Notes under the pieces: generated by a model
The model's input: the letters and a program-made list of their open reading frames with translations, nothing else
Told to the model about the DNA's origin: nothing
The model's database searches: none
In this document: positions 1 to 64,000 of the stretch, one piece after another
How positions within the stretch are numbered: position 1 is the stretch's first letter
Layout of the letters: each line of letters begins with the position of its first letter
NCBI RefSeq assembly: GCF_001708185.1
Contig: NZ_MDDN01000005.1
Location: forward strand, 1 to 64,000
Source: Lysinibacillus xylanilyticus
GTDB taxonomy: Bacteria; Bacillota; Bacilli; Bacillales_A; Planococcaceae
Direction: 5' to 3'
DNA: 64,000 nt
Program-made: the position numbers and the translations under genes

Positions 1-552
1 CGATATGTTTCTTCACCTGCACAACATGTCGCTGAAAATCGATTAAATCGTGAATTTACTGCAAGCAAACCCAACGAAAAATGGGTAACAGATGTGACGG
101 AGTTCAAATTAGGAAATGGAAAGAAAGCTTATTTAAGCGCTATTCTAGATCTTTACGATGGCTCTATTATCAGTTATGTATTGGGGCATTCAAATAATAA
201 TGAATTGGTATTTAAGACGTTTGATTTAGCAATGCTTACTTTAAAAGATGGAGAACAACCGTTACTTCATAGTGATCGTGGCTATCAGTACACATCACAT
301 GGATTTAAAAGAAGAATAGATGGAGCAGAGATGATTCATAGCATGTCCCGTGTAGGCAAATGTATAGATAACGGACCAATGGAATCATTTTGGGGAACAT
401 TGAAATGTGAAAAGTATTATTTACATAAGTACCAAACATTTGAAGCGTTACAACAAGCGATTGAGGATTATATCCAGTTTTACAATAACGATAGATACCA
501 AGAACGATTAAACGGCTTAAGCCCATTAGAATATAGGGCTAAAGCCGCTTAA
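1..552 (+). CDS. IS3-family transposase OrfB, 5'-truncated by window edge
   Basis: Catalytic (integrase-core) part of an IS3-type transposase, which cuts and joins the ends of its own element. The frame is open from base 1 to the TAA at 550-552, so the true start lies outside the window. Visible codons carry the DDE triad: Asp in KWVTDVTE (codon 31), Asp in HSDRG (codon 92) and Glu in NGPMESFWG (codon 128); the last two are 35 residues apart, the IS3 D(35)E spacing. The C-terminal YNNDRYQERLNGLSPLEYR block is typical of the IS150 subgroup. Whether the upstream OrfA and left end are intact cannot be seen. Confidence 0.93.
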   Translation, partial: RYVSSPAQHVAENRLNREFTASKPNEKWVTDVTEFKLGNGKKAYLSAILDLYDGSIISYVLGHSNNNELVFKTFDLAMLTLKDGEQPLLHSDRGYQYTSHGFKRRIDGAEMIHSMSRVGKCIDNGPMESFWGTLKCEKYYLHKYQTFEALQQAIEDYIQFYNNDRYQERLNGLSPLEYRAKAA

Positions 553-580
553 AAGCTTTTTATTATTTCCACTGTCTACT

Positions 581-597
581 TGACAGGGAGCAGTTCA
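581..597 (+). repeat. Probable right terminal inverted repeat of the IS3-type element
   Basis: The sequence TGACAGGGAGCAGTTCA follows the transposase stop by about 30 bases and ends in CA, as IS3-family ends do (5'-TG...CA-3'). The left end is outside the window, so the inverted repeat and target duplication cannot be confirmed. Confidence 0.6.
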
Positions 598-617
598 GAG
601 ATGAGAAGGTTTTTTAT

Positions 618-929
618 TTATTTCTTTTTTTCATGAATTTCTTCATGATAATAATGAATACCTGTATGTCCTCCACCTTCAGCAACCATTTCGTTTGAAG
701 CTATTTTCGTTGGGGATGTTCCAGCTTCTGTCGCGACTTCAGTAGTTATACGTTCTGAAATGTTTGTGTGCATGTCCATATTCGTTGTATTCAGATAAGA
801 TCCCAATTTAGATTTTGCACCATTGAACATACTTAATGCTTTATCTCGGTTTTCTTTTTTACTTAAATAAGATGCTGCTAATCCAGCTAACCCTGCAATC
901 ACAACACCTGTTCCTTTACGTTTTGCCAT
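618..929 (-). CDS. Small conserved-type hypothetical protein
   Basis: 103-residue protein of no family I can name. A basic start (MAKRKGTG) is followed by a short Ala/Gly/Leu stretch (about residues 8-22, VVIAGLAGLAASYL) that could be a membrane anchor or glycine-zipper segment. Then come a Lys-rich hinge and a hydrophilic tail rich in Thr, His and Glu ending EEIHEKKK. A strong ribosome binding site (GGGAGG, 8 bases before ATG) supports the start. It stands alone next to the IS end. The composition resembles YtxH-like small envelope proteins, but I would not assign it. Confidence 0.6.
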   Translation of the reverse strand: MAKRKGTGVVIAGLAGLAASYLSKKENRDKALSMFNGAKSKLGSYLNTTNMDMHTNISERITTEVATEAGTSPTKIASNEMVAEGGGHTGIHYYHEEIHEKKK

Positions 930-1157
930 TATAAATCCCTCCCAAAATAGTGGCTCGTATTATATCTTTTCCTTATTTTTATTAGACTAAACATAATTTT
1001 TATTTATGTTATAGCATATATAAGGTGAGAATTCTCTATCCCTTTCGTTTCTGTTAGATCGTTATAGTGAGGAGCCTAATTTTGTAATTATTTATGATTA
1101 TAAAGGACGAATAAAGGTAATTAATGTATTAATACTAGCAACAGGAGAGTGGTTATT

Positions 1158-1259
1158 ATGAAAGATCTAGACTTAGTATATGATTGGGTAGATTTGGCTT
1201 CATTAATAGGTGGAGCGAGTCTCTTAACTGCACTAATTTATAGTATCCTTTTACTGTAA
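1158..1259 (+). CDS. Possible 33-residue membrane peptide
   Basis: Short open frame with an AGGAG motif 8-9 bases before ATG. The product starts MKDLDLVYDWVDL and continues with a hydrophobic segment (about residues 14-33) ending in LIYSILLL. The start signal and the acidic head plus hydrophobic tail make it a credible small membrane peptide, but nothing else supports expression. It is the only candidate gene between 930 and 1424. Confidence 0.35.
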   Translation: MKDLDLVYDWVDLASLIGGASLLTALIYSILLL

Positions 1260-1378
1260 GGAGCATCTTGGATATTTTTCCACAGGAATCAATTATGCAT
1301 TCATCTCACCACCTATAGAGCGGACGACTTCTGTACCTGCCACTTCGCTTTCGGTACAAAAAACTTTTGCTAAAAAAG

Positions 1379-1420
1379 TTAAAAGGCAATCTGCATACTT
1401 AACAATTGCAGATCGCCTTA
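1379..1420 (-). terminator. Rho-independent terminator of the GNAT gene
   Basis: Imperfect hairpin AAGGC-A-ATCTGCA / TGCAGAT-C-GCCTT just past the stop of the minus-strand gene at 1425. On the minus strand it is followed by TTTTAACTTTTTT. Confidence 0.75.
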
Positions 1421-1424
1421 TTTT

Positions 1425-1706
1425 TTATTGTTTTACATCATCATAAGCATTAGATTTTTCAAATGCTGCAACTACATAGGAACAAACAGCTTCCATTTTA
1501 TAGCCATTTCCACGGGCGTATGCCGCTGCATATTCTAATAATTTTTTGGCCACACCTTGTCCACGGAGCTTATCTGATACATATGTGTGATCCATTACCA
1601 TTACTTGCCCCTTTTGTTGCCATGTAATTTCTGCTAACCTTTCCCCTTCTTGCTCATAGACAAAAGCAAGTTTATTTTCTGCTAGCTGCTGTAATTGAAA
1701 TTCCAT
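1425..1706 (-). CDS. Small GNAT-type N-acetyltransferase (YjdJ/NATD1-like)
   Basis: 93-residue one-domain acetyltransferase of the short NATD1/YjdJ class. After two N-terminal strands (EFQLQQLAENKLAFVYE, LAEITWQ) comes the acetyl-CoA loop with R-G-Q-G-V-A (VSDKLRGQGVAKKLLEYAAAYARG), then AVCSYVVAAFEKS, the fourth motif. The length matches this class, which is about half the usual GNAT size. The substrate is unknown. A good Shine-Dalgarno lies before the ATG, and the gene is monocistronic with its own terminator. Confidence 0.85.
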   Translation of the reverse strand: MEFQLQQLAENKLAFVYEQEGERLAEITWQQKGQVMVMDHTYVSDKLRGQGVAKKLLEYAAAYARGNGYKMEAVCSYVVAAFEKSNAYDDVKQ

Positions 1707-1813
1707 TTCTCATCACTCCTTTTTTTCATAGTAACATAGCCTTTTACATTTTTACAAAGATAGTGGGTGCACTTAAAAAATCCAATCCCTTGAACAAAGA
1801 TGATAAAAATAAA

Positions 1814-1863
1814 AGAATCTGCTCACTTTCCTCTAGCAATCAGGAGGAAGTGTTGCAGACTCT
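1814..1863 (-). terminator. Terminator of the DUF1002 gene
   Basis: Long hairpin pairing AGAATCTGC and CACTTTCCTC with GAGGAAGTG and GCAGACTCT. It lies directly after the minus-strand stop at 1874 and is followed on that strand by a T-rich run (TTTTATTTTTATC). Confidence 0.85.
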
Positions 1864-1873
1864 TTTCTATGAA

Positions 1874-2788
1874 TTAATTAAACCATGAAGAAATTGTATC
1901 CTTTAAATTAGCAAAGAAATTTTGCACACTTGCCCAAAATCCTTCATCTTCCATAAGTGCGCCAAATTTCTCTTTTATTGTATTGCTAATATCATCTAAT
2001 TGTTCAGACCATTTACTAAAATCAATGTCTAGCTTACTAATTTTGTCCATCAAATCAACTAGCAATTGACGGTCCTGTTCACTTAAATTAATTTCAAGCT
2101 TGTTTAATTGCTCTTGCACAATCTGTTCAACATCTTCTCGAGTTGCTGGCTTTGATTCTGCAATTTGTTTTTTGATTTCCGTTAGTAATTGTGCAACCTT
2201 GGCATCGTCCACCCCTGCTGATTGTGCAAGAGTAGTTGCAACAGATAATTCTTCGTTGGCAACATCTGTACGATCAATATCAAGTTTTTCACCTGTTGTT
2301 ACTTCGTAGGCTTTGTAAATTCCCACAAGCGCTGAATGACCTGTTACTGCTTTTGGTGCAGCCACCTGTACTGTTGCATCTTCAATACCTGCTGTTAGCA
2401 TTGCGTTTGCATACATTTCAGACGTAACTTGTGTAATATTTGATGGTGTAACAATCTCAATAACTAAACCTTCTCCTGCATTCTTGCGCGTAATTTTAGC
2501 AGAAGAATACATACGAGAGCTTGAATTACTATCTTTAATATATTTAACTAAGTCTTGACCTGATACTGTTATTTCTTCAATTTCAGGCTCTTCATCCACT
2601 TTTAATGATTTTTTAACAGACTCTTTTTCAGCCTCAGATAAGTTTGCTCCATATACGACGATCGGTACGCCTAGTTTTTCATCAATTGCTTTTGGTGGCG
2701 TATTATCAGCTGCAAAACTTGTTGCTGGTGCCATCACGCCAAATACTAACATAGTCGCTGTTAGTATTTTCATCCACGTTTTTTTCAA
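1874..2788 (-). CDS. Secreted DUF1002 domain protein (YpuA-like)
   Basis: 304-residue exported protein of the DUF1002 family, whose function is not established. Residues 1-27 are a signal peptide (basic MKKTWMK, hydrophobic core, ASFAA-type cleavage site). The DUF1002 core follows (KLGVPIVVYGANLSEAEKESVKKSL and, later, TAGIEDATVQVAAPKAVTGHSALVGIYKAYE). The C-terminal 100 residues are charged and helical and end in an amphipathic segment with FWASVQNFFANLKDTISSWF. The start is TTG with an AAGGGG motif about 8 bases upstream. A perfect 10-bp inverted repeat lies about 40 bases before the start codon, overlapping a possible -10 box. Monocistronic. Confidence 0.9.
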   Translation of the reverse strand: MKKTWMKILTATMLVFGVMAPATSFAADNTPPKAIDEKLGVPIVVYGANLSEAEKESVKKSLKVDEEPEIEEITVSGQDLVKYIKDSNSSSRMYSSAKITRKNAGEGLVIEIVTPSNITQVTSEMYANAMLTAGIEDATVQVAAPKAVTGHSALVGIYKAYEVTTGEKLDIDRTDVANEELSVATTLAQSAGVDDAKVAQLLTEIKKQIAESKPATREDVEQIVQEQLNKLEINLSEQDRQLLVDLMDKISKLDIDFSKWSEQLDDISNTIKEKFGALMEDEGFWASVQNFFANLKDTISSWFN

Positions 2789-2824
2789 ATTGTGTGACCC
2801 CTTTCGTTAGAAAACACATTTGGT

Positions 2825-2849
2825 CTGTATAATGTACGCCATTATACAG
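2825..2849. promoter_or_regulatory. Perfect 10-bp inverted repeat upstream of the DUF1002 gene
   Basis: CTGTATAATG, five bases, CATTATACAG. On the minus strand one arm reads TGTATAATG, an extended -10 hexamer, so a regulator bound here would cover the promoter of the gene starting at 2788. The regulator is unknown. Confidence 0.5.
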
Positions 2850-2867
2850 TAATTAGTACGAAAAAAA

Positions 2868-2897
2868 GACGAGAAGGTTTCAATGTTGTCTCTCGTC
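2868..2897 (-). terminator. Terminator after cvfB
   Basis: Hairpin GACGAGA...CTCTCGTC, followed on the minus strand by a run of seven T. It lies about 65 bases past the cvfB stop. Confidence 0.75.
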
Positions 2898-2961
2898 ATT
2901 TCTTTTATTCTGGCAGTATCCCCACTCTTTAGCATCTCACTATTTCGTGGCTTCTTATGCC

Positions 2962-3819
2962 CTAAATTTCTTCAGTCCAACCGTTTTGCTGTTTCACTTT
3001 ACCAGCTTTCAGCAGTGTTCCTAATGCACGTTTAAATGCAGCCTTACTCATATGGAACATTTCTTGAATTTCTTCAGGAGAGGATTTATCGCCAAAAGGC
3101 ATTTTGCCCCCAACCTCTTGTAAATAGTTTAAAATTCGCTGAGCATCGTCAGAAATACGCTCATGCTTACGTGGTAAAAGTGAACCATTCATTGAACCAT
3201 CATCTTTTACATCAATTATACGAACAACTACGTCTTGTCCAAGACGAGGTTCTGCATTACGCTCTGATTCATGGACAAAAATGCGGTACGGAATTTCTAC
3301 GCCCAATAAAAATGAGCCTACTGGTAATAAACGATATGGGCGTGCCTTAATGTTTTTATTGTGCATGTCTTCAAATGCACCTTCATATAATTCCGAGATT
3401 TTTTCTTCAGTTGCTAAACGTCCAAATAAATCACCATTGCGATCTGTACGTAATGTCATAAATACATGGTCGCCTGGCGCTGGCCAAAGCTCTGTTATTG
3501 CAGGTAAATCTTCCGCTTTCACTAGCACTTCACGTGAAGTACCGATATCTACAAAAGCCCCTTCACGCTCGGCTACTCTTAGGACACGAGCCCAACCGTA
3601 TTCACCTTGTACGAAAGTGGGGATAGCTGTCGTAGCCGCTAAATCACCACGACGATCCGCAAATAAAAATACTTCAAGGCGATCACCTACTGCAAGTGGC
3701 TCTGTTACCTCTGAAGCATTTAAAGGTAGTTCGTCAACTCCATTTGTTAAGATCCATTTCGATGCTTGTTGCTCTAATACAGTTAACGTAACAACTTCAC
3801 CTGATTTTAATTCGTTCAT
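2962..3819 (-). CDS. cvfB: S1-domain RNA-binding protein CvfB (YitL)
   Basis: 285-residue protein of the CvfB/YitL family, RNA-binding proteins linked to virulence-factor expression in staphylococci. Three OB-fold S1-type domains occupy about residues 1-65, 70-135 (GWARVLRVAEREGAFVDIGTSREVLVKAEDLP is a clear S1 strand set) and 140-215. A C-terminal winged-helix domain follows (GDKSSPEEIQEMFHMSKAAFKRALGTLLKAGKV). The length fits the family. It precedes a terminator and lies 42 bases downstream of mntR in the same orientation, so read-through from mntR is possible. The RNA targets cannot be inferred here. Confidence 0.93.
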   Translation of the reverse strand: MNELKSGEVVTLTVLEQQASKWILTNGVDELPLNASEVTEPLAVGDRLEVFLFADRRGDLAATTAIPTFVQGEYGWARVLRVAEREGAFVDIGTSREVLVKAEDLPAITELWPAPGDHVFMTLRTDRNGDLFGRLATEEKISELYEGAFEDMHNKNIKARPYRLLPVGSFLLGVEIPYRIFVHESERNAEPRLGQDVVVRIIDVKDDGSMNGSLLPRKHERISDDAQRILNYLQEVGGKMPFGDKSSPEEIQEMFHMSKAAFKRALGTLLKAGKVKQQNGWTEEI

Positions 3820-3861
3820 ATTGTCTTCCTTTCCTTCACACCATCATTTTCGCAAAAAACT

Positions 3862-4281
3862 TTATAGATTATGTTGTATCTTAGTTGCCTCTAGTTTTTT
3901 CGCGATGTCCGGATTTTCTTCCATTACCTGTACAAGATCCGCAATTCGGTCGATTGAATTCCAACTTAAATGATGTTCGATTCCTTCTACATCATCGTAA
4001 ATACGCTCTTCATCTACACCAATGATTCGCAAAAATTGCTCTAGAAGCTCATGGCGCTGTACAAGACGTTTTCCAAGCTTTTCTCCTTTGGGCGTCAATG
4101 TAAGTCCACGGTATTTTTCATAAACTAAATAACCATCTTTATCTAATTTTTGAACCATTTTTGTAACAGAAGAAGGAAGAACAGATAATGCTTCAGCAAT
4201 GTCAGACACACGGGCATACCCTTTATTAGCGATTAATAAATATATTTGTTCGATATGGTCCTCCATACTAGGTGTTGGCAT
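3862..4281 (-). CDS. mntR: Manganese-responsive regulator MntR (DtxR family)
   Basis: 139-residue DtxR-family repressor that binds Mn(II) and shuts off manganese uptake genes. The N-terminal winged helix is highly conserved ([13 protein letters not shown], then [16 protein letters not shown]). All known MntR metal ligands are present at standard positions: Asp8, Glu11, His77, Glu99, Glu102 and His103. Unlike DtxR/IdeR it has no C-terminal SH3 domain, as expected for MntR. No manganese transporter gene is nearby in the window, so its targets lie elsewhere. Confidence 0.96.
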
Positions 4282-4391
4282 ATCCTATTCCCTCTCTTTC
4301 CTTTTCTTACTCTCTAGTTTACTACAAGCTTGGCTTAAAAGTTAACTGAAAATACATATGCCAGAAAAACACTACATGGGCAATCAAAAAA

Positions 4392-4424
4392 GGGCCAGCT
4401 TCATCTAGAAGTTGGCTCCACTTT
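4392..4424 (-). terminator. Terminator overlapping the comFB-family 3' end
   Basis: GGGCCAGCTTC / GAAGTTGGCTC hairpin, followed on the minus strand by TTTTTTGAT. The arm nearest the gene lies within its last codons. Confidence 0.7.
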
Positions 4425-4706
4425 ATGTCGAGGATGCTTATTTACCACATGTAATGCATGAATAATCTCTTTATTAATTCGTTCGATATTTTCAGGAGTA
4501 TTTATCACTTTAAACGCTTCATCTCGGGATTCCAAAGATGTAACATACTTACTAGGCAATGCATTCAGTGTAAGTGCCACTGCATCAAGTTCACAGATTT
4601 CACATTTACAAAATGTTTGATATTCCGGTCCTCGTAGTAGAAAGCTTACTAAACCACGCACAATTTCCTCTGTAACATTTACTAAAATAGGATCTGACAT
4701 ATTCAA
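4401..4706 (-). CDS. ComFB-family protein
   Basis: 101-residue protein of the late-competence ComFB family. The family core is visible: NVTEEIVRGLV, a four-cysteine-type cluster CKCEICELDAVALTLNALPSKYV, and a C-terminal helix. In Bacillus subtilis comFB lies in the comF operon between the helicase and phosphoribosyltransferase genes, but here it is alone. Relatives in other bacteria bind cyclic dinucleotides, which I know only at family level. The start is TTG with GAGG 8 bases before it; an ATG two codons later is the alternative. Confidence 0.85.
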   Translation of the reverse strand: MNMSDPILVNVTEEIVRGLVSFLLRGPEYQTFCKCEICELDAVALTLNALPSKYVTSLESRDEAFKVINTPENIERINKEIIHALHVVNKHPRHKVEPTSR

Positions 4707-4858
4707 ACCATCGCCTCGTTTATATTATTGTTACATTATTCCTGAAACCATAATAGCGGTAACAAGGTTTTTTTTCAAGAATCACTAGTAGTATAAAAAC
4801 GACTAGCTTCTTAGCGAGATTAATGACCTACATTTGTCACCGAATCACATCTTATTTA

Positions 4859-6982
4859 CTACTTCTTAGTTTTGATTAATCGTAATGAATTAAAAACAAC
4901 TAGTAATGTAGCGCCCATATCTGCAAAGATTGCAATCCATAATGTTAACCATCCCGGGATAACGAGTAACAGGGCCACTACTTTTAAGACTAGGGCAAAT
5001 ATAATGTTCTCTTTAATGATGCGTAATGTTTTTCTACTTAAACCAATTGTATATGGAAGTTTCGATAAATCATCACCCATTAATGCGATATCCGCTGTTT
5101 CTAGTGCTGCATCAGTGCCAGCACCTCCCATTGCAATGCCAACATTGGCTGAAGCAAGTGCGGGTGCATCATTGACACCATCTCCTACCATCGCCACTGC
5201 GCCAAACTGTGCACGTAAATCTTTAATGGCCATTAATTTTTCTGCTGGTAATAAACTTGCTCTCACATCTGTCATTTTTAAAGAAGTTGCAATTGCCTGT
5301 GCTGTTGGTTCTGCATCGCCTGTCAGCATAACTTTATGCTTTATTTTTAGACCATTTAACTTATCCAAGACATCTTTACTCTCTTGACGTAATTGATCAG
5401 CAATTCCAATCATCCCAATATACTGATCATTACTAACAGCTGCTACAACTGTTTTACCCTGTTTTTGAAGTTTTTTAACCTGTTCTTTTACCATCTCATC
5501 AACAGTCGTTAAAGTAGCAATCCATTTTAAGCTTCCTACATAGATTATTTGGCCATTAACCGTTGCATAAGCGCCCATACCTGTTACGGATTGAAAGTCT
5601 GTCGGTATAAGCTCTGTTAAATTTTTATCATGCAATGCCTGCAAAATAGCTTTAGCTAATGGATGTTGCGATTGTTTTTCAACTGCTGCTACCAGCTGTA
5701 AAACACATTCCTCAGACATCCCTTTCGCTGTAAAAATATCCGTTACAGCAGGTTTCCCTTTTGTCAGTGTACCTGTCTTATCAAATGCTATTGCTTCAAT
5801 ATGACCGAGCTGCTCTAAATGAATACCTCCTTTAATAAGAACGCCTTGTCTAGCGGCATTCCCAATTGCTGTAACGATAGCAACTGGTGTAGAAACAACA
5901 AGTGCACATGGACAACCTACAACAAGGACTGCTAATCCTTGATAAATCCAATGTTGCCAATCACCTATAAATAAAGGTGGTATAACGGCCACTAGTAAGG
6001 CAATAATCATAATTGCCGGTGTGTAGTATTTCGCAAAGCGATCAACGAACTGCTGTGAAGGTGCTTTTTCTGCCTGTGCCTCTTCAACAAGATGAATAAT
6101 TTTTGCAATTGTTGTGTCCTCTACTCGCTTTGTCACACGTACCTCTAAGGCACCTTCTTCATTTAAAGTACCTGCAAATACTTCATCATCGACCGTTTTA
6201 TTAACAGGAATAGATTCGCCTGTAATCGCTGCCTGATTCACTGCTGACAATCCACTCACTACAATTCCGTCCATAGCAATCTTCTGACCAGGTTTAACGA
6301 TTAAAATATCCCCAATTTCAATTTCCTCAGTTGGTAGCTCGAATTCATGGAAATGCTCACCATGTGCCCGCTTTACTGTTGCCGTTGGAGGAGCGATATC
6401 CATAAGCTGACGAATTGATTGACGTGCTTTATCCATCGAATACGCTTCAAGTGCCTCACTAACCGCAAACAAAAAGACAACAACAGCCGCTTCTTCCCAT
6501 TCTCCTATAATAGCCGCACCTATTATGGCAATGGTCATCAGCGTCTTCATATCAAATTCAAAGCGTGCTAGATTGCGGAAGCCTGTTTTAAAAATGCCAA
6601 TTCCCCCAACTAGAATCGCGATAATAAACATCCCAATAGCCAGTGGATCCGTTTCACTACGTATTGCCCCAAACACATATCCTAGCACTACAAATAACAA
6701 GGAAATACCAGCTAATATATTTTCTATTTTTCGATAAAAAGGTGTTGATTTTCCAAGTGTTTTTACTGTTGAATGGGATACTTTTATGCCGTCGAAAGCA
6801 CCTGCCTCTTCAAGTTGATCAACGCCAATATCACCAATAACTGTTATTTTTGAAGCACCGAAATTAACTTGTGCATCCTGTACCGCTGGAATAGCTTTCA
6901 CATTTTTTTCGAACTTTGCTGCACAGCTGGCACAAGACAAGTTTTGTAGCCTGTATTCTTGTTTAGTTGGCGTCGCTCCCAT
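4859..6982 (-). CDS. cadA: Cd/Zn/Pb-exporting P1B-type ATPase CadA
   Basis: 707-residue ATP-driven exporter of soft divalent metals at the cytoplasmic membrane. The N-terminal heavy-metal-associated domain has its CASC metal site at Cys17 and Cys20. The actuator TGES is at about 254-257, the membrane metal site CPC at 357-359 and the phosphorylated Asp in DKTGTLTKG at 401. GDGVNDAPALA and a C-terminal helix pair follow. The length matches CadA, and the Cys-Pro-Cys motif with the ArsR-type partner argues for Cd/Zn rather than Cu. The gene overlaps the end of cadC by 20 bases, so the two are cotranscribed and probably translationally coupled. Confidence 0.95.
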   Translation of the reverse strand: MGATPTKQEYRLQNLSCASCAAKFEKNVKAIPAVQDAQVNFGASKITVIGDIGVDQLEEAGAFDGIKVSHSTVKTLGKSTPFYRKIENILAGISLLFVVLGYVFGAIRSETDPLAIGMFIIAILVGGIGIFKTGFRNLARFEFDMKTLMTIAIIGAAIIGEWEEAAVVVFLFAVSEALEAYSMDKARQSIRQLMDIAPPTATVKRAHGEHFHEFELPTEEIEIGDILIVKPGQKIAMDGIVVSGLSAVNQAAITGESIPVNKTVDDEVFAGTLNEEGALEVRVTKRVEDTTIAKIIHLVEEAQAEKAPSQQFVDRFAKYYTPAIMIIALLVAVIPPLFIGDWQHWIYQGLAVLVVGCPCALVVSTPVAIVTAIGNAARQGVLIKGGIHLEQLGHIEAIAFDKTGTLTKGKPAVTDIFTAKGMSEECVLQLVAAVEKQSQHPLAKAILQALHDKNLTELIPTDFQSVTGMGAYATVNGQIIYVGSLKWIATLTTVDEMVKEQVKKLQKQGKTVVAAVSNDQYIGMIGIADQLRQESKDVLDKLNGLKIKHKVMLTGDAEPTAQAIATSLKMTDVRASLLPAEKLMAIKDLRAQFGAVAMVGDGVNDAPALASANVGIAMGGAGTDAALETADIALMGDDLSKLPYTIGLSRKTLRIIKENIIFALVLKVVALLLVIPGWLTLWIAIFADMGATLLVVFNSLRLIKTKK

Positions 6983-7334
6983 TTACAATCCCCTCTTTCA
7001 CATGTTCATAGGCAACCGTTACAATTTGATACACATGCTCATCAGCTAAAGAGTAATACATCTGCTTTCCTTTACGATACGATTTTGCTAAGTTATTATC
7101 TTTCAAATAACGTAAATGATGCGATGCTGTTGCTACTGACGAGCCAATAATGGAGGCAACATCACAAACACATAATTCATCCTCGACCGTTAAGGCATAT
7201 GCAATTTTGAGTCTTGTTTCATCAGATAATGCTTTTAAAAATTTTGCTACTCCTGATAGATCTGGCATTTGCTGTTGTACCTTTTTGACCGCTTCTTCGT
7301 TAACATGCGTTACTTCACATACTTCTTTTTGCAT
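6963..7334 (-). CDS. cadC: ArsR/SmtB-family metal sensor CadC
   Basis: 123-residue winged-helix repressor that releases DNA on binding Cd, Pb or Zn and so derepresses cadA. The core KALSDETRLKIAYAL...ELCVCDVASIIG...ATASHHLRYLKDNNL holds the metal-site pair Cys-Val-Cys and the recognition helix; the C-terminal site region is DEHVYQIVTVAYEH. In staphylococcal CadC two N-terminal cysteines complete the soft-metal site. Here the first is present (Cys6), but the second is replaced by a residue of the THV segment, possibly His10. The start is ATG with GAGG very close upstream. Two palindromic operators lie in front. Confidence 0.93.
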   Translation of the reverse strand: MQKEVCEVTHVNEEAVKKVQQQMPDLSGVAKFLKALSDETRLKIAYALTVEDELCVCDVASIIGSSVATASHHLRYLKDNNLAKSYRKGKQMYYSLADEHVYQIVTVAYEHVKEGIVNGSDAN

Positions 7335-7346
7335 TTCCTCACCTCA

Positions 7347-7364
7347 TTCAAATGTTCGTTTGAT
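7347..7364. promoter_or_regulatory. CadC operator, promoter-proximal copy
   Basis: TTCAAATGTTCGTTTGAT, an imperfect palindrome of the TCAAA-N6-TTTGA type bound by CadC. It lies 13 bases before the cadC start codon, at the predicted transcription start. Confidence 0.7.
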
Positions 7365-7371
7365 TGTTTTC

Positions 7372-7414
7372 ACTATAGCATAATATTCCATCATATTCAA
7401 ATGAGTGTTTGAAT
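7372..7414 (-). promoter_or_regulatory. cadCA promoter with second CadC operator
   Basis: On the minus strand -35 TTGAAT (7400-7395), a 17-base spacer and -10 TATAGT (7377-7372). The -35 box is the inner arm of a near-perfect palindrome, ATTCAAATGAGTGTTTGAAT (7395-7414), of the CadC operator type. Repressor at this site would block the -35 region, and the second site at 7347-7364 would cover the start of transcription. Confidence 0.8.
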
Positions 7415-7468
7415 GTAAATGATGTATATCTTTATTACTCCAATTAATTTTAAATTCACATAAGCAAA

Positions 7469-7500
7469 AAAATCAGTGCACAAAATGTACACCGATTTTT
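7469..7500 (-). terminator. Terminator of exoA
   Basis: AAAATC-GTG-AC hairpin (AATCAGTGCAC / GTACACCGATT), followed by T on the minus strand, directly past the exoA stop. Confidence 0.8.
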
Positions 7501-7508
7501 AATAGACA

Positions 7509-8264
7509 CTAGTTATTAAGCTGTAATTCGATTGGACAATGGTCACTACCCATAATATGTGAATGAATATTTGCCACATCAATTTTGTCTTTTAATCTCT
7601 CAGACACAATAAAGTAATCAATACGCCACCCAATATTACGCTCGCGTACTTTATTCATATAAGACCACCATGTATAGTGATCTCTTGTATCTGGATGCAT
7701 ATAGCGGAATGAATCCACAAAACCACTTGCCAATAGCTCAGTCATTTTTGCACGTTCTTCATATGTAAAACCTGAATTACCAACATTCGACTTTGCATTT
7801 TTTAAATCAATTTCCATATGTGCAACATTTAAATCGCCACAGTATACTATCGGTTTCTTGGCATCTAGCTCTTTTAAATATAGCGCTAACCGATCCTCCC
7901 ACTCTAAACGAAGAGGTAATCTAGCTAAATCACGCTGTGAATTTGGGGTATAAACATTCACTAAGTAAAAATCTTCATACTCTAATGTAATAATTCTCCC
8001 CTCTTCTTGTGATTCATCCTCACCAACGCCATAACGTACTGCAAGTGGCGTATGCTTTGTAAAAATCGCTGTACCTGAATAACCTTTCTTCTGTGCATAA
8101 TTCCAATATTGCTCATATCCCTCAAGTGAAATCTCCACTTGTCCAGCCTGACACTTCGATTCTTGAATACAGAAAAAATCTGCATCTACGTGATTGAAAA
8201 AATCTAAAAACCCTTTACCCAAGCAAGCTCGAATTCCATTGACATTCCAAGATATAAATTTCAT
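7509..8264 (-). CDS. exoA: Exodeoxyribonuclease III / AP endonuclease ExoA
   Basis: 251-residue base-excision repair nuclease. It cleaves DNA 5' of abasic sites and removes blocked 3' ends. Motifs of the exonuclease III family appear in order: FISWNVNGIRA (Asn7), FCIQESKCQ (metal-binding Glu), VNVYTPNS (Tyr of the active site), YCGDLNVAH (Asp and Asn), the Trp-rich DHYTWWSYMNKVRERNIGWRIDYF and the catalytic pair GSDHCPIEL (Asp-His) at the end. The length equals that of Bacillus ExoA. Monocistronic, with its own terminator. Confidence 0.96.
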   Translation of the reverse strand: MKFISWNVNGIRACLGKGFLDFFNHVDADFFCIQESKCQAGQVEISLEGYEQYWNYAQKKGYSGTAIFTKHTPLAVRYGVGEDESQEEGRIITLEYEDFYLVNVYTPNSQRDLARLPLRLEWEDRLALYLKELDAKKPIVYCGDLNVAHMEIDLKNAKSNVGNSGFTYEERAKMTELLASGFVDSFRYMHPDTRDHYTWWSYMNKVRERNIGWRIDYFIVSERLKDKIDVANIHSHIMGSDHCPIELQLNN

Positions 8265-8282
8265 TTACTGTTTCACTCCTCA

Positions 8283-8315
8283 AAAAACGCCCTCCGCCAT
8301 TAGCGAAGAGCGTAG
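8283..8315 (-). terminator. Terminator of murB
   Basis: ACGCTCTTCGC / GCGGAGGGCGT hairpin followed by six T on the minus strand, just past the murB stop. Confidence 0.8.
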
Positions 8316-8319
8316 AGTT

Positions 8320-9234
8320 TTATAAGTCATCACCAACGATTTTTACTTCTGTTTCTAAATCGATGCCAAATTTTTCTTTAACTACTCGTTGTACCATGTC
8401 GATTGTTGCAATATAGTCAGTAGCCGTTGCATTACCTTTATTAACAATAAAGCCTGCATGCTTCGTTGATACCTCTGCATCACCTACACCTTTACCTTGT
8501 AAGCCACTATCTTGAATAAGCTTACCTGCAAAGTGACCTGGCGGGCGCTTAAAAACACTCCCTGCAGATGGGTATTCTAACGGCTGCTTAGATTCTCGCT
8601 GCAACGTTAAATCAGCAATTTTTGCATCAATTTCTTCCTGCACACCTTTAGCTAATTGAAATTCGGATGATAATACATAGTAACCTTTTTTAGCAATGAT
8701 ACTTTGACGATAACCAAGTTCAAGCTCTTCTTTCGATAATATTAAAATGTCGCCTTCTCTTGTTAGCACTTTTGATGAAATAATAATATCCTTAATTTCG
8801 CCACCATATGCACCTGCGTTCATTGCCATAGCTCCACCTATTGAACCAGGGATACCACATGCGAATTCAAAGCCTGTTAAAGATGCTGTTGCTGCTAGCT
8901 TTGATACATCTTTTATAAGCGCACCGCTTTGCGCGTAGACATGGTCACCATTAATATGAATTTCATCTAAAAGTGAAAATGTAACAACGATTCCTCGATG
9001 ACCGCCATCACGAACGACCATATTAGATCCATTACCTAACATTAATAATGGTATATTATTCATGTTAGCATAACGAATAACCGTTGCTGCCTCATCCTCT
9101 GTTTCAACAAGAACGAAAACATCCGCTTTACCACCTAATTTTGTCATAGTATATTGCTGTAATGATTCATCTAACTTAATATTGGCCGGATTAACGCTCT
9201 GTGCTAAATCCGTCACCCATTGTTCTTTTGTCAT
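8320..9234 (-). CDS. murB: UDP-N-acetylenolpyruvoylglucosamine reductase MurB
   Basis: 304-residue FAD enzyme that reduces UDP-GlcNAc-enolpyruvate to UDP-MurNAc with NADPH, the second committed step of peptidoglycan precursor synthesis in the cytosol. The FAD-binding part shows PLLMLGNGSNMVVRDGG and GFEFACGIPGSIGGAMAMNAGAYGGE. The C-terminal substrate domain has YPSAGSVFKRP, whose Ser is the proton donor, then LIQDSGLQGKGVGDAEVSTKHAGFIVN. This is the type II (Gram-positive) length. RBS AAAGGAA before ATG. Confidence 0.97.
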   Translation of the reverse strand: MTKEQWVTDLAQSVNPANIKLDESLQQYTMTKLGGKADVFVLVETEDEAATVIRYANMNNIPLLMLGNGSNMVVRDGGHRGIVVTFSLLDEIHINGDHVYAQSGALIKDVSKLAATASLTGFEFACGIPGSIGGAMAMNAGAYGGEIKDIIISSKVLTREGDILILSKEELELGYRQSIIAKKGYYVLSSEFQLAKGVQEEIDAKIADLTLQRESKQPLEYPSAGSVFKRPPGHFAGKLIQDSGLQGKGVGDAEVSTKHAGFIVNKGNATATDYIATIDMVQRVVKEKFGIDLETEVKIVGDDL

Positions 9235-9453
9235 GAAGCTAATTCCTTTCTAACGTCCTTCTTACTCCTACACTAGTATGGATATAGAACCCTAATTTGA
9301 CAAGTGAAATGAAGGGTATTTTTTATCTCGCCTTAACAGACAGCGAGGCTACCTGTGCAGAGATGATGAATATCATAAAGAAAATTCGTGGTCATTCCTA
9401 GTGACATAAATAGCCGATTGTTCACCCACCATCAAAATTCCAATAGACCTACA

Positions 9454-9759
9454 TTAAAGCCAACTCGTTGCCCATGATTCAATATTGCGGATTGCCCCTT
9501 CTAATGCCCGACCTTTATCTGTTAAAGAATATTCTACACGCACTGGTACCTCTGAATACACTCTGCGTTCAACAAGCCCTTCTTTTTCTAGCTCTTTTAA
9601 ACGTTCAGATAATAAACGACCACTAACAGGTAATGCAGATTCAATCTCATTAAAGCGCTGTGGTCCATCTAATAATTGATATAAAATTAGCCCTGTCCAG
9701 CGTTTTCCGATTAAATCCATTGCTTTAGCTAAACGAGGACATAAATTTGTCTCATTCAT
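9454..9759 (-). CDS. HxlR-family transcriptional regulator
   Basis: Winged-helix regulator of the HxlR/DUF24 type. Its features are NETNLCPRLAKAMDLIGKRWTGLILYQLLDGPQRFNEIESAL, a recognition helix (SGRLLSERLKELEKEGLV) and a wing ending in VPVRVEYSLTDKG. Cys near residue 6 (NLCPRL) is the conserved cysteine that members such as YodB and HypR use to sense quinones, diamide or hypochlorite, so a redox role is possible but unproved. I chose ATG at 9759 because GAGG lies 8 bases before it; an upstream GTG at 9768 would overlap that motif. No target gene adjoins it. Confidence 0.88.
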   Translation of the reverse strand: MNETNLCPRLAKAMDLIGKRWTGLILYQLLDGPQRFNEIESALPVSGRLLSERLKELEKEGLVERRVYSEVPVRVEYSLTDKGRALEGAIRNIESWATSWL

Positions 9760-10017
9760 TATTTTCACCTCTTATGTACTCTATTGTAACGATTAATTTA
9801 AGAAAAGTAAATTTGAAGTAACTTATTTACTTATCGTAATTTATTTATTATTTTATATTTAATTACCAAAAATAATTTATAAGTTTTATTAATGGAAAAC
9901 TATGTACCTCTATGCTCAAATAAAGCAAGGATATAGAAATTAACCTTGGCCGACCACTTCATGGATGACCATGGAATCTAATGACTACATACTACTTATA
10001 GATGCACCCGCCTTTAA

Positions 10018-10206
10018 AATTATGACCACTTTATTAAGAGCGATCGTCTAGAATTAAAAATGAGTGGTCGTGATTATGGGCAACTTGCAGATGGAGATTT
10101 TGCCATGTTAACATTTCAAGGAACAAGGTATCAGACCTTTGAACGACATAAAAAGGAGAGCAGCGATTCATTCGCACTCTCCTTTTCATTTTCATTATTT
10201 AATTAA
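10018..10206 (+). pseudogene. Remnant of a DUF2500 domain protein
   Basis: The frame reads YDHFIKSDRLELKMSGRDY and then GQLADGDFAMLTFQGTRYQ-TFERH, the conserved C-terminal half of DUF2500 proteins (pattern: GDR.EF...G..YG.L..GD...L.FQGTR...F.R). No start with a ribosome site and no N-terminal membrane segment are present, and the frame is closed by a stop just upstream at 10015-10017. The tail runs into the terminator of the neighbouring gene. It looks like the decayed end of a lost gene; the assignment rests on remembered family pattern only. Confidence 0.5.
10153..10184 (-). terminator. Terminator of the surface nucleotidase gene
   Basis: AAGGAGAG / CTCTCCTT hairpin with T-rich flank on the minus strand, 11 bases past the stop at 10195. 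Confidence 0.8.
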
Positions 10207-12555
10207 ATATTTACCAAAGCCGCCTTCTGTATCTCCTAAATATTCGATATTGCTGCCTGCAGGAATGACTTTTTGTGCATCCTTAGCAGAGTGGTAAATA
10301 ATTTTTGTATTTGCTGGGAATGGTGCAAATGACCAGTTATTATCCGCAGCAGGATTAATTGTTTTGTTTTCCATGATGTAGTCAATAACAGCTTGGCGAT
10401 TTTCGTACGCATAATTTGTTACATTAGAGCCATCTGTATTTTTGAATGTAGCACCATAAGAACCACCAACACGGTAGTTGTTTGTAATAATGATGAATTC
10501 TTGATTTAGATCAATTGGTTTACCGTTATATTGTACGTTTTTAATACGGTTTGCTTTTTCGTCTACTAAGTCACCACGACGATCATATTTAGGCGGTGAA
10601 GTTACATCAATTTGATATGTTAAACCATCTAATACATCAAAATTGTAAGAACGTGCTTCTGGGTCAATAATGTTTTGTTCTTCCGTTTTATTCGGATCGA
10701 TTGTAGCAAATATACCAGCAGCCATTTCTAACCATTCAATGGCTTGTGCTCCTGTTACTTTAATCGTTGAAACAGTATTGTCAAAATGATAGATGTCTGC
10801 CATATTTTTAATCGCAAGCGGACCTACAGGAATGTTTGTATAATCTGCAGGGTTGTTACGTGAGCCTGCTTTGAAAGGTGCACCAGCTGAAAGAAGTGGT
10901 GTGTTTTCATCAGCAGTACCTTTTAATTCTTTTTCAACAAACCATTTTTGAGCTTGCGTCACGATTTGAATTGAAGAATCGTCTTGAACCATTGAGAAGT
11001 AACTATGAATCGGTGCTTTTGTCTCACCAACAGGTTGACGAATATACTTTAACGTTCCTTCATGCGCTTCTTTAACTGCATCTAAAACTGCTTTAGATGG
11101 TTGTAAGCCTTCTTGTTTAATAGAACGGATAGAACCTTGTCCATCCACTACAGCCCATTTAGAACCTTGTTGTTCTAGCTTTAAGTCGATGACTCCAAGA
11201 TAGCTACCATAGCTTCCTGCCATTACAGTAGGTACACCGTTAATTGTACCTTTTTCTTGGTCAACATTTTTCAGATTTTTATAGTCCCCTGGGAACGTTA
11301 AATGAGAGTGACCTGTAATTAAAGCATCGACACCCTCTATCTCAGAGATCTGGTATCCAACGTTTTCGGCACCTTTTACATAAGTGTCCTCACCAATACC
11401 AGAGTGTGAAAGAACCACGATTACGTCTGCTCCAGCCTTTTGCATTTCTGGTACAACTTCTTTTACCGCTTCAACTGGTTCTTGCATTTCTACCTTACCT
11501 GCTAAATGGATCGCATCCCATTCAACAATTTTCGTAGGTACGATACCTGTAACACCAACTTTAAGTGTGTGCTTTTTACCCGTATTATCTACAACCTCTT
11601 TATCAAGAATGACATAAGGTGAAAACATACGTTTTTTTGTTTTAGCATCGTAAGTGTTAGCATTTACGACTGGATATTTTGCATCATTTAATACTTCATC
11701 TAAAAACTCTAAGCCATAGTTAAACTCATGATTCCCTAAAGTTCCACCATCATATTTCAGTACGTTAAGTGCTGCTATAGCTGGATGAACCTCCCCTGGC
11801 TTTAAAGGGTTTTCTAGCGCTTTATAAGATCCTAATGGCGTTCCTTGAATTAAATCGCCATTATCAAATAATAATGTATTCGGGTTCTCAGTACGAGCTT
11901 GTTCAATTAATGTAGCAGTGTTTGCTAAACCTACAGTAGCTGATTCAGCATCTAAGAAATAATTGTAATTTACAAGGTTTGTATGAATATCTGTTGTACC
12001 TAAAATTTGAAGATCCACTGTAGTTGCAGATGTAGGTAATTTGTATTCAGCTACAAAACGTTCAACAATGCTTTGCATTTGCTCAGTTGTTACATAGTCA
12101 CGAGGACGAATTGTGTTATCCTCAAAGCCTTGTAATATGTTTGCTGCAACAGCATTTGCTAAATCTTGCTTATGTGTGCTAGCAACTTGATCTGCATCTT
12201 TAAACTGATCTAATACAGAAAGTGGAGCGTTTTCATTGACTAATCCACGAGCAGAAATAACAAATGCTTGTTGACGTGTCAATTTATCGTTTGGACCAAA
12301 CAATGTCGCAGTTTTACCTTTAATAAGTTTTAGTTCTACTGCTTTTTCTACATACGGGGCTAAATCCTTAGGGACATCAGTGAAGGCAAGATTAGAACCA
12401 TCACCTAGCTCGACATTTAAGCTTTCCACTAATTCTTTCACGTAATCTCCACGTGTCACATCGTTTGATGCAGCATTTGCGGAAAATCCAAATGGCAACA
12501 CCGTGAATAGAATAAGTAACATCGCAAAGAATTTAGTTATTATTTTCTTATTCAT
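10195..12555 (-). CDS. S-layer-anchored 2',3'-cyclic-nucleotide 2'-phosphodiesterase/3'-nucleotidase
   Basis: 786-residue exported enzyme that hydrolyses 2',3'-cyclic nucleotides and 3'-nucleotides outside the cell. Residues 1-28 are a signal peptide (NKKIITKFFAMLLILF...SANA). About residues 30-170 hold S-layer homology repeats (DVTRGDYVKELVESL, FTDVPKDLAPYVEKAVELKLIKG, LTRQQAFVISARGLV), which would bind pyruvylated wall polymer. The metallophosphoesterase domain starts at LQILGTTDIHTNL and continues with FDNGDLIQGTP, GNHEFNYG and VLSHSGIG...ITGHSH. The 5'-nucleotidase C-terminal domain follows (SAGAPFKAG, IYHFDNTVSTIKVTG, NNYRVGG). Compared with enterobacterial CpdB, the wall-binding N terminus is the extra part. 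Monocistronic. Confidence 0.92.
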   Translation of the reverse strand: MNKKIITKFFAMLLILFTVLPFGFSANAASNDVTRGDYVKELVESLNVELGDGSNLAFTDVPKDLAPYVEKAVELKLIKGKTATLFGPNDKLTRQQAFVISARGLVNENAPLSVLDQFKDADQVASTHKQDLANAVAANILQGFEDNTIRPRDYVTTEQMQSIVERFVAEYKLPTSATTVDLQILGTTDIHTNLVNYNYFLDAESATVGLANTATLIEQARTENPNTLLFDNGDLIQGTPLGSYKALENPLKPGEVHPAIAALNVLKYDGGTLGNHEFNYGLEFLDEVLNDAKYPVVNANTYDAKTKKRMFSPYVILDKEVVDNTGKKHTLKVGVTGIVPTKIVEWDAIHLAGKVEMQEPVEAVKEVVPEMQKAGADVIVVLSHSGIGEDTYVKGAENVGYQISEIEGVDALITGHSHLTFPGDYKNLKNVDQEKGTINGVPTVMAGSYGSYLGVIDLKLEQQGSKWAVVDGQGSIRSIKQEGLQPSKAVLDAVKEAHEGTLKYIRQPVGETKAPIHSYFSMVQDDSSIQIVTQAQKWFVEKELKGTADENTPLLSAGAPFKAGSRNNPADYTNIPVGPLAIKNMADIYHFDNTVSTIKVTGAQAIEWLEMAAGIFATIDPNKTEEQNIIDPEARSYNFDVLDGLTYQIDVTSPPKYDRRGDLVDEKANRIKNVQYNGKPIDLNQEFIIITNNYRVGGSYGATFKNTDGSNVTNYAYENRQAVIDYIMENKTINPAADNNWSFAPFPANTKIIYHSAKDAQKVIPAGSNIEYLGDTEGGFGKYLIK

Positions 12556-12815
12556 GTAACAGCCTCCTATAAATCTATTATTTTCCTACGATTTCTATTA
12601 TATTATACTAATCTGTATTTTTACTGAATAAATAGTCCTAATTGTATGTAATTTTAGAAGAATAGCTAAACACTTTACCTAAAAATGATCGATTAATATT
12701 ATGACATAATCATTTATTATAATCTGATGTTATTAAATGTAAATCAATAAAAAGTGCCTAGTACCAATATGTCAGACCTCCTTACCATTACCGTACCTCT
12801 ATGAAAGAAGTAAAA
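12556..12815. other. Intergenic stretch ahead of the nucleotidase
   Basis: AT-rich. On the minus strand it contains a plausible -10 (TATAAT at about 12600-12610) for the nucleotidase gene, but no clear -35. I see no gene, repeat or further structure. Confidence 0.4.
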
Positions 12816-12844
12816 AAAGTCCTCTCAAATTAGAGAGAACTTTT
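12816..12844 (-). terminator. Terminator of azoR
   Basis: AAAGTTCTCTC / GAGGACTTT hairpin followed by T on the minus strand. Confidence 0.85.
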
Positions 12845-12860
12845 ATCAATAAATAATTTA

Positions 12861-13487
12861 TTATACATTTACAGTTTGTAAAGATTGAGCTACTTTTTTT
12901 ACTGCCTCTAGGCCATTTGCAATAATCTCTTGAGCTTTATCTGGTGAAGCATTATGACCTTCAATGATCACTTCTTCAATAATTTCCATCCCAAATATGC
13001 CACCAACAACGTTTTTAATGTAGTTAACTGACATTTCCATTGGCTGAGCTTCTGGTAATGAATAGTAACCGCCACGAGCATTTAAAATAATAGCTTTTTT
13101 GTCAGTCATTAAACCTACTAATTGACCGTTTTCATTATATTTAAATGTATAACCAGATTGGAATACATAATCAATGAAAGTTTGTAAAGTTGCTGGAATT
13201 GTTAAGTTCCAAAGAGGGAAAGCAAACACGACTACGTCAGCTGCAGTTAAAGCATCCATAGCTTTTTGTTTAGCCGCTAAAAGACGGGATTCAATGTTAG
13301 TTAACTCTTCACCATTTTGTACTTTACCAAAAGCATTGAAAAGATCTTGACCGAAATAAGGCATGTCTTCTGCGAATACGTCAAAAGTCGTTACATTTAC
13401 ACCTTGTAGATTTTCCATAAATGTGTCATACATTTTTGTTGAAATACCGTCAGGACGGTTGTTAGCTTTTACTACTAATACGTTCAT
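12861..13487 (-). CDS. azoR: FMN-dependent NADH-azoreductase
   Basis: 208-residue flavodoxin-fold quinone/azo reductase. It transfers two electrons from NADH via FMN, detoxifying quinones to hydroquinones in the cytosol. Family signatures: N-terminal VLVVKANNRPDGISTKMYDTFM phosphate loop, ADVVVFAFPLWNLTIPATLQTFIDYVFQSGYTFKYNENG (the PxWN.S.P signature with T in place of S) and LNARGGYY. The length is typical. An 18-bp operator and a good promoter lie directly upstream and match those of the hydrolase at 54601-55212, suggesting shared control. Confidence 0.94.
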   Translation of the reverse strand: MNVLVVKANNRPDGISTKMYDTFMENLQGVNVTTFDVFAEDMPYFGQDLFNAFGKVQNGEELTNIESRLLAAKQKAMDALTAADVVVFAFPLWNLTIPATLQTFIDYVFQSGYTFKYNENGQLVGLMTDKKAIILNARGGYYSLPEAQPMEMSVNYIKNVVGGIFGMEIIEEVIIEGHNASPDKAQEIIANGLEAVKKVAQSLQTVNV

Positions 13488-13522
13488 TATATAAATTCTC
13501 CCTTTAAATTCACAGTTTAATT

Positions 13523-13540
13523 TATCTCGAATTCAAGATA
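13523..13540. promoter_or_regulatory. MhqR-type operator at azoR
   Basis: TATCTCGAATTCAAGATA, a 9+9 inverted repeat with one mismatched pair, placed just downstream of the azoR -10 box. It resembles the MhqR operator known from Bacillus subtilis azoR2 and mhq genes and recurs at 55232-55249. Confidence 0.75.
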
Positions 13541-13547
13541 TATTAGT

Positions 13548-13576
13548 ATCTTAAAAAATTCTCTATTAAAAGTCAA
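13548..13576 (-). promoter_or_regulatory. azoR promoter
   Basis: Minus-strand -35 TTGACT (13576-13571), 17-base spacer, -10 TAAGAT (13553-13548). The operator at 13523-13540 then covers the start of transcription. Confidence 0.6.
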
Positions 13577-13694
13577 CGCTAGTAGACTCAGACTTTTGAC
13601 TGAAATGTTGGAAGTGACGGGTTCACCATTAATCTGATCAGCTTCCTTCCAAACGTAATCGGGTCCTATTATTTTTTACTTTTCTCCGACAGAA

Positions 13695-14402
13695 TTAAAA
13701 TTTACAGCTATCATCTGTACAAACTCCACCATCTTCAGACCCTGCGACCTTTAATCCAGATTGTAAGCCTTCTTCCTCTGCTACTTTACGCAAAGTTTCT
13801 TCAAAAACTTCTTGAGGTTGTGCTCCTGAAATACCGTACTTACGATTTAACACAAAGAACGGTACGCCTCGTACGCCAAGTTGTAGCCCCTCTTGTATAT
13901 CAGTCTCTACCTCTGTTTTAAAATCATCGCTAGAAAGTACCTTTGTCACTTCTTCACGATTCAAACCTACTTGCTCAGCAATATCGATTAATACGTCATC
14001 CTGCCCGATACGCTTTGCTTCGATAAAATAATTGTGTAACAATGCTTCTACCAGCGCTGTCACATCCCCTTGCTGTTCCGCCCATTTTACTAAACGATGT
14101 GCTTTTAATGTATTTTCTTCCATTAGCTTATCGAAGTTATAGTCCAGACCAACCTCTTTCGCACGAGCTGCAACACCTTGCGCCATTTCCTTCGCTTTTT
14201 CTAGCGTCATCCCGTACTTATTCGCTAAATATTCATACGTAGACAAATTTGTATCTTCAGGCGTTGTTGGGTCAAGTTGATAACTTTTATAAACGAGCTC
14301 CACCTGTCCTGCAAAACCAGTATCCTGAATAGCCTGCTCTAATTGTTTTTTACCAATATAACAAAATGGGCATACATAATCTGACCAGATTTCAATTTTC
14401 AT
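13695..14402 (-). CDS. DsbA/FrnE-family thiol oxidoreductase
   Basis: 235-residue cytosolic DsbA-like protein of the FrnE type. The thioredoxin-fold active site CPFC is at residues 11-14 (EIWSDYVCPFCYIG). A helical insert domain follows (about residues 60-170), then the cis-Pro loop GVRGVPFFVLNRKYGISGAQP. A C-terminal tail carries Cys residues (GGVCTDDSCKF), a CX4C arrangement also seen in FrnE of Deinococcus. No signal peptide, so it is not an exported Dsb enzyme. Probably a disulfide reductase/isomerase or glutathione-S-transferase-like enzyme. Divergent from the FAD-Rieske gene, 126 bases away. Confidence 0.88.
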   Translation of the reverse strand: MKIEIWSDYVCPFCYIGKKQLEQAIQDTGFAGQVELVYKSYQLDPTTPEDTNLSTYEYLANKYGMTLEKAKEMAQGVAARAKEVGLDYNFDKLMEENTLKAHRLVKWAEQQGDVTALVEALLHNYFIEAKRIGQDDVLIDIAEQVGLNREEVTKVLSSDDFKTEVETDIQEGLQLGVRGVPFFVLNRKYGISGAQPQEVFEETLRKVAEEEGLQSGLKVAGSEDGGVCTDDSCKF

Positions 14403-14528
14403 AACGAGTCACGCTCCTTTTGCTACATTGTAGCGGCAATCCTGACATTAAGGCAATTTTTCTGCTTCATTGCATAAATTTTCAAATCAATCTACATACT
14501 GAACTTAAAAACAATGTGAGGTTTATGT

Positions 14529-15908
14529 ATGACACAATCTCTTTGGCTGGCAACAACTGATCCCGTCTCCCTAACATCTCTTCCTGCATCAACGACTTGT
14601 GATGTATGTATAATCGGTGGAGGCTTGACGGGACTATACACTGCCTATGTCTTAGCAAAATCCGGTGTAGATGTAGTCTTGCTTGAGGCAAATTCTCACA
14701 TCAGTCATGGTACGACTGGTAACTCAACGGGAAAATTAACTGCGCAACATAGCTTAGTTTATGGCAATCTAATAGAAAAACTTTCTGTAGATGAGGCACG
14801 GCTCTATTATCAGCTCAATCAACTGGCTGTTGAAAAGGCTTTACAGTTGCTCCCTAAGAAGAGTATTCAACAAGTAGATTCATTGCTTTATTGCCAAACT
14901 AAAGAAGGCTATGCCCAATTATTAAAAGAATGGAATGCCTATAAAGTATTAAATATTACGGCGAAAATCACTTCTGATACAGAGCTTCCCTTTCCGATAA
15001 CAAAAGCGCTAAGTATGTCCCAGCAAGCTCAAATAAATCCTGTAGAGGTTTGTAACTTCCTTGCAAAAGAAGCGCAATCGTTGGGAGCAAAAATTTATAC
15101 AAATACCCGTGTTCAGCATTTAAACATACCACAAAATAACTTACAAACCGCAAGTGATATGTCGGTTCAATATAACAAGCTTGTTTTGTGCACACACTAT
15201 CCCATCGAAGCCTTTAAAGGGCTACAGCTTTTTAAACTATCTAACAGTCGCTCTTATATGGTTGCTGCTAAAATTACTGATACCCTGCAAGGACAATATT
15301 TATGCGTAGATACTCCTACTCGCTCTATTCGGACGGCTACCATTAACGACGAGCATTATTTAGTATTAGGTGGAGCTAATCATATTGCAGGTGAAACAAC
15401 TAATACGGAGCCCTATTATGAAGCTATTCAAAATGAAATGAAGGGGCATTTCGATCAGGATCCAATCTATCGATGGTCAGCGCAAGACATTGAAACACCT
15501 GATATGGTACCTTATGTCGGCAGGATTACGCAGTCCTTGCCTCATGTTTTCATTGCAACTGGCTATCGAAAATGGGGAATTTCTAATTCTTTTGTAGCTG
15601 GAGATTTACTATCCTCTCTAATAACTGGGGCAAGGAATGAGGATGGAGCAATGGCCCTTTATTCACCAGCACGTACGAAATTTGGCGCTCAGTTCATGCA
15701 AATGCTAAAGGTAGGCGGCTTCGTTGCAAAGGAGTTTGTATCTGGTTATATTAGACATGGCAATGCACCAACTTGCACGCATTTAGGCTGTAAAACAAAA
15801 TGGAATGAAGCCGATGAAACTTGGGATTGCCCTTGTCACGGCTCCCGTTTTAATGCCCAAGGTGAAGTACTTGAAGGCCCTGCTGTGCGTCCATTAAAGC
15901 TAGATTAA
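14529..15908 (+). CDS. FAD-dependent oxidoreductase with C-terminal Rieske domain (YhfW-like)
   Basis: 459-residue fusion. Residues 1-370 are a DAO-type FAD enzyme: dinucleotide fold CDVCIIGGGLTGLYTAYVLAKSG and EAN at strand end; HGTTGNSTGKLTAQH near the flavin; MVPYVGRI and FIATGYRKWGISNS near the C terminus of this part. Residues about 405-459 are a Rieske [2Fe-2S] domain with ligands Cys416, His418, Cys434 and His437 (CTHLGC...CPCHGS). Cys421 and Cys436 are placed for the disulfide found in high-potential Rieske proteins. The domain order and length match the B. subtilis YhfW family, whose substrate is unknown. Soluble, no signal peptide. Confidence 0.92.
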   Translation: MTQSLWLATTDPVSLTSLPASTTCDVCIIGGGLTGLYTAYVLAKSGVDVVLLEANSHISHGTTGNSTGKLTAQHSLVYGNLIEKLSVDEARLYYQLNQLAVEKALQLLPKKSIQQVDSLLYCQTKEGYAQLLKEWNAYKVLNITAKITSDTELPFPITKALSMSQQAQINPVEVCNFLAKEAQSLGAKIYTNTRVQHLNIPQNNLQTASDMSVQYNKLVLCTHYPIEAFKGLQLFKLSNSRSYMVAAKITDTLQGQYLCVDTPTRSIRTATINDEHYLVLGGANHIAGETTNTEPYYEAIQNEMKGHFDQDPIYRWSAQDIETPDMVPYVGRITQSLPHVFIATGYRKWGISNSFVAGDLLSSLITGARNEDGAMALYSPARTKFGAQFMQMLKVGGFVAKEFVSGYIRHGNAPTCTHLGCKTKWNEADETWDCPCHGSRFNAQGEVLEGPAVRPLKLD

Positions 15909-15910
15909 AA

Positions 15911-15943
15911 AAAGAGGTTGCCTTTTTTAGGGCAACCTCTTTT
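15911..15943. terminator. Bidirectional terminator between the FAD-Rieske gene and ppaC
   Basis: AAAGAGGTTGCC / GGGCAACCTCTTT hairpin with A/T runs on both sides, between convergent genes only 38 bases apart. Confidence 0.92.
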
Positions 15944-15946
15944 CCA

Positions 15947-16873
15947 TTATTTCAATGCGTCAGTTAAAACTGGAACGATTTGTTTTTTACGAGATACGAC
16001 ACCTGGTAAAATTACTCGATTATTTACAAGCTCAGCACCAAATCCTTTTGCTGCAGCCTCTGCTACTTGTCCAATAGCAACAGCTGTTGAGTCATTGTTT
16101 AAAATATCTGTTACAACGAAGAAGAATAGGTCTAAGCCATTTTCAGCTACATTTTTGTTTAACAAAATTTCTAGTTCCTCTTGGCGGCCAAGCACATCGT
16201 TAATATCGACTGCGTTTACCTGAGCTACTACAGATTTATATTCTCCGAATTGGAATTCTTTTGCATCTAAAGATAAAAGATCTTCTAATGATTTATCTGA
16301 AAGGTCAGCCCCTGCTTTAAGCATTGCTAATCCGTATTCAGCAACATCAACACCTGCAATTTTAGCTAGTTCCTCACCAGCTTTTACATCTTGTTCTGTG
16401 CAAGTTGGAGATTTGAATAATAATGTATCAGAAACGATGGCAGAAAGCATTAATCCAGCGATATTTGCAGGGATTTCTACGCCATTTTCCTTGAAAATTT
16501 TGTTTAAAATTGTTGCAGTACAGCCTACAGGTTCTGCACGGTAATATAGTGGATCAGCCGTTTGGAAGTTAGCAATACGGTGATGATCGATTACTTCTGT
16601 AATTTGTACTTCTTCAATGCCATCAGCTGATTGCTGGAATTCATTGTGGTCCACAAGAATTACTTTTTCTGCTTCCCCAACTACCGAAGAAATTAATCGT
16701 GGTGCCTCAAAGCCAAATTTGTCTAATGCAAATTTTGTTTCATTATTCACTTCCCCAAGACGTACAGCTTCCGCATCTACTCCGATTTGTTGCTTTAAAT
16801 ATGCATATACAATAGCAGACGTAATTGTGTCTGTATCTGGATTTTTATGTCCGAAAACTAAAACTTTACTCAT
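15947..16873 (-). CDS. ppaC: Manganese-dependent inorganic pyrophosphatase PpaC
   Basis: 308-residue family II pyrophosphatase that hydrolyses PPi to phosphate and pulls biosynthetic reactions forward. DHH-type metal motifs are in place: [23 protein letters not shown] and VIDHHRI. The C-terminal DHHA2 domain carries SRKKQ for pyrophosphate binding. It matches the Bacillus/Streptococcus length. Requires Mn or Co, which fits an organism with MntR-controlled manganese. RBS AGGAGG just before ATG. Confidence 0.97.
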
Positions 16874-17215
16874 TAAATTTATTCCTCCTAAATGGCAATA
16901 ACATTTGCATTTTATTTTATCATACCTTATGAGCTAACATGATATAAAGTGAAAGTTTGTCTTTAATAGGTTCTCCTACATCTTCATGTATTTATACGTT
17001 TTAACAAATAGTCATTCTCAGATGACTATTTCTTAATCATCATTAAATTTATTATATTTATCTACTTTTTCCATCCCATTTTTAACATTTAATAATAACA
17101 ATATATAGTTCATTAAAAATTTTCACTATAAATAGATATATAGTTGCGTTTTTATATTTAAGAAACCATAATTTTATGCTATCATCAGGTATCTATATTT
17201 TAGGGTATACAGGAA
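16874..17215. other. AT-rich intergenic region with one hairpin
   Basis: Very AT-rich spacer between divergent ppaC and the GNAT gene. The only structure is a perfect 10-bp stem, AAATAGTCAT / ATGACTATTT with a 6-base loop (17006-17031). There is no T-run, so it may be a regulatory hairpin or weak terminator. No gene seen. Confidence 0.45.
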
Positions 17216-17227
17216 ATGGGGATTACG

Positions 17228-18025
17228 ATGACAAAGAAGATGGAAAAAAAGTATATTCCTTTAGCAAATTATTTTGAAGTAGCATTACAACAAGAAATTA
17301 CTTTATCTTTTAACGAACTAGAAAATATTATGGGACAAGCTTTACCAAATGCAGCATACTTAAATAGAAGCTGGTGGAAGAAAACAAAACCCCCTCTTTC
17401 TCACTATTTGTCATGGACAAATGCAGGCTACTATGTAATTGATGTAAAGCTCGGCACTAGCGTAACTTTCTCGCGTACACAAATGAAGACTACAAGCAAT
17501 ATTAAAAATGAAGATCACCAATCTGCATACATAATTCGCGCATTGGAAGCATCAGACGCTAGATCATTTATTCATTTGCAAGAAGAAATTTTCCAACAAA
17601 CTGACTTCATGTATAACATGCAAAATGAATTAGATCTTACCGTTCAACAGCTTCGTAAGGATTTAGTCTATTGGAAACAGCTGAAAAACCGTACGATTTT
17701 ACTCTGTATATTAAATGGTATTTTTGCTGGCTATGCCGTCATCCATGGATATAAACATTCTAAAGTTAAGCATGTTGCAGCAGTCCACTTAGCTGTTAAA
17801 GAAGAGTATCAACAACAAGGTATCGGTTCAGCTCTTATGAAGGCAGTTGAAAGCTGGTCTAAACAGCGACATATTTCGCGCTTAGAATTAACTGTTATGG
17901 AGCATAATGATCGTGCTTTAAATTTGTTTAAAAAACTAGGGTTTCAGCAAGAAGGTATTCGATTAAATGCTATTAAACTAAATGATGCCTTTATTAACGA
18001 ATATAGCTTAAGTAAAATTTTATAA
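17228..18025 (+). CDS. DUF7662-type domain fused to GNAT N-acetyltransferase
   Basis: 265-residue two-domain protein. Residues about 5-85 (KYIPLANYFE...ITLSFNELENIMGQALPNAA...WWKKTKPPLSHYLSWTNAGYYV...VTFSR) match the small DUF7662-type domain. Residues about 100-265 are a GNAT acetyltransferase with the CoA loop VKEEYQQQGIGSALMKAVESW and motif B MEHNDRALNLFKKLGFQQEGI, as in RimJ/RimL-like enzymes. I prefer ATG 17228 because GGGG lies 6 bases before it; ATG 17216 is in frame but has AGGA too close. A hairpin with T-run (about 18036-18070) ends the unit. Substrate unknown. Confidence 0.82.
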   Translation: MTKKMEKKYIPLANYFEVALQQEITLSFNELENIMGQALPNAAYLNRSWWKKTKPPLSHYLSWTNAGYYVIDVKLGTSVTFSRTQMKTTSNIKNEDHQSAYIIRALEASDARSFIHLQEEIFQQTDFMYNMQNELDLTVQQLRKDLVYWKQLKNRTILLCILNGIFAGYAVIHGYKHSKVKHVAAVHLAVKEEYQQQGIGSALMKAVESWSKQRHISRLELTVMEHNDRALNLFKKLGFQQEGIRLNAIKLNDAFINEYSLSKIL

Positions 18026-18035
18026 GCTTCTTTTT

Positions 18036-18070
18036 CAAAGATGTCTAAAAATTATTTGGACATCTTTTTT
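18036..18070 (+). terminator. Terminator of the DUF7662-GNAT gene
   Basis: AAAGATGTC / GACATCTTT hairpin followed by six T. Confidence 0.9.
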
Positions 18071-18093
18071 ATGTATAGCCCTGTAATAAAAAA

Positions 18094-18130
18094 AAACGCA
18101 TAGATACGTATCGTACATTTTCTACGCGTT
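18094..18130 (-). terminator. Terminator of the RpiR-family gene
   Basis: AACGCGTAGA / TCTATGCGTT hairpin followed by a long T-run on the minus strand. Confidence 0.8.
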
Positions 18131-18139
18131 AATATATAC

Positions 18140-19027
18140 TTAGAAAACTTGCTTTTCTCTTGCCGCATCTAAGAATAATAAATTATTTTCTACTTGCTCA
18201 TACGATTGCTGATATTTCTCATATTGCGCCTTATCCTGACTAACCATTTCCTCAATTAACGCATGTAAAAACGAAAACAAAACTGGAATAACGTCCAATG
18301 CAGATTGCTTTTTCATACCAAGTGTAAATAACGCACTTGCATATTCCCGAAAAGACGACAACGCCGAACAGGTAATGGCAATAATTCTTGCCTTTTTCTT
18401 CTTTGCAATTTCTACAATCGTTTGAATATCATTAGAATGCTTGTCCCACGAAAAAACTATTAACGTTGTTCGCTCCCCCATACTGTTAATTTGCTGTACA
18501 ATATCATCAGATTCTGAGCGAAGCTGTTTCACATTTGGACGTAAAGTTGTCAGTGTGGACGATAACCAATTTGCTATGGACGCAGCTTGACGAGTACCTA
18601 AAATGTAAACATTATCTGCCTCATGCATCCATTTCGAGCTTTTTTGAAGCATATGATCGTTTATCAAATGAATTGTATCTTGAATATTTTGAATATCACG
18701 TTGCATTACCTTACCAAAACTTGAAGTATTCCCCTTGCTTGAAGAATATGTAGGTTGAAGACTCAGCTCATCATTTTGAGTCATTAAGTAGCTTCTAATT
18801 TCATCTTGAAGCTCTACATAGCCCGATAAATCCATCGCATAACAAAAACGAATAACTGTCGATTCACTAACATTCGCCTGTCTACCAACTTCAGCTGCTC
18901 CGTTCCCAATTACAGCTGAAGGGTTATTCATAACAAATTGTGCAACTTTACGCTGTCCCTTCGACAACCTAACAAATCTTCTTTTTATTTCTTCATTAAT
19001 ACTCATTTCTAACAACCTTTCTTTCAA
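18140..19027 (-). CDS. MurR/RpiR-family transcriptional regulator
   Basis: 295-residue regulator with an N-terminal helix-turn-helix of the RpiR type (RRFVRLSKGQRKVAQFVMNNP, then NVSESTVIRFCYAMDLSGYVELQDEIR) and a C-terminal SIS sugar-phosphate-binding domain (MLQKSSKWMHEADNVYILGTRQAASIANWLSSTL...TTLIVFSWDKHSNDIQTIVEIAKKKKARIIAITC). Such proteins usually sense a phosphosugar and control an adjacent catabolic operon. Here no sugar gene adjoins it, so its ligand is unknown. Monocistronic; 370 bases separate it from niaP. Confidence 0.9.
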   Translation of the reverse strand: MKERLLEMSINEEIKRRFVRLSKGQRKVAQFVMNNPSAVIGNGAAEVGRQANVSESTVIRFCYAMDLSGYVELQDEIRSYLMTQNDELSLQPTYSSSKGNTSSFGKVMQRDIQNIQDTIHLINDHMLQKSSKWMHEADNVYILGTRQAASIANWLSSTLTTLRPNVKQLRSESDDIVQQINSMGERTTLIVFSWDKHSNDIQTIVEIAKKKKARIIAITCSALSSFREYASALFTLGMKKQSALDVIPVLFSFLHALIEEMVSQDKAQYEKYQQSYEQVENNLLFLDAAREKQVF

Positions 19028-19354
19028 TGAAATTTCAAGAATGGAGATTGTTTCCTACTGACGCTAAATTATGATTAAAAATACAGTATCACGATTACAA
19101 TTTGAATACAATGACTTTTCAGAAAAATCTTCAATGCTTTAACTTGCTAATATAATAGTTCGCGAAAAATGACATTGCATCAATGTTATTCATAGTATCT
19201 TTATCAACATAATCTAACAGCTATAATTTTGTATGGATTTGTAATTCTAACAGATACATAAAATCATTTGTATAAAAATTTATAATATCTTATTTTTATG
19301 TATTTAATAAAGAAAATTAATTACGCTTTATTGTATCGGCATCATAAGCATATA
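19028..19354. other. Intergenic stretch between RpiR gene and niaP terminator
   Basis: AT-rich, no recognisable gene or repeat. It must carry the promoter of the minus-strand RpiR gene, but I cannot pick one hexamer pair with confidence. Confidence 0.35.
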
Positions 19355-19390
19355 AAAATGTCTTGGACGATAGTTAATCCAAGACATTTT
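19355..19390 (-). terminator. Terminator of niaP
   Basis: AAAATGTCTTGGA / TCCAAGACATTTT hairpin, 9 bases past the niaP stop, with T-rich continuation on the minus strand. Confidence 0.9.
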
Positions 19391-19398
19391 CCATTTTA

Positions 19399-20628
19399 TT
19401 ATTCTAATTCGATTTGCTTCGTCTCTTTCCCCAAAAACAGTACACCGACAACTCCGATAATGATAGATCCACAGAAAATCGCAAAGATAAAGCCAATATC
19501 ATAGCCAGCCGTTAATAAAGAACCTACTAACAGAGGTCCAAAAATACCACCAATGCGCCCTACAGCTGCTGCCATTCCTGCACCTGTACCTCGAATAATG
19601 GCAGGATACTGCTCTGGTGTGTAAGCATAAAGTGCACCCCATGCCCCTAAGTTAAAGAACGATAAAAACATCCCTGACCCTAATAGTACTGCTATTGTTT
19701 CAGCATTACCAAAAATGAAAGCACTTACAGCTGTACCCATTAAATAGGAAACAAGTACAAACTTCCGTCCAAATTTTTCTATAAACCATGCTGCTGTAAA
19801 ATAACCAGGTAGCTGCGCAAACGTCATAATAAGAACATATTTAAAGCTCGTAATCATATCAAAGCCCTTACCAACCATTACACTTGGTAGCCATAAAAAC
19901 ATACCGTAATACGAAAATACAACCGTAAACCATAACACCCATAACATAAGTGTCGGGCGTGCATATTTTTTAGACCAAACATCTCGAATATTTTGTCCAA
20001 CGCTTCTTTTTTTTGACTCCGCCTTCACTGTAAATTGTGGTGAATCTGGTAAGTGCCAACGAAGATAAATTGCATATAATGCCGGAATTGCTGTTAACAA
20101 TAAAGCAACTCGCCATCCCCATGTAGGAATAACGAAGTACGAGATTAGTGCAGCGATTAACCAACCGACTGCCCAAAAGCTTTCCAGTAAAACAACCACT
20201 CGCCCACGCTCTTTTGCTTCTACACTCTCAGAAACTAGCGTTGATGCGACTGGTAATTCTCCTCCTAGCCCCATGCCTACCAAAAAACGTAGTGCCATAA
20301 AAGCTGCTAATGTAGTTGTAAATGCAGACAAGCCACTTGCAATAGAGAATAATACAAGCGTCCACATAAAAATTTGCTTACGTCCCACTTTATCAGCAAA
20401 CACGCCGAAAACCAACGCTCCTACAGCCATCCCAATCGAGTTAATGCTACCTATCCAGCCCGATTGACTTGGTGTTAATCCCCATTCAGCTGCTAATGCT
20501 GCAATAACGAATGATAATATTCCTACATCCATTGCATCGAAAAGCCAGCCTACACCTGCTACTCCCAAAAGTTTATTGCGAGAAATAGATTGTTGAGACT
20601 TACTCGCTGTTACTCTATTTGTTGTCAT
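19399..20628 (-). CDS. niaP: Niacin MFS transporter NiaP (YceI)
   Basis: About 409-residue, 12-helix MFS permease of the aromatic-acid/sugar type that imports nicotinate for NAD salvage. Close similarity to B. subtilis NiaP/YceI runs over the whole protein: LLGVAGVGWLFDAMDVGILSFVIAAL, the loop 2-3 motif GVFADKVGRKQIF, GMGLGGELPVASTLVSE, LLESFWAVGWL, YYGMFLWLPSVM, and the C terminus GKETKQIELE. The start is taken as ATG 20628, preceded by AGGTGG; an in-frame GTG 9 bases upstream lies inside that motif. Divergent from thrC, with its own promoter. Confidence 0.94.
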   Translation of the reverse strand: MTTNRVTASKSQQSISRNKLLGVAGVGWLFDAMDVGILSFVIAALAAEWGLTPSQSGWIGSINSIGMAVGALVFGVFADKVGRKQIFMWTLVLFSIASGLSAFTTTLAAFMALRFLVGMGLGGELPVASTLVSESVEAKERGRVVVLLESFWAVGWLIAALISYFVIPTWGWRVALLLTAIPALYAIYLRWHLPDSPQFTVKAESKKRSVGQNIRDVWSKKYARPTLMLWVLWFTVVFSYYGMFLWLPSVMVGKGFDMITSFKYVLIMTFAQLPGYFTAAWFIEKFGRKFVLVSYLMGTAVSAFIFGNAETIAVLLGSGMFLSFFNLGAWGALYAYTPEQYPAIIRGTGAGMAAAVGRIGGIFGPLLVGSLLTAGYDIGFIFAIFCGSIIIGVVGVLFLGKETKQIELE

Positions 20629-20671
20629 TTTAACCACCTGTCTTTACACTTGACTTTACATCGTTACGTTT

Positions 20672-20700
20672 ACTATACAGTTGTTTCAAGAAAGTGACAA
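20672..20700 (-). promoter_or_regulatory. niaP promoter
   Basis: Minus-strand -35 TTGTCA (20700-20695), 17-base spacer, -10 TATAGT (20677-20672), followed by a 43-base leader. I did not identify a nicotinate-regulator site. Confidence 0.7.
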
Positions 20701-20746
20701 GTAAAATTCAAATTACCGAATTGTTTCGACAATTTATGAAATGCTA

Positions 20747-20776
20747 TTGAAAACATAGGGCAATTTGCGTTAAAAT
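20747..20776 (+). promoter_or_regulatory. thrC promoter
   Basis: -35 TTGAAA (20747-20752), 18-base spacer, -10 TAAAAT (20771-20776), about 58 bases before the thrC start. Divergent from the niaP promoter 45 bases away. Confidence 0.6.
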
Positions 20777-20834
20777 GTCTTTTATACAAAAACAACTGTT
20801 CTTTCTATAAGAACAAAAGGAGATCGTAAACGTT

Positions 20835-21887
20835 ATGTGGAAAGGCCTTATTGAAGAATATAAACAATTTTTACCCGTAACAGAAAACACACCTGCCCTA
20901 ACTTTAAACGAAGGTAATACACCTCTTATACATTTAGTAAATTTATCTAAAAAGCTTGGCATTGAACTCTATGGAAAAATCGAAGGTGCAAATCCAACAG
21001 GCTCATTTAAAGATCGTGGTATGGTATTTGCCGTTGCAAAAGCTATCGAGGACGGTAGTAAGTGCGTTATTTGTGCCTCTACTGGTAACACATCTGCAGC
21101 AGCAGCAGCTTATGCAACACGTGCTGGAATTCAGTCTATAGTTGTTATCCCTAAAGGAAAAGTAGCCCTAGGTAAGCTAGCTCAGGCGACAATGTATGGT
21201 GCAAAAATTATTGAAATCGATGGTAACTTTGATGATGCATTGAATATTGTTCGCCAAGTGAGTGAAACAACTCCTGTGGCACTTGTAAACTCTGTAAATC
21301 CATACCGTATAGAAGGTCAAAAAACAGCATCATTTGAAATTGTAGATGCTTTAGGAGCGGCTCCAGATTATCTATGCATCCCTGTCGGTAACGCAGGTAA
21401 TATAACGGCATACTGGAAAGGCTTTAAAGAATATGACGCTGCAAAAGGCTCTGGTCTACCAAAGATGTTTGGCTTTGAAGCTGAAGGTGCAGCTGCGATT
21501 GTAAAAGGTGAACCAATTGCAAATCCGGAAACAGTGGCAACTGCGATTCGTATCGGTAATCCTGCAAGTTGGAAATTTGCCGAGGCTGCCCGTGATGAAT
21601 CAGGTGGAATTATTGATTCGGTTACAGACGAAGAAATTTTAGCTGCTTATAAATTAATTGCTGGCACTGAAGGGATTTTCGTTGAGCCTGGTTCGGCGGC
21701 TTCATTAGCTGGTGTTATTAAATCAGTTGAAAATGGCAAAATTGCAAAGGGCTCTAAAGTTGTTACAATATTCACTGGTAATGGCTTGAAAGACCCTGAT
21801 ACTGCAATGAACGTCTCAACTGTAGATGTTGTCTCACTTAAAAACGATGAAGAAGAAATTCGAAAATATATCGAGGGCGTACTATGA
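20835..21887 (+). CDS. thrC: Threonine synthase ThrC
   Basis: 350-residue PLP enzyme converting O-phosphohomoserine to threonine, the last step of the pathway. Fold type II markers: PLP Lys59 in [13 protein letters not shown], SerThr-rich loop [20 protein letters not shown], the glycine loop [15 protein letters not shown] and the C-terminal [10 protein letters not shown] and [10 protein letters not shown]. The length is that of the short Bacillus type. It overlaps thrB by 4 bases (ATGA). The homoserine dehydrogenase gene usually found upstream is absent here; niaP lies divergently instead. Confidence 0.97.
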
Positions 21888-22792
21888 GTAACATGTGGCA
21901 AATCTCAGTTCCTGGGAGCACAGCCAATCTAGGACCTGGCTTTGATTCAATAGGACTCGGCTTGTCTCTATACTTAAAACTAACTGTGTCTTTACAAGAT
22001 AGATGGGAAATTATCCACCTTGACGATAATGGTCCTAAAGAGTTTGAGCTTGAAGAACACTTACTATACGTGATTGCCAAAAAAATTGCTGATCAATACG
22101 GTAAGCAGCTACCTGCCTGCCGTGTTGAAATGGCAAGTGAACTTCCTTTAGCCCGTGGCTTAGGGAGCAGTGCTGCAGTAATCGTTGCTGGAATTGAACT
22201 TACTAATCAAGTCTGTGCGCTAGGCTTAACTGTACAGGATAAACTCAATTTATCCTCACAAATCGAAGGACACCCAGACAACGCAACAGCTTCCGTATTA
22301 GGAGGATTAACAATTTCATCAATGGATGAGAACGGTGTTGTGGATACACTCCATGTAAATGATATTGATGCTTCCTTTGTTGTATATGTACCCGATGTCG
22401 AACTAAAAACAAGTGAATCTCGTTCTGTTTTACCAGAACAATTTGATCGAGCATATTCGGTGCATGCTTCTGCAAATGCTAATATGTTGGCTGCGTCATT
22501 AATGGCTCGTGATTTTGAGCGTGCAGGACACTATATGGAAACAGATTTATTTCATGAGCCTTTCCGTGCCAAACTAATTCCACAATATAAAGAAATTCGT
22601 GCAGCCGCAAAGGCTAACGGTGCATTTGGAACAGCCTTAAGCGGCGCAGGACCAACGCTGATTTCCATCATCCCTACTGCTATTGCACAGAATTTCGTAA
22701 ATGCCATGGAAAATCAATTCCAAGAGCATCAAATTATCTTAACAAAAGCCGATGAATATGGTGTACAGGTAAATTTTGGACGTCTACTATAA
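21884..22792 (+). CDS. thrB: Homoserine kinase ThrB
   Basis: 302-residue GHMP kinase that phosphorylates homoserine, supplying ThrC. Signatures: [22 protein letters not shown] at the N terminus, the phosphate loop [32 protein letters not shown] and the C-terminal [17 protein letters not shown]. Translation is probably coupled to thrC through the ATGA overlap. Confidence 0.97.
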
Positions 22793-22825
22793 AAGTAGGC
22801 GTTTCTTTTTGAAGGAGGAAGTAGC

Positions 22826-23509
22826 TTGAAACCAATTATATTCTGTGATTTTGATGGCACGATAACAGAAACTGATAATATCGTCTCACTTATGACTCAA
22901 TTCGTACCCGAGGAATCTGAGAAAATTGCTAAAGCAATGATGAAACAAACAATATCCTTTAAAGATGGCGTATCAGCAATGTTCGAGCTATTATCAACTA
23001 AACAAAAGGATACTGTTATTCAATATTTACTGGATACAGCCATTATACGTGAGGGCTTTGGTGATTTCGTTCGTTTTGCACGAGAAGAACATATTCCGTT
23101 TTACATTGTTAGTGGTGGTGTCGATTTTTTCATTGAGCCACTACTAAAAAAATATGGCCCCTTTTCTGGTATATATTGCAATAGCGCCGATTTTTCAGAT
23201 CAACAAATTAAGCTAGTCTTTCCCAATAGCTGTGATGAAGAATGTGAGAAATTTGAGACACAGGGCTGTGGCTGTTGCAAACCAAGCGTCATGCGAAAAG
23301 TGGCACAGAGCGATCATTTTAAAATCGTGATTGGAGATTCCCTTTCTGATTTTGAGGCTGCAAAACAGGCAGATTTAGTACTTGCTAGGGATTATCTTAT
23401 TAAACGCTGTGAAGACCTTCATATTCCTCACAAGCACTTTGAGACATTCTATGATTGCTTAGACGCTGTAAAAGAGCTTATTAAGGTAAACAAGGCTATT
23501 TCAAAATAA
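22826..23509 (+). CDS. mtnX: HAD phosphatase MtnX (methionine salvage)
   Basis: 227-residue HAD-superfamily phosphatase of the MtnX type, which dephosphorylates 2-hydroxy-3-keto-5-methylthiopentenyl-1-phosphate in methionine salvage. Motif I is IFCDFDGTITETDN, motif II is FYIVSGGVDFFIEPLL, and the later Cys-rich ETQGCGCCKPSVMRKV precedes motif IV VIGDSLSDFEAAKQADLV. It is 33 bases after thrB, so probably cotranscribed. No other salvage gene (mtnW, mtnB, mtnD) is in the window, so the substrate is inferred from family alone; the related SerB-like phosphatases are an alternative. Confidence 0.85.
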   Translation: MKPIIFCDFDGTITETDNIVSLMTQFVPEESEKIAKAMMKQTISFKDGVSAMFELLSTKQKDTVIQYLLDTAIIREGFGDFVRFAREEHIPFYIVSGGVDFFIEPLLKKYGPFSGIYCNSADFSDQQIKLVFPNSCDEECEKFETQGCGCCKPSVMRKVAQSDHFKIVIGDSLSDFEAAKQADLVLARDYLIKRCEDLHIPHKHFETFYDCLDAVKELIKVNKAISK

Positions 23510-23515
23510 CCATAA

Positions 23516-23553
23516 CAAAGGGAGCCTGTCTCCATTTAAGACGGCTCCCTTTG
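23516..23553. terminator. Bidirectional terminator between mtnX and the PAP2 gene
   Basis: CAAAGGGAGCC-GTCT / AGAC-GGCTCCCTTTG hairpin between convergent genes. Confidence 0.92.
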
Positions 23554-23558
23554 TAAGT

Positions 23559-24197
23559 TCATGATTTATTATTTACTTTAAAGTGTCTTTTGCGACGTTC
23601 ATACCAAATGACACAGATTATGAACCAAGTATAACCCATACTCCATCCAGCCAATACATCTGAAGCAAAATGACGAGCTCCAGCAACCCGAGACAAACCA
23701 ATAAGCACTGTTAATATAATTGCCCCAAGCCAAAGCAACGTCTTACGTCCCTTACTATTATTCTCCGAAAATATATAAGCAATTGTAAATAAATACAAGA
23801 TACCTGTCATAGAATGCCCTGATGGAAAGCTAAAGGATGTTAATTGTTCTTCAATTTCAGGTCTTGGTCGTTGTACCCATTTTTTCAATAATTGGTTAAG
23901 AACGTTTCCAGCTGCAATTGTTAATAAAACAAATAATATAGCTCGGTAATTTTTTATCTTCCATGCTAAATACACAACTAATAATATCGCTACAGTTACT
24001 ACAAATGCCGGTTCTCCTATATAATGAAAAAACTCTATAAAACGATTACCGAAAAATAGATCTGCCATTTTATTATCAAAATTAATGATCCACTTACTTT
24101 CATAATTAGCACGTAACACAAAAAAGGTAATTAGCGTTAATATCGCCAAAGGATATGCCCATTTCTTCACTTCATACTTCACCTCAAAACTAGTCAT
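23559..24197 (-). CDS. PAP2-family membrane phosphatase
   Basis: 212-residue membrane protein with about six helices and the three PAP2 catalytic motifs: KKWVQRPRP, FPSGHSMTG (catalytic His) and SRVAGARHFASDVLAGW (Arg, His, Asp). Family members remove a phosphate from phosphatidylglycerol phosphate or undecaprenyl pyrophosphate at the outer face of the membrane. The size and motif spacing resemble B. subtilis YodM/PgpB-like proteins. The lipid substrate cannot be decided from sequence. Confidence 0.9.
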   Translation of the reverse strand: MTSFEVKYEVKKWAYPLAILTLITFFVLRANYESKWIINFDNKMADLFFGNRFIEFFHYIGEPAFVVTVAILLVVYLAWKIKNYRAILFVLLTIAAGNVLNQLLKKWVQRPRPEIEEQLTSFSFPSGHSMTGILYLFTIAYIFSENNSKGRKTLLWLGAIILTVLIGLSRVAGARHFASDVLAGWSMGYTWFIICVIWYERRKRHFKVNNKS

Positions 24198-24259
24198 GCC
24201 ATGTTGTTTTATTTTTCACATCATAACATATTTAAGTAAGTTAGAGGTAAATTTACTAT

Positions 24260-24388
24260 TTAACTCAACGAGCTCCCTCTTTCTAGGGTAATGACAAATG
24301 TTTTTTTGTCAGGTTTATTAAAATAATTTGAAAGTACCAACGCAACGATAAATAAGATTGCAACAATAGATATTATCTTTCTAAACAA
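24260..24388 (-). CDS. Possible 42-residue membrane peptide
   Basis: TTG-initiated frame preceded by GAGGAAG at about 8 bases. The product has a basic start (MFRKII), a hydrophobic helix (IISIVAILFIVALVLS) and a polar tail (NYFNKPDKKTFVITLERGS). It begins 42 bases after the gene at 24431-25330 on the same strand, so it may be the second gene of that unit. Unknown function. Confidence 0.4.
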   Translation of the reverse strand: MFRKIISIVAILFIVALVLSNYFNKPDKKTFVITLERGSSLS

Positions 24389-24430
24389 AATAAACACTTC
24401 CTCATCCCTCAATATCAAATTCAGTTTGAA

Positions 24431-25330
24431 TTATTTTAATAATACAGGATCAAATAGCCAATCCATTGGTCCAAAGTTTGTATCCTTCTCGCCTTTTACC
24501 TCACGAGATATATTGTTTTTAATAACCAATTCTCTAAATTTTCTACTAAACAAAGTTTTTCTATACAAATATCTTCCATCATGGCTCCATTCTGCCGAGA
24601 AGAATATATCACCTGTTAAGTTTGTTAAATTTTCATACTTATAACTATCAGGTCCGTTGATAACCCCACTTAATCCGCAACGACACGGAGGTTGCTCTGT
24701 CGCAAAATACAACTTAACTCTTTCAGTGCTACATTCAGGTAATACTTGTGTCGGTATAATTTGAAAAGCTTGTTGCTTCCCTTCTTCCGGTCCTTGATGA
24801 ATTACCTCTAAAAGATCATAGCCTCTAATATTCTCTCGCTTCATTAAGTTCACTAATTCTTGTGAAGCTACCCAATATCCACTCACATGTACTAGATGGC
24901 GATCTCTCATTTGTGTTGTATCTATCACCAATGGTGAAAGTTGCTCTTTTTCTAAAAGTCCACAATGTTGGCAATAGGTGCTTATAGAAAATAAAGTCCC
25001 TCTATCTTCTATAAACATATCAGGTGAGTTACCTGTTGAATTTAATGTAAACAATGGTGCTTGCTCATATTCACTCTCCGAAAAATCAAAGTAAAAACGT
25101 TCTCCAATTGAAACAATCCCTAATTCGCGTTCCAATGATTTATATAATGCTGCTACATGTTCATATGTTAAATTTTCATTTAATGTAAAAATAGGATTAA
25201 ATGATGCCTTTAAATTCTTTTTTCTTATTTCAGGGGCATCAATACAAATCCCATAGCGATTATACACTTTAATGACTTGCTCTTGACTAGATTCATCTAT
25301 AGAAAATAAATTTTCAAGTTCTACTTTCAA
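24431..25330 (-). CDS. Hypothetical protein with CxxC and CxC pairs
   Basis: 299-residue cytosolic protein I do not recognise. It has no signal peptide or membrane helix. A CQHCG pair near residue 120 and CRCG near residue 218 could form a zinc-ribbon-like site. The region between (GYWVASQELVNLMKRENIRGYDLLEVI) recalls DUF1629/Imm11-type immunity proteins, in which a metal knuckle and such a segment occur together. This is a resemblance only. No toxin gene is adjacent. It ends 42 bases before a possible small membrane peptide. Confidence 0.7.
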   Translation of the reverse strand: MKVELENLFSIDESSQEQVIKVYNRYGICIDAPEIRKKNLKASFNPIFTLNENLTYEHVAALYKSLERELGIVSIGERFYFDFSESEYEQAPLFTLNSTGNSPDMFIEDRGTLFSISTYCQHCGLLEKEQLSPLVIDTTQMRDRHLVHVSGYWVASQELVNLMKRENIRGYDLLEVIHQGPEEGKQQAFQIIPTQVLPECSTERVKLYFATEQPPCRCGLSGVINGPDSYKYENLTNLTGDIFFSAEWSHDGRYLYRKTLFSRKFRELVIKNNISREVKGEKDTNFGPMDWLFDPVLLK

Positions 25331-25500
25331 AATACACGCCTACCTTTATATAAAGTTTTATGGTGAAGTATGTTGACTAGCTAGTATCTTAAAAAATCTA
25401 CAATCTCTACTTTATTCATAGATAGCCAGGCTGCTTATTTTAAACGAAATCTTATATATATTATTACTCACTATAACAAATCTACTTACCACGATTATCT

Positions 25501-25626
25501 TAAGCGTACCAGTACTAACACCGATATTTCAACGGTGGGTTTACGCCATTTTTTTGGCGGTGTTGCCCCAATTTTTGGCGTGATTTGGCGGGCATCAAAA
25601 AACACCGCCAAAAATTGGCGGTGTTT
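25501..25626 (+). repeat. Left inverted repeat bracketing comQXPA
   Basis: About 126 bases starting TAAGCGTA, with shared blocks ATTTCAA, GGTTTACGCCA and TGGCGGT in the same order as the complement of 30039-30185. The inner end is the hairpin AACACCGCCA / TGGCGGTGTT (25601-25625). With its T-run on the minus strand this hairpin is also a good terminator for comA, 157 bases downstream of its stop. Confidence 0.75.
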
Positions 25627-25705
25627 CAAAACAATATAGGTATTTAATATTATAATTAAAGAAAAATTAACCAATTTAATAGATAGTATTTTAAATTCAC
25701 CCAAA

Positions 25706-25743
25706 CCTTAACAAATGTCATCTGCAACTTTTGAATAAGAACC
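25706..25743 (+). repeat. Short sequence shared with flanks of the dispersed element
   Basis: AACAAATGTCATCTGCAACT recurs nearly unchanged at 46689-46710 and, more diverged, at 37050-37075. In both of those places it follows a copy of the dispersed hairpin element. Here it stands without the element. Confidence 0.45.
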
Positions 25744-25782
25744 AAAAAATACCAACATCAATAACTTTAACATATAGCTAAA

Positions 25783-26415
25783 CTATAGTAAATTCATTCT
25801 TTCTGCAAGATTTACAGCATCGGTACGCGAATCTACATTCAACAAAGAAAACAACTGTGTTAAATATCTCTCTGTTGTTCGCTGAGGAATATTTAACTCT
25901 AATGCAATTGCTTTGTTCGTATGTCCTTTAGCAATCAATCTTAAAATTTTCTTTTCTTTTTCATTTAAGTGGATATCGAGCTTCGCATCCTGCAGTTTAA
26001 ATCGATTATCGAGAAAATCCAAGAAATTTTGCGGTAAAACAATTTCACCGTTTGCAATAGCTCGTACAGTTCGTAATATTTGTTCTTTGGAGGCTGTTTT
26101 AGCTAAAATACCTTCTATTTTTCGTTCCAAAATAAGTGGATAATAATCTGTAATATCATCACCTGTATAAAGGATAATTGAAGCATTTGACTGGGTAGCT
26201 TTTATGTTGCGGGCTAAGTTAATACCATTTTCAAATGGCATATTTATATCAATTAAGTAGATATCATACGGCTTGTTTTTAATTCTCTGTATGACATGAG
26301 TTGCATCACTTTCTGTATCAACTATAATATCTTCATTTTCTTGAAATAATTTTTTCGTTCCCTCTAACACAATAGGGTGATCATCCACTATAAGCATCGT
26401 AATCAAGTGTGTCAC
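25783..26415 (-). CDS. comA: ComA-like NarL/LuxR-family response regulator
   Basis: 210-residue response regulator of the ComQXPA quorum-sensing system. The receiver domain shows the acidic pair VDDHP (residues 11-12), the phospho-acceptor Asp56 in DIYLIDINMP, Thr84 and Lys106 (ILAKTAS). The LuxR-type HTH occupies residues about 145-210 (LNEKEKKILRLIAKGHTNKAIALELNIPQRTTERYLTQLF). The GTG start overlaps comP by 35 bases; TTG (residue 4) or ATG (residue 7) would be better spaced from the AAGGA motif, so the start is uncertain. The target promoters are unknown here. Confidence 0.88.
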   Translation of the reverse strand: MTHLITMLIVDDHPIVLEGTKKLFQENEDIIVDTESDATHVIQRIKNKPYDIYLIDINMPFENGINLARNIKATQSNASIILYTGDDITDYYPLILERKIEGILAKTASKEQILRTVRAIANGEIVLPQNFLDFLDNRFKLQDAKLDIHLNEKEKKILRLIAKGHTNKAIALELNIPQRTTERYLTQLFSLLNVDSRTDAVNLAERMNLL

Positions 26416-28669
26416 TTCCTTCTTTTACTGTAATTCTAATAGACATTCCTTCATTCACTTGTGAATCAATGTAAAAATACCCGTTAAATGCCTTTACACG
26501 CTCTTGCATACCCCGAATTCCCATCGATTCTGCCACAATAATATCATCAACATTACAGCCTACACCATCATCCTTATAAATAATTTTAAAACCATCGCCA
26601 GTTTCTTGAAGATGAATGGCAACTGTTGTTGCATAGGAATGTTTCATAGCATTGTTGAGTAATTCTTGAAATAATCGATAGATCATTAAATTCATACGCT
26701 CATCCTCTAAATAAAGACGATCTATCTTATAAAACAACTCAAAGCTTGCTCTTTCTATTACTTTACGAATTAGCTTTTCTAATGCTGCATTTAGCCCTAA
26801 TGTATCTAATAATGGAGGCTTCAAGTTTTCACAATAAGCTCTTAATTCATGTAAAGACACAACCATCTGCTTATGAATCTTCACAAGTTTTTGTTGAATA
26901 TCGGCAGGATCCTTTGCATTTACCAGAACATCAACTTCCCGAGCAATATGTAGCTGTTCTTGTAAATTAGTGTCATGTAATTCTTGAGCTAATTGATATT
27001 TCTCCTCTTCAAATCTTAACCATAGCAGCTTGTTTAACCAAGGTAATTGACTATCATCTGCCTGTCTCATATGCTTTAGTTCCTCTAACAGTTCTTCCAC
27101 CATCTTTGTATTTTCAATAAAATTATTTACATATAATAAAAGCAATTCAAGCCATAGAAGCTCTTCATCTTTTATATGAATCGAGTTATTATGTTCCAAT
27201 ACTAAGGCTCTTTTAAAATGAGCATCTTGATGGAGAAAGGCTAAGTAGATGTTCTCAATTTTCCGTATTTCCCCTAATTTTATATCCTCTATTAACGCTG
27301 GATTAATTGAAAGCCTTCCCTCAATCGTTGAAGTAAATTGATTAGTGTCATAGTCATAGGTTAATACAAATACCTGCTCTAGCTCAAGATGTAATGAAAC
27401 CTCATGTGCAAACTTCTCTAGAAGCTCATTTATTTTAATCGTTTTACCAATTCTATCTACAGCAGTATATAGTTGATGTATATAATCCCCTTTTGTCGAA
27501 AATAAAATTTTCCGTTTTCGATAATCGACCTTCTCTTTTATGTAAAAAAGAAAAATTAACGATGTAAAAGTAAAGCATGAAACACATGTTGATACGGGTA
27601 TAGTTAAATATTTTCCTGCAATCCAATACAAACCTACTGTAAACCATAACGTAAATATCAATGAAAAGATTATATAATAACGAAGTCTTGTAATATGGTA
27701 TTCAATATCAAATAATCGTTCTGCTAACTGTGTAAAGATAAAGCTAAAAGGAATAAGCAATAAAAATAAAGAGCTAGTTTCACCTGAAAGAATATGCTTA
27801 TCAAAAAAAATTTCAGGGAGTGAATACAAAAAAAGAAATGGCAGAAATGGTATCAATATACTACTTAACAATATTTTCAACTTAGGTGATTTATATTTGA
27901 AATAGCTTAGTAATAAGATACTAAGTATAAGAAGAAGAATAATAAAGAAAAGGGTTAATACTACATCATTAAAAAAATAATAAGAAGTTGGATAGAAAAC
28001 ACTAATACTGGCCAGTAAAAAAGCGATTACTGGGAATATATAAAAGAATTTAATGTTATTTGTAAACAGCCAATTTATTTTTATAAATAAATGATAATCT
28101 CTTAAAAAATGTAATAATAAGACTAAACATAATATCATACTGCTACGATTTACTATAATCCCAATTCCGTTTACTCTACTAGATACTCCACTACTTACAT
28201 AAGCTAATGCAACAGTTAGCATAAAAAGAATAAGTAAGTTAGTAAGCTTTGTATTTTTTTGATTAAAATGTAGATAGAACGTAATGAATAGAGTTAAAAC
28301 ATAATAACAAGCTGGAATTAAGAATATATAGTAGAATTGGTGAGGAATATCTAAATGTTTGATATGTATGTCTTGTATATCTCCATTTGGCTTCATTATT
28401 GTTATTTTATTAGCCGCCATTATTTTAGATTTATATTTTAGCTGATTTAGATGATCCATTGGCACATCATCTACTCTTAAAATAACATCATCTGATGAGA
28501 TATTTCTCCATCCCGTCCAGTCTTTATAATAGGGCTGCGTTACTCCCCACTTGCCATTCTCTTTTTCTACCTTAATTTCTAATAACGGCACGCTATAACT
28601 CACATAATTCAGATAAAGACCAATCACTAAATAGAGCATTATAGCGGGCCAAAATAACTTACTACTCAA
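26381..28669 (-). CDS. comP: ComP-like pheromone-sensing histidine kinase
   Basis: About 762-residue membrane sensor kinase. After one N-terminal helix comes a PDZ-like extracellular loop (WRNISSDDVILRVDDVPMDHLNQLKYKS). Further hydrophobic helices follow to about residue 385, the layout of B. subtilis ComP. The kinase core is of the HisKA_3 type: YQLAQELHDTNLQEQL (His570 in the longer numbering), NAMKHS N box, DDGVG and MGIRGMQERV. The TTG at 28684 overlaps comX; I prefer the TTG at 28669, which has GGGAG 8 bases upstream and lies 5 bases after comX. Its ligand should be the modified ComX peptide. Confidence 0.9.
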   Translation of the reverse strand: MSSKLFWPAIMLYLVIGLYLNYVSYSVPLLEIKVEKENGKWGVTQPYYKDWTGWRNISSDDVILRVDDVPMDHLNQLKYKSKIMAANKITIMKPNGDIQDIHIKHLDIPHQFYYIFLIPACYYVLTLFITFYLHFNQKNTKLTNLLILFMLTVALAYVSSGVSSRVNGIGIIVNRSSMILCLVLLLHFLRDYHLFIKINWLFTNNIKFFYIFPVIAFLLASISVFYPTSYYFFNDVVLTLFFIILLLILSILLLSYFKYKSPKLKILLSSILIPFLPFLFLYSLPEIFFDKHILSGETSSLFLLLIPFSFIFTQLAERLFDIEYHITRLRYYIIFSLIFTLWFTVGLYWIAGKYLTIPVSTCVSCFTFTSLIFLFYIKEKVDYRKRKILFSTKGDYIHQLYTAVDRIGKTIKINELLEKFAHEVSLHLELEQVFVLTYDYDTNQFTSTIEGRLSINPALIEDIKLGEIRKIENIYLAFLHQDAHFKRALVLEHNNSIHIKDEELLWLELLLLYVNNFIENTKMVEELLEELKHMRQADDSQLPWLNKLLWLRFEEEKYQLAQELHDTNLQEQLHIAREVDVLVNAKDPADIQQKLVKIHKQMVVSLHELRAYCENLKPPLLDTLGLNAALEKLIRKVIERASFELFYKIDRLYLEDERMNLMIYRLFQELLNNAMKHSYATTVAIHLQETGDGFKIIYKDDGVGCNVDDIIVAESMGIRGMQERVKAFNGYFYIDSQVNEGMSIRITVKEGSDTLDYDAYSG

Positions 28670-28674
28670 CGTTT

Positions 28675-28830
28675 TTACTCCCAAAATTTACTATCCAATT
28701 CTATTTCACTACTAAACGCATCTAAAGTTGCTTTTTGTTCTACAGACGAAATTCCAATCAATGAGGCTTTTTGTGTTTTTAATGGAGCAACTAGGTCTGG
28801 ATTTTGTTCTAGATATTGAATTACATTCAT
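28675..28830 (-). CDS. comX: ComX-like pheromone precursor (51 residues)
   Basis: Small gene between comQ and comP, where comX belongs. AGGAGAG lies about 9 bases before ATG. The product begins MNVIQYLEQNPDLVAPLK and continues KASLIGISS, matching the ComX leader pattern (hydrophobic N terminus, then K-A-C-L-I-G-F-like block). It ends SKFWE, with the single Trp second from the end. In ComX this Trp is prenylated by ComQ and the C-terminal peptide is cut off and secreted. Here the mature peptide would come from the last 6-12 residues. The stop lies 5 bases before the preferred comP start. Confidence 0.85.
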   Translation of the reverse strand: MNVIQYLEQNPDLVAPLKTQKASLIGISSVEQKATLDAFSSEIELDSKFWE

Positions 28831-28845
28831 CAAACAACTCTCTCC

Positions 28846-29748
28846 TCATTTCATTAGTTTTTTTAGGAAGTCTTTACCTAATTCGTTTATAGCCACATTT
28901 TCAAGATGATTTAATGCTTTAAACTTGTAAACATTTTTTATAGTAATGGCATATCGTATTGCACCACCATGTGTCAACTCGTTCTCTGTAGCATTATTAT
29001 CCAAAATTGCCTCTATATCACCGTTGTAATAATTTATTACAGCTTTAGAAACATCATTTTTCTGTGATAAAAGATAAATAATAGGCAATGAGTATCTTTT
29101 ATTTAGCAGATCATTTTTAGGTCCCCAAGCTTTTAAACTTTGAACATCATTTTTGATTTGTTGGATAATACCTATGTATTTCCCATACTCCTCAACCTCG
29201 GAAGATATTTCTCCTTTTGCAAGCACTTCACCAATTAAACAACCCATTGCTGTTAAAGAACCAGACTTTTGGTCAATCATTTGTAAATATGATTGCTCAT
29301 CCCTACAAATATTAAGTAAATCTAGCTGCTGACCATTTATACTCCGTAATGCATATTCTTCTAGTATCTGAATAGCAGAACCTTTATGTTCGAAAGAAGT
29401 TCCACTTATAATTCTAGAAGCCATAACTAGCATAGATATAGCAACATTTAATGATAATTCAGGTGTTTTACTCCAGCTATAGTTCGAATCCTGATCCTGT
29501 ATGTCATCGATAATATCAAAGGACAAAATTAAAAGTTCAATCGCTGCAGCAATTTTATAAATGTCCTCGTTCAAACAATCTGTAAATGCTTCATAATGCC
29601 AATAACAAATTTCACCAAACGAATAACCAACTTCTTTTTTTTCTTCCTTAAAGCTTTTAAGCATTGATCGTAGTTCATAACCTATCAATGCCTCGTTTTT
29701 AATAAGAATGTCCAATGATTCATTAATCCGTTCGTTCAGTCCCTTCAA
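28846..29748 (-). CDS. comQ: ComQ-like isoprenyl transferase
   Basis: 300-residue all-helical polyprenyl-synthetase-fold protein. It would attach a farnesyl or geranyl group to the Trp of ComX. The first aspartate-rich motif is DIIDDIQDQD (Asp81, Asp82, Asp85). The region of the second motif reads QQIKNDVQSLKAWGPKNDLL (residues 196-215), reduced to the form seen in ComQ rather than the full DDxxD of prenyl diphosphate synthases. The start is TTG with GGAGAGG close upstream. First gene of comQ-comX-comP-comA; gaps are 15, 5 and -35 bases. Confidence 0.88.
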   Translation of the reverse strand: MKGLNERINESLDILIKNEALIGYELRSMLKSFKEEKKEVGYSFGEICYWHYEAFTDCLNEDIYKIAAAIELLILSFDIIDDIQDQDSNYSWSKTPELSLNVAISMLVMASRIISGTSFEHKGSAIQILEEYALRSINGQQLDLLNICRDEQSYLQMIDQKSGSLTAMGCLIGEVLAKGEISSEVEEYGKYIGIIQQIKNDVQSLKAWGPKNDLLNKRYSLPIIYLLSQKNDVSKAVINYYNGDIEAILDNNATENELTHGGAIRYAITIKNVYKFKALNHLENVAINELGKDFLKKLMK

Positions 29749-29905
29749 TATTCCTCTCCTCCCCTAAATATATTATCAAATAGTATACAGATTAATGGGA
29801 ATTAATACTATACAAAAAAATATAAAGTAAATATTTTACATATGTACTCATCATCAAAAGTAGTAATGATATATGTTAAAACGTATAGCATGCACATTAA
29901 GTTAG
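29749..29905. other. Upstream region of comQ
   Basis: AT-rich. On the minus strand an arm pair TATAGTATTAAT / ATTAAT...ATACTAT (about 29775-29810) overlaps a possible -10, TATACT. I see no ComA-box (TTGCGG-N4-CCGCAA), so autoregulation by ComA is not evident. Confidence 0.4.
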
Positions 29906-30016
29906 TTGGCGTTTAGCCGGTCAACTCTTTAGGAATCAGCGGTACAGATGAACTCTGAAGCGAGCTACTAGAGGAACGAAGGTGTAAAGCACTCAGTAAA
30001 AAACGAAAATCAACCC
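29906..30016 (-). repeat. Decayed, reversed copy of the dispersed hairpin element
   Basis: Blocks GGAATCAGCG, GAGGAACGAAGG, AAAGCAC and CGAAAATCAACC follow in the order of the complement of the long form of the dispersed element (compare 46510-46666), with many changes. Confidence 0.5.
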
Positions 30017-30038
30017 CACGTTATGGCGATGACTCTAT

Positions 30039-30185
30039 ATACCGCCAAAAAGTGGCGGTATATCTGGAAACCACGCCATTCTTTTGTTAAGGAATAGTGA
30101 AAAAAGTGGCGGTGTTGTATGCTTGACCGCCATTTTTTGGCGTAAACCTAACATTGAAATGGCGTCCTCACTGATGATACGCTTA
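30039..30185 (-). repeat. Right inverted repeat bracketing comQXPA
   Basis: Complement begins TAAGCGTA (30185-30178) and continues with ATTTCAA, GGTTTACGCCA, TGGCGGT and an inner hairpin ATACCGCCA / TGGCGGTAT (30039-30061). The order matches that of 25501-25626, in opposite orientation. The two enclose 4.4 kb that contains exactly comA, comP, comX and comQ. Confidence 0.75.
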
Positions 30186-30308
30186 CATTAAGCTAAGACA
30201 AATTTATTGTATTGCACGTTACACTATCTCTGATTAATTCAAAACTAAAATATTGGAACAATTTAAAACTACTAGCAAGGAAAATCGCCAATACTGGGAG
30301 TGATTGAA

Positions 30309-30959
30309 ATGAAAAATGAAGTAAATGAAAACATTCTAATACTTACGGCAACTTTTTCCTGTACAATTCGTGTCTCTGATGAAGAAATCAACATTAAAAA
30401 GCTTTCGAATGAACAGCAATATATTGAGCAAATAATTATTCATGCCGAGCAACAAGCGTACCAAGAAACGTTAGCAGAGTATAATAACCTGTCTACATTT
30501 TCAAATCTTATTTGCGATATTCCTGGATTTGAGGATACTTTTTTGCAAAAGCTCGACAATTTTATTGAGCCCTATGGAATTTTAAGAGTATCTGAAGCAA
30601 GTCTGTCTATGTTGCCTTTAATAGGTCCATTTACGTCAGGATTGAACATACATTCGCCTATAATCTATACGTCTCCAAGCTGTAGTATCATCAATGCAAG
30701 AGGCTATCGCTCTAGCACTTCCTCTAGTATAAATGCTGTAAAAATAGGCGAATTGGTCGGCTTACCTGAATATCTCAATAATTTAGAATTAGAAATGGAT
30801 AGTTCCTCTTCAGGGAAATCTATTACTGTGATGGAAGTAAATTGGACACCTAAACGATCGACTACCCATTTTATAGGGGTTTCCATTAATGACAGCGGAA
30901 TTTCTTTTAACATTACTGCGGCATTTAATTCATGGAATAAAGCGTCCATTAAACACTAG
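30309..30959 (+). CDS. Hypothetical protein
   Basis: 216-residue protein of no family I recognise. ATG 30309 is preferred because GGGAG lies 8 bases upstream; the frame is open from a GTG at 30300. No signal peptide or membrane span is clear. The N-terminal 60 residues look helical (LSNEQQYIEQIIIHAEQQAYQETLAEYNNL) and the rest is rich in Ser, Ile and beta-prone residues (SIINARGYRSSTSSSINAV, TVMEVNWTPKRSTTHFIGVSINDSG). It lies just outside the right inverted repeat, and no partner gene is evident. Confidence 0.65.
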   Translation: MKNEVNENILILTATFSCTIRVSDEEINIKKLSNEQQYIEQIIIHAEQQAYQETLAEYNNLSTFSNLICDIPGFEDTFLQKLDNFIEPYGILRVSEASLSMLPLIGPFTSGLNIHSPIIYTSPSCSIINARGYRSSTSSSINAVKIGELVGLPEYLNNLELEMDSSSSGKSITVMEVNWTPKRSTTHFIGVSINDSGISFNITAAFNSWNKASIKH

Positions 30960-31210
30960 GTTTAGGTTTTAAGCGTCATTAAAACAGTTATGGTGGTTAA
31001 CCATTGTTATCCATCCTAATTATTTAACCTAGACACATTTATATCGAGGCATAATTAATTTATTTTCGTGCGCCCACTGCTATAAATAATGGGGATGGCA
31101 CAGTTGCAAATGCGCCTCCCCATCCTATCTGACTTTCTATCCGTCACTTTTGTTTCTACTTACATACTACAAAGGAGAGACGGCCTGCTATGCCTCTACG
31201 CAGAACCAAA
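30960..31210. other. Spacer between hypothetical gene and heme monooxygenase-like gene
   Basis: No gene. It contains a small GC-rich inverted pair, TGGGGATGG / CCATCC-type (about 31089-31125), with no strong T-run. At 31133-31152 is a single TTTCTATCCGTCACTTTTG, resembling one unit of the tandem array at 40.7-41.5 kb. Confidence 0.4.
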
Positions 31211-31213
31211 AAA

Positions 31214-31238
31214 GTGCCTCAAATGAATTTTGAGACAC
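31214..31238 (-). terminator. Terminator of the yclNOPQ-isdG operon
   Basis: GTGCCTCAAA / TTTGAGACAC hairpin followed by six T on the minus strand. Confidence 0.88.
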
Positions 31239-31247
31239 CTCTAATTA

Positions 31248-31562
31248 TTAACCTTTTACATAATAAACTTCTTGACCGCTTTCGATCATATAATCGGGTT
31301 TCGGTTTACCTGCACTTGCTTTATGACCAGCAACATGCTCAGGGTTCTTCTCCCAATTTTTCCATGCCTCTTCTGATTCCCAACGAATCACAATTAGCAC
31401 TTCCTCATCACCACGGCGTACTTTTTTTAAGAGTACTTGCTTATCAATAAAACCTGGTTGTTGTTCAAGTAATGTTGGACCATCTTCTTTTGCACCAAAG
31501 CGCTCAATAATTTTATCCGAATGCCCTTCTGTAACGACAATACGTTTAATTTGTACAAACAT
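31248..31562 (-). CDS. IsdG/HmoA-type heme-degrading monooxygenase-like protein
   Basis: About 104-residue ferredoxin-like ABM-fold protein. Such proteins open heme and release iron. The family pattern is visible: KRIVVTEGHSDKIIERF, GPTLLEQQPGFIDKQVLL, VLIVIRWESEEAWKNWEKNPEHVAGHKA with the heme-ligand His, and PDYMIESGQEVYYV. The N-terminal Asn important in staphylococcal IsdG is not present at the equivalent place (FVQIKR), so activity is uncertain. The frame opens at TTG 31571, overlapping yclQ; ATG 31562 directly after the yclQ stop is preferred. Last gene of the Fur-type operon. Confidence 0.82.
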   Translation of the reverse strand: MFVQIKRIVVTEGHSDKIIERFGAKEDGPTLLEQQPGFIDKQVLLKKVRRGDEEVLIVIRWESEEAWKNWEKNPEHVAGHKASAGKPKPDYMIESGQEVYYVKG

Positions 31563-31563
31563 A

Positions 31564-32574
31564 TTATTCAAACGCCTTTAAAACGTCATCAATTTTTTGA
31601 GTTTCAGAAGTTAAACCGCCTCCAGATAAATACCAAACTTGTGAATCTAAATAGAAGATTTTATTGTTTTTCGCAGCGTTAGTAGCCCCAACGATTTCGT
31701 TTTCAATCGCAGCTTTCGTACCAGACTCACCTTCAGGGTTTACAGCAGAGTCACGGTCAACAACAAATAAAACATCTGGATTTGTCTCACGGACATACTC
31801 GAAGCTTACATTGTCACCATGTGTTTCAGCTTTAATGTTTTCATCAGCAGCTTTTACACCATATACATCATGAATTACACCAAAACGTGAACCAGGACCA
31901 TATGCAGATAATGAACCTTCAGATCCTAAAACGATTAGAGCTTTTTCATCAGATGAAGCTGTTTTAGCTTTAACTTCTTCTACTTTTGCTTCGTATGCAG
32001 CAAATGCATCAGCAGCTTCTTTTTCTTTACCAAAGATTTTACCAGCTAATTCAGTATTAGCTTTGAATGATTCCATGAAATTAGCATTATCTACACCAAC
32101 ATATACAGTAGGCGCAATTTTAGATAATTCTTCGTAAGCAGGAGCTTGACGACCAGAAATGAAAATAATATCTGGATTCATTGAAGATAATGCTTCAAAA
32201 TCAGGCTCTTTTAAAGATCCCACATTTACATAAGTTGTATCTGAATATTTGCTTAAATAGCTAGGAACTGTTTTTTGAGGAACACCCACAACTTCGACGC
32301 CTAAAGCATCTAAAGTATCAAGGAAACCATAGTCAAATACTACAACATTCTTTGGTTGTTCTTTAAGCGTTACTTCTTCAAATGTACTCTCACCATTAGT
32401 GCTACCTGGAATAGTAATTGGGTAAGCTGAAGCTCCTTCCTTTTTCTCTTCAGCAGGCTTACTATCAGTTTTAGAATCTGCATCCTCTTTTTTTGCATCG
32501 TCCTTTGAGCCGCAAGCAGCTAATACTAATAGCATCATCGCCATTAACACAGTAAGAAACTTCCAATTTTTCAT
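31564..32574 (-). CDS. yclQ: Petrobactin-type siderophore-binding lipoprotein (YclQ-like)
   Basis: 336-residue class III substrate-binding lipoprotein delivering ferric siderophore to YclNOP. The lipobox is LLVLAACGS with lipidated Cys at about residue 21, followed by a charged linker. The binding lobes show GVPQKTVPSYLSKY, NVGSLKEPDFEALSSMNPDIIFISGRQAPAYEELSKIAPTVYVGVD, LSAYGPGSRFGVIHDVYGVK, ETHGDNVSFEYV and NKIFYLDSQVWYLSGGG. These are the hallmarks of B. subtilis YclQ. The ligand would be petrobactin or its dihydroxybenzoate-type precursor, by family analogy. Confidence 0.92.
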   Translation of the reverse strand: MKNWKFLTVLMAMMLLVLAACGSKDDAKKEDADSKTDSKPAEEKKEGASAYPITIPGSTNGESTFEEVTLKEQPKNVVVFDYGFLDTLDALGVEVVGVPQKTVPSYLSKYSDTTYVNVGSLKEPDFEALSSMNPDIIFISGRQAPAYEELSKIAPTVYVGVDNANFMESFKANTELAGKIFGKEKEAADAFAAYEAKVEEVKAKTASSDEKALIVLGSEGSLSAYGPGSRFGVIHDVYGVKAADENIKAETHGDNVSFEYVRETNPDVLFVVDRDSAVNPEGESGTKAAIENEIVGATNAAKNNKIFYLDSQVWYLSGGGLTSETQKIDDVLKAFE

Positions 32575-32639
32575 TGTAAAATTGCTCCCTTAACATTATT
32601 ATTTATTATTCAGATGGATATAACCATCCGTTATTACTT

Positions 32640-33401
32640 CTATGAGTTAAAATACACGCAAATACGACAACCATTCTGTTCTTGAACGGGGATATCCATA
32701 TCATAGATTTCCTTAAGCGCATCAGAGTTAATGATGTCGTTTGTTGGACCGTCTTTGACAACACGTCCATTTTTTAATGCGACAATATGGTCAGAGTATA
32801 CGGAAGCAAAGTTAATATCGTGTAATACGATGATAACTGTTTTCCCTAGCTCATCAACCAGCTTACGCAAAATTTTCATGATTTGCACAGAGTGCTTCAT
32901 GTCCAAATTATTGAGCGGCTCATCAAGCAAAATATAGTCTGTGTCCTGTGCAATAACCATTGCGATAAATGCACGTTGACGTTGACCACCTGATAATTCA
33001 TCCAAATAATTGTGCTGCATATCATCTAAATTCATATATTGAATTGCCTCGTCTACCTTTTGCTCATCCTCTGGCTTTAAATTCCCCTTTGAATAAGGAA
33101 AACGGCCAAATGAAACAAGTTCACGAATTGTTAGGCGTACATTCATATAATTTGACTGCTTTAAAATCGATACACGCTTCGCAAAATCGTCCGACTTCCA
33201 ATGACGTACCTCGGATTTATCGAGTAATACTTCTCCAGTATCTGCATTAAGTAAACGGCTTACCATTGAAAGCAATGTTGATTTACCTGCACCATTCGGT
33301 CCAATAAAAGACGTAATTTTCCCTGGTGCAACGTCGACACTGACATCTTGAATGACCGGTTTTTTTCCAAAATACTTGGAGATTGCTTTTACTTGGATCA
33401 T
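32640..33401 (-). CDS. yclP: Siderophore ABC transporter ATP-binding protein (YclP-like)
   Basis: 253-residue FecE-type ATPase energising siderophore import. Walker A GPNGAGKSTLL, Q loop ILKQSNYM, signature LSGGQRQRAFIAM, Walker B DYILLDEPLNNLD, H loop VLHDINFA. It overlaps the end of yclO by 4 bases, so it is translationally coupled. The size and motifs match B. subtilis YclP. Confidence 0.95.
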   Translation of the reverse strand: MIQVKAISKYFGKKPVIQDVSVDVAPGKITSFIGPNGAGKSTLLSMVSRLLNADTGEVLLDKSEVRHWKSDDFAKRVSILKQSNYMNVRLTIRELVSFGRFPYSKGNLKPEDEQKVDEAIQYMNLDDMQHNYLDELSGGQRQRAFIAMVIAQDTDYILLDEPLNNLDMKHSVQIMKILRKLVDELGKTVIIVLHDINFASVYSDHIVALKNGRVVKDGPTNDIINSDALKEIYDMDIPVQEQNGCRICVYFNS

Positions 33402-34351
33402 CCTGCTGACCTACTTTCCTTCAATAATAAGTAGATGAAGTACACACCACCTACAAAGTTTATAATAACGCTAAGTGTTGTATCGAAATTAAAAATACGT
33501 TCGACCATCCACTGTCCACCGACTAAAGCAATAACACTCATCACACAAGAACCTGCGATTAACACAGAGTGCTTGTACGTCTTAAAAAATTGATACGATA
33601 AATTTGCCACGATTAAGCCAAAGAATGTAATAGGTCCAACAAGAGCTGTAGAAACGGCGATTAGCACCGAAGATACTATGAGCATACGCTGTACAAGCTT
33701 ATCATACGGTACCCCTAGGTTAATTGCTGTATCACGACCAAGAGACATTACGTCTAATTGGTTCATGTGACGCCAACCATAAATAAAGGTAATGATTATG
33801 ACAACAGCTGCAAGCCACACTAAATCCGAATTCACATTATTGAAGCTTGCAAACATTTTACTTTGTAAGCTTAAAAACTCATTCGGGTCTATTAATACTT
33901 GGAAGAACGTTGACACGCTTCCTAAAAACGTTCCGACAATCATACCGACAAGCAGCAAGAAATAAATCGGGCGTTTTCCTTCCTTGAACAATACACGATA
34001 AAAAATTAACGCAAAGACAACCATGGCTAAAACAGCTAGTAAGAAATTGTATTTGGCGTTAATGACGAATATCGACATCGAGCCAAAGAAGTAATAGATG
34101 AACGTCTGAACCAACATATATAATGCATCAAGTCCCATTACACTTGGCGTTAAAATACGGTTATGTGTAATCGTTTGGAAAACCACTGTTGAATAAGCAA
34201 TCGCAATTCCCGTTAACGACATCGCAAACACTTTAATAAGGCGACGTGGAAACGCATAATGATAGTTACCATTAAGTTCATAAAATACATATAGTAAAAT
34301 AGAAGCTACAGCCAACCCTAGTAAAATCAACATTTTTGTACGGTTACGCAT
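33398..34351 (-). CDS. yclO: Siderophore ABC transporter permease (YclO-like)
   Basis: About 317-residue FecCD-family permease with about nine helices. The family coupling region GRDTAINLGVPYDKLVQRMLIVSSVLIA and the end VGPITFFGLIVANLSYQFFKTYKHSVLI are clear. I prefer ATG 34351 (RBS GGGGG at 7 bases), which overlaps the yclN stop by 8 bases; the frame is open to 34390 but has no better start. Pairs with YclN as a heterodimeric channel. Confidence 0.93.
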   Translation of the reverse strand: MRNRTKMLILLGLAVASILLYVFYELNGNYHYAFPRRLIKVFAMSLTGIAIAYSTVVFQTITHNRILTPSVMGLDALYMLVQTFIYYFFGSMSIFVINAKYNFLLAVLAMVVFALIFYRVLFKEGKRPIYFLLLVGMIVGTFLGSVSTFFQVLIDPNEFLSLQSKMFASFNNVNSDLVWLAAVVIIITFIYGWRHMNQLDVMSLGRDTAINLGVPYDKLVQRMLIVSSVLIAVSTALVGPITFFGLIVANLSYQFFKTYKHSVLIAGSCVMSVIALVGGQWMVERIFNFDTTLSVIINFVGGVYFIYLLLKESRSAG

Positions 34352-35294
34352 ATGCTTTCCCCCTAAACAACATAAATAGGAAGATCGCACTTCCGATGAC
34401 GCCTACCGTCATACTAATTGGAATTTCATAAGGGAAAATCAGTACACGCCCTATAATGTCACATATTAATAAAAACGACATCCCAAGTAACGCTGTATGA
34501 GGCAATGTCTTAGCGAGATTATCCCCTTTGAACAAGGAAATTATATTGGGAATGATTAAACCAAGGAATGGAATCACGCCAACAGTAAGTACCACTGTCG
34601 TTGAAATAAGTGCTACTAACACTAAACCTAAATTCATAACGAATTTATAGGAGAGACCAAGGTTTTTTGCAAAATCCTCCCCCATTCCAGCCACTGTGAA
34701 GCGATTCGCATACATGTAAGCTATAATCAGCACGGGTACACTTATGTATAAAAGCTCATAACGACCTTTCATCATTAATGAGAAATCTCCTTGTAACCAT
34801 GCAGAAATGTTTTGGATAATATCCGCCTTATACGCAAAGAACGTTGTAATCGACGAAAGGATATTCCCAAACATTAAGCCAATAAGCGGTATAAAAATCG
34901 CATCTTTAAACTTTATTCGATTTAATATTTGCATAAACAATAATGTGCCGGCTAAAGCAAATATGAAAGCGAAGGTAATTTTTTGAAAATATGTGACATT
35001 TGAGAAAAACATCATCGAAATTAGTATACCCAACTTAGTAGCATCTAAAGTACCTGCTGTTGTTGGTGACACGAACTTATTCCTACTTAAGCTTTGCATA
35101 ATTAAACCAGCAATACTCATACCTGCACCTGCTAACAAAATTGCTACAAGTCTCGGTATACGACTAATTAAGAATAGTCTAGTTTCTTCTGATTCGAAGT
35201 CTAAAAGGTCGCTAGGTTTAATATCTACTACACCGATAAATAGTGACACAATTGACAACACTACAGTTGCTGTTAAAAGATATCTTATTTTCAT
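34344..35294 (-). CDS. yclN: Siderophore ABC transporter permease (YclN-like)
   Basis: About 316-residue FecCD-family permease, first gene of the operon. Helices include VATTVVLSIVSLFIGV-like and LVAILLAGAGMSIAGLIMQSLSRNKFVSPTTAGTLDATKLG. The coupling helix segment is GEDFAKNLGLSYKFVMNLGL and the C terminus VGVIPFLGLIIPNIISLFKGDNL. ATG 35294 with GGGG six bases upstream is preferred to the in-frame ATG at 35315. A consensus promoter and two Fur-box-like sites lie upstream. Confidence 0.93.
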   Translation of the reverse strand: MKIRYLLTATVVLSIVSLFIGVVDIKPSDLLDFESEETRLFLISRIPRLVAILLAGAGMSIAGLIMQSLSRNKFVSPTTAGTLDATKLGILISMMFFSNVTYFQKITFAFIFALAGTLLFMQILNRIKFKDAIFIPLIGLMFGNILSSITTFFAYKADIIQNISAWLQGDFSLMMKGRYELLYISVPVLIIAYMYANRFTVAGMGEDFAKNLGLSYKFVMNLGLVLVALISTTVVLTVGVIPFLGLIIPNIISLFKGDNLAKTLPHTALLGMSFLLICDIIGRVLIFPYEIPISMTVGVIGSAIFLFMLFRGKAYA

Positions 35295-35339
35295 TGTAAT
35301 CCCCGGTAGATTCATTTTTGCTCGTAATTGACTTTTTGA

Positions 35340-35354
35340 TGAAAACGATTATCA
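35340..35354. promoter_or_regulatory. Fur box 1 of the yclN operon
   Basis: TGAAAACGATTATCA matches the 7-1-7 core TGATAATNATTATCA at 12 of its 14 defined positions. It lies just downstream of the -10 box. Confidence 0.75.
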
Positions 35355-35369
35355 TTACTTACGATTCTC

Positions 35370-35398
35370 ATTATAAGCATGTTTCTATTCTCAGTCAA
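35370..35398 (-). promoter_or_regulatory. yclN promoter
   Basis: Minus-strand -35 TTGACT (35398-35393), 17-base spacer, -10 TATAAT (35375-35370): nearly ideal sigma-A. Fur-box-like sites flank it on both sides. Confidence 0.88.
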
Positions 35399-35406
35399 CC
35401 TTCAAT

Positions 35407-35421
35407 TGAGAATTGTTATCG
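35407..35421. promoter_or_regulatory. Fur box 2 of the yclN operon
   Basis: TGAGAATTGTTATCG, a weaker match to the same core with three changes, just upstream of the -35 box. Confidence 0.6.
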
Positions 35422-35523
35422 TTTTATTCAAGAAACCATAAAAACCACGCTATAATAACGTAATTTTTGTAGTTTCTATTATTTCCGAGGTTGAATAGCT
35501 CTACATTTCCCATACATATAAAA

Positions 35524-35564
35524 AGGTAATTGAGAATAACATACTAATTCCTTCTCAATTACCT
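35524..35564 (-). terminator. Terminator of the ykvI-like gene
   Basis: AGGTAATTGAGAA / TTCTCAATTACCT hairpin followed by TTTTTA on the minus strand. Confidence 0.88.
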
Positions 35565-35570
35565 CATCAA

Positions 35571-36623
35571 TTAAGCCATTTGTCGAACTCCTCTGAGCCA
35601 TGCAACAACAATAAAAACTACTAAAACAAAACCGACATACCCCATTACAGCATATAACTTTGCTACAAGCGTCGTAAAACCAGCAAGGCTTGCTAAAAAA
35701 CCCAAACCACCAATAAAGACAGCAGCTATTTTAAAACTAGGCCTGCTTGGTTTTAAAAATCTTACCATGAAAGAATAGAACATCCCCACTGCTGTATTAT
35801 AAATCATCCCTAATAGAGAAATTGACATTAGTAGACCGACTAGAGGATGAATCTCATTTGCTAAGACTAGCATCGGTATATCTATACCAACGATTACATT
35901 CATTTTCGCAAGAAGGGAAAGGTTAATAAGCAAAATTAAAGCTCCTAGCAAAATCCCACCAATAACGCCTCCCATCCCTGCCACTTTCTCATTGCGGATA
36001 GATCCACACATAACAGTTAATAGCGAAAAACATACACCGATATTAAAAGACATATACAGTAAGGCCATAACCCACCAACTTTTAGAGCTTGGCTGTGCTT
36101 GCCGTGCAATAACAGCTTGTTCTACAAAAGTTAAATCCATCGTAGCTAATGAATAGACCGCAATGATCGATACAATTGTTAACAGATAAGGTGTGGCAAT
36201 AGCAATAATGTTTATAATGCTTTTCATATTCATCATAACTGTCGCTATTGTAAGTACAATCATGCAAATACTCCCCAGCCAAACTGGCAGTCCAAACATT
36301 TGTTGAAAAGTAGCACCCGCTCCTGCAAACATGATTACTGCTACACCAAATAAGAAGAGCGACAGTAAACAATCCATCACAAAACCTACAGTATTGCCTG
36401 AAATTTGATAAATCAAATCCTTATGTGATTTCGTACGTAGCCTTGAGCTAATTTGTGCAATGCACATCCCTACTAAAGCAAATCCAATCGTAGCAATAAG
36501 TGCACCATAAATTCCATAAAAGCCATAGCTCGTAAAATATAGTACGATTTCCTGTCCTGATGCAAACCCCGCACCGACGATAATTCCTACATAGGCACCA
36601 CCGATTTGCAAACTTTTTTTCAA
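35571..36623 (-). CDS. YkvI-family membrane protein
   Basis: 350-residue, about ten-helix membrane protein of the YkvI family, distant relatives of APC-superfamily transporters. The N-terminal GGAYVGIIVGAGFASGQEIVLYFTSYG has the unwound-helix Gly pattern of such carriers. Later helices include LLYMSFNIGVCFSLLTVMCGS and MIYNTAVGMFYSFMVRF. The substrate is unknown. It is followed upstream by a long dispersed element and has no partner gene. Confidence 0.88.
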   Translation of the reverse strand: MKKSLQIGGAYVGIIVGAGFASGQEIVLYFTSYGFYGIYGALIATIGFALVGMCIAQISSRLRTKSHKDLIYQISGNTVGFVMDCLLSLFLFGVAVIMFAGAGATFQQMFGLPVWLGSICMIVLTIATVMMNMKSIINIIAIATPYLLTIVSIIAVYSLATMDLTFVEQAVIARQAQPSSKSWWVMALLYMSFNIGVCFSLLTVMCGSIRNEKVAGMGGVIGGILLGALILLINLSLLAKMNVIVGIDIPMLVLANEIHPLVGLLMSISLLGMIYNTAVGMFYSFMVRFLKPSRPSFKIAAVFIGGLGFLASLAGFTTLVAKLYAVMGYVGFVLVVFIVVAWLRGVRQMA

Positions 36624-36675
36624 TCAGTTCTCTCCCCGTTTATCCTATTATTGGGATCATCATCAAAACGTGTGG

Positions 36676-37023
36676 TTGATTTCCGTTCCGACTGGGCGCT
36701 TTGTTGTTGCTGTCGTTGCACTTTCGCGCAGATAAACCATTTGCCGCTGTCGCTTCGCTTTCGCGCAGATAAACATTTGCCGCTGTCGCACAGAGCAAAG
36801 CTTCTTGGGGGCGTCCAATGAGTCGCTTGGGCCAACAGATGTTTTTTGCGCGAAAGCGTAGTGCTAACGAAGCGGCAGCAGAGGGTTTTGTTTGTGCGAA
36901 AGCGCAGCGACAGCAACAGCACCGATGTAGGTCACGAAGGCTTTATCACAGGACGTGATGGTTTTATCCTTCGTTCCTCTATCGCTTATCCCCAAGGAGT
37001 CACCCAGCCTCCACTCCAATCAA
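36676..37023 (+). repeat. Dispersed hairpin element, copy A (long form)
   Basis: Starts TTGATTTCCGTTCC-GACTGGGCG and ends CCCAGCC-TCCACTCC-AATCAA. The outer TTGATT/AATCAA pair is perfect; the inner nine-base arm has two mismatches. The middle contains two near-copies of a unit with TTTCGCGCAGATAAAC and, further on, the ACGAAGGC...GCCTTCGT-type hairpin block also seen in copies B and F. Fills most of the gap between ykvI and the racemase operon. Confidence 0.8.
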
Positions 37024-37082
37024 CTAATTTACATAGTAGACATTTTTCCAAAAGTCATTTACAACATTTGGTGATGAACCTA

Positions 37083-38189
37083 TTATTTATAGACCTTCTT
37101 ACTGATTGTTAGCTTATCAATTACCTTCATATTAGGTGTGTATCCAATTCCGGCCGTTTGTGGCACATGAATATAACCATCTTCTACAATTACTTCAGGT
37201 GTAATGATATCCTCATACCAATAATGGCTAGAGCCGGCAGTATCTCCGGGCAATATAAAATTCGTGAGTGATGTTAATGCAATATTATGCGCTCGTCCGA
37301 TTCCCGCCTCTAACATACCGCCACACCAAACAGGAATATTATTCGCTTCGCATAAATCATGAATTCTCCTAGCTTCTGTTAAACCGCCAACACGCCCTAT
37401 TTTGATATTGATCACACCACAACTACCAAGCTCTATCGCTTTTCGAGCATCCTCATAGGAGGTGATGCTTTCATCTAAGCAAATAGGCGTTTTTAACTTT
37501 CTCTGCAGCTTAGCATGATCGACAATATCATCTACCGCTAATGGCTGTTCAATCATTAATAAATTAAATGCATCAAGTTGCTGCAATACATTCATATCAT
37601 CCAATGTATAAGCCGAATTAGCATCTACCATTAATGGTAAATCTGGCATCTCAGCTCGAATAGCACGAATAACTTCTACATCGTGGCCAGGCTTAATTTT
37701 TACTTTTACTCGTTTATAGCCTTTATTTACATGACTTTTTAATAAATCAATTAATGCCTCTGTAGAAGATTGAATACCTACGCTCACGCCTACTTCTATT
37801 CGCTCCTTATCTCCACCTAACGCTTGAGCAAGTGATTGTTTTGTTTGCTGAGCATAAATATCCCATATAGCCCCTTCAATAGAGGCCTTCGCCATGCAAT
37901 TACGACGAATAGTGGAAAACAATGTACTGACTTCATCTGGATGCCCAATCTCTTTATGTAACAAGATGGGTATCAAAAAGTCTTCAAGCATATGCCATGT
38001 TGTTTTTAATGTCTCTTCTGTATACCAAGGCGCTACAAAGGCAACAGCTTCTCCCCATCCTACATTCCCCGATTGATCTTTCGCTTCTATAAGTAAGAAT
38101 TCTTTTTCATCAATTGTGCCAAAACTCGTTGAAAATGGTGCTTTCATAGGCATTTTTATATGTCGCACTGTAATCTGATCTAGTTTCAC
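37083..38189 (-). CDS. N-succinylamino acid racemase / o-succinylbenzoate synthase
   Basis: 368-residue enolase-superfamily enzyme of the NSAR/OSBS group. Signatures: N-terminal capping domain ([11 protein letters not shown]), the catalytic Lys pair KVKIKPG, metal ligands VDANSAY (Asp), IEQPL (Glu) and LDES, and the second Lys in [13 protein letters not shown]-terminal [17 protein letters not shown] follows. The enzymes make o-succinylbenzoate for menaquinone, racemise N-succinylamino acids, or do both. Location with an acyltransferase and an M20 deacylase, not with men genes, favours the racemase role. Start GTG with AAGGAG upstream. Third gene of the operon. Confidence 0.9.
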
Positions 38190-38211
38190 AAAAATTCACT
38201 CCTTATCCTTA

Positions 38212-39036
38212 TTATAAAGCTAATAAGGAGCGTCTGACTAACAGATAGCTATGCACATATTCATCATGCTTCTTCATTCGAACTATCGCATAATTTTGGT
38301 CAAATAATGTCGTTAAAATAGTACGAACTTTATAACGCCAGTCCTCCGCAAGCTTAGGACTCTCTACTTTTATCTTTTGTAAAAATTGAGGAATAGGTAA
38401 TAAATAGGCGTCCTTATAAAAGGATTGATCTCGCTGAAATTCACTATCAATATCGAGTACAGGTAAACCATCCACCGTCAAAGACCACGATACAATTCCT
38501 TCAGCTTCTTCTTCCAATTCGTCCAGGGAATCCTCCATCTGATCGCGTTCAATCCACCACTCTATTACAATACGATCTGAAGGTAGTCCCTCGTTAAAAT
38601 CATCCTGGAGTGGACCATAATAATCATTTTCATACTGATAACTAAAAGCATTGAGCTTCAAAAATGATAAATTAGCCATCCGTGCTTCTAGCGGATCAAA
38701 TAGCCATCGCACAAGTTGAAATCCATGTTCTTTTGCATATTCCTGCTGGGCATGCTTTAATAATTCACCTACACCTTGTTCACGATATGTTTTCTCCACC
38801 CCAATCATGTGTGAGTGTAAATACATCATCCCTTCACGGCAACCAACAAAACAATAATTAAAGCCAATTAGCTTTTCACCCAAATATGCCCCAAGCACAA
38901 GTCCACCATTTTGTACAACTGCTAACAATTGATGCAAGGGAATAGCCTGACTCCCCCAAATTTCCGCGTTCAAAGTTTGTACTTTCGCAATCTCTGTAGA
39001 TGTCATTATTTTTTGTATGCGCACTCTTTTTAACAT
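38212..39036 (-). CDS. GNAT-fold N-acyltransferase (probable amino-acid N-succinyltransferase)
   Basis: 274-residue acyltransferase. The CoA loop is seen in VEKTYREQGVGELLKHAQQEYAKEHGF, with WLFDPLEARMANLSFLKLNAFSYQYENDYYGPL after it. This is the large-GNAT arrangement found beside racemases of the NSAR group in Geobacillus and Bacillus, where a partner N-succinylates D-amino acids. RBS AAAGGAGGG before ATG; the start overlaps the deacylase stop by one base (TAATG). The acyl donor and substrate are inferred from context. Confidence 0.82.
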   Translation of the reverse strand: MLKRVRIQKIMTSTEIAKVQTLNAEIWGSQAIPLHQLLAVVQNGGLVLGAYLGEKLIGFNYCFVGCREGMMYLHSHMIGVEKTYREQGVGELLKHAQQEYAKEHGFQLVRWLFDPLEARMANLSFLKLNAFSYQYENDYYGPLQDDFNEGLPSDRIVIEWWIERDQMEDSLDELEEEAEGIVSWSLTVDGLPVLDIDSEFQRDQSFYKDAYLLPIPQFLQKIKVESPKLAEDWRYKVRTILTTLFDQNYAIVRMKKHDEYVHSYLLVRRSLLAL

Positions 39037-40181
39037 TATGCTGAACCCTCCTTTGTTTTCCCCGATGCCAGCGCTAACAATACTGCTCTTGTAAGGATCT
39101 CAACTCCTGTTACTAGCCTTGCCTGCTTAAATTTCATCTTTGGATGATGTAATCCTGGTGTTAACCCACAGCCTAAACCTAACATTGTAGATTTTAAATG
39201 CGGCCTTTGAACGGCATAATGATGAAAATCTTCCCCTCCTGGTGTACGTACTGGCTTTCTTAGTTTCGACAGCCCCACCGCTTGGACAATTGCCTGTTCC
39301 ATAATATTTTGAGCAGTTAGGTCTACCTCAGCTGCTACTACATTTGCTACAGTACGTAATTCAATCTGTACCTTATACAAAAGCTTAGCGGAGTCAATGA
39401 CTCGCTTTACTCCTTGGGCAAGGGCATCCATCACATCATTTTTTTGAGCGCGAATATCAATGGTGAACGATGCATTACCAGGAATAATATTGCCAGCGTC
39501 TCCTCCAGCTTGGAATTTTGTCATCTTAATTGATACTGGAACCATTGGATCTGTATGAATCGTTCTTAAATCCTCGATAATAGTCGCCCCTACCTCAATC
39601 GCATTTACGCCGAGATGCGGTCTTGCAGCATGGGCATCTTCTCCAATAATTTCTCCTTCGAGCAATCGAGAGGCTCCATGATACAACGCAGCACAATATG
39701 TACCATCTTCAAGCTCATGAACAGGTCTTACATGAACACCAAATAAAAAGTCTAAATCATCAATGATTCCTTCTTTTAAAACAGCTAAAGCACCTGTCCC
39801 TTTTTCTTCAGCAGGTTGAAAAATAACACGAATTGTACCGTTGAATGATGGAGCAAGCTCTTTCAAAAGTAATAGCGCACCAATTGCCATCGTCATATGA
39901 CCATCATGCCCACAGGAGTGATTCGCCCGAAATTCGCCATCTACCTCCTGCCATAGCGCGTCAATGTCCGTACGCAAACCAACTTTAGGCTCACCATTTC
40001 CCACATCAACATAAAGCCCTGTAATGTTTTTAAAGCGCACCGGCGAAAAACCTTCACGTGTTAGTAAATCAAAAATATAATTTGTGGTTTCTACCTCATG
40101 CCAGCTTATTTCCGCATTCGCGTGTAAATACGTGAAAATCTCCATTAATCTCGGCCTCAAACGATCCAAAGCTTCCTTCAC
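39036..40181 (-). CDS. M20-family amidohydrolase / N-acyl-L-amino acid deacylase
   Basis: 381-residue zinc-dependent amidohydrolase of the M20D (aminoacylase/HipO-like) family. Metal and catalytic motifs: RTDIDALWQEVDGEFRANHSCGHDGHM, QPAEEKGTGALAVLKEG, GVHVRP and the dimerisation domain with HAARPHLGVNAIEVGA. Near the C terminus is GGEDFHHYA. Start GTG preceded by GGGGG. First gene of a three-gene operon with the GNAT acyltransferase and the NSAR/OSBS enzyme; it should release the free L-amino acid. Confidence 0.88.
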   Translation of the reverse strand: MKEALDRLRPRLMEIFTYLHANAEISWHEVETTNYIFDLLTREGFSPVRFKNITGLYVDVGNGEPKVGLRTDIDALWQEVDGEFRANHSCGHDGHMTMAIGALLLLKELAPSFNGTIRVIFQPAEEKGTGALAVLKEGIIDDLDFLFGVHVRPVHELEDGTYCAALYHGASRLLEGEIIGEDAHAARPHLGVNAIEVGATIIEDLRTIHTDPMVPVSIKMTKFQAGGDAGNIIPGNASFTIDIRAQKNDVMDALAQGVKRVIDSAKLLYKVQIELRTVANVVAAEVDLTAQNIMEQAIVQAVGLSKLRKPVRTPGGEDFHHYAVQRPHLKSTMLGLGCGLTPGLHHPKMKFKQARLVTGVEILTRAVLLALASGKTKEGSA

Positions 40182-40420
40182 AGCGCCAACCCCCTGAATT
40201 TTCGTACTATTAAGATTATTATAACTAAAATAAAATCTTTTCTACAAACTTATACCCACATTCAGCAAATCTATTACACGATAAAATCAATCACTTTCAG
40301 ATTGTGATAAATTGATCCCATCTATAAAGCTGGATTCATTTCCGTTCCGACTCAGCTCTATCGTAAAGCGTCCGATGAGCTGCTTGGAGCAACACGCGGG
40401 GTTTGCGCGAAAGCGTAGCG

Positions 40421-40632
40421 GCGGCGACAGATCGGGGTTGAGGCGAAGCGTAGCGGTAGCAAACAGATGGTGGTTGGGGCGAAGCGTAGCGGTGGCAACA
40501 GATGGCGGTTGGGGCGAAGCGTAGCGGCGGCAACAGATGGCGGTTGGGGCGAAGCGTAGCGGTGGCAACGGATGGTGGTTGGGGCGAAGCGTAGCGGTGG
40601 CAACGGATGGTGGTTGGGGCGAAAGCGTAGCG
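40421..40632 (+). repeat. Tandem array, 35-bp unit, about six copies
   Basis: Unit of the form GCGAAGCGTAGCGGTGGCAAC-AGATGGTGGTTGGG, with small changes between copies. The unit shares GCGAAAGCG-AGCG-GCAACA with the middle of copy A. 35 is not a multiple of three, so no reading frame is kept across it. Confidence 0.88.
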
Positions 40633-40704
40633 GTGGCAACGCGATGTTGGTCACGAAGGTATTATCACTGGACGTGATGCTTTATGATGTTCTATTTAAT
40701 AGTT

Positions 40705-41489
40705 AATCCGTCACTTTGGCTCTTCTTTCCGTCGCTTCAATGGTTCTATCCGTCACCTTAGCTCTTCTTTCCGTCGCTCTGAGTTCTTTCCGTCACCTCG
40801 GCTTTTCTTTCCGTCGCTTCGATAGTTCTATCCGTCACCTCGGCTCTTCTTTCCGTCGCTCTGAGTTCTATCCGTCACCTTGGCTTTTCTTTCCGTCGCT
40901 TCGATAGTTCTATCCGTCACCTCAACTCTTCTTTCCGTCGCTCTGAGTTCTATCCGTCACCTTGGCTTTTCTTTCCGTCGCTTCGATGGTTCTATCCGTC
41001 ACCTCAGCTCTTCTTTCCGTCGCTCTGAGTTCTATCCGTCACCTTGGCTTTTCTTTCCGTCGCTTCAATGGTTCTATCCGTCGCTTCAACTCTTCTTTCC
41101 GTCGCTCTGAGTTCTATCCGTCACTTTGGCTCTTCTTTCTGTCGCTCTGAGTTCTATCCGTCACCTCGGCTCTTCTTTCCGTCGCTTCAATGGTTCTATC
41201 CGTCACCTTGGCTTTTCTTCCCGTCGCTTCAATGGCTCTATCCGTCACCTTAGCTCTTCTTTCCGTCGCTCTGAGTTCTATCCGTCACCTTAGCTCTTCT
41301 TTCCGTCGCTTCAATGGTTCTATCCGTCACCTCGGCTCTTCTTTCCGTCGCTCTGAGTTCTATCCGTCACTTTGGCTCTTCTTTCCGTCGCTTCGATAGT
41401 TCTATCCGTCACCTTGGCTCTTCTTTCCGTCGCTCTGAGTTCTTTCCGTCGCTTCGATAGCTCTATCCGTCACTTTAGCTCTTCTATTC
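40705..41489 (+). repeat. Tandem array, 82-bp period (40+42), about 19 half-units
   Basis: Alternating half-units built on TTCTATCCGTCACCTTGGC and TCTTCTTTCCGTCGCTTCGA (the other type has CTCTGAG). Copies of the pair begin exactly 82 bases apart over much of the array (for example 40880, 40962, 41044). Open frames across it shift phase with each 82-bp period, so it is not coding. Confidence 0.93.
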
Positions 41490-41532
41490 TCCACTCCAGC
41501 TCTTCTAAATGTTTCATGCCCCTTAATACAAA

Positions 41533-41576
41533 AAAGGTGCAAGTACAGTTATTTGAATAACTGTACTCACACCTTT
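41533..41576 (-). terminator. Terminator of the POT transporter gene
   Basis: AAAGGTG-GAGTACAGTTATT hairpin with complementary arm AATAACTGTACT, followed by T on the minus strand. Confidence 0.9.
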
Positions 41577-41579
41577 TAA

Positions 41580-43067
41580 TTAGTTAATACCTCGCATAGC
41601 TTTTGAAATGATAGGCGAAAGTAATAATATTATAATCCCTAAAACAATAGATAAGAAACCTAAGAAGCCGAAGTAAGTGAATTCGCTTACCGCTTCATAA
41701 ACCTTAACAAGCTGTGCGTTAATAGCTTGCGCTGCGGCACTTGTTAAAAACCAAAGTGACATTGTTTGTGCAGCAAAAGCCTTTGGAGCCAATTTTGTAG
41801 TGGCTGATAACCCTACTGGAGATAATAATAGCTCCCCAACTACAACTAAGAAGAATGACAGTACTAACCACCATGGACTTACTAAAGTTTCTCCACCTGA
41901 TAAATATGCTGGAATCATCATAACTAAGAATGATAATCCTGCGAAGAATAACGAAAATGCAAATTTACGAGGTGTAGATGGTTGTTTATCACCCAATTTT
42001 AACCATAACATTGCAAATAATGGCGCCAACGTAATGACGAATAATGGGTTTAATGATTGGAACCATGAAGATTGAAGCTGGAAGCCGCCAATATTCAACT
42101 GTGTACGTGAATCAGCATACGTAGCTAAAATTGTAGCGCCCTGCTCCTGGATTGCCCAAAACATCACTGCTGATAAAAACAACGGAATATATGCAAGTAG
42201 ACGAGACTTCTCATCTTTTGTTGTTTTTTCACTGCGATACATAACAATAAAGAACACTGTTGGAATGATAATCCCAAGAGCTGTAATAATTAAACTAAAA
42301 ACATCCACTGTCAATACACCAGTTTTAATGCCAATACCACCTACGATGATGATCAGTAAAGCAGCAATTGCGAATCGTGTAAAGACTTTTTTTCGCTCTT
42401 CAGGCTTTAATGGATTGTTTACTTGTAAGCCTGCTACACCTAGATATTTTTTCTCTGTTAATTTATATACAATTAAACCAATTAACATCCCTAACCCTGC
42501 TACACCGAAGCCAAGGTGGAAACTATACTTTTGTCCAATTGTTCCGACAATAAATGGTGCAATGAATGCTCCCATATTAATACCCATATAGAAAATTGAA
42601 AAACCTGCATCACGACGATTATCAGCTTCAGCATAAATATCTCCAACAACGCTAGAAACATTCGGTTTTAATAAGCCTGTCCCGATGACAATAAAGGCCA
42701 TTGAAGCAAATAACATGCCCACACCACCAGGTAACGCTAGCAGTAAATGACCAATCATAATGAACACGCCACCATAGAAGATAGTTCTACGTGTACCTAA
42801 CAGTCGATCGGCAATCCAGCCACCAATTATTCCCGACATGTAAACAAGTGAGCCGTAGATGGCCATAATGGAGTTCGCTGTTCCACGATCCAGACCTAGA
42901 CCGCCTTCATTCAATTCATAATACATAAAGAAAATCAGAATTGCTCGCATACCGTAGTATGAGAATCGTTCCCAAAATTCTGTGAAAAATAATGTAAAGA
43001 GCCCTTTAGGGTGTCCGACAAAGCCATTTTGAGGGACGGATTTTACAATTTCATCTTTAGTAGACAT
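41580..43067 (-). CDS. POT-family di-/tripeptide:proton symporter
   Basis: About 495-residue, 12-14-helix peptide transporter (POT/PTR2 family, DtpT-like). Signatures: FFTEFWERFSYYGMRAILIFFM (the ExxERFxYY motif on helix 1), GGWIADRLLGTRRTIFYGG and the second PTR2 signature FSIFYMGINMGAFIAPFIVG. The start is ATG 43067, with GGGAGAGG about 8 bases upstream; the frame extends 24 bases further to an ATG lacking a ribosome site. Monocistronic. Confidence 0.93.
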   Translation of the reverse strand: MSTKDEIVKSVPQNGFVGHPKGLFTLFFTEFWERFSYYGMRAILIFFMYYELNEGGLGLDRGTANSIMAIYGSLVYMSGIIGGWIADRLLGTRRTIFYGGVFIMIGHLLLALPGGVGMLFASMAFIVIGTGLLKPNVSSVVGDIYAEADNRRDAGFSIFYMGINMGAFIAPFIVGTIGQKYSFHLGFGVAGLGMLIGLIVYKLTEKKYLGVAGLQVNNPLKPEERKKVFTRFAIAALLIIIVGGIGIKTGVLTVDVFSLIITALGIIIPTVFFIVMYRSEKTTKDEKSRLLAYIPLFLSAVMFWAIQEQGATILATYADSRTQLNIGGFQLQSSWFQSLNPLFVITLAPLFAMLWLKLGDKQPSTPRKFAFSLFFAGLSFLVMMIPAYLSGGETLVSPWWLVLSFFLVVVGELLLSPVGLSATTKLAPKAFAAQTMSLWFLTSAAAQAINAQLVKVYEAVSEFTYFGFLGFLSIVLGIIILLLSPIISKAMRGIN

Positions 43068-43426
43068 AAAAATATCCTCTCCCAATTTCATTATTTAATA
43101 AAAATATTATTACCCATTGATAAGGATAAAAAACTTTGTTTTATCATACTAAAGTGTTTTAAAAACTTTTTCAAGAGTTTTAAAAAATGTTGAAAATTTA
43201 TCACTTTTCTATAAATTCTGAACGTTTTTCCTGCAATTATACCAAAACCATTGATATTCCTAAGTTTCTTTACTCCTTGATACCCACTAAATTACAAACC
43301 TCACATAAAATTATTCTAAAATACATTATAGTCAGATTTTTCGTTATTTTAACAAACTAGCTAGGATTATCTAAAATTTCATGCACCGCGACATAAAACT
43401 GCTTTCACGACGACGCATTTTAACAA
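43068..43426. other. Intergenic region between POT gene and hflX terminator
   Basis: AT-rich and without a recognisable gene, repeat or strong hairpin. The promoter of the POT gene must lie in its left part. Confidence 0.35.
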
Positions 43427-43464
43427 AAAAAGCATGCTAGAAGCGAAGTACCTCTGGCATACTT
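43427..43464 (-). terminator. Terminator of hflX
   Basis: AAAGTATGCCAGA / TCTAGCATGCTTT imperfect hairpin followed by T on the minus strand. Confidence 0.75.
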
Positions 43465-43485
43465 TTAGATCAATGATGTAGTTGA

Positions 43486-44772
43486 TTATTTAATTACATA
43501 TTGCTGATATTTTGCATAATCCGCTTCTTTTACCTCTAGTGTTAGTAACGTACCATTTTCTTCATATGCTGTTTCATAGACAGAGGCATGTTCATTTAAA
43601 TAAGATACAATATTCCCCTGTTCATACGGAATAAGCATTTTACATGTTATATAATCAGAGAAAATATGCTGACGTATCATTTGCAGTAATTCCTCTAATC
43701 CAATCCCTTGCTTCGCTGAGATCCAAATATTATCACCGCTGACAACAGGGTATGGGACGTTTGCTATATCAGCTTTATTATATACATAAATTGTCGGAAT
43801 CCCCTCAACACCGACCGCTTTAAGCGTTTCATTTGTTACTTCCATCATAAAGCCATGCTCAGAATTAGAAACATCCACAACATGTAGTAATAAGTCGGCA
43901 TCACGAGCTTCTTCTAATGTTGAGCGGAACGCCTTTACTAGATGGTGTGGTAGTTTGCTGACGAAACCAACTGTATCTGTTAATAAGAATGTCTTTTTAT
44001 CTGGCAATTCTATTTGACGGACAGATGTTTCAAGTGTGGCAAAAAGCATATCCTTTTCAAACACTTGTTTATGATCTTCTTGCCCTATCTTAGCAAGTAG
44101 CTGATTCATAATAGTTGACTTACCAGCATTCGTATAACCAACAATGGAAACGACAGGGATAGCGTTTTTGCGTCGTTGCTTACGCTGCGTCTCTCGTTGT
44201 TCCTTTACATGCTCTAGCTCCTTCTTAATTTTCGTAATCTGATCCTCAATTTTCCGACGGTCTAGTTCTAGTTTTGTCTCACCAGCACCACGGTTTTTAA
44301 AGCCACCACCTGTGCCACCACCTTGACGGCTGAGCGACGCATGCAAGCCGACTAATCGCGGTAGCATATATTGCAATTGAGCTAACTCGACCTGCATCTG
44401 TGCTTCACGTGTTTTAGCACGACGTCCAAAAATATCCAAAATCAACATTGTTCTATCAATAACCTTCGTTTCTAAATCACGCTCTAAATTACGGATTTGT
44501 GAAGGTGATAATTCATCATTAAAAATCACTAAATTCGCTTGTGCTTCATCATAAAAGTTTTTTATTTCTTCAATTTTACCAGTACCAACATAATGAGATG
44601 GCGTAATGCGCTCTAAATTTTGCGTGATAATGCCAGCAACTTCAACATTTAAAGCTTCAGCTAAATTTTTCAGCTCCTCCATTGAATAATCAAAATGCTC
44701 ATCATTCCGTAAATTTACGCCAACCAAAATGGCTTTTTCCAATAAAATATCTACTTCTTTAATTCTATCCAT
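43486..44772 (-). CDS. hflX: Ribosome-associated GTPase HflX
   Basis: About 428-residue GTPase that binds 50S subunits and splits or rescues stalled ribosomes. The N-terminal HflX domain (GVNLRNDEHFDYSMEELKNLAEAL, HYVGTGKIEEI, FNDELSPSQIRNLE, DRTMLILDIFGRRA) is followed by a glycine-rich linker (SRQGGGTGGGFKNRGAGETKLE) and coiled coil. The G domain has G1 GYTNAGKST, G3 DTVGF and G4 NKAD. ATG 44772 is chosen because GGGAGG lies 7 bases before it; the longer frame to 44823 adds residues without homology. Confidence 0.95.
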   Translation of the reverse strand: MDRIKEVDILLEKAILVGVNLRNDEHFDYSMEELKNLAEALNVEVAGIITQNLERITPSHYVGTGKIEEIKNFYDEAQANLVIFNDELSPSQIRNLERDLETKVIDRTMLILDIFGRRAKTREAQMQVELAQLQYMLPRLVGLHASLSRQGGGTGGGFKNRGAGETKLELDRRKIEDQITKIKKELEHVKEQRETQRKQRRKNAIPVVSIVGYTNAGKSTIMNQLLAKIGQEDHKQVFEKDMLFATLETSVRQIELPDKKTFLLTDTVGFVSKLPHHLVKAFRSTLEEARDADLLLHVVDVSNSEHGFMMEVTNETLKAVGVEGIPTIYVYNKADIANVPYPVVSGDNIWISAKQGIGLEELLQMIRQHIFSDYITCKMLIPYEQGNIVSYLNEHASVYETAYEENGTLLTLEVKEADYAKYQQYVIK

Positions 44773-44892
44773 CCACAAACCTCCCACTAATACCTTAGTA
44801 CTACTACGACAAATTTTCTCCATCTTACCATATAATGCACAAATCCATGTCGTTTAAAAGCTAACTCTTGCTTTTACTAACGTTCATACCTA

Positions 44893-44921
44893 AAAATGCG
44901 CCCTCCTATGCAAAAGGCGCA
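44893..44921 (-). terminator. Terminator of putP
   Basis: AATGCGCC / GGGCGCATT hairpin with T-run on the minus strand, about 15 bases past the stop. Confidence 0.85.
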
Positions 44922-44935
44922 TTCTCATTCATTTA

Positions 44936-46420
44936 CTACCGTTCTTCTTTTAGTAATACTTCAGTACGATTGAATTCGTCTTCAATATCCTTATTCGGTT
45001 TATAAGTTACAATACTGACAACTACCGCAACGATTAAGCACACTAAGAAACCTGGAACAATCTCATATAAAGCATCTGATAAAACGTCAATTTTCCCCCA
45101 GATGAAAGCTGTCGCAGCCCCTGCCACCATCCCACTGAGTGCTCCGTAATTCGTCAATTTTCTCCAATATAGTGACAGCAATATTACAGGACCAAATGCC
45201 GCACCGAAGCCTGCCCAAGCGAAGCCCACTAAATTTAAAATAGAACTGTCTGGATTCCATGCTAAAATCGCTGCGACAATAGCTACAACTAAAACAGCGA
45301 CACGGCCAATAAAGACATAATGCTTATCGTCCGCTGTTTTATTAAACAACGCTTTGTAAATGTCTTCTACAAGCGCTGACGAAGTAACAATTAATTGTGA
45401 TGAAATGGTACTCATTACTGCGGCTAATATAGCAGCTAGCATGATGCCTGCAATAAATGGATGGAATAATATTTGACCAAGCACAATAAATACTGTCTCA
45501 GCGTCCTTTAACTCACCTGCATTTTGCTCAAAATACGCCACACCTACCAATGCTGTGGCAAGTGCCCCGAATAGGCTTAACATCATCCAGCCAATACCGA
45601 TACGACGAGCCTGCTTTGTTTCTTTTACTGAGCTAATGGCCATAAAGCGTACGATAATATGTGGTTGTCCAAAATAACCTAGTCCCCATGCAAGTGATGA
45701 AATAACGACTGCCGCTGTTACAGTGGATGGTAATAAGCTCAAATGTTCAGGATCCACCATTTTAATAGAGTCTATTGTGTCTCCAATTCCACCTGTTAAA
45801 AATAATCCGAATAACGGTACAGTAATAAGCGCTAAAAACATAATTAGACCTTGTAAAAAGTCTGTATAACTTACTGCTAAAAATCCTCCAAATAATGTAT
45901 ATGCCACAACAACCCCAGATACAATTAGTAAGCCTGTGTGATAGTCATATCCAAAGGAACTATCGAAAAATTTGCCTCCCGCTACCATTCCTGAAGAAAC
46001 ATAAAATGTAAAAAAGATTAAAATAATAATACCTGACGCAATTCTTATTAACTTTGTATTGTCACGTAAACGATTGTCTAAATAACTCGGAATGGTAATT
46101 GAGTCATTAGAAACTTGTGTATATACACGTAACCTTGGTGCTACCAATAACCAATTCAAATAAGCGCCAATTGTTAAACCAATGGCAATCCAAGCCTCAA
46201 CAAGTCCATTTAAATAGATTGCACCTGGTAAACCCATTAACAACCAGCCAGACATATCTGCCGCACCTGCGCTCAACGCTGTGACAGCAGGACCTAGCGA
46301 ACGCCCACCAAGCATGTAATCCGTTAAATTCGATGTTTTAATAAATGCATACCAACCGATCCCTAGCATAGCGACCATATAAATAATAATCGCAAGTAAT
46401 TGATACATGTTTGCTGACAT
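44936..46420 (-). CDS. putP: Sodium/proline symporter PutP
   Basis: 494-residue SSS-family transporter with 13 expected helices that imports proline with Na+. The N terminus YMLGGRSLGPAVTALSAGAADMSGWLLMGLPGAIYLNGL matches PutP/OpuE. Helix 5-8 signatures include FFTFYVSSGMVAGGKFF and the sodium-site region SSLAWGLGYFGQPHIIVRFMAI. The osmoregulated OpuE is a close paralogue and cannot be separated here. A copy of the dispersed element lies just upstream. Confidence 0.92.
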   Translation of the reverse strand: MSANMYQLLAIIIYMVAMLGIGWYAFIKTSNLTDYMLGGRSLGPAVTALSAGAADMSGWLLMGLPGAIYLNGLVEAWIAIGLTIGAYLNWLLVAPRLRVYTQVSNDSITIPSYLDNRLRDNTKLIRIASGIIILIFFTFYVSSGMVAGGKFFDSSFGYDYHTGLLIVSGVVVAYTLFGGFLAVSYTDFLQGLIMFLALITVPLFGLFLTGGIGDTIDSIKMVDPEHLSLLPSTVTAAVVISSLAWGLGYFGQPHIIVRFMAISSVKETKQARRIGIGWMMLSLFGALATALVGVAYFEQNAGELKDAETVFIVLGQILFHPFIAGIMLAAILAAVMSTISSQLIVTSSALVEDIYKALFNKTADDKHYVFIGRVAVLVVAIVAAILAWNPDSSILNLVGFAWAGFGAAFGPVILLSLYWRKLTNYGALSGMVAGAATAFIWGKIDVLSDALYEIVPGFLVCLIVAVVVSIVTYKPNKDIEDEFNRTEVLLKEER

Positions 46421-46509
46421 ATTTCTCCCCCTCTTTCCCAGTTAGTCTTCTTTAGTAAAAACCTTATAATAAAAATACCATAAATATGGCTCAGCACCAT
46501 AACGTGTAA

Positions 46510-46666
46510 TTGATTTCCATTCCGACTGGGCGCTTTGTTGCTGACGCTACGTAGCGGCAGCAGCAGGATGTTGGTCACGAAGGCGTTATCACAGGACGTG
46601 ATGCTCTTAGCCTTCGTTCCTTTATCGCTGATCCCCAAGGAGTCGCCCAGTCTCCATTCCAATCAA
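46510..46666 (+). repeat. Dispersed hairpin element, copy B (long form)
   Basis: TTGATTTCCATTCC-GACTGGGCG ... CGCCCAGTC-TCCATTCC-AATCAA. The nine-base arm and the outer hexamers pair perfectly. The internal hairpin ACGAAGGC-ATCAC / GTGAT-GCCTTCGT is present (46577-46620). Lies between divergent putP and the methyltransferase gene. Confidence 0.88.
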
Positions 46667-46845
46667 CTTATACACAATACATATATCTTAACAAATGTCA
46701 TCCACAACTTTGGGTGAAGATTAACAAATAGACAATTTAACCTATAATCATTCAGAAAACTAATTCCGAAATGTAAAGTAACATTGTACTGCATAAAATG
46801 TGATAAACTAGTGCCATCTATTACACGATAAAGAAGGCGAAATGT

Positions 46846-48006
46846 ATGACATTTGAAGAAATGAAAGAACAGCTTATGGAGCTAATTTTACAACAGCAGC
46901 TCGTTACTGCTACAATCAGTCAACCCCGTATGAAATCAAACGAAGTAAAACGCATCAAACTAAAGCCTCTGTTGCTTAAGGATGTTTATCATATACAAAT
47001 TGAATACCAATTTGAACGTATTTTAAAACACGAAAACATTCTATTAGAAGATTTCCCTGCGAAGCTAGAAGCCATTTTGAACGATTACCGTCAAGCACAT
47101 ATTGATTTTATGGATGAAAAAGTACATGTACAACTATCAAAAAAGAACAAAGTACTATGGAAATCTGATAAATCCTCGGCTCCAAAGCAAGTAAACTTAG
47201 CACATAATCGTAAGAAAAACTATTTACTAACTGAGGATAAGCCATACCCCTTTTTAATTCGTCTTGGGGTGCAAACAGAAGAAGGAAAAATAAAAAAACA
47301 AAAATACGATAAATTTAAACAAATTAACCGCTTCATCGAATTTATAGATGATGCATTAACATATTTACAAAAGGATCGTCAGGTTCGTATTTTAGATTTC
47401 GGCTCAGGTAAATCCTATTTAACATTCGCCCTATACCATTATTTAAAAGTTGAAAAAGGCCTAGATATCCGTGTCACTGGCTTAGATTTAAAGAAAGAAG
47501 TCATTGAAGAATGTTCACGAATTGCACAGGATTTAGGCTATGAGCAACTCGAATTTCAAGTAGGAGATATTAATGATTATAATGATGAGTCTGCTGTGGA
47601 CATGGTGGTGACGCTTCACGCCTGTGATGTTGCTACAGATATGGCATTAGCTCGCGCTGTAAAATGGGGAGCGAGTGTTATTTTAAGTGTTCCTTGTTGC
47701 CAACATGAGCTAAATCGCCAACTTAACACACCAGCACTTGATATCATGCTTCAGCACGGCCTAGTACGGGAACGTTTCGCAGCGCTCGCAACCGACGCAA
47801 TCCGAGCAGAAATTTTATCACTTGTTGGCTACGAGGCTCAATTACTGGAATTTATTGATATGGAAAATACACCGAAAAACATTCTCATCCGAGCATATCG
47901 TACAGGCAAAAAGCCAAGCTTAGAACAACGTGCTCACTATGATGCATTTTTAAAGTTACTAAATGCTACACCATTTTTAGCAAAAGAGTTACAAGAGTAC
48001 TTGTAA
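46846..48006 (+). CDS. Class I SAM-dependent methyltransferase (Methyltransf_32-like)
   Basis: 386-residue protein. The N-terminal 180 residues are a charged substrate-binding part (KSNEVKRIKLKPLLLKDVYHIQ, then AHNRKKNYLL). Residues about 180-330 form a Rossmann methyltransferase: motif I RILDFGSGKSYLTFALYHYL, acidic end VTGLDLKKEV, motif IV VDMVVTLHACDVATDMAL and SVPCCQHELN. The combination with THxCDxATD resembles the GSTCD/Methyltransf_32 group thought to act on RNA. The substrate is unknown. Monocistronic, with a strong convergent terminator after it. Confidence 0.85.
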   Translation: MTFEEMKEQLMELILQQQLVTATISQPRMKSNEVKRIKLKPLLLKDVYHIQIEYQFERILKHENILLEDFPAKLEAILNDYRQAHIDFMDEKVHVQLSKKNKVLWKSDKSSAPKQVNLAHNRKKNYLLTEDKPYPFLIRLGVQTEEGKIKKQKYDKFKQINRFIEFIDDALTYLQKDRQVRILDFGSGKSYLTFALYHYLKVEKGLDIRVTGLDLKKEVIEECSRIAQDLGYEQLEFQVGDINDYNDESAVDMVVTLHACDVATDMALARAVKWGASVILSVPCCQHELNRQLNTPALDIMLQHGLVRERFAALATDAIRAEILSLVGYEAQLLEFIDMENTPKNILIRAYRTGKKPSLEQRAHYDAFLKLLNATPFLAKELQEYL

Positions 48007-48088
48007 CCTATTCACGAATATTTGTGATCGAAGTGAGCGTATTTGTCTTCTTGCTGCTCGTATTTCTAAATTTTGTTCAATCAAATGG

Positions 48089-48121
48089 AAAGGGCAGTCC
48101 AAAACATCTGGACCGCCCTTT
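48089..48121. terminator. Bidirectional terminator after the methyltransferase and ABC permease
   Basis: GAAAGGGCAGTCC / GGACCGCCCTTTC hairpin between convergent genes. Confidence 0.9.
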
Positions 48122-48125
48122 CAAA

Positions 48126-49442
48126 TTATAGTTCTTGTCGTAACGCTTGGATTACGTCAATTTTAGTGGCCTTACGCGCTGGGCGATAGCCTGAAATCAT
48201 CGCTACACCAATACTAATCGCTGATGCAATGATAACAAGCTGCCACGGAATTAATGAAAATATAATATCACTTTTACTAAAAGCATCTTCACCTGTTGCT
48301 GCTTCAAGAATTAAAGGCAATGCAGCATTTGCCACAAAGCTAATGACATACGAAATTGCTACAGCTATCAAAGTACCCACAATACCGATGAAGGTGCTTT
48401 CCATTAAGAACAATCGTTGAATAAGCTTCGGACTTGCCCCGATTGCCTTTAAAACACCGATTTCACGAGTACGCTCTGTAACTGCCATTGTCATAGTATT
48501 GAAAATACCAATTGATGCGATTAATACAGCAATTGTTCCTACAAATATTAAACCGATTTTTAACACTAGGAAAAATACATTCATTTGATCCAGTTCTTCA
48601 GTAACCGAGTATACGCTATAACCTTTATCTTTTAGTTTGTCTAATATCGGCTTAACATTTTCCATACTATCAGCAAAAATATTAAACTCCGAATAAAACA
48701 TTTCATCCTCTTTAACATCACCTGCTACTAAATTTGCAGCTAGCACAGGCTTTTGCTCTACATCCACATAAATTGAGTTATTTATCATCCAATCATTAGA
48801 AGGCTTCTCCATCACACCGACAATTGTATATTTCATCTTCTCTGTCTCTTCTACAGTACCCGTATTAGGAACTAAAGACATTTCAATCTCTTTACCGATT
48901 AAAGATTCCTTATACCCTTCTTCATTGCCATCATAATACGTGCCTTCCACTTCAGCTTTTTTATTTTTTTCAACAATAATATTGCGCTCAGCATCATTTA
49001 ATAATGTTTGAGCAAAATGATAACCTACAATGATTTCGTTTGGCTTTGATGGATACTTCCCTTCCGCAAGCTTGCCATTCACTTGCTCAAAATTCTGCAT
49101 ATTAGTAACGTACAAATTAGAGTTTGTATCACGTCCCTCAAAAAATGAGTGTGCTGACGCATTGACAGTAATCGTTTCGAGCACCGTTTCCACATGCTCT
49201 ATACCTTTTATTTCATGTATTTCATCTTCAGTAAATTGTTTATCGCCAAACACTTGAATTTTCGTAACTTTTTCATTTGATAGTATTTCATTGCGTAATG
49301 AATCTTGAAGCCCAAATCCGACTGATGCAAGGACAATTAAAAATGCACAGCCCATTGTTGCTGCTAACACAGTCATAAAAACGCGTACTTTATTTTTCTT
49401 TATATGCTGTGTTACAAAATCTAATTGATCTTTAAATAACAT
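48126..49442 (-). CDS. MacB/FtsX-type ABC exporter permease
   Basis: 438-residue permease. N-terminal helix FMTVLAATMGCAFLIVLASVGFGL, a periplasmic-core-type extracellular domain (residues about 45-280) and three C-terminal FtsX helices (IGLIFVGTIAVLIASIGIFNTMTMAVTERTREIGVLKAIGAS contains the coupling motif; then GIVGTLIAVAISYVISFV and LVIIASAISIGVAMISGYRPARKA). Such mechanotransmitters export peptides or lipoproteins or drive cell-envelope signalling. It lies 1 base from the ATPase gene, so they form one unit. No two-component system adjoins, so a bacitracin-type role is not supported. Confidence 0.9.
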   Translation of the reverse strand: MLFKDQLDFVTQHIKKNKVRVFMTVLAATMGCAFLIVLASVGFGLQDSLRNEILSNEKVTKIQVFGDKQFTEDEIHEIKGIEHVETVLETITVNASAHSFFEGRDTNSNLYVTNMQNFEQVNGKLAEGKYPSKPNEIIVGYHFAQTLLNDAERNIIVEKNKKAEVEGTYYDGNEEGYKESLIGKEIEMSLVPNTGTVEETEKMKYTIVGVMEKPSNDWMINNSIYVDVEQKPVLAANLVAGDVKEDEMFYSEFNIFADSMENVKPILDKLKDKGYSVYSVTEELDQMNVFFLVLKIGLIFVGTIAVLIASIGIFNTMTMAVTERTREIGVLKAIGASPKLIQRLFLMESTFIGIVGTLIAVAISYVISFVANAALPLILEAATGEDAFSKSDIIFSLIPWQLVIIASAISIGVAMISGYRPARKATKIDVIQALRQEL

Positions 49443-49443
49443 G

Positions 49444-50130
49444 CTATACTTCCTCCTTCACAAGCTCACCATCGTACATACGGAAATGTCGATGTGCTAT
49501 TGTCGCTACTTCCTCGTCGTGAGTAATAATGACAAATGTTAAACCAAGCTCACGGTTTAAACTTTGAATAAGCAACAATATATCTTGCTCTGTTTCTGAA
49601 TCAAGACTTCCTGTCGGCTCATCCGCCAACAAAATAGGTGGATTTGTAATCAGAGCTCTGGCAATACTAACACGCTGTTGCTGACCACCCGATAATTCAT
49701 TTGGATAATGGTCTGCCACCTCCGTTAGACCCACCTTGTCCATTATTTTTTTCACCTTTGCTTTACGCACAGCTTTCTTAGTACCCTGTAATTTTAATGG
49801 CAGTTCTATATTTTCAAACGCCGTTAAGCCAGGCATCAGTTGAAAGTTTTGAAAGATAAATCCGAACTGTTGCAAGCGAAAAGCTGCACTCTCTGCTTCC
49901 GTGAGATTAGCTATTTCCTTTCCGTTGATCTTAATAGAACCTTGTTCAGATTTCATAAATCCAGCTAACGTTTGTAATAAAGTTGATTTTCCAGAGCCAC
50001 TTTTACCAACAATTGCGACAATTTCCCCTTTTTTCACCTCGAAGTTGACACCTTTTAATACCGGAACCTGTTTTTCCTTGCCTTTTTTTCCTATTAAAAA
50101 TGTATGTTGTAAGTTCTCGACTTGAATCAT
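49444..50130 (-). CDS. MacB/LolD-type ABC exporter ATP-binding protein
   Basis: About 228-residue ATPase of the MacB/LolD group. Walker A GKSGSGKSTLLQTLAG, Q loop FGFIFQNFQLMPGLTAFENIELPL, signature LSGGQQQRVSIARALI, Walker B ILLADEPTGSLD, H loop VIITHDEEVA. ATG 50130 is used; a TTG two codons earlier has slightly better spacing to the AAGGGG motif. Cotranscribed with the permease gene. Confidence 0.93.
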   Translation of the reverse strand: MIQVENLQHTFLIGKKGKEKQVPVLKGVNFEVKKGEIVAIVGKSGSGKSTLLQTLAGFMKSEQGSIKINGKEIANLTEAESAAFRLQQFGFIFQNFQLMPGLTAFENIELPLKLQGTKKAVRKAKVKKIMDKVGLTEVADHYPNELSGGQQQRVSIARALITNPPILLADEPTGSLDSETEQDILLLIQSLNRELGLTFVIITHDEEVATIAHRHFRMYDGELVKEEV

Positions 50131-50136
50131 TGTCAA

Positions 50137-50548
50137 ATAAACGCCCCTTCCTCATGCTTTCTCCATTGTAGTCAAGAATTCTTAATAAAGTTGAAGGATA
50201 AAAATGAAGATATTCTTAAGAAAAAGGGAAAACTTTTAGCAAAGCGACACCTTTACATTTCCTTTACAATTCAACTGAAAATTTTTTCTGAAATATTATG
50301 TCCAGATAGTATAATTTGTGTATTAAACAGCAGGTATGAATCTTTAAAAACACTATTTTTAAAGTGTTTATCTGTATTAATAAAAACAAATACAGTGATA
50401 CTTTTATTATTTTGTGAACAAATTGTATATTACAGGATTGTAAATTTTTTTGTAGAATCGAAGAATTTTATGTAGATAATTTAAAGATTTTGTTATGATA
50501 GTAAAGTTTAGAGGCCAATTTAATTATATCCAGGAGGATTCGATTTAC
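50137..50548. other. Intergenic region between ABC exporter and DUF47-Pit operon
   Basis: AT-rich, no gene. On the plus strand TTTACA occurs twice 11 bases apart (50252-50257 and 50263-50268), the spacing of PhoP-box repeats. It lies almost 300 bases from the DUF47 start, so relevance is doubtful. Confidence 0.3.
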
Positions 50549-51169
50549 ATGCTTAACTCAAAAAAACAAGACCCTTTCTTTATAGCTTTGCATAAAATTG
50601 CTGAGAATATGAGAGAGGCCGTACATTACGCAAATGATTTTCGTATTAACAGTGTAGCTGACCTAAAAGAGATTAGCATTACTATGAAAAATTACGAAAC
50701 AGCTGGTGATAAACTTATTCATGAACTGATCGTGATGCTAAACAAATCATTTATGACACCTATCGAACGCGAAGATATTCTCGAATTTGCTATTCGTATG
50801 GACGATGTATTAGATGGTACAGAGCATTGTATCGCTCATTTTGAAATGTTTTCCCTAACAGAAGTTGATGAATCAATGCGTATTTTCTTAGGCTATATTT
50901 CAAAAAGTGCTGACGAAATTGTTAAAGCAACAGAAGAGTTAAAGAAAAAGAATCTTATTGGCATGCGCCCACACGCAATTCTTATTAAAGACTACGAGCG
51001 TGAATGTGATGAAGTACAACGTTCATCTATTAAAAAATTATTTGTAAATGAAAAAGATCCAATTCGACTTATTAAATATAAAGATATATATGAGCAACTT
51101 GAAGATATCGCTGATCATTGCCAAAACGTTGCAAATACAATGGAAACAATTATCATGCGTAATGCGTAA
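50549..51169 (+). CDS. DUF47 / PhoU-like phosphate transport regulator (YkaA-like)
   Basis: About 206-residue helical protein of the DUF47 family, PhoU-like proteins found next to Pit phosphate transporters. Helical segments FIALHKIAENMREAVHYAND, TMKNYETAGDKLIHELIVMLNKSFMTPIEREDILEFAIRMDDVLDGTEH and EQLEDIADHCQNVANTMETI show the ExxxD metal-cluster-type residues (E/D patterns) of PhoU. ATG 50549 has AGGAGG 11 bases before it; the frame opens 54 bases earlier without one. Followed after 20 bases by the transporter gene. Confidence 0.92.
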   Translation: MLNSKKQDPFFIALHKIAENMREAVHYANDFRINSVADLKEISITMKNYETAGDKLIHELIVMLNKSFMTPIEREDILEFAIRMDDVLDGTEHCIAHFEMFSLTEVDESMRIFLGYISKSADEIVKATEELKKKNLIGMRPHAILIKDYERECDEVQRSSIKKLFVNEKDPIRLIKYKDIYEQLEDIADHCQNVANTMETIIMRNA

Positions 51170-51189
51170 TTAGGAGATGGGCACTTACA

Positions 51190-52206
51190 ATGAACACAAT
51201 CATTATTCTAACCGTACTGGTCGTTATCTTTGCCCTAACATTTGACTTTATCAATGGCTTCCACGATACAGCAAATGCTATCGCAACTTCAGTTTCCACT
51301 AGAGCATTGAAACCTCGTGTAGCTATCCTGCTGGCTGCAACGATGAACTTTATCGGAGCGATTACCTTCGTCGGAGTTGCAAAGGCTCTAACAAAAGACA
51401 TTGTAGATCCATTCGCTTTAAATGCCTTTCCAGGAGACACGACAGGCTCAGTCGTTATTTTAGCAGCATTAATTTCAGCTATTGTTTGGAACTTACTAAC
51501 ATGGTATTTCGGTATTCCATCAAGTTCTTCTCACACTCTGATTGGATCCATTGCTGGTGCAGCAGTTGCATCTTCCGGCTTCGGAGTTCTAAACTATAGC
51601 GGTTTTACTAAAATCATTATGGCACTAGTGCTATCTCCAATCCTTGCGATTTGCGCTGGCTTTATTATGATGACACTATTTAAATTATTGTTTAAAAACT
51701 TGAATTTATATCGTACGAACAAAGGTTTCCGTACAATGCAAATTTTCACTGCTGCCATTCAATCTTTTACACATGGTACAAACGATGCACAAAAAGCAAT
51801 GGGAATTATGACGATGGCATTAATCGCCGCTGGTTTGCATACAGGAGATGAAATTCCTTTTTGGGTACGAGCATCAGCAGCAACTGCAATGGGGCTTGGT
51901 ACCTCTATCGGTGGCTATAAGATTATTAAAACAGTCGGCGGTAAAATCATGAAAATCCGTCCTGTAAATGGGGTAGCAGCAGATTTAGCTTCTGCTTCAG
52001 TTATCTTTGGTGCTACATTAATTCACCTGCCAGTATCCACAACACACGTTATTTCTTCCTCTATCATGGGTGTCGGCTCGGCACAACGTGTTCGTGGTGT
52101 AAACTGGGGAATGGCACGTAAAATCGTAACTACTTGGATTATTACAATGCCAATTTCAGCCGTTATGGCAGCTGTTATTTACTTCTTGTTAGCTTTATTC
52201 TTTTAA
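51190..52206 (+). CDS. pit: Low-affinity inorganic phosphate transporter (Pit family)
   Basis: 338-residue Pit-family transporter importing phosphate, often as a metal-phosphate complex, by proton symport. The duplicated PiT signature is seen in both halves: FDFINGFHDTANAIATSVSTRALKP and SFTHGTNDAQKAMGIMTMAL. Also SSSHTLIGSIAGAAVASSG and LPVSTTHVISSSIMGVG. About ten helices. Partner DUF47 gene upstream as in B. subtilis ykaAB. Confidence 0.95.
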   Translation: MNTIIILTVLVVIFALTFDFINGFHDTANAIATSVSTRALKPRVAILLAATMNFIGAITFVGVAKALTKDIVDPFALNAFPGDTTGSVVILAALISAIVWNLLTWYFGIPSSSSHTLIGSIAGAAVASSGFGVLNYSGFTKIIMALVLSPILAICAGFIMMTLFKLLFKNLNLYRTNKGFRTMQIFTAAIQSFTHGTNDAQKAMGIMTMALIAAGLHTGDEIPFWVRASAATAMGLGTSIGGYKIIKTVGGKIMKIRPVNGVAADLASASVIFGATLIHLPVSTTHVISSSIMGVGSAQRVRGVNWGMARKIVTTWIITMPISAVMAAVIYFLLALFF

Positions 52207-52268
52207 CTTCTTTCCTGAAAGAAGTTAAAGCCGATTCCGGACGAAATTATGCCAAGGCATAATTGATT
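52202..52268 (+). repeat. Short repeat, left copy flanking the MMPL gene
   Basis: Begins with the near-perfect hairpin TTTAACTTCTTTC / GAAAGAAGTTAAA, then CCGGACGAAATTATGCC-AAGGCATAATTGAT, itself palindromic. Its complement recurs at 54497-54549. It overlaps the pit stop codon and may serve as part of its 3' end. Confidence 0.65.
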
Positions 52269-52284
52269 TTGATCGCATACTAAG

Positions 52285-52310
52285 ACTCCTGTTCCTTATC
52301 GGACAGGAGT
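52285..52310 (+). terminator. Terminator of the DUF47-pit operon
   Basis: ACTCCTGT / ACAGGAGT hairpin followed by TTTT, 79 bases past the pit stop. Confidence 0.82.
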
Positions 52311-52379
52311 TTTTACATTATCACACGACAAAATGTGACACATCCTTTACACTATTTATAAGGAGGATCGTACACTACT

Positions 52380-54494
52380 ATGAAAACTTTTTCAGCCTTT
52401 ATTACAGCTCACGCAAAAGCTATCGTGGCAATATGGTTCGTCATTTTTATAGCGATGGCTATGTTTGCCATACAACTTCCAAGCAAGCTTCAAGGAGACG
52501 GCTTTTTTGTTGAAGGAGATCATACCTACGTCACAAATGAGCTGGCAGAAACATTTGATTTGCCTTCTGATACAATCTTAGTCGTATTTGATCCGGCCGA
52601 GGATAAGAAAATTCAAGATACTTTAAAAAAGTTAGAAAAAGTAAAGGAGATTCATTCAATCCAGTCACCGCTTGATGATCCTTCTTTACAAAAGAATGGT
52701 ATAGCCTATGCAATGGTTCATATTAAAAATGATGTTGACAATCTACCTGATGTAGTGAAGGACATCCGTTCTTTAATAGAGGATGACGGAGTGAGCATTA
52801 CAGGTGGGCCTGTTATTTCAGAGGACATTAATACAGCCAGTCAAAAGGATTTGGCGTCAGCGGAAGCAATTGGCTTACCAATCGCCATCATAGTGCTATT
52901 ACTAGCTTTTGGTACTGTTGTAGCCTCAATCTTACCGATCATTATTGGTGTTGTCACTGTTGTAACTGCGTTCGGAATTTTAACACTGCTTAGCGGTAAT
53001 GTGAATTTATCGATTTTTGTGTTAAATATAGTACCTATGCTTGGACTAGCATTAAGCATTGATTTCGCCTTATTGTTTATTAACCGATATCGCGAAGAAC
53101 GTGCCCATACATCCATTGTACAAGCTATTCAAACCGCTATACAGACAGCTGGCCGTTCTATCATCTTTTCTGCTGTTTGCGTCATGATCGGTTTAGGTGC
53201 CATGATTGTCATTGACGTCGAAATATTTCACAATATCGCTTTAGGAGGCACCATTGTTGTATTACTTGCCGTACTTTCTGGCTTAACCTTGCTTCCTGCT
53301 ACTATGACACTATTAGGGGACCGCCTAAATAAATGGCGATTATTACGTGTAAAGCCTGGTGGCGCAAATCGTTGGCGTGGCTTTGCAGGTTTTGTTATGA
53401 AACATCCAGTGACCATCGTTATTGTAGCATTATTATTACTAGGTATTGGTATGATTCCATTGAAGGATATTAAACTTACCATTCCTCAGGTGGATTCATT
53501 ACCAACAAAATATGAGGCACGTGCAGCGTATGATAAATTAGATGAAACGTTCGGACTTGGTGATACCTCAACTTTATATTTACTAGCAGAACGTAAGGAA
53601 GGCTGGGAAGATAGTGAGGCCCGAGAGCTTATTTACACTATTCAAGAAAAGCTACTCGATGACCCACTGGTAAATGATGTCGCAACCATTTATACGACTG
53701 CGAACATTAAGTCACCCGAGGAACTAACTGCTTCTTTGGAAATTCCACAAGTGGCAGAACAATTAAAACCAATTCAAGATACGTTTTCTAAGGGCAATCA
53801 ACTCTTTATCCCAATTACATTGGATGCAGCTGGTTCATCAACTACCGCTCAAAAATTCGCTCGAACTTGGAAAGATCAAGATTTAGGTGTCAATTTTGCA
53901 CTCGGCGGTCCTGCGAAATTCAACCAAGAAATTTTTGATGAAATCTCTAGTAAAATTCTCTTGGCCGTATCCATTATTATCATATCAACATTCTTTATTT
54001 TAATGCTCGCTTTCCGTTCGATTTTAATCCCACTGAAAGCGATTATTATGAATATCATTGGACTTTCATCAGCCTTCGGTATTCTCGTCTATATTTTCCA
54101 ATACGGACATTTGGGAATTGAAGCTGGAACGATTGTACTCATAATTCCAGTCATTGTATTTTGTCTTGTATTCGGCTTAAGTATGGACTATGAAGTCTTT
54201 TTAATATCACGTATTCAAGAGGAATATCAAAAAGGTGCGGATAATACACGCGCTACGATTGAGGGTCTAACCTCTACAAGTCGTATCATTACGTCAGCAG
54301 CGCTTATTATGATTGTCATAACAGGGGCATTCGCTTTCACAGATGTGATGCCAGTGAAGCAAATTGGTGTTGGTATAGCCATTGCAGTCGCCATCGATGC
54401 AACTATTATTCGTCTAATGCTCGTACCAAGTCTTATGAAGCTCCTCGGGGATTGGAATTGGTGGCTACCCTTTGCGAAGAAACAGAATAGATAG
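52380..54494 (+). CDS. MMPL-family RND transporter (YdfJ-like)
   Basis: 704-residue RND-superfamily exporter of the MMPL type, 12 helices in two repeats with two extracellular loops (residues about 35-165 and 365-520). Helix 4 of each half carries the expected polar residues: GLALSIDFALLFINRYREE (first half, Asp) and FGLSMDYEVFLISRIQEEY (second half, Asp-Tyr). These match MmpL/YdfJ proteins, which move lipids or amphipathic drugs using proton force. Substrate unknown. RBS AAGGAGG before ATG. Flanked by an inverted pair of short repeats. Confidence 0.92.
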   Translation: MKTFSAFITAHAKAIVAIWFVIFIAMAMFAIQLPSKLQGDGFFVEGDHTYVTNELAETFDLPSDTILVVFDPAEDKKIQDTLKKLEKVKEIHSIQSPLDDPSLQKNGIAYAMVHIKNDVDNLPDVVKDIRSLIEDDGVSITGGPVISEDINTASQKDLASAEAIGLPIAIIVLLLAFGTVVASILPIIIGVVTVVTAFGILTLLSGNVNLSIFVLNIVPMLGLALSIDFALLFINRYREERAHTSIVQAIQTAIQTAGRSIIFSAVCVMIGLGAMIVIDVEIFHNIALGGTIVVLLAVLSGLTLLPATMTLLGDRLNKWRLLRVKPGGANRWRGFAGFVMKHPVTIVIVALLLLGIGMIPLKDIKLTIPQVDSLPTKYEARAAYDKLDETFGLGDTSTLYLLAERKEGWEDSEARELIYTIQEKLLDDPLVNDVATIYTTANIKSPEELTASLEIPQVAEQLKPIQDTFSKGNQLFIPITLDAAGSSTTAQKFARTWKDQDLGVNFALGGPAKFNQEIFDEISSKILLAVSIIIISTFFILMLAFRSILIPLKAIIMNIIGLSSAFGILVYIFQYGHLGIEAGTIVLIIPVIVFCLVFGLSMDYEVFLISRIQEEYQKGADNTRATIEGLTSTSRIITSAALIMIVITGAFAFTDVMPVKQIGVGIAIAVAIDATIIRLMLVPSLMKLLGDWNWWLPFAKKQNR

Positions 54495-54496
54495 AG

Positions 54497-54549
54497 ATCA
54501 ATTATAGCTTGGCATAATTACGTCCGAAGTCGACTGAAAGAAGTAAAAA
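54497..54549 (-). repeat. Short repeat, right copy flanking the MMPL gene
   Basis: Complement reads ACTTCTTTCAGTCGACTTCGGACGTAATTATGCC-AAGCTATAATTGAT across two parts, aligning with 52202-52268 but lacking the hairpin arm GAAAGAAGTTAAA. Confidence 0.6.
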
Positions 54550-54595
54550 AATCCGCAACCTTCCGTGAGCTCTCCCTCACTCAAAGGTTGCGGAT
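54550..54595. terminator. Bidirectional terminator between MMPL and hydrolase genes
   Basis: AATCCGCAACCTT / AAGGTTGCGGATT hairpin between convergent genes, with A-run on the left and T-rich right flank. Confidence 0.9.
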
Positions 54596-54600
54596 TTGTC

Positions 54601-55212
54601 TTATTTTGAATAAATACGGTCGTACCATTCTTTTGCTGCTTCTACCTCAGGCATCGTTAGCTGATGACCATAATGAAACCATTTCGTCGTCACCTCTGCC
54701 CCTGCTGCCGTTAAAAGCGCCTGTAAGTCTTCCGATTCCTGTGCAGAACACATTGGATCATTCGTTCCAGCACCAATAAAAACAGGGATTGAAGAAAGTA
54801 CAGGCAACTCAATACCACGTCTAGGCACCATTGGATGATGCAGTATTGCGCCTGTTAGAGCATCCTCAAAATGGAATAATAGGCTAGCAGCAATATTTGC
54901 ACCATTTGAATAGCCAATAGCTACAACTCGATTACGATCAAAGCCATACTGCTGCGCTGCCTCTAATAGAAAGTCATTTAATTCCTTCGTACGGAAAATT
55001 AAATCCTCTAGATCAAAAACACCCTCCGCCAATCGACGGAAAAAGCGTGGCATGCCATTTTCAAGCACATTTCCACGCACACTTAAAATGCTTGCTGTAT
55101 CATCAATTTCCTTTGCAAGACCAATTAAGCTTTGTTCATTTCCACCTGTACCATGTAACAGTAAAAGAATCGGCTTTGTCTCATCTGTTCCTTTATGAAA
55201 AACGTGCTGCAT
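54601..55212 (-). CDS. MhqD-like phospholipase/carboxylesterase family hydrolase
   Basis: 203-residue alpha/beta hydrolase of the phospholipase/carboxylesterase type. Catalytic triad: nucleophile Ser in VAIGYSNGANIAAS, Asp in FIGAGTNDPMCS and His in FHYGHQLTMPE; the oxyanion segment is LLLHGTGGNEQSLI. Size and motifs match B. subtilis MhqD, induced by quinones and catechols. The 18-bp operator and promoter directly upstream support that assignment. Start ATG with GAGGTGG upstream. Confidence 0.88.
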   Translation of the reverse strand: MQHVFHKGTDETKPILLLLHGTGGNEQSLIGLAKEIDDTASILSVRGNVLENGMPRFFRRLAEGVFDLEDLIFRTKELNDFLLEAAQQYGFDRNRVVAIGYSNGANIAASLLFHFEDALTGAILHHPMVPRRGIELPVLSSIPVFIGAGTNDPMCSAQESEDLQALLTAAGAEVTTKWFHYGHQLTMPEVEAAKEWYDRIYSK

Positions 55213-55230
55213 TGACAGTCCACCTCTCGA

Positions 55231-55422
55231 TTATCTTGAATTCGAGATAATTGTAGCCTGTGGCAAAATTAAATTCAAGCTCTTGGACTTATTAATTTCT
55301 CGATTTTCACGATTTGGCTGTTCCACATTGTTTTTATAAAAGTTTTTTATCGAAAATACTGAAATTAAACATACAGCTATAACAGAAACAATCACTATTC
55401 CCACTATTTTTTTCCCATTCAT
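55231..55422 (-). CDS. Small membrane-anchored hypothetical protein (doubtful)
   Basis: 63-residue frame with a ribosome-site-like GGGGG 10 bases before ATG and a clear N-terminal helix (MNGKKIVGIVIVSVIAVCLISVFSI), followed by a polar tail rich in Asn and Glu. Its last codons run through the promoter and operator of the MhqD-like gene, which lowers confidence that the whole frame is a gene. Confidence 0.45.
   Translation of the reverse strand: MNGKKIVGIVIVSVIAVCLISVFSIKNFYKNNVEQPNRENREINKSKSLNLILPQATIISNSR
55232..55249. promoter_or_regulatory. MhqR-type operator at the MhqD-like gene
   Basis: TATCTTGAATTCGAGATA, the exact complement of the azoR operator (13523-13540), directly adjoining the -10 box and 20 bases before the start codon. 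Confidence 0.78.
55250..55278 (-). promoter_or_regulatory. Promoter of the MhqD-like gene
   Basis: Minus-strand -35 TTGAAT (55278-55273), 17-base spacer, -10 TACAAT (55255-55250). The operator covers the start of transcription. Confidence 0.68.
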
Positions 55423-55444
55423 TTGTTATGATCCCCCGGGTTAC

Positions 55445-55906
55445 TTATTTCTTTTTACGAAAGCCCTCTTCTAGTAAATATTCTTTCGCAGCATCATGTG
55501 TACCAAAGGCTTCCTCTAAATTTTCGCCATGATAAACATTCCATGAACGTTGCTCAAAGGCTAGCTTTAATTGAACACCTTCACGACTTTGCCATATCTC
55601 TTCAATTGGCTCTTGCTCTTCTTCTTCCGATAAATATTGAATGGCATCTTCAATAATCTCACGAAGCTGTTGTTCATTGTAGTCACGAATATTTACGAGC
55701 CCTTTATCGTTTGCTTCTTCCTCATAGCGCAATAAATCACCAACAAAGACAAAGCCGTTGCCATTTGGATGTAGCTTTTCTACAACAATGGTCTTCTCAT
55801 AAAGGCTATCCATCAAGTGATAATTTAAGCGTTTTAATGAAATCTCCTTCTTTGTAAGTTCAGGAAATGACTCAATAATAGTTTGTTTTTGTTCAAATGT
55901 TAGCAT
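55445..55906 (-). CDS. Hypothetical protein
   Basis: 153-residue acidic cytosolic protein that I do not assign. It begins MLTFEQKQTIIESFPELTKKEISLKRLNYH. A middle part has strand-like LHPNGNGFVFVGDLLRY and an acidic run EEEEQEPIEEI. The C-terminal helix is THDAAKEYLLEEGFRKKK. No membrane segment and no metal site. Monocistronic between the small frame at 55231-55422 and a dispersed element. Confidence 0.7.
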   Translation of the reverse strand: MLTFEQKQTIIESFPELTKKEISLKRLNYHLMDSLYEKTIVVEKLHPNGNGFVFVGDLLRYEEEANDKGLVNIRDYNEQQLREIIEDAIQYLSEEEEQEPIEEIWQSREGVQLKLAFEQRSWNVYHGENLEEAFGTHDAAKEYLLEEGFRKKK

Positions 55907-56026
55907 ATAAAAATGCTCCTTTTCTATTCAATCTACCTTACAGTATAACTTATTTTTCCTGTTAGTTTGAAGTAAAATAAGCAGTTCTAAAAGTGAAAAT
56001 AGTGGCTTCTTGTCCATAGTGTGTGG

Positions 56027-56146
56027 TTGATTTCCGTTCCAACAGGGCGCTTTCCTGGGGGCGTCCGATGAGCCGCTTCGCTTCGCTGCAGGGTCTCATC
56101 TGTGACGCTGATCCCCAAGGAGTCGCCCTGTTTCCACTCCAATCAA
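56027..56146 (+). repeat. Dispersed hairpin element, copy C (short form)
   Basis: TTGATTTCCGTTCC-AACAGGGCG ... CGCCCTGTT-TCCACTCC-AATCAA, all arms perfect. The middle holds CCTGGGGG-CGTC-GATGAG paired with CTCATC-GACG-CCCCAAGG around a GC-rich tip. Confidence 0.9.
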
Positions 56147-56256
56147 CTTATATACATGAGATTTGTTTTTTAAAAAATTTTATTCTCAATTTTTAATAAT
56201 GAGGCAAAAATAGTATTTTTATGCGGGAAGATACTAATTATTTTCTGATATAAAGA

Positions 56257-56417
56257 TAAAAATCCGCGTATGCCTCTGCGGGGAAAGCCAGAGAACGAGA
56301 CCAGACCCACCATGGAGTTAGCGAAACTATGTTGTGCGACGAAGCGTGATTAGACGCAGCGTCAGGAGCACAGCACTTTGGCTCGTACCTTGCCCGCAGG
56401 AGGCGAAGCGGATTTTA
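56257..56417 (+). repeat. Large hairpin element, second family, copy 1
   Basis: Outer arms TAAAAATCCGC / GCGGATTTTA, then GCCTCTGCGGG / CCCGCAGGAGGC, enclosing about 110 bases with further weak pairing. No open frame. A decayed relative lies at 58296-58398. Confidence 0.7.
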
Positions 56418-56474
56418 CCATTTACAATTATGCTAGAACTCTTATGAAGTGCTTTCTCAGACATCCTCCACAAT

Positions 56475-57098
56475 TCATAACTTTTTATTAAACATTTTTT
56501 CTTTTACAAACTGAATAACATGCGCAACGTATAGTTCTCGATAAGGGACAAATTGTGCAATACTAACTGGGCGCACAATTTTCACTCGTTTACCATCAGG
56601 GAAATATTCATAGCCTTCAATATTAAGAGTAGCTGTTCCGCCTAAAAAGAATGCCTCTGCCTCATCAAGCTTTGCTCTAACGACCCCTGATACTTCTTCA
56701 TATTGAAGTTCAAACGAATCCCAATCATGTTTGAATGGATATGTAAAAACATGACAAAATTCATTGTCGATCATATTTTCCGAAACGATACTACAAGACG
56801 TCATGCCCATTTTAACAACCTCGTGAACGTGAATATCAAGTCCTAGCTCTTCCTTCACTTCACGTATTCCTGATTCTACTGTCTCGGCGGCTAACAGATG
56901 CCCTGCCGCTGTAATATCAAGTAAACCAGGGTAGTCCTTTTTTTGTGCACTACGGATTTGGAAATAAATATAGTCCTCATTGACAAGCCAACAGTGGAAT
57001 GTTTCATGCCACAGCCCTTTTTCATGTACTTCTGCTCTTGTTGCTGTCCCAATCTGTTCATGCTGCTCATTAAAAACTTTCACAATTTCCTGTTCCAT
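56475..57098 (-). CDS. NUDIX hydrolase (isopentenyl-diphosphate isomerase-like)
   Basis: 207-residue NUDIX protein with an extended N-terminal part (EIVKVFNEQHEQIGTATRAEVHEKGLWHETFHCWLV) of the IPP-isomerase/YfcD class. The NUDIX box is complete at about 66-87: GHLLAAETVESGIREVKEELGL. The substrate is not predictable; the family includes nucleoside-diphosphate-X hydrolases. It starts 12 bases after the AI-2E gene, so the two are probably cotranscribed. Confidence 0.9.
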   Translation of the reverse strand: MEQEIVKVFNEQHEQIGTATRAEVHEKGLWHETFHCWLVNEDYIYFQIRSAQKKDYPGLLDITAAGHLLAAETVESGIREVKEELGLDIHVHEVVKMGMTSCSIVSENMIDNEFCHVFTYPFKHDWDSFELQYEEVSGVVRAKLDEAEAFFLGGTATLNIEGYEYFPDGKRVKIVRPVSIAQFVPYRELYVAHVIQFVKEKMFNKKL

Positions 57099-57110
57099 TT
57101 TTTTCGACTC

Positions 57111-58196
57111 CTATACTGACTTCGTAGCCTTATTCTTAATCGCGTTACGCTGATCATAAATATTGGATACAATCACTTTTAATACGGCATAGAATGGTAC
57201 AGCAATAAGAATGCCGATGAAGCCTGCAATATTACCCGCAGCTAAAATAATCGTAATAACTGTTAACGGATGTATATCGAGTGTTTTCCCCATAACATTA
57301 GGTGTTATAAAGTTACTATCAATTTGCTGTGCCACGAGTGTGACAACCGATACCCATATTACTAGAACGGGATCCTGAATAACTGCTACAACTACTGCTG
57401 GTGCAAAGGCAATCCAAGGTCCAATAAACGGAATCATATTCATAAAGAACGCGAATATAACAAGTAGCAACGAATACTCTAGACCCATCATTAAATACCC
57501 GACAAACATAATGAGCGCTAGTAAAAAACTAATTTGCAGCTGCCCTTGAATATAGCTACGTAATACACTATCAATTTCACTTAACGTCTTCTTCACCCAT
57601 TCACGGCGCTCACCGCTGAAATATTTATAAATTGATGGTGCAAATTTTTCATGATCCTTCAACATAAAGATAAAGAAGAATGGAATTAAAATAGCTAATA
57701 AAGAGGCAGATACAATTGATTGTAAAAACGAAACTAGCCCCTTACTTGCCACAATGGCAATATCTTGTACAGAATTCGCGATACTATCGATCATCTCTTT
57801 TAACTGTGGTGGGAAATTTTCCATATTTCTCACCACGTAGTCAGTTGCATCCTGAATACCTTTACTAATCATTGGTGCATTTTTCACTAGCTTATTTAAC
57901 TGTTCCGCAATCGGATTACCAACAACCCAACCAAAGCCAACAGCGATTGCTATAAGTCCAACAACTATTGCCAATATACTTGACCATCTCGGCCATCCAT
58001 GTTTTTCTAAAAACCTTTGAATTGGCTCTGTTACATAGTACAAAACACCACCAAGTAACAAAGGGACAAAAATAGTTTTTAAAATAATGACAAGCGGTGA
58101 AAAGATCCAATGAATCTCTACAAAATATTTAATGATTAATAGAACAAGTAAAAACCCTACACCTACTTGAAACCAAACTTTCCTCGTCACTTTCAT
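57111..58196 (-). CDS. AI-2E family transporter
   Basis: 361-residue membrane protein of the AI-2E (YueF/YtvI) exporter family. Helices at about 10-30, 33-55, 70-90, 160-180, 215-245, 255-280 and 300-345; a cytosolic-type loop (SKGIQDATDYVVRNMENFPPQLKEMIDSI) lies between. Family signatures FFFIFMLKDHEKF, YIQGQLQISFLLALIMFVGYLMMGLEYSLLL and PFIGPWIAFAPAVVVA are clear. Members move autoinducer-2 or ions, the substrate being unclear in Bacillales. First gene before the NUDIX gene. Confidence 0.9.
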   Translation of the reverse strand: MKVTRKVWFQVGVGFLLVLLIIKYFVEIHWIFSPLVIILKTIFVPLLLGGVLYYVTEPIQRFLEKHGWPRWSSILAIVVGLIAIAVGFGWVVGNPIAEQLNKLVKNAPMISKGIQDATDYVVRNMENFPPQLKEMIDSIANSVQDIAIVASKGLVSFLQSIVSASLLAILIPFFFIFMLKDHEKFAPSIYKYFSGERREWVKKTLSEIDSVLRSYIQGQLQISFLLALIMFVGYLMMGLEYSLLLVIFAFFMNMIPFIGPWIAFAPAVVVAVIQDPVLVIWVSVVTLVAQQIDSNFITPNVMGKTLDIHPLTVITIILAAGNIAGFIGILIAVPFYAVLKVIVSNIYDQRNAIKNKATKSV

Positions 58197-58295
58197 TCAC
58201 TTCCTTTTATCACATATAATGAGAATACTACTTATATATTTACCATTTCGCAAGTATCCTATTATTTATTATCAAATAAAATAGGTTTTGAAACA

Positions 58296-58398
58296 AAAAA
58301 ATCCGCTCCCCTCCCACGGACGTTCCGCAAGCCTCTCTATGCAAAAGCATCTAAAAGGGCTTGCATAACTTGTTTTCCCGTAGGAGTATAGCGAATCT
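58296..58398 (+). repeat. Large hairpin element, second family, decayed copy 2
   Basis: Begins AAATCCGCTCCCCTCCCACGG and ends CCCGTAGGAGTATAGCGAATC, pairing imperfectly in the pattern of 56257-56417. Lies just past the M3 peptidase stop and may act as its 3' end. Confidence 0.45.
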
Positions 58399-58424
58399 TC
58401 ACTTCTGTTGCATAACTTAACTGT

Positions 58425-60122
58425 TTATAATTTTGTATCGTCTACTGAATTTAAGTAATCTTCAATATCACCGATTACAGATTCAACACAGCCGTCCTCG
58501 AATGGCGAAATTAACCCTGCTTCTTTTACAAGCTTTGTAAAGGACATAGAGCCTCCTAAACCACATAAATGGATATAATCCTTCCAAGCAGCTTCAAATT
58601 CTTCACGTGAACGTTTCCAGAATTGGAATGCACAAATTTGTGCTAACGTGTAATCAATATAATAGAACGGGCTCGCATAAATATGTCCCTGACGTTGCCA
58701 TATACCACCCGCCTCTAGATAGCTATTATGATCATAGTCACGGTGCGGTAAATATGTTTCCTCAATCTTTTTCCATGCAGCCTTGCGTTCAGCTGGTGTC
58801 ATATTCGGATTTTCGTAGATAACATGCTGGAACTCATCAACTGCAACACCGTAAGGAAGGAATAATAAACCGCTACTTAAGTGTGTAAACTTATATTTTT
58901 CTGTATCTTCCTTAAAGAATAACTCCATCCATGGCCATGTGAAAAATTCCATACTCATCGAATGAATTTCACAAGACTCATATGTTGGCCATAAGTATTC
59001 TGGGATACCAATATTACGACTTGAATAAACTTGGAAAGCATGTCCTGCTTCATGTGTTAACACATCGATATCGCCTGAAGTACCATTAAAGTTCGAGAAG
59101 ATAAATGGTGAGTGATAGTTTTCGATAAATGTACAATAACCGCCACTCTCTTTTCCTTTCTTCGCCACTAAGTCCATTAAATCATGGTCAATCATGAAGT
59201 TGAAGAATTCACCAGTTTCAGGTGATAGCTCTTCATACATTTTTTTACCGTTCGCAACAATCCACTCCGGATCGCCTTTTGGTGTAGCATTTCCTGATAA
59301 GAAGTTTAATGCTTCATCATAGAACTTAAAGTCAGAAATACCAATACGTTTCGCCTGACGTTCGTATAATTTTGTTGCAAGTGGTACGATCAAATCACGA
59401 ACTTGGTCACGGAATTTCTGTACCATTTCTGCGTTATAATCAATGCGATTCATTCGAACATAGCCTAACTCAACATAGTTTTTATATCCTAATTTAACAG
59501 CAATTTCATGACGCACCTTGACAAGTTCATCATACAATCGATCAAATTCCTCTTCATGGCCCGCAAAAAAGCCAAAGCGTGCATCTGTTGCCGCTTTACG
59601 CATTGCACGATCAGTAGACTCCGCATATGGTCCAAGCTGTGCAAGTGTTAATGTTTCACCATTAAAATCAATTTGCGCAGAGGCAACTAGTTTATTGTAT
59701 TCTGAAACAAGCTTATTCTCCTTTTGCATTAAATCAATGACTGTTGGTGAAAAGCCTTTAATTTGATAGGTTGCTAAATCGAATAACTGCTGACCCCATT
59801 TTTCTTCTAACTGTTCACGGAATGGAGAAGCGATTAGTGCTTTATAATATTCTGTCGTTACCTCTTCTAGCTCAGGGCCAACCTCGTCGAAATAATCGCG
59901 TTCTGCATGATAAAATTCATCATTTGTATCAATTGAAGCACGAATATACACTAAGTTCGCCATTGTAGCATAATCATTACTTAATGCGTTTAACTTGCCG
60001 ATTACCCCACTTTGTTCGTCCATCGTTTGAGCATTTTTAAATTGCTCAATTAAAGATAATTGTTGCTCTTTCATTACCTCAATATTTGGACGGCTGTATT
60101 CATAGTCTTTAAACGTTTTCAT
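58425..60122 (-). CDS. M3-family oligoendopeptidase (PepF-like)
   Basis: 565-residue zinc metallopeptidase that digests oligopeptides in the cytosol. The HEAGH zinc motif is at about residues 357-361 (DVLTHEAGHAFQVYSS), with the third ligand Glu at about 385 in YESCEIHSMSMEF. The His-Tyr region near the substrate follows at RQGHIYASPFYYIDYTLAQICAFQFW. Length and C-terminal domain match the M3B/PepF-like family of about 560-600 residues. Monocistronic. Confidence 0.93.
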   Translation of the reverse strand: MKTFKDYEYSRPNIEVMKEQQLSLIEQFKNAQTMDEQSGVIGKLNALSNDYATMANLVYIRASIDTNDEFYHAERDYFDEVGPELEEVTTEYYKALIASPFREQLEEKWGQQLFDLATYQIKGFSPTVIDLMQKENKLVSEYNKLVASAQIDFNGETLTLAQLGPYAESTDRAMRKAATDARFGFFAGHEEEFDRLYDELVKVRHEIAVKLGYKNYVELGYVRMNRIDYNAEMVQKFRDQVRDLIVPLATKLYERQAKRIGISDFKFYDEALNFLSGNATPKGDPEWIVANGKKMYEELSPETGEFFNFMIDHDLMDLVAKKGKESGGYCTFIENYHSPFIFSNFNGTSGDIDVLTHEAGHAFQVYSSRNIGIPEYLWPTYESCEIHSMSMEFFTWPWMELFFKEDTEKYKFTHLSSGLLFLPYGVAVDEFQHVIYENPNMTPAERKAAWKKIEETYLPHRDYDHNSYLEAGGIWQRQGHIYASPFYYIDYTLAQICAFQFWKRSREEFEAAWKDYIHLCGLGGSMSFTKLVKEAGLISPFEDGCVESVIGDIEDYLNSVDDTKL

Positions 60123-60196
60123 AGAAATCCCCTCTTTCTGTCATATACCCCGTTATCTCTCTATTATATGCCAAATCTATCATATTAAGAAACAAT

Positions 60197-60772
60197 TTAG
60201 TAACCAATTATATATGTTTTTAATAGTGCTGCTCTTTCACGTAGTTCTAGCTTTGCTTCCACTGATTTTGGTGTTTTTGCTGCAACGACATCTACTTCAA
60301 AATCTAAAGTCTCAGCTAAATATTTTGCACGTTTTAAATGAAAATCATTAGAGACAATCGTGATTCGCTTTGTTCCTGTAGGCAATAGTTCTTTAGAAAA
60401 CAATAAATTCTCATAAGTGGATGTAGATTGGTCTTCCACTAATATTCTGTTCGTATCAATACCGTTATCCTGTAAGTACTTAAGCATTACAGAAGCCTCT
60501 GTTCGATCTTCATCCGCTCCTTGCCCGCCTGAAACAATCACTTTCACATGAGGATACTTATTTAAATACTTAACAGCCTCCTCTAATCTATTTTTCAAAG
60601 AAAGCGATGGAACTCCCCCCGGTTTTACCTTCGCCCCTAGCACAATCACGTATTCAGCTGTGCCGTTTGCAACCGGCTGGACACCTTGTTTCATCTCCTC
60701 GCCAAGCCAAATATAAACAACACCACCCACAGCGAGTAGCAAAATACCAACCCATAACACCCATTTTTTCAC
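60197..60772 (-). CDS. YdcF/DUF218-family membrane-anchored protein
   Basis: 191-residue protein with an N-terminal helix (WVLWVGILLLAVGGVVYIWL) and a DUF218 domain outside the membrane: YVIVLGAKVKPGGVPSLSLKNRLEEAV, VIVSGGQGADEDRTEA, VEDQSTSTYENLLFSKELL and IVSNDFHLKRAKYLAETL. Such proteins are linked to envelope sugar or vancomycin-related processes and may be ElyC-like; the activity is not known. Confidence 0.88.
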   Translation of the reverse strand: MKKWVLWVGILLLAVGGVVYIWLGEEMKQGVQPVANGTAEYVIVLGAKVKPGGVPSLSLKNRLEEAVKYLNKYPHVKVIVSGGQGADEDRTEASVMLKYLQDNGIDTNRILVEDQSTSTYENLLFSKELLPTGTKRITIVSNDFHLKRAKYLAETLDFEVDVVAAKTPKSVEAKLELRERAALLKTYIIGY

Positions 60773-60816
60773 AATTCCCCCCTCCTTTACCTTTTATTAA
60801 CGATAAGTGAAGAAAA

Positions 60817-60852
60817 AGGATGCTTGTACGAGTAATTTTGTACAAGCATCCT
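60817..60852 (-). terminator. Terminator of the chemoreceptor gene
   Basis: AGGATGCTTGTA / TACAAGCATCCT hairpin followed by TTTTTC on the minus strand. Confidence 0.9.
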
Positions 60853-60858
60853 GATTGA

Positions 60859-62601
60859 TTATCTTAATATAAAGCGCTTAATAGAGTCCTGTAATGCCGT
60901 TATTTCATCTGTTAAATCATTGGAAGATTCACTAACAATTTGAATGGCATGCTGTTGTTCATCAACAGATGCCGTTACTTCCTCTGAAGCAGCAGCATTT
61001 TTCTCACTAATCATCGCAATACTTTCGATAGATTGTATAATGTTATCCTTTGAGCTATTCAAATATTCTACGCCCGCAGTCATGTCCCCAATGACAGCAA
61101 TAATTTTCTCTACGGCTAATTCGATTTCCTTAAAGGATAATTCTGTTATGGCAACCGAATCATTTTGCTGACGAACAATGACATTTGTTTTTTTCATCTC
61201 ATCGTTTACTAAATTAGTTTCACTTTCAATCCCCTTTATGGTTGTACGCACTAGCTCGGTTGCTACAGATGTTTGATCCGCAAGCTTACGTACCTCCTCA
61301 GCAACAACTGCAAATCCTTTACCATGCTCACCGGCTCTAGCTGCTTCTATTGATGCATTTAATGCAAGTAGATTCGTCTGATTTGAAATTTCAGTAATGG
61401 TACCGACAATACCTTCAATTTCCCTAACTTTCACAATTAAGCTATTAAATACAGCCTGAACGTTATTAATCAACTCAGAAGACTCATGTGATTTCTCTTT
61501 TAAACCATTTACATTAACGAGACCTTTTTGATTTGATTGCTTCATATGTTGAGATGCATCAAGCATTACTTCATTTTTATCATGTAATATTTCAATCTGC
61601 TGAGCAAACTCAATGGCAGTTCTATTTGTATCCTCAGCATCTGAAGCTTGCTTTAATGCACCGCTTGAAACCTCGTTAATTGCTTTTACTATTTCATCTC
61701 CATAAGCGTTTGTTTCCTCTGCCACAGATGTTAAATTTGACGATGTCGATTGAATTTCTACAATAGCTTCCTCAACATCTGTAATTAGTGTTTTTAATTG
61801 ATGTACCATGTCGTTAAAGCCTTCATTTAGCTGACCAATTTCATCTGTACGTTGTAGATCTTCAATTTCTACAGTCAAATTCCCCTTGGCTACCTCACGT
61901 ACGCGTTTAGATAGTTTTTGGACTGGTAAAGCCAAATGTCTAGAGACCATTATGACAACTACTGTACCCATAATGATAGCTCCTACTAATGTAATACCAA
62001 TAATGAGTAATAATGAGTTCGCTTCTTTATTAAAGTCTTGCATATATGTACCTGATGCTATGATCCATCCCCAGTGAGGATCTTTTGCAGAATAAATGAT
62101 TTTATCAGCGATTACATCTTGACCCGGCAACTCAAATTCATATTGCGTGAAGCCCCCACCAGCAAGTGCTTTTTTGGTTACTTCCCGAATAAAATAGTTA
62201 CCACTACTATCTTGATCATTCCATAGGTTGTCCCCTTCTCGAGTCGGATGAGTTGTTAATGTCCCTTTTTCATCTAAGATGTATATATATCCGTTCTCTC
62301 CCAAATCCCCAGGATAATTGATTGGTCTCTTTCCTTCACTATCCTTCGGTCCGAGTATCGCCTCCCGCACTCGCTCCTGTGCAACTTCTAAAGGAATATC
62401 ACCCTTTTCAACACTTTCATTGGCTAACTCGATTAATTGCAAAGTAGTTTCAACACTATTCTGAATAACTTGTTCTCCAATATCCTCCATACCATTTTTA
62501 GCTTTACCATAACTAACCAAACCTATAATCAGGCTTGGTATAATTAATAATGCTAATGAAATAATAATTAGTTTTCCCTGTATCGAACGTAAAAATTTCA
62601 T
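60859..62601 (-). CDS. Methyl-accepting chemotaxis protein with Cache domain
   Basis: 580-residue transmembrane chemoreceptor. TM1 is about residues 10-30 ([22 protein letters not shown]). The extracellular part holds a single-Cache-type domain ([43 protein letters not shown]...[23 protein letters not shown]). TM2 is about 195-215 ([23 protein letters not shown]), then HAMP and the signalling hairpin with the conserved tip [32 protein letters not shown]. Ligand unknown; Cache domains bind small amino acids or carboxylates. Confidence 0.94.
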
Positions 62602-62743
62602 GCTTTAGCCCCCTTTTCTTCTTCATTAACCAAGACTATTAATCTATATTATGTTATGGTTTGAATTTTTTCACAATGGGTAAATTGCAATACAAGGACG
62701 AATTATTTGCTTTTTTAGCCAAATACGGATTAATAATGAGGGA

Positions 62744-62858
62744 TTGATTTCCGTTCCGGTTGGGCGCTTTCCTGGGGGCGTCCGATGAGCCGCTTCGCTG
62801 CAGGGTCTCATCTGTGACGCTGATCCCCAAGGAGTCGCCCAACCTCCACTCCAATCAA
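62744..62858 (+). repeat. Dispersed hairpin element, copy D (short form)
   Basis: TTGATTTCCGTTCC-GGTTGGGCG ... CGCCCAACC-TCCACTCC-AATCAA, all arms perfect. The middle is almost identical to copy C, so the nine-base arm is the main difference. Confidence 0.9.
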
Positions 62859-62969
62859 CTTATGTACACGGAATATGTTTTAATAGTTAAGAAAAAAACT
62901 ATCTTTCTACAGAGGCATACCCTATTAGAAAAATAGTTTTTTGATTTTTATCCTAGTTTGAGATTCAAT

Positions 62970-63371
62970 CCATGATTTTGGAGGTTCTAACCACCACTTT
63001 GACGTTTCTATCCACGATTCTGGAGGTTCTATCCCTCACTTTGACGTTTCTATCCACGATTTTGGACGTCCTATCCATCATTTTGACATTCCTATCCATG
63101 ATTTTGGAGGTTCTATCCACCACTTTGACGTTTCTATCCACGATTTTGGACGTCCTATCCATCACTTTGACGTTTCTATCCACGATTTCGGAGGTCCTAC
63201 CCACCACTTTGGCGTTTCTATCCACGATTTTGGAGGTTCTATCCACCACTTTGACGTTTCTATCCACGATTTTGGACGTCCTATCCATCATTTTGACATT
63301 CCTATCCATGATTTTGGAGGTTCTATCCACCACTTTGACGTTTCTATCCACGATTTTGGAGGTTCTATCCC
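62970..63371 (+). repeat. Tandem array, 42-bp unit (2 x 21), about 9.5 copies
   Basis: Unit TATCCACGATTTTGGAGGTTC plus TATCCACCACTTTGACGTTTC, with minor changes (GGACGTCC, ATTCC). Because 42 is a multiple of three and the unit has no stops, long frames run through both strands; this is a repeat effect. It abuts the truncated element copy F. Confidence 0.93.
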
Positions 63372-63447
63372 TCTTTGGGATCAGCGATAGAGGAACGAAG
63401 GCTAAGAGCATCACGTCCTGTGATAACGCCTTAACGGAAATCACCCC
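63371..63447 (-). repeat. Truncated, reversed copy F of the dispersed hairpin element
   Basis: Complement carries GGCGTTATCACAGGACGTGA, GCTCTTAGCCTTCGTTCC and CTGATCCCAAAGAG, as in copy B, then ends where the 42-bp array begins. One end arm is missing. Confidence 0.75.
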
Positions 63448-63525
63448 CTCGTTTTGCCGAAGAGTCATACTTTATCTAATATGGTATCTTAATTTCATTG
63501 ACGTAATAGTTTTTCATAATAAAAA

Positions 63526-63552
63526 AACCAGTAGCTTTAAACGCTACTGGTT
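63526..63552 (-). terminator. Terminator of the YebC-family gene
   Basis: AACCAGTAGC / GCTACTGGTT hairpin followed by a seven-T run on the minus strand. Confidence 0.93.
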
Positions 63553-63567
63553 CTATTAATTATTTTC

Positions 63568-64000
63568 TTATTCGCCTAAATCTGCATTATGGTAAACATT
63601 TTGTACATCTTCTAAATCTTCTAATGCATCAATTAGTTTTTCAAATTTCGCTACATCGTCACCAGTTAATGTTACTTCTGTTTGCGGCAGCATTGAAAGC
63701 TCTGCTACTGTAAATTCTTGAACACCAGCCGCTTTTAATGCTTCTTGTGCTGCAAAGAATTGGTCCGGCTCTGCATAAATAATGACAGCCTCATCTTCTT
63801 CTAGAATATCACGAGCATCAACATCTGCTTCCATTAAAATTTCAAGAACTTCATCTGCTGATTTACCTTCTAAACCGATAACCGCTGTTGAATCAAACAT
63901 ATAGGCAACAGATCCACTGACACCCATATTCCCATTATTTTTACCAAATGCCGCACGTACATCAGAAGCTGTACGATTAACATTATTCGTTAAAGCATCA
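63568..64000 (-). CDS. YebC/PmpR-family protein (YeeI-type), 5' end beyond window
   Basis: C-terminal 143 codons of a YebC-family DNA-binding/translation-associated protein; the frame stays open to base 64000. The visible start [20 protein letters not shown] and then [16 protein letters not shown] is the highly conserved middle of the family. The rest ([39 protein letters not shown]...VYHNADLGE) closely follows B. subtilis YeeI. Family members act as transcription regulators and some relieve ribosome stalling at prolines. Confidence 0.93.

Follow-up and report, generated by a model that had tools for sequence, protein, structure and literature searches.

The window analysed here, a stretch of 64,000 nucleotides from the genome of Lysinibacillus xylanilyticus (G000; 4.76 Mb in 48 contigs), contains several copies of an intergenic hairpin element, the first of which (copy 1) has an open frame on either side, at 44936–46420 (minus strand) and 46846–48006 (plus strand). 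An earlier note on this DNA had placed three copies at 46510–46666 (copy 1), 56027–56146 (copy 2), and 62744–62858 (copy 3), with nine-base inner arms that differ in sequence and are perfectly complementary in each. Re-inspection bears out both the positions and the pairing, which is 9/9 for GACTGGGCG/CGCCCAGTC in copy 1, AACAGGGCG/CGCCCTGTT in copy 2, and GGTTGGGCG/CGCCCAACC in copy 3, and the single G-C within the internal loop is indeed A-T in copy 1. The list of three was incomplete, as the window also holds a fourth full copy (36654–37080) and a fragment of a further element in the opposite orientation (about 63373–63456, plus strand), and the limits given for the elements were too short, as the flank alignment extends them outward to terminal inverted repeats. 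The tips were described as shared by all three, but only copies 2 and 3 have the same tip, and that of copy 1 contains a match to the Bacillaceae-1 RNA (RF01690).

Copy 1 as a whole MITE spans 46488–46723 (236 bp, plus strand), with the left end GGCTCAGCACCA and a decayed right end TTGGGTGAAGATTA, and is flanked by the target duplications ATAAATAT (46480–46487) and ACAAATAG (46724–46731); most near relatives have ACAAATAT in place of the former at their empty site. Its hairpin core is assigned to the minus strand, on which the conserved loops are purine-rich, and carries the Bacillaceae-1 module at 46560–46626 (minus strand, 74.9 bits) in its tip. Copy 4, which is absent from the earlier note, is a MITE of 427 bp on the plus strand with the duplications TATTATTG (36646–36653) and TATTATTT (37081–37088); its core (36676–37023, minus strand) contains small tandem hairpin modules and a Bacillaceae-1 module at 36913–36983 (minus strand, 49.6 bits), and the A-C mismatches seen at two of its arm pairs on the plus strand read as G-U on the minus strand. 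Copy 2 (56004–56205, plus strand) has partly decayed ends and duplications, read by eye, of GAAAATAG (55995–56002), which one base separates from the element, and AAAAATAG (56206–56213); its core, on the minus strand, folds with z-scores of −5.66 (minus) and −4.54 (plus). The core of copy 3, also on the minus strand, keeps 17/17 outer pairs, though its left end matches at 8/22 bases, and the fragment contains a weak Bacillaceae-1 match at 63386–63455 (plus strand, 44.9 bits).

Across the genome, the left-end pattern, with at most two mismatches allowed, matches 155 times (102 on the plus and 53 on the minus strand) and the reversed control pattern matches 0 times; the repeat is thus not due to chance. 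Left and right ends pair into 64 distinct stretches (loci L001–L090), which are 83 to 571 bp long with two exceptions, at 1051 and 1265 bp, that appear to be wrongly paired ends, and a further 15 left ends at these loci have no right partner. The outer arms are constant among the copies and the interior is variable, and other Lysinibacillus loci (e.g., L134, L159, L160, and L191) have the same arms and left flank. In an alignment of the flanks of 60 copies, conservation extends over 22 bases on the left side of the hairpin and about 57 bases on its right, and the conserved flanks terminate in the inverted repeats GGCTCATCACCA (left) and TGGTGATGAGCC (right). Both ends are recognisable in 44 of the 76 left ends examined, and in 20 of these 44 two-ended copies the flanking 8-mers are identical at seven or eight of the eight positions (at all eight in 13), against a mean of 0.77 and a maximum of 5 in 5000 shuffles. 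These 8-bp target duplications are 89% A+T, and in the relative G133 duplications flank 6/9 copies (maximum of 5 in shuffles).

The region downstream of copy 1 is matched in 31/31 other genomes of the genus, and the site of copy 1, the copy to which this comparison applies, is empty in 19/19 relatives whose loci were compared. Extra sequence of another kind lies near the same site in L272 and L274. The number of exact left ends varies within the genus from 0 to 212 per genome, counts in which genomes with one or two exact 14-base matches may owe these to chance or to sequence within genes, the reversed control having one match in each of five genomes.

The ISL3 transposase domain (PF01610) has a single match in the genome, in a 397-codon frame without stops, and NCBIfam assigns the protein to the ISL3 family of transposases with 218.3 bits (cut-off 180). 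The frame lies in a stretch of 1316 bp, each end of which is identical by eye to the MITE consensus at 22 of 24 positions, and on the left side the likeness extends to 30/35. The earlier note had raised a transposase that recognises the ends of the element, and at the level of sequence this expectation holds, in that the ends of the resident ISL3 element match those of the MITEs. ISL3 elements make 8-bp target duplications. As the sole ISL3-family transposase sits between nearly identical ends, the identity of the element in this genome as an ISL3-type MITE is well supported, and the likeness of the ends suggests that the MITEs can probably be moved by a transposase encoded elsewhere in the genome. 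The 8-mers flanking the resident ISL3 element itself disagree and show no matching duplication, so its activity stays putative.

Within the genus, PF01610 is found in 18/32 genomes, in 17 of them above the cut-off, and is absent from 14/32, including G049 with its 31 exact left ends, which weighs against a simple account. Among the 30 ISL3 loci of the genus that were examined (L121 included), six combine MITE-like ends (17–18 of 20) with perfect 8-bp duplications, and two more have ends matching at 15–16 of 20 together with perfect duplications. The ends are present and a duplication is missing at L121 and L458, and L439 and L441 have different ends and perfect duplications.

The structure of the core, hand-written on one aligned copy, was evaluated on 43 aligned cores, which comprise 40 of the 42 distinct full-length cores from a genome scan across genera (without L160 and L161), two window copies, and L034. 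Paired cells amount to 87.6%, compared with 74.8% after shuffling, and 22 of the 35 pairs have changes on both sides in this set from several genera. That pairing persists under changed sequence, as the earlier note described, is confirmed by the shuffle tests: double-change cells number 182, as opposed to 64.5 ± 6.5 in shuffled and 20–40 in slid structures, with relatedness not fully controlled. The covariation score is 0.294, compared with 0.099 ± 0.008 after shuffling and 0.031–0.056 for slid versions; the innermost tip helix is paired in 48% of cells. In this genome, 391/456 arm pairs are formed (76 rows, all retained, several of them spurious), where 2000 shuffles give a mean of 358.0 and a maximum of 376, and the corresponding values for other species are 424/588 (98 rows), 337.6, and 370. 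Three cores fold, on either strand, better than 200/200 shuffles (z −4.4 to −6.2). Read on the strand opposite to that of the earlier note, the two internal loops consist of G-N-A facing G-G-A. On the loop side left free by the search pattern, a variable middle base stands between a conserved outer G and A; the other side is set by the pattern and hence uninformative on conservation. This arrangement would be consistent with tandem sheared G-A pairs.

The core also hosts smaller nested hairpins, namely Bacillaceae-1 and units of about 36 bp in tandem. The genome contains 136 matches to RF01690, of which 134 are above its cut-off and three lie in the window, and among the best 30 of the 136, 19 are located between both core ends, six beside one, and five beside none; three of these five are near contig ends. 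The core hairpin itself (L168) reaches at best 17.9 bits against the Rfam families, where the gathering score is 50.

The earlier note pointed to similar elements in other Bacillaceae, and their existence is borne out by a genome scan and by the covariance model R1. The pattern GATTTCCGTTCC-N6-9-CGCTTTCC occurs in at least 117 stretches in the genomes scanned, and the 80 matches listed include Lysinibacillus, Fictibacillus, Neobacillus, Mesobacillus, Peribacillus, Sporosarcina, Psychrobacillus, Lentibacillus, and Planococcus, among others. At E ≤ 1e-4, R1 matches 248/261 genomes of the order and 19/19 genera, all labelled as one family, in a scan that scored at most 13 places per genome and so gives presence, not copy number. 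At E ≤ 1e-6, 96/398 genomes of the class and 34/145 genera are matched; the R1 matches in the class cover 20 family labels, some by weak E-values only, and the E-values are themselves rough. The core L168 matches 16 of 72,556 plasmid records and 0 of 50,697 phage records. Taken as a widespread structured module, the core is well supported.

The ends around this core differ among genera. In an unguided search of 55 copies for inverted ends together with agreeing flanking 8-mers, the highest scores (20 for L189, 20 for L187, and 19 for L178) belong to Lysinibacillus-type ends, and L195 scores 18 with GGCTGTGTTA-like ends and AATGAAAA on both sides. Six further rows score 17, the best of 165 mispaired controls being 16, and two of these six (L161 and L197) have no recurring end motif. 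By eye, TTTTATTT lies outside GGCTG..TGTTAAA ends in L164 and L183. A third, GGCT-TTTTC-AAA-like type is present at L391, L411, and L429, with L137 possibly the same, and a fourth type, GAGGCTGGGACAAA with TGTCCCAGCCTC, flanks the copies of G010, which show no clear duplication; there are six such copies, and some of their right ends are altered or beyond the compared sequence. A separate unguided search of 60 copies from ten genomes was set aside, as it gave 4 hits compared with 8 in 201 mispaired controls at similar scores. Three of those 4 hits have one end motif in common. The claim of several end types thus relies on the recurring motifs and not on the 60-copy scan, and these motifs suggest that in other genera the same hairpin is carried inside MITE-like elements bounded by different ends. 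For several genera, however, the sequence around the core showed no recognisable transposon ends.

These observations are best accommodated by a joint explanation with two layers, to which we assign a probability of roughly 0.7. In the first layer, the hairpin would be the interior of a non-autonomous ISL3-family transposon that is moved in trans by the resident ISL3 transposase through shared ends and generates 8-bp duplications; the ends, the duplications, the empty site, and the matching resident ends are observed directly, and the act of transposition is what we infer from them. In the second layer, the interior would be a structured module, widespread in Bacilli, that combines covarying stems with conserved loops, is carried by MITE-like elements whose ends differ by genus, and is itself host to smaller hairpins. 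The fold would be kept by selection, aided by hairpin-templated correction.

The strongest competing account, which we consider unlikely though far from negligible, accepts the same MITE and dispenses with selection on the fold: the arms would stay paired because hairpin-templated (quasi-palindrome) correction at the replication fork uses one arm as the template for the other, and the loops would persist because long perfect palindromes are unstable. Among the 76 left ends examined, L089 is perfectly palindromic across arms and boxes, L074 is partly palindromised and still has its ends, and the right box in Neobacillus L140 and L183 resembles the complement of the left box. As one arm can evidently be rewritten from the other, selection is not the sole possible cause of the pairing, and the earlier reading holds in so far as pairing is preserved while the sequence changes; selection on the fold is one of two possible causes, hairpin-templated correction being the other. 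Equally rare G-U and A-C intermediates across species (18 and 20 of 1261 cells) also fit the account without selection. Against it, 23 of the 28 distinct arm pairs among the 64 cleaner copies have at least one non-Watson–Crick pair (5 are fully Watson–Crick), the loop positions are Watson–Crick in 1/384 cases (in copies chosen with a limit on loop changes), and the loop bases on the pattern-free side are conserved in sequence across genera. Selection is ranked first on account of these conserved loop bases and the frequency of one-sided steps. No trend is drawn between kept pairing and end match (Spearman −0.20, p 0.11), as the copies were found by the core, which favours cases like copy 3, and their low end scores include a variant end type.

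The earlier note left the fold to act as RNA or as single-stranded DNA, and the near equality of G-U and A-C across species favours neither form. In the distinct arm pairs of this genome, the excess of G-U is not significant (18 G-U vs 10 A-C, p 0.18). An apparent G-U excess in the 64 copies (50 vs 12) was discarded as a strand test, being driven by one subfamily and lost across species and after de-duplication.

A second alternative, which appears improbable, is that a host regulatory RNA, acting in cis or in trans, was picked up by MITEs by chance and forms the core. The strong covariation, the conserved loops, and the presence of a match in nearly all genomes of the order would suit such an RNA, as would a strand bias along genes in this genome, where the minus strand of the element runs in the direction of the genes in 26 tandem contexts, compared with 11 in the other orientation (p 0.02); this bias also counts in favour of the joint explanation. 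The contexts themselves are mixed and argue against it: with neighbouring genes called by a simple open-frame rule, 63 copies comprise 17 divergent, 9 convergent, and 37 tandem arrangements. The wide range of left-end counts within the genus and the lack of an above-threshold Rfam match for the core likewise speak against a host RNA. The left neighbour is directed away from the element in 43/63 copies (p 0.005); the direction of the right neighbour shows no bias (35/63, p 0.45), nor does tandem orientation in 42 copies from other genera (10 to 10), which counts against the joint explanation.

Several other signals were considered and rejected. In G133, one arm type is distributed unevenly between the two chromosome halves, with 10 plus and 29 minus in the first against 24 plus and 17 minus in the second (p 0.004), a split that gene direction could explain, so no claim about replication is made. 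T-run hairpins pointing toward the core in other genera (left 31/154, right 13/154) were dropped as terminators, as another 28 on the left side point away from it and many belong to the repeats themselves. Around copy 1, a built-in promoter was sought, and 2 promoter-like matches were found where 1.6 are expected.

A REP-like element of single-stranded DNA, mobilised by a Y1 transposase (RAYT or IS200-type), would also be palindromic, intergenic, and present in many copies, and is highly improbable given the 8-bp duplications, the ends of an ISL3 element, and 0 matches to the Y1 transposase domain (PF01797) in this genome, unless the enzyme has been lost or lies in unassembled sequence.

Among known systems, the joint explanation places the element closest to the ISL3-family insertion sequences and their MITEs, with which it shares ends that match a resident ISL3 element and begin with GG, and AT-rich 8-bp duplications; it differs from them in that its interior is a structured, more widely distributed core with no visible remnant of an ISL3 gene. 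BOX elements of streptococci are described as mobile-looking modular hairpin repeats whose ends are constant and whose inner modules vary in number, and in S. suis different outer modules surround the same inner ones (PMC3049150). The elements described here, which keep their arms and vary in their inner modules over a length range of 83 to 571 bp, are likened to BOX by architecture; in the available portions of that source no transposase is named, whereas here one has been identified and the outer hairpin is common to many genera. The Bacillaceae-1 RNA (RF01690; PMC2864571) is nested in the tips of many copies, but it is the nested module alone that matches, and the surrounding core does not. 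Bhal-1 and bcr1 are stem-loop families of intergenic repeats in Bacillus genomes (PMC2267715) and resemble the core in being intergenic stem-loop repeats, a comparison made by description only. A search of open-access literature returned no paper recognised as naming this element, and the core, which has no Rfam 15 match, appears to be without a name.

As to function, the likeliest of the candidates, though still tentative and by analogy with what has been proposed for BOX, is that the long hairpin stabilises or shields the RNA beside the insertion when present in read-through transcripts, which would make insertions tolerable. With similarly guarded confidence, the core may be regarded as an unnamed structured cargo, handed on from one transposon to another and inherited independently of any one of them; MITEs with different transposase ends would have taken it up, it would outlast eroded ends, and additional small hairpins would land in it. 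The element provides many natural copies of a single hairpin whose arms covary, beside an identified transposase. This set could separate selection on the fold from hairpin-templated mutation, and it allows the conservation of a MITE interior to be put to the test.

Two copies of the element in the L. xylanilyticus genome have become palindromic, perfectly in L089 (G000:C9:52403) and partially in L074 (G000:C2:50074), with a right half complementary to the left one, and the transposon ends are still present in L074 despite its partial palindrome. These palindromes point directly to hairpin-templated copying.

The core, the hairpin inside the ISL3-type MITE copies, also contains tandem units of ~36 bp, like TTGCTGTCGCTTCGCTTTCGCACAGATAAAACAT, which vary in number (window 36700-36800, in copy 4, and many copies elsewhere in the genome). 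These units, often flanked on either side by a short core repeat, seem to enter the hairpin at fixed places. An insert of ~55-65 bp occupies one position in the right arm in several genera (L135, L162, L163, L165, L190, and L201); an AGGA (or GGA) motif stands on each side of it, as would be expected had a very small element duplicated its target site there.

The same genome also carries a second family (L024, L049, L058, and L078), in which the boxes are the same, the arms read AGGCTACTCG/CGAGTAGCCT, and the flanks are different. Long left flanks, which include a terminator-like hairpin, are common to the copies of genome G438 (L381-L384) and to those of genome G370 (L376-L379), and the repeated unit there is therefore larger than the core.

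Among the plasmid matches to core L168, the same match (query 26-117, 81.5%) recurs in five plasmids (H9-H13) assigned to Paenibacillus urinalis, Priestia megaterium, and Bacillus subtilis, which suggests the transfer of one intergenic stretch among them; the H13 match sits directly after gnd.

In the window, a tandem repeat open on both strands (62965-63559) lies between copy 3 (core 62744-62858) and a fragment at ~63373-63456. The right end of copy 1 (46488-46723) supplies a TTAACA located 16 bases before a TATAAT (46721-46748; 11 of 12 promoter letters), and the pair precedes the gene at 46846. As this TATAAT also occurs in near relatives without the insert, the insertion of copy 1 may have rebuilt the -35 box ahead of the gene.
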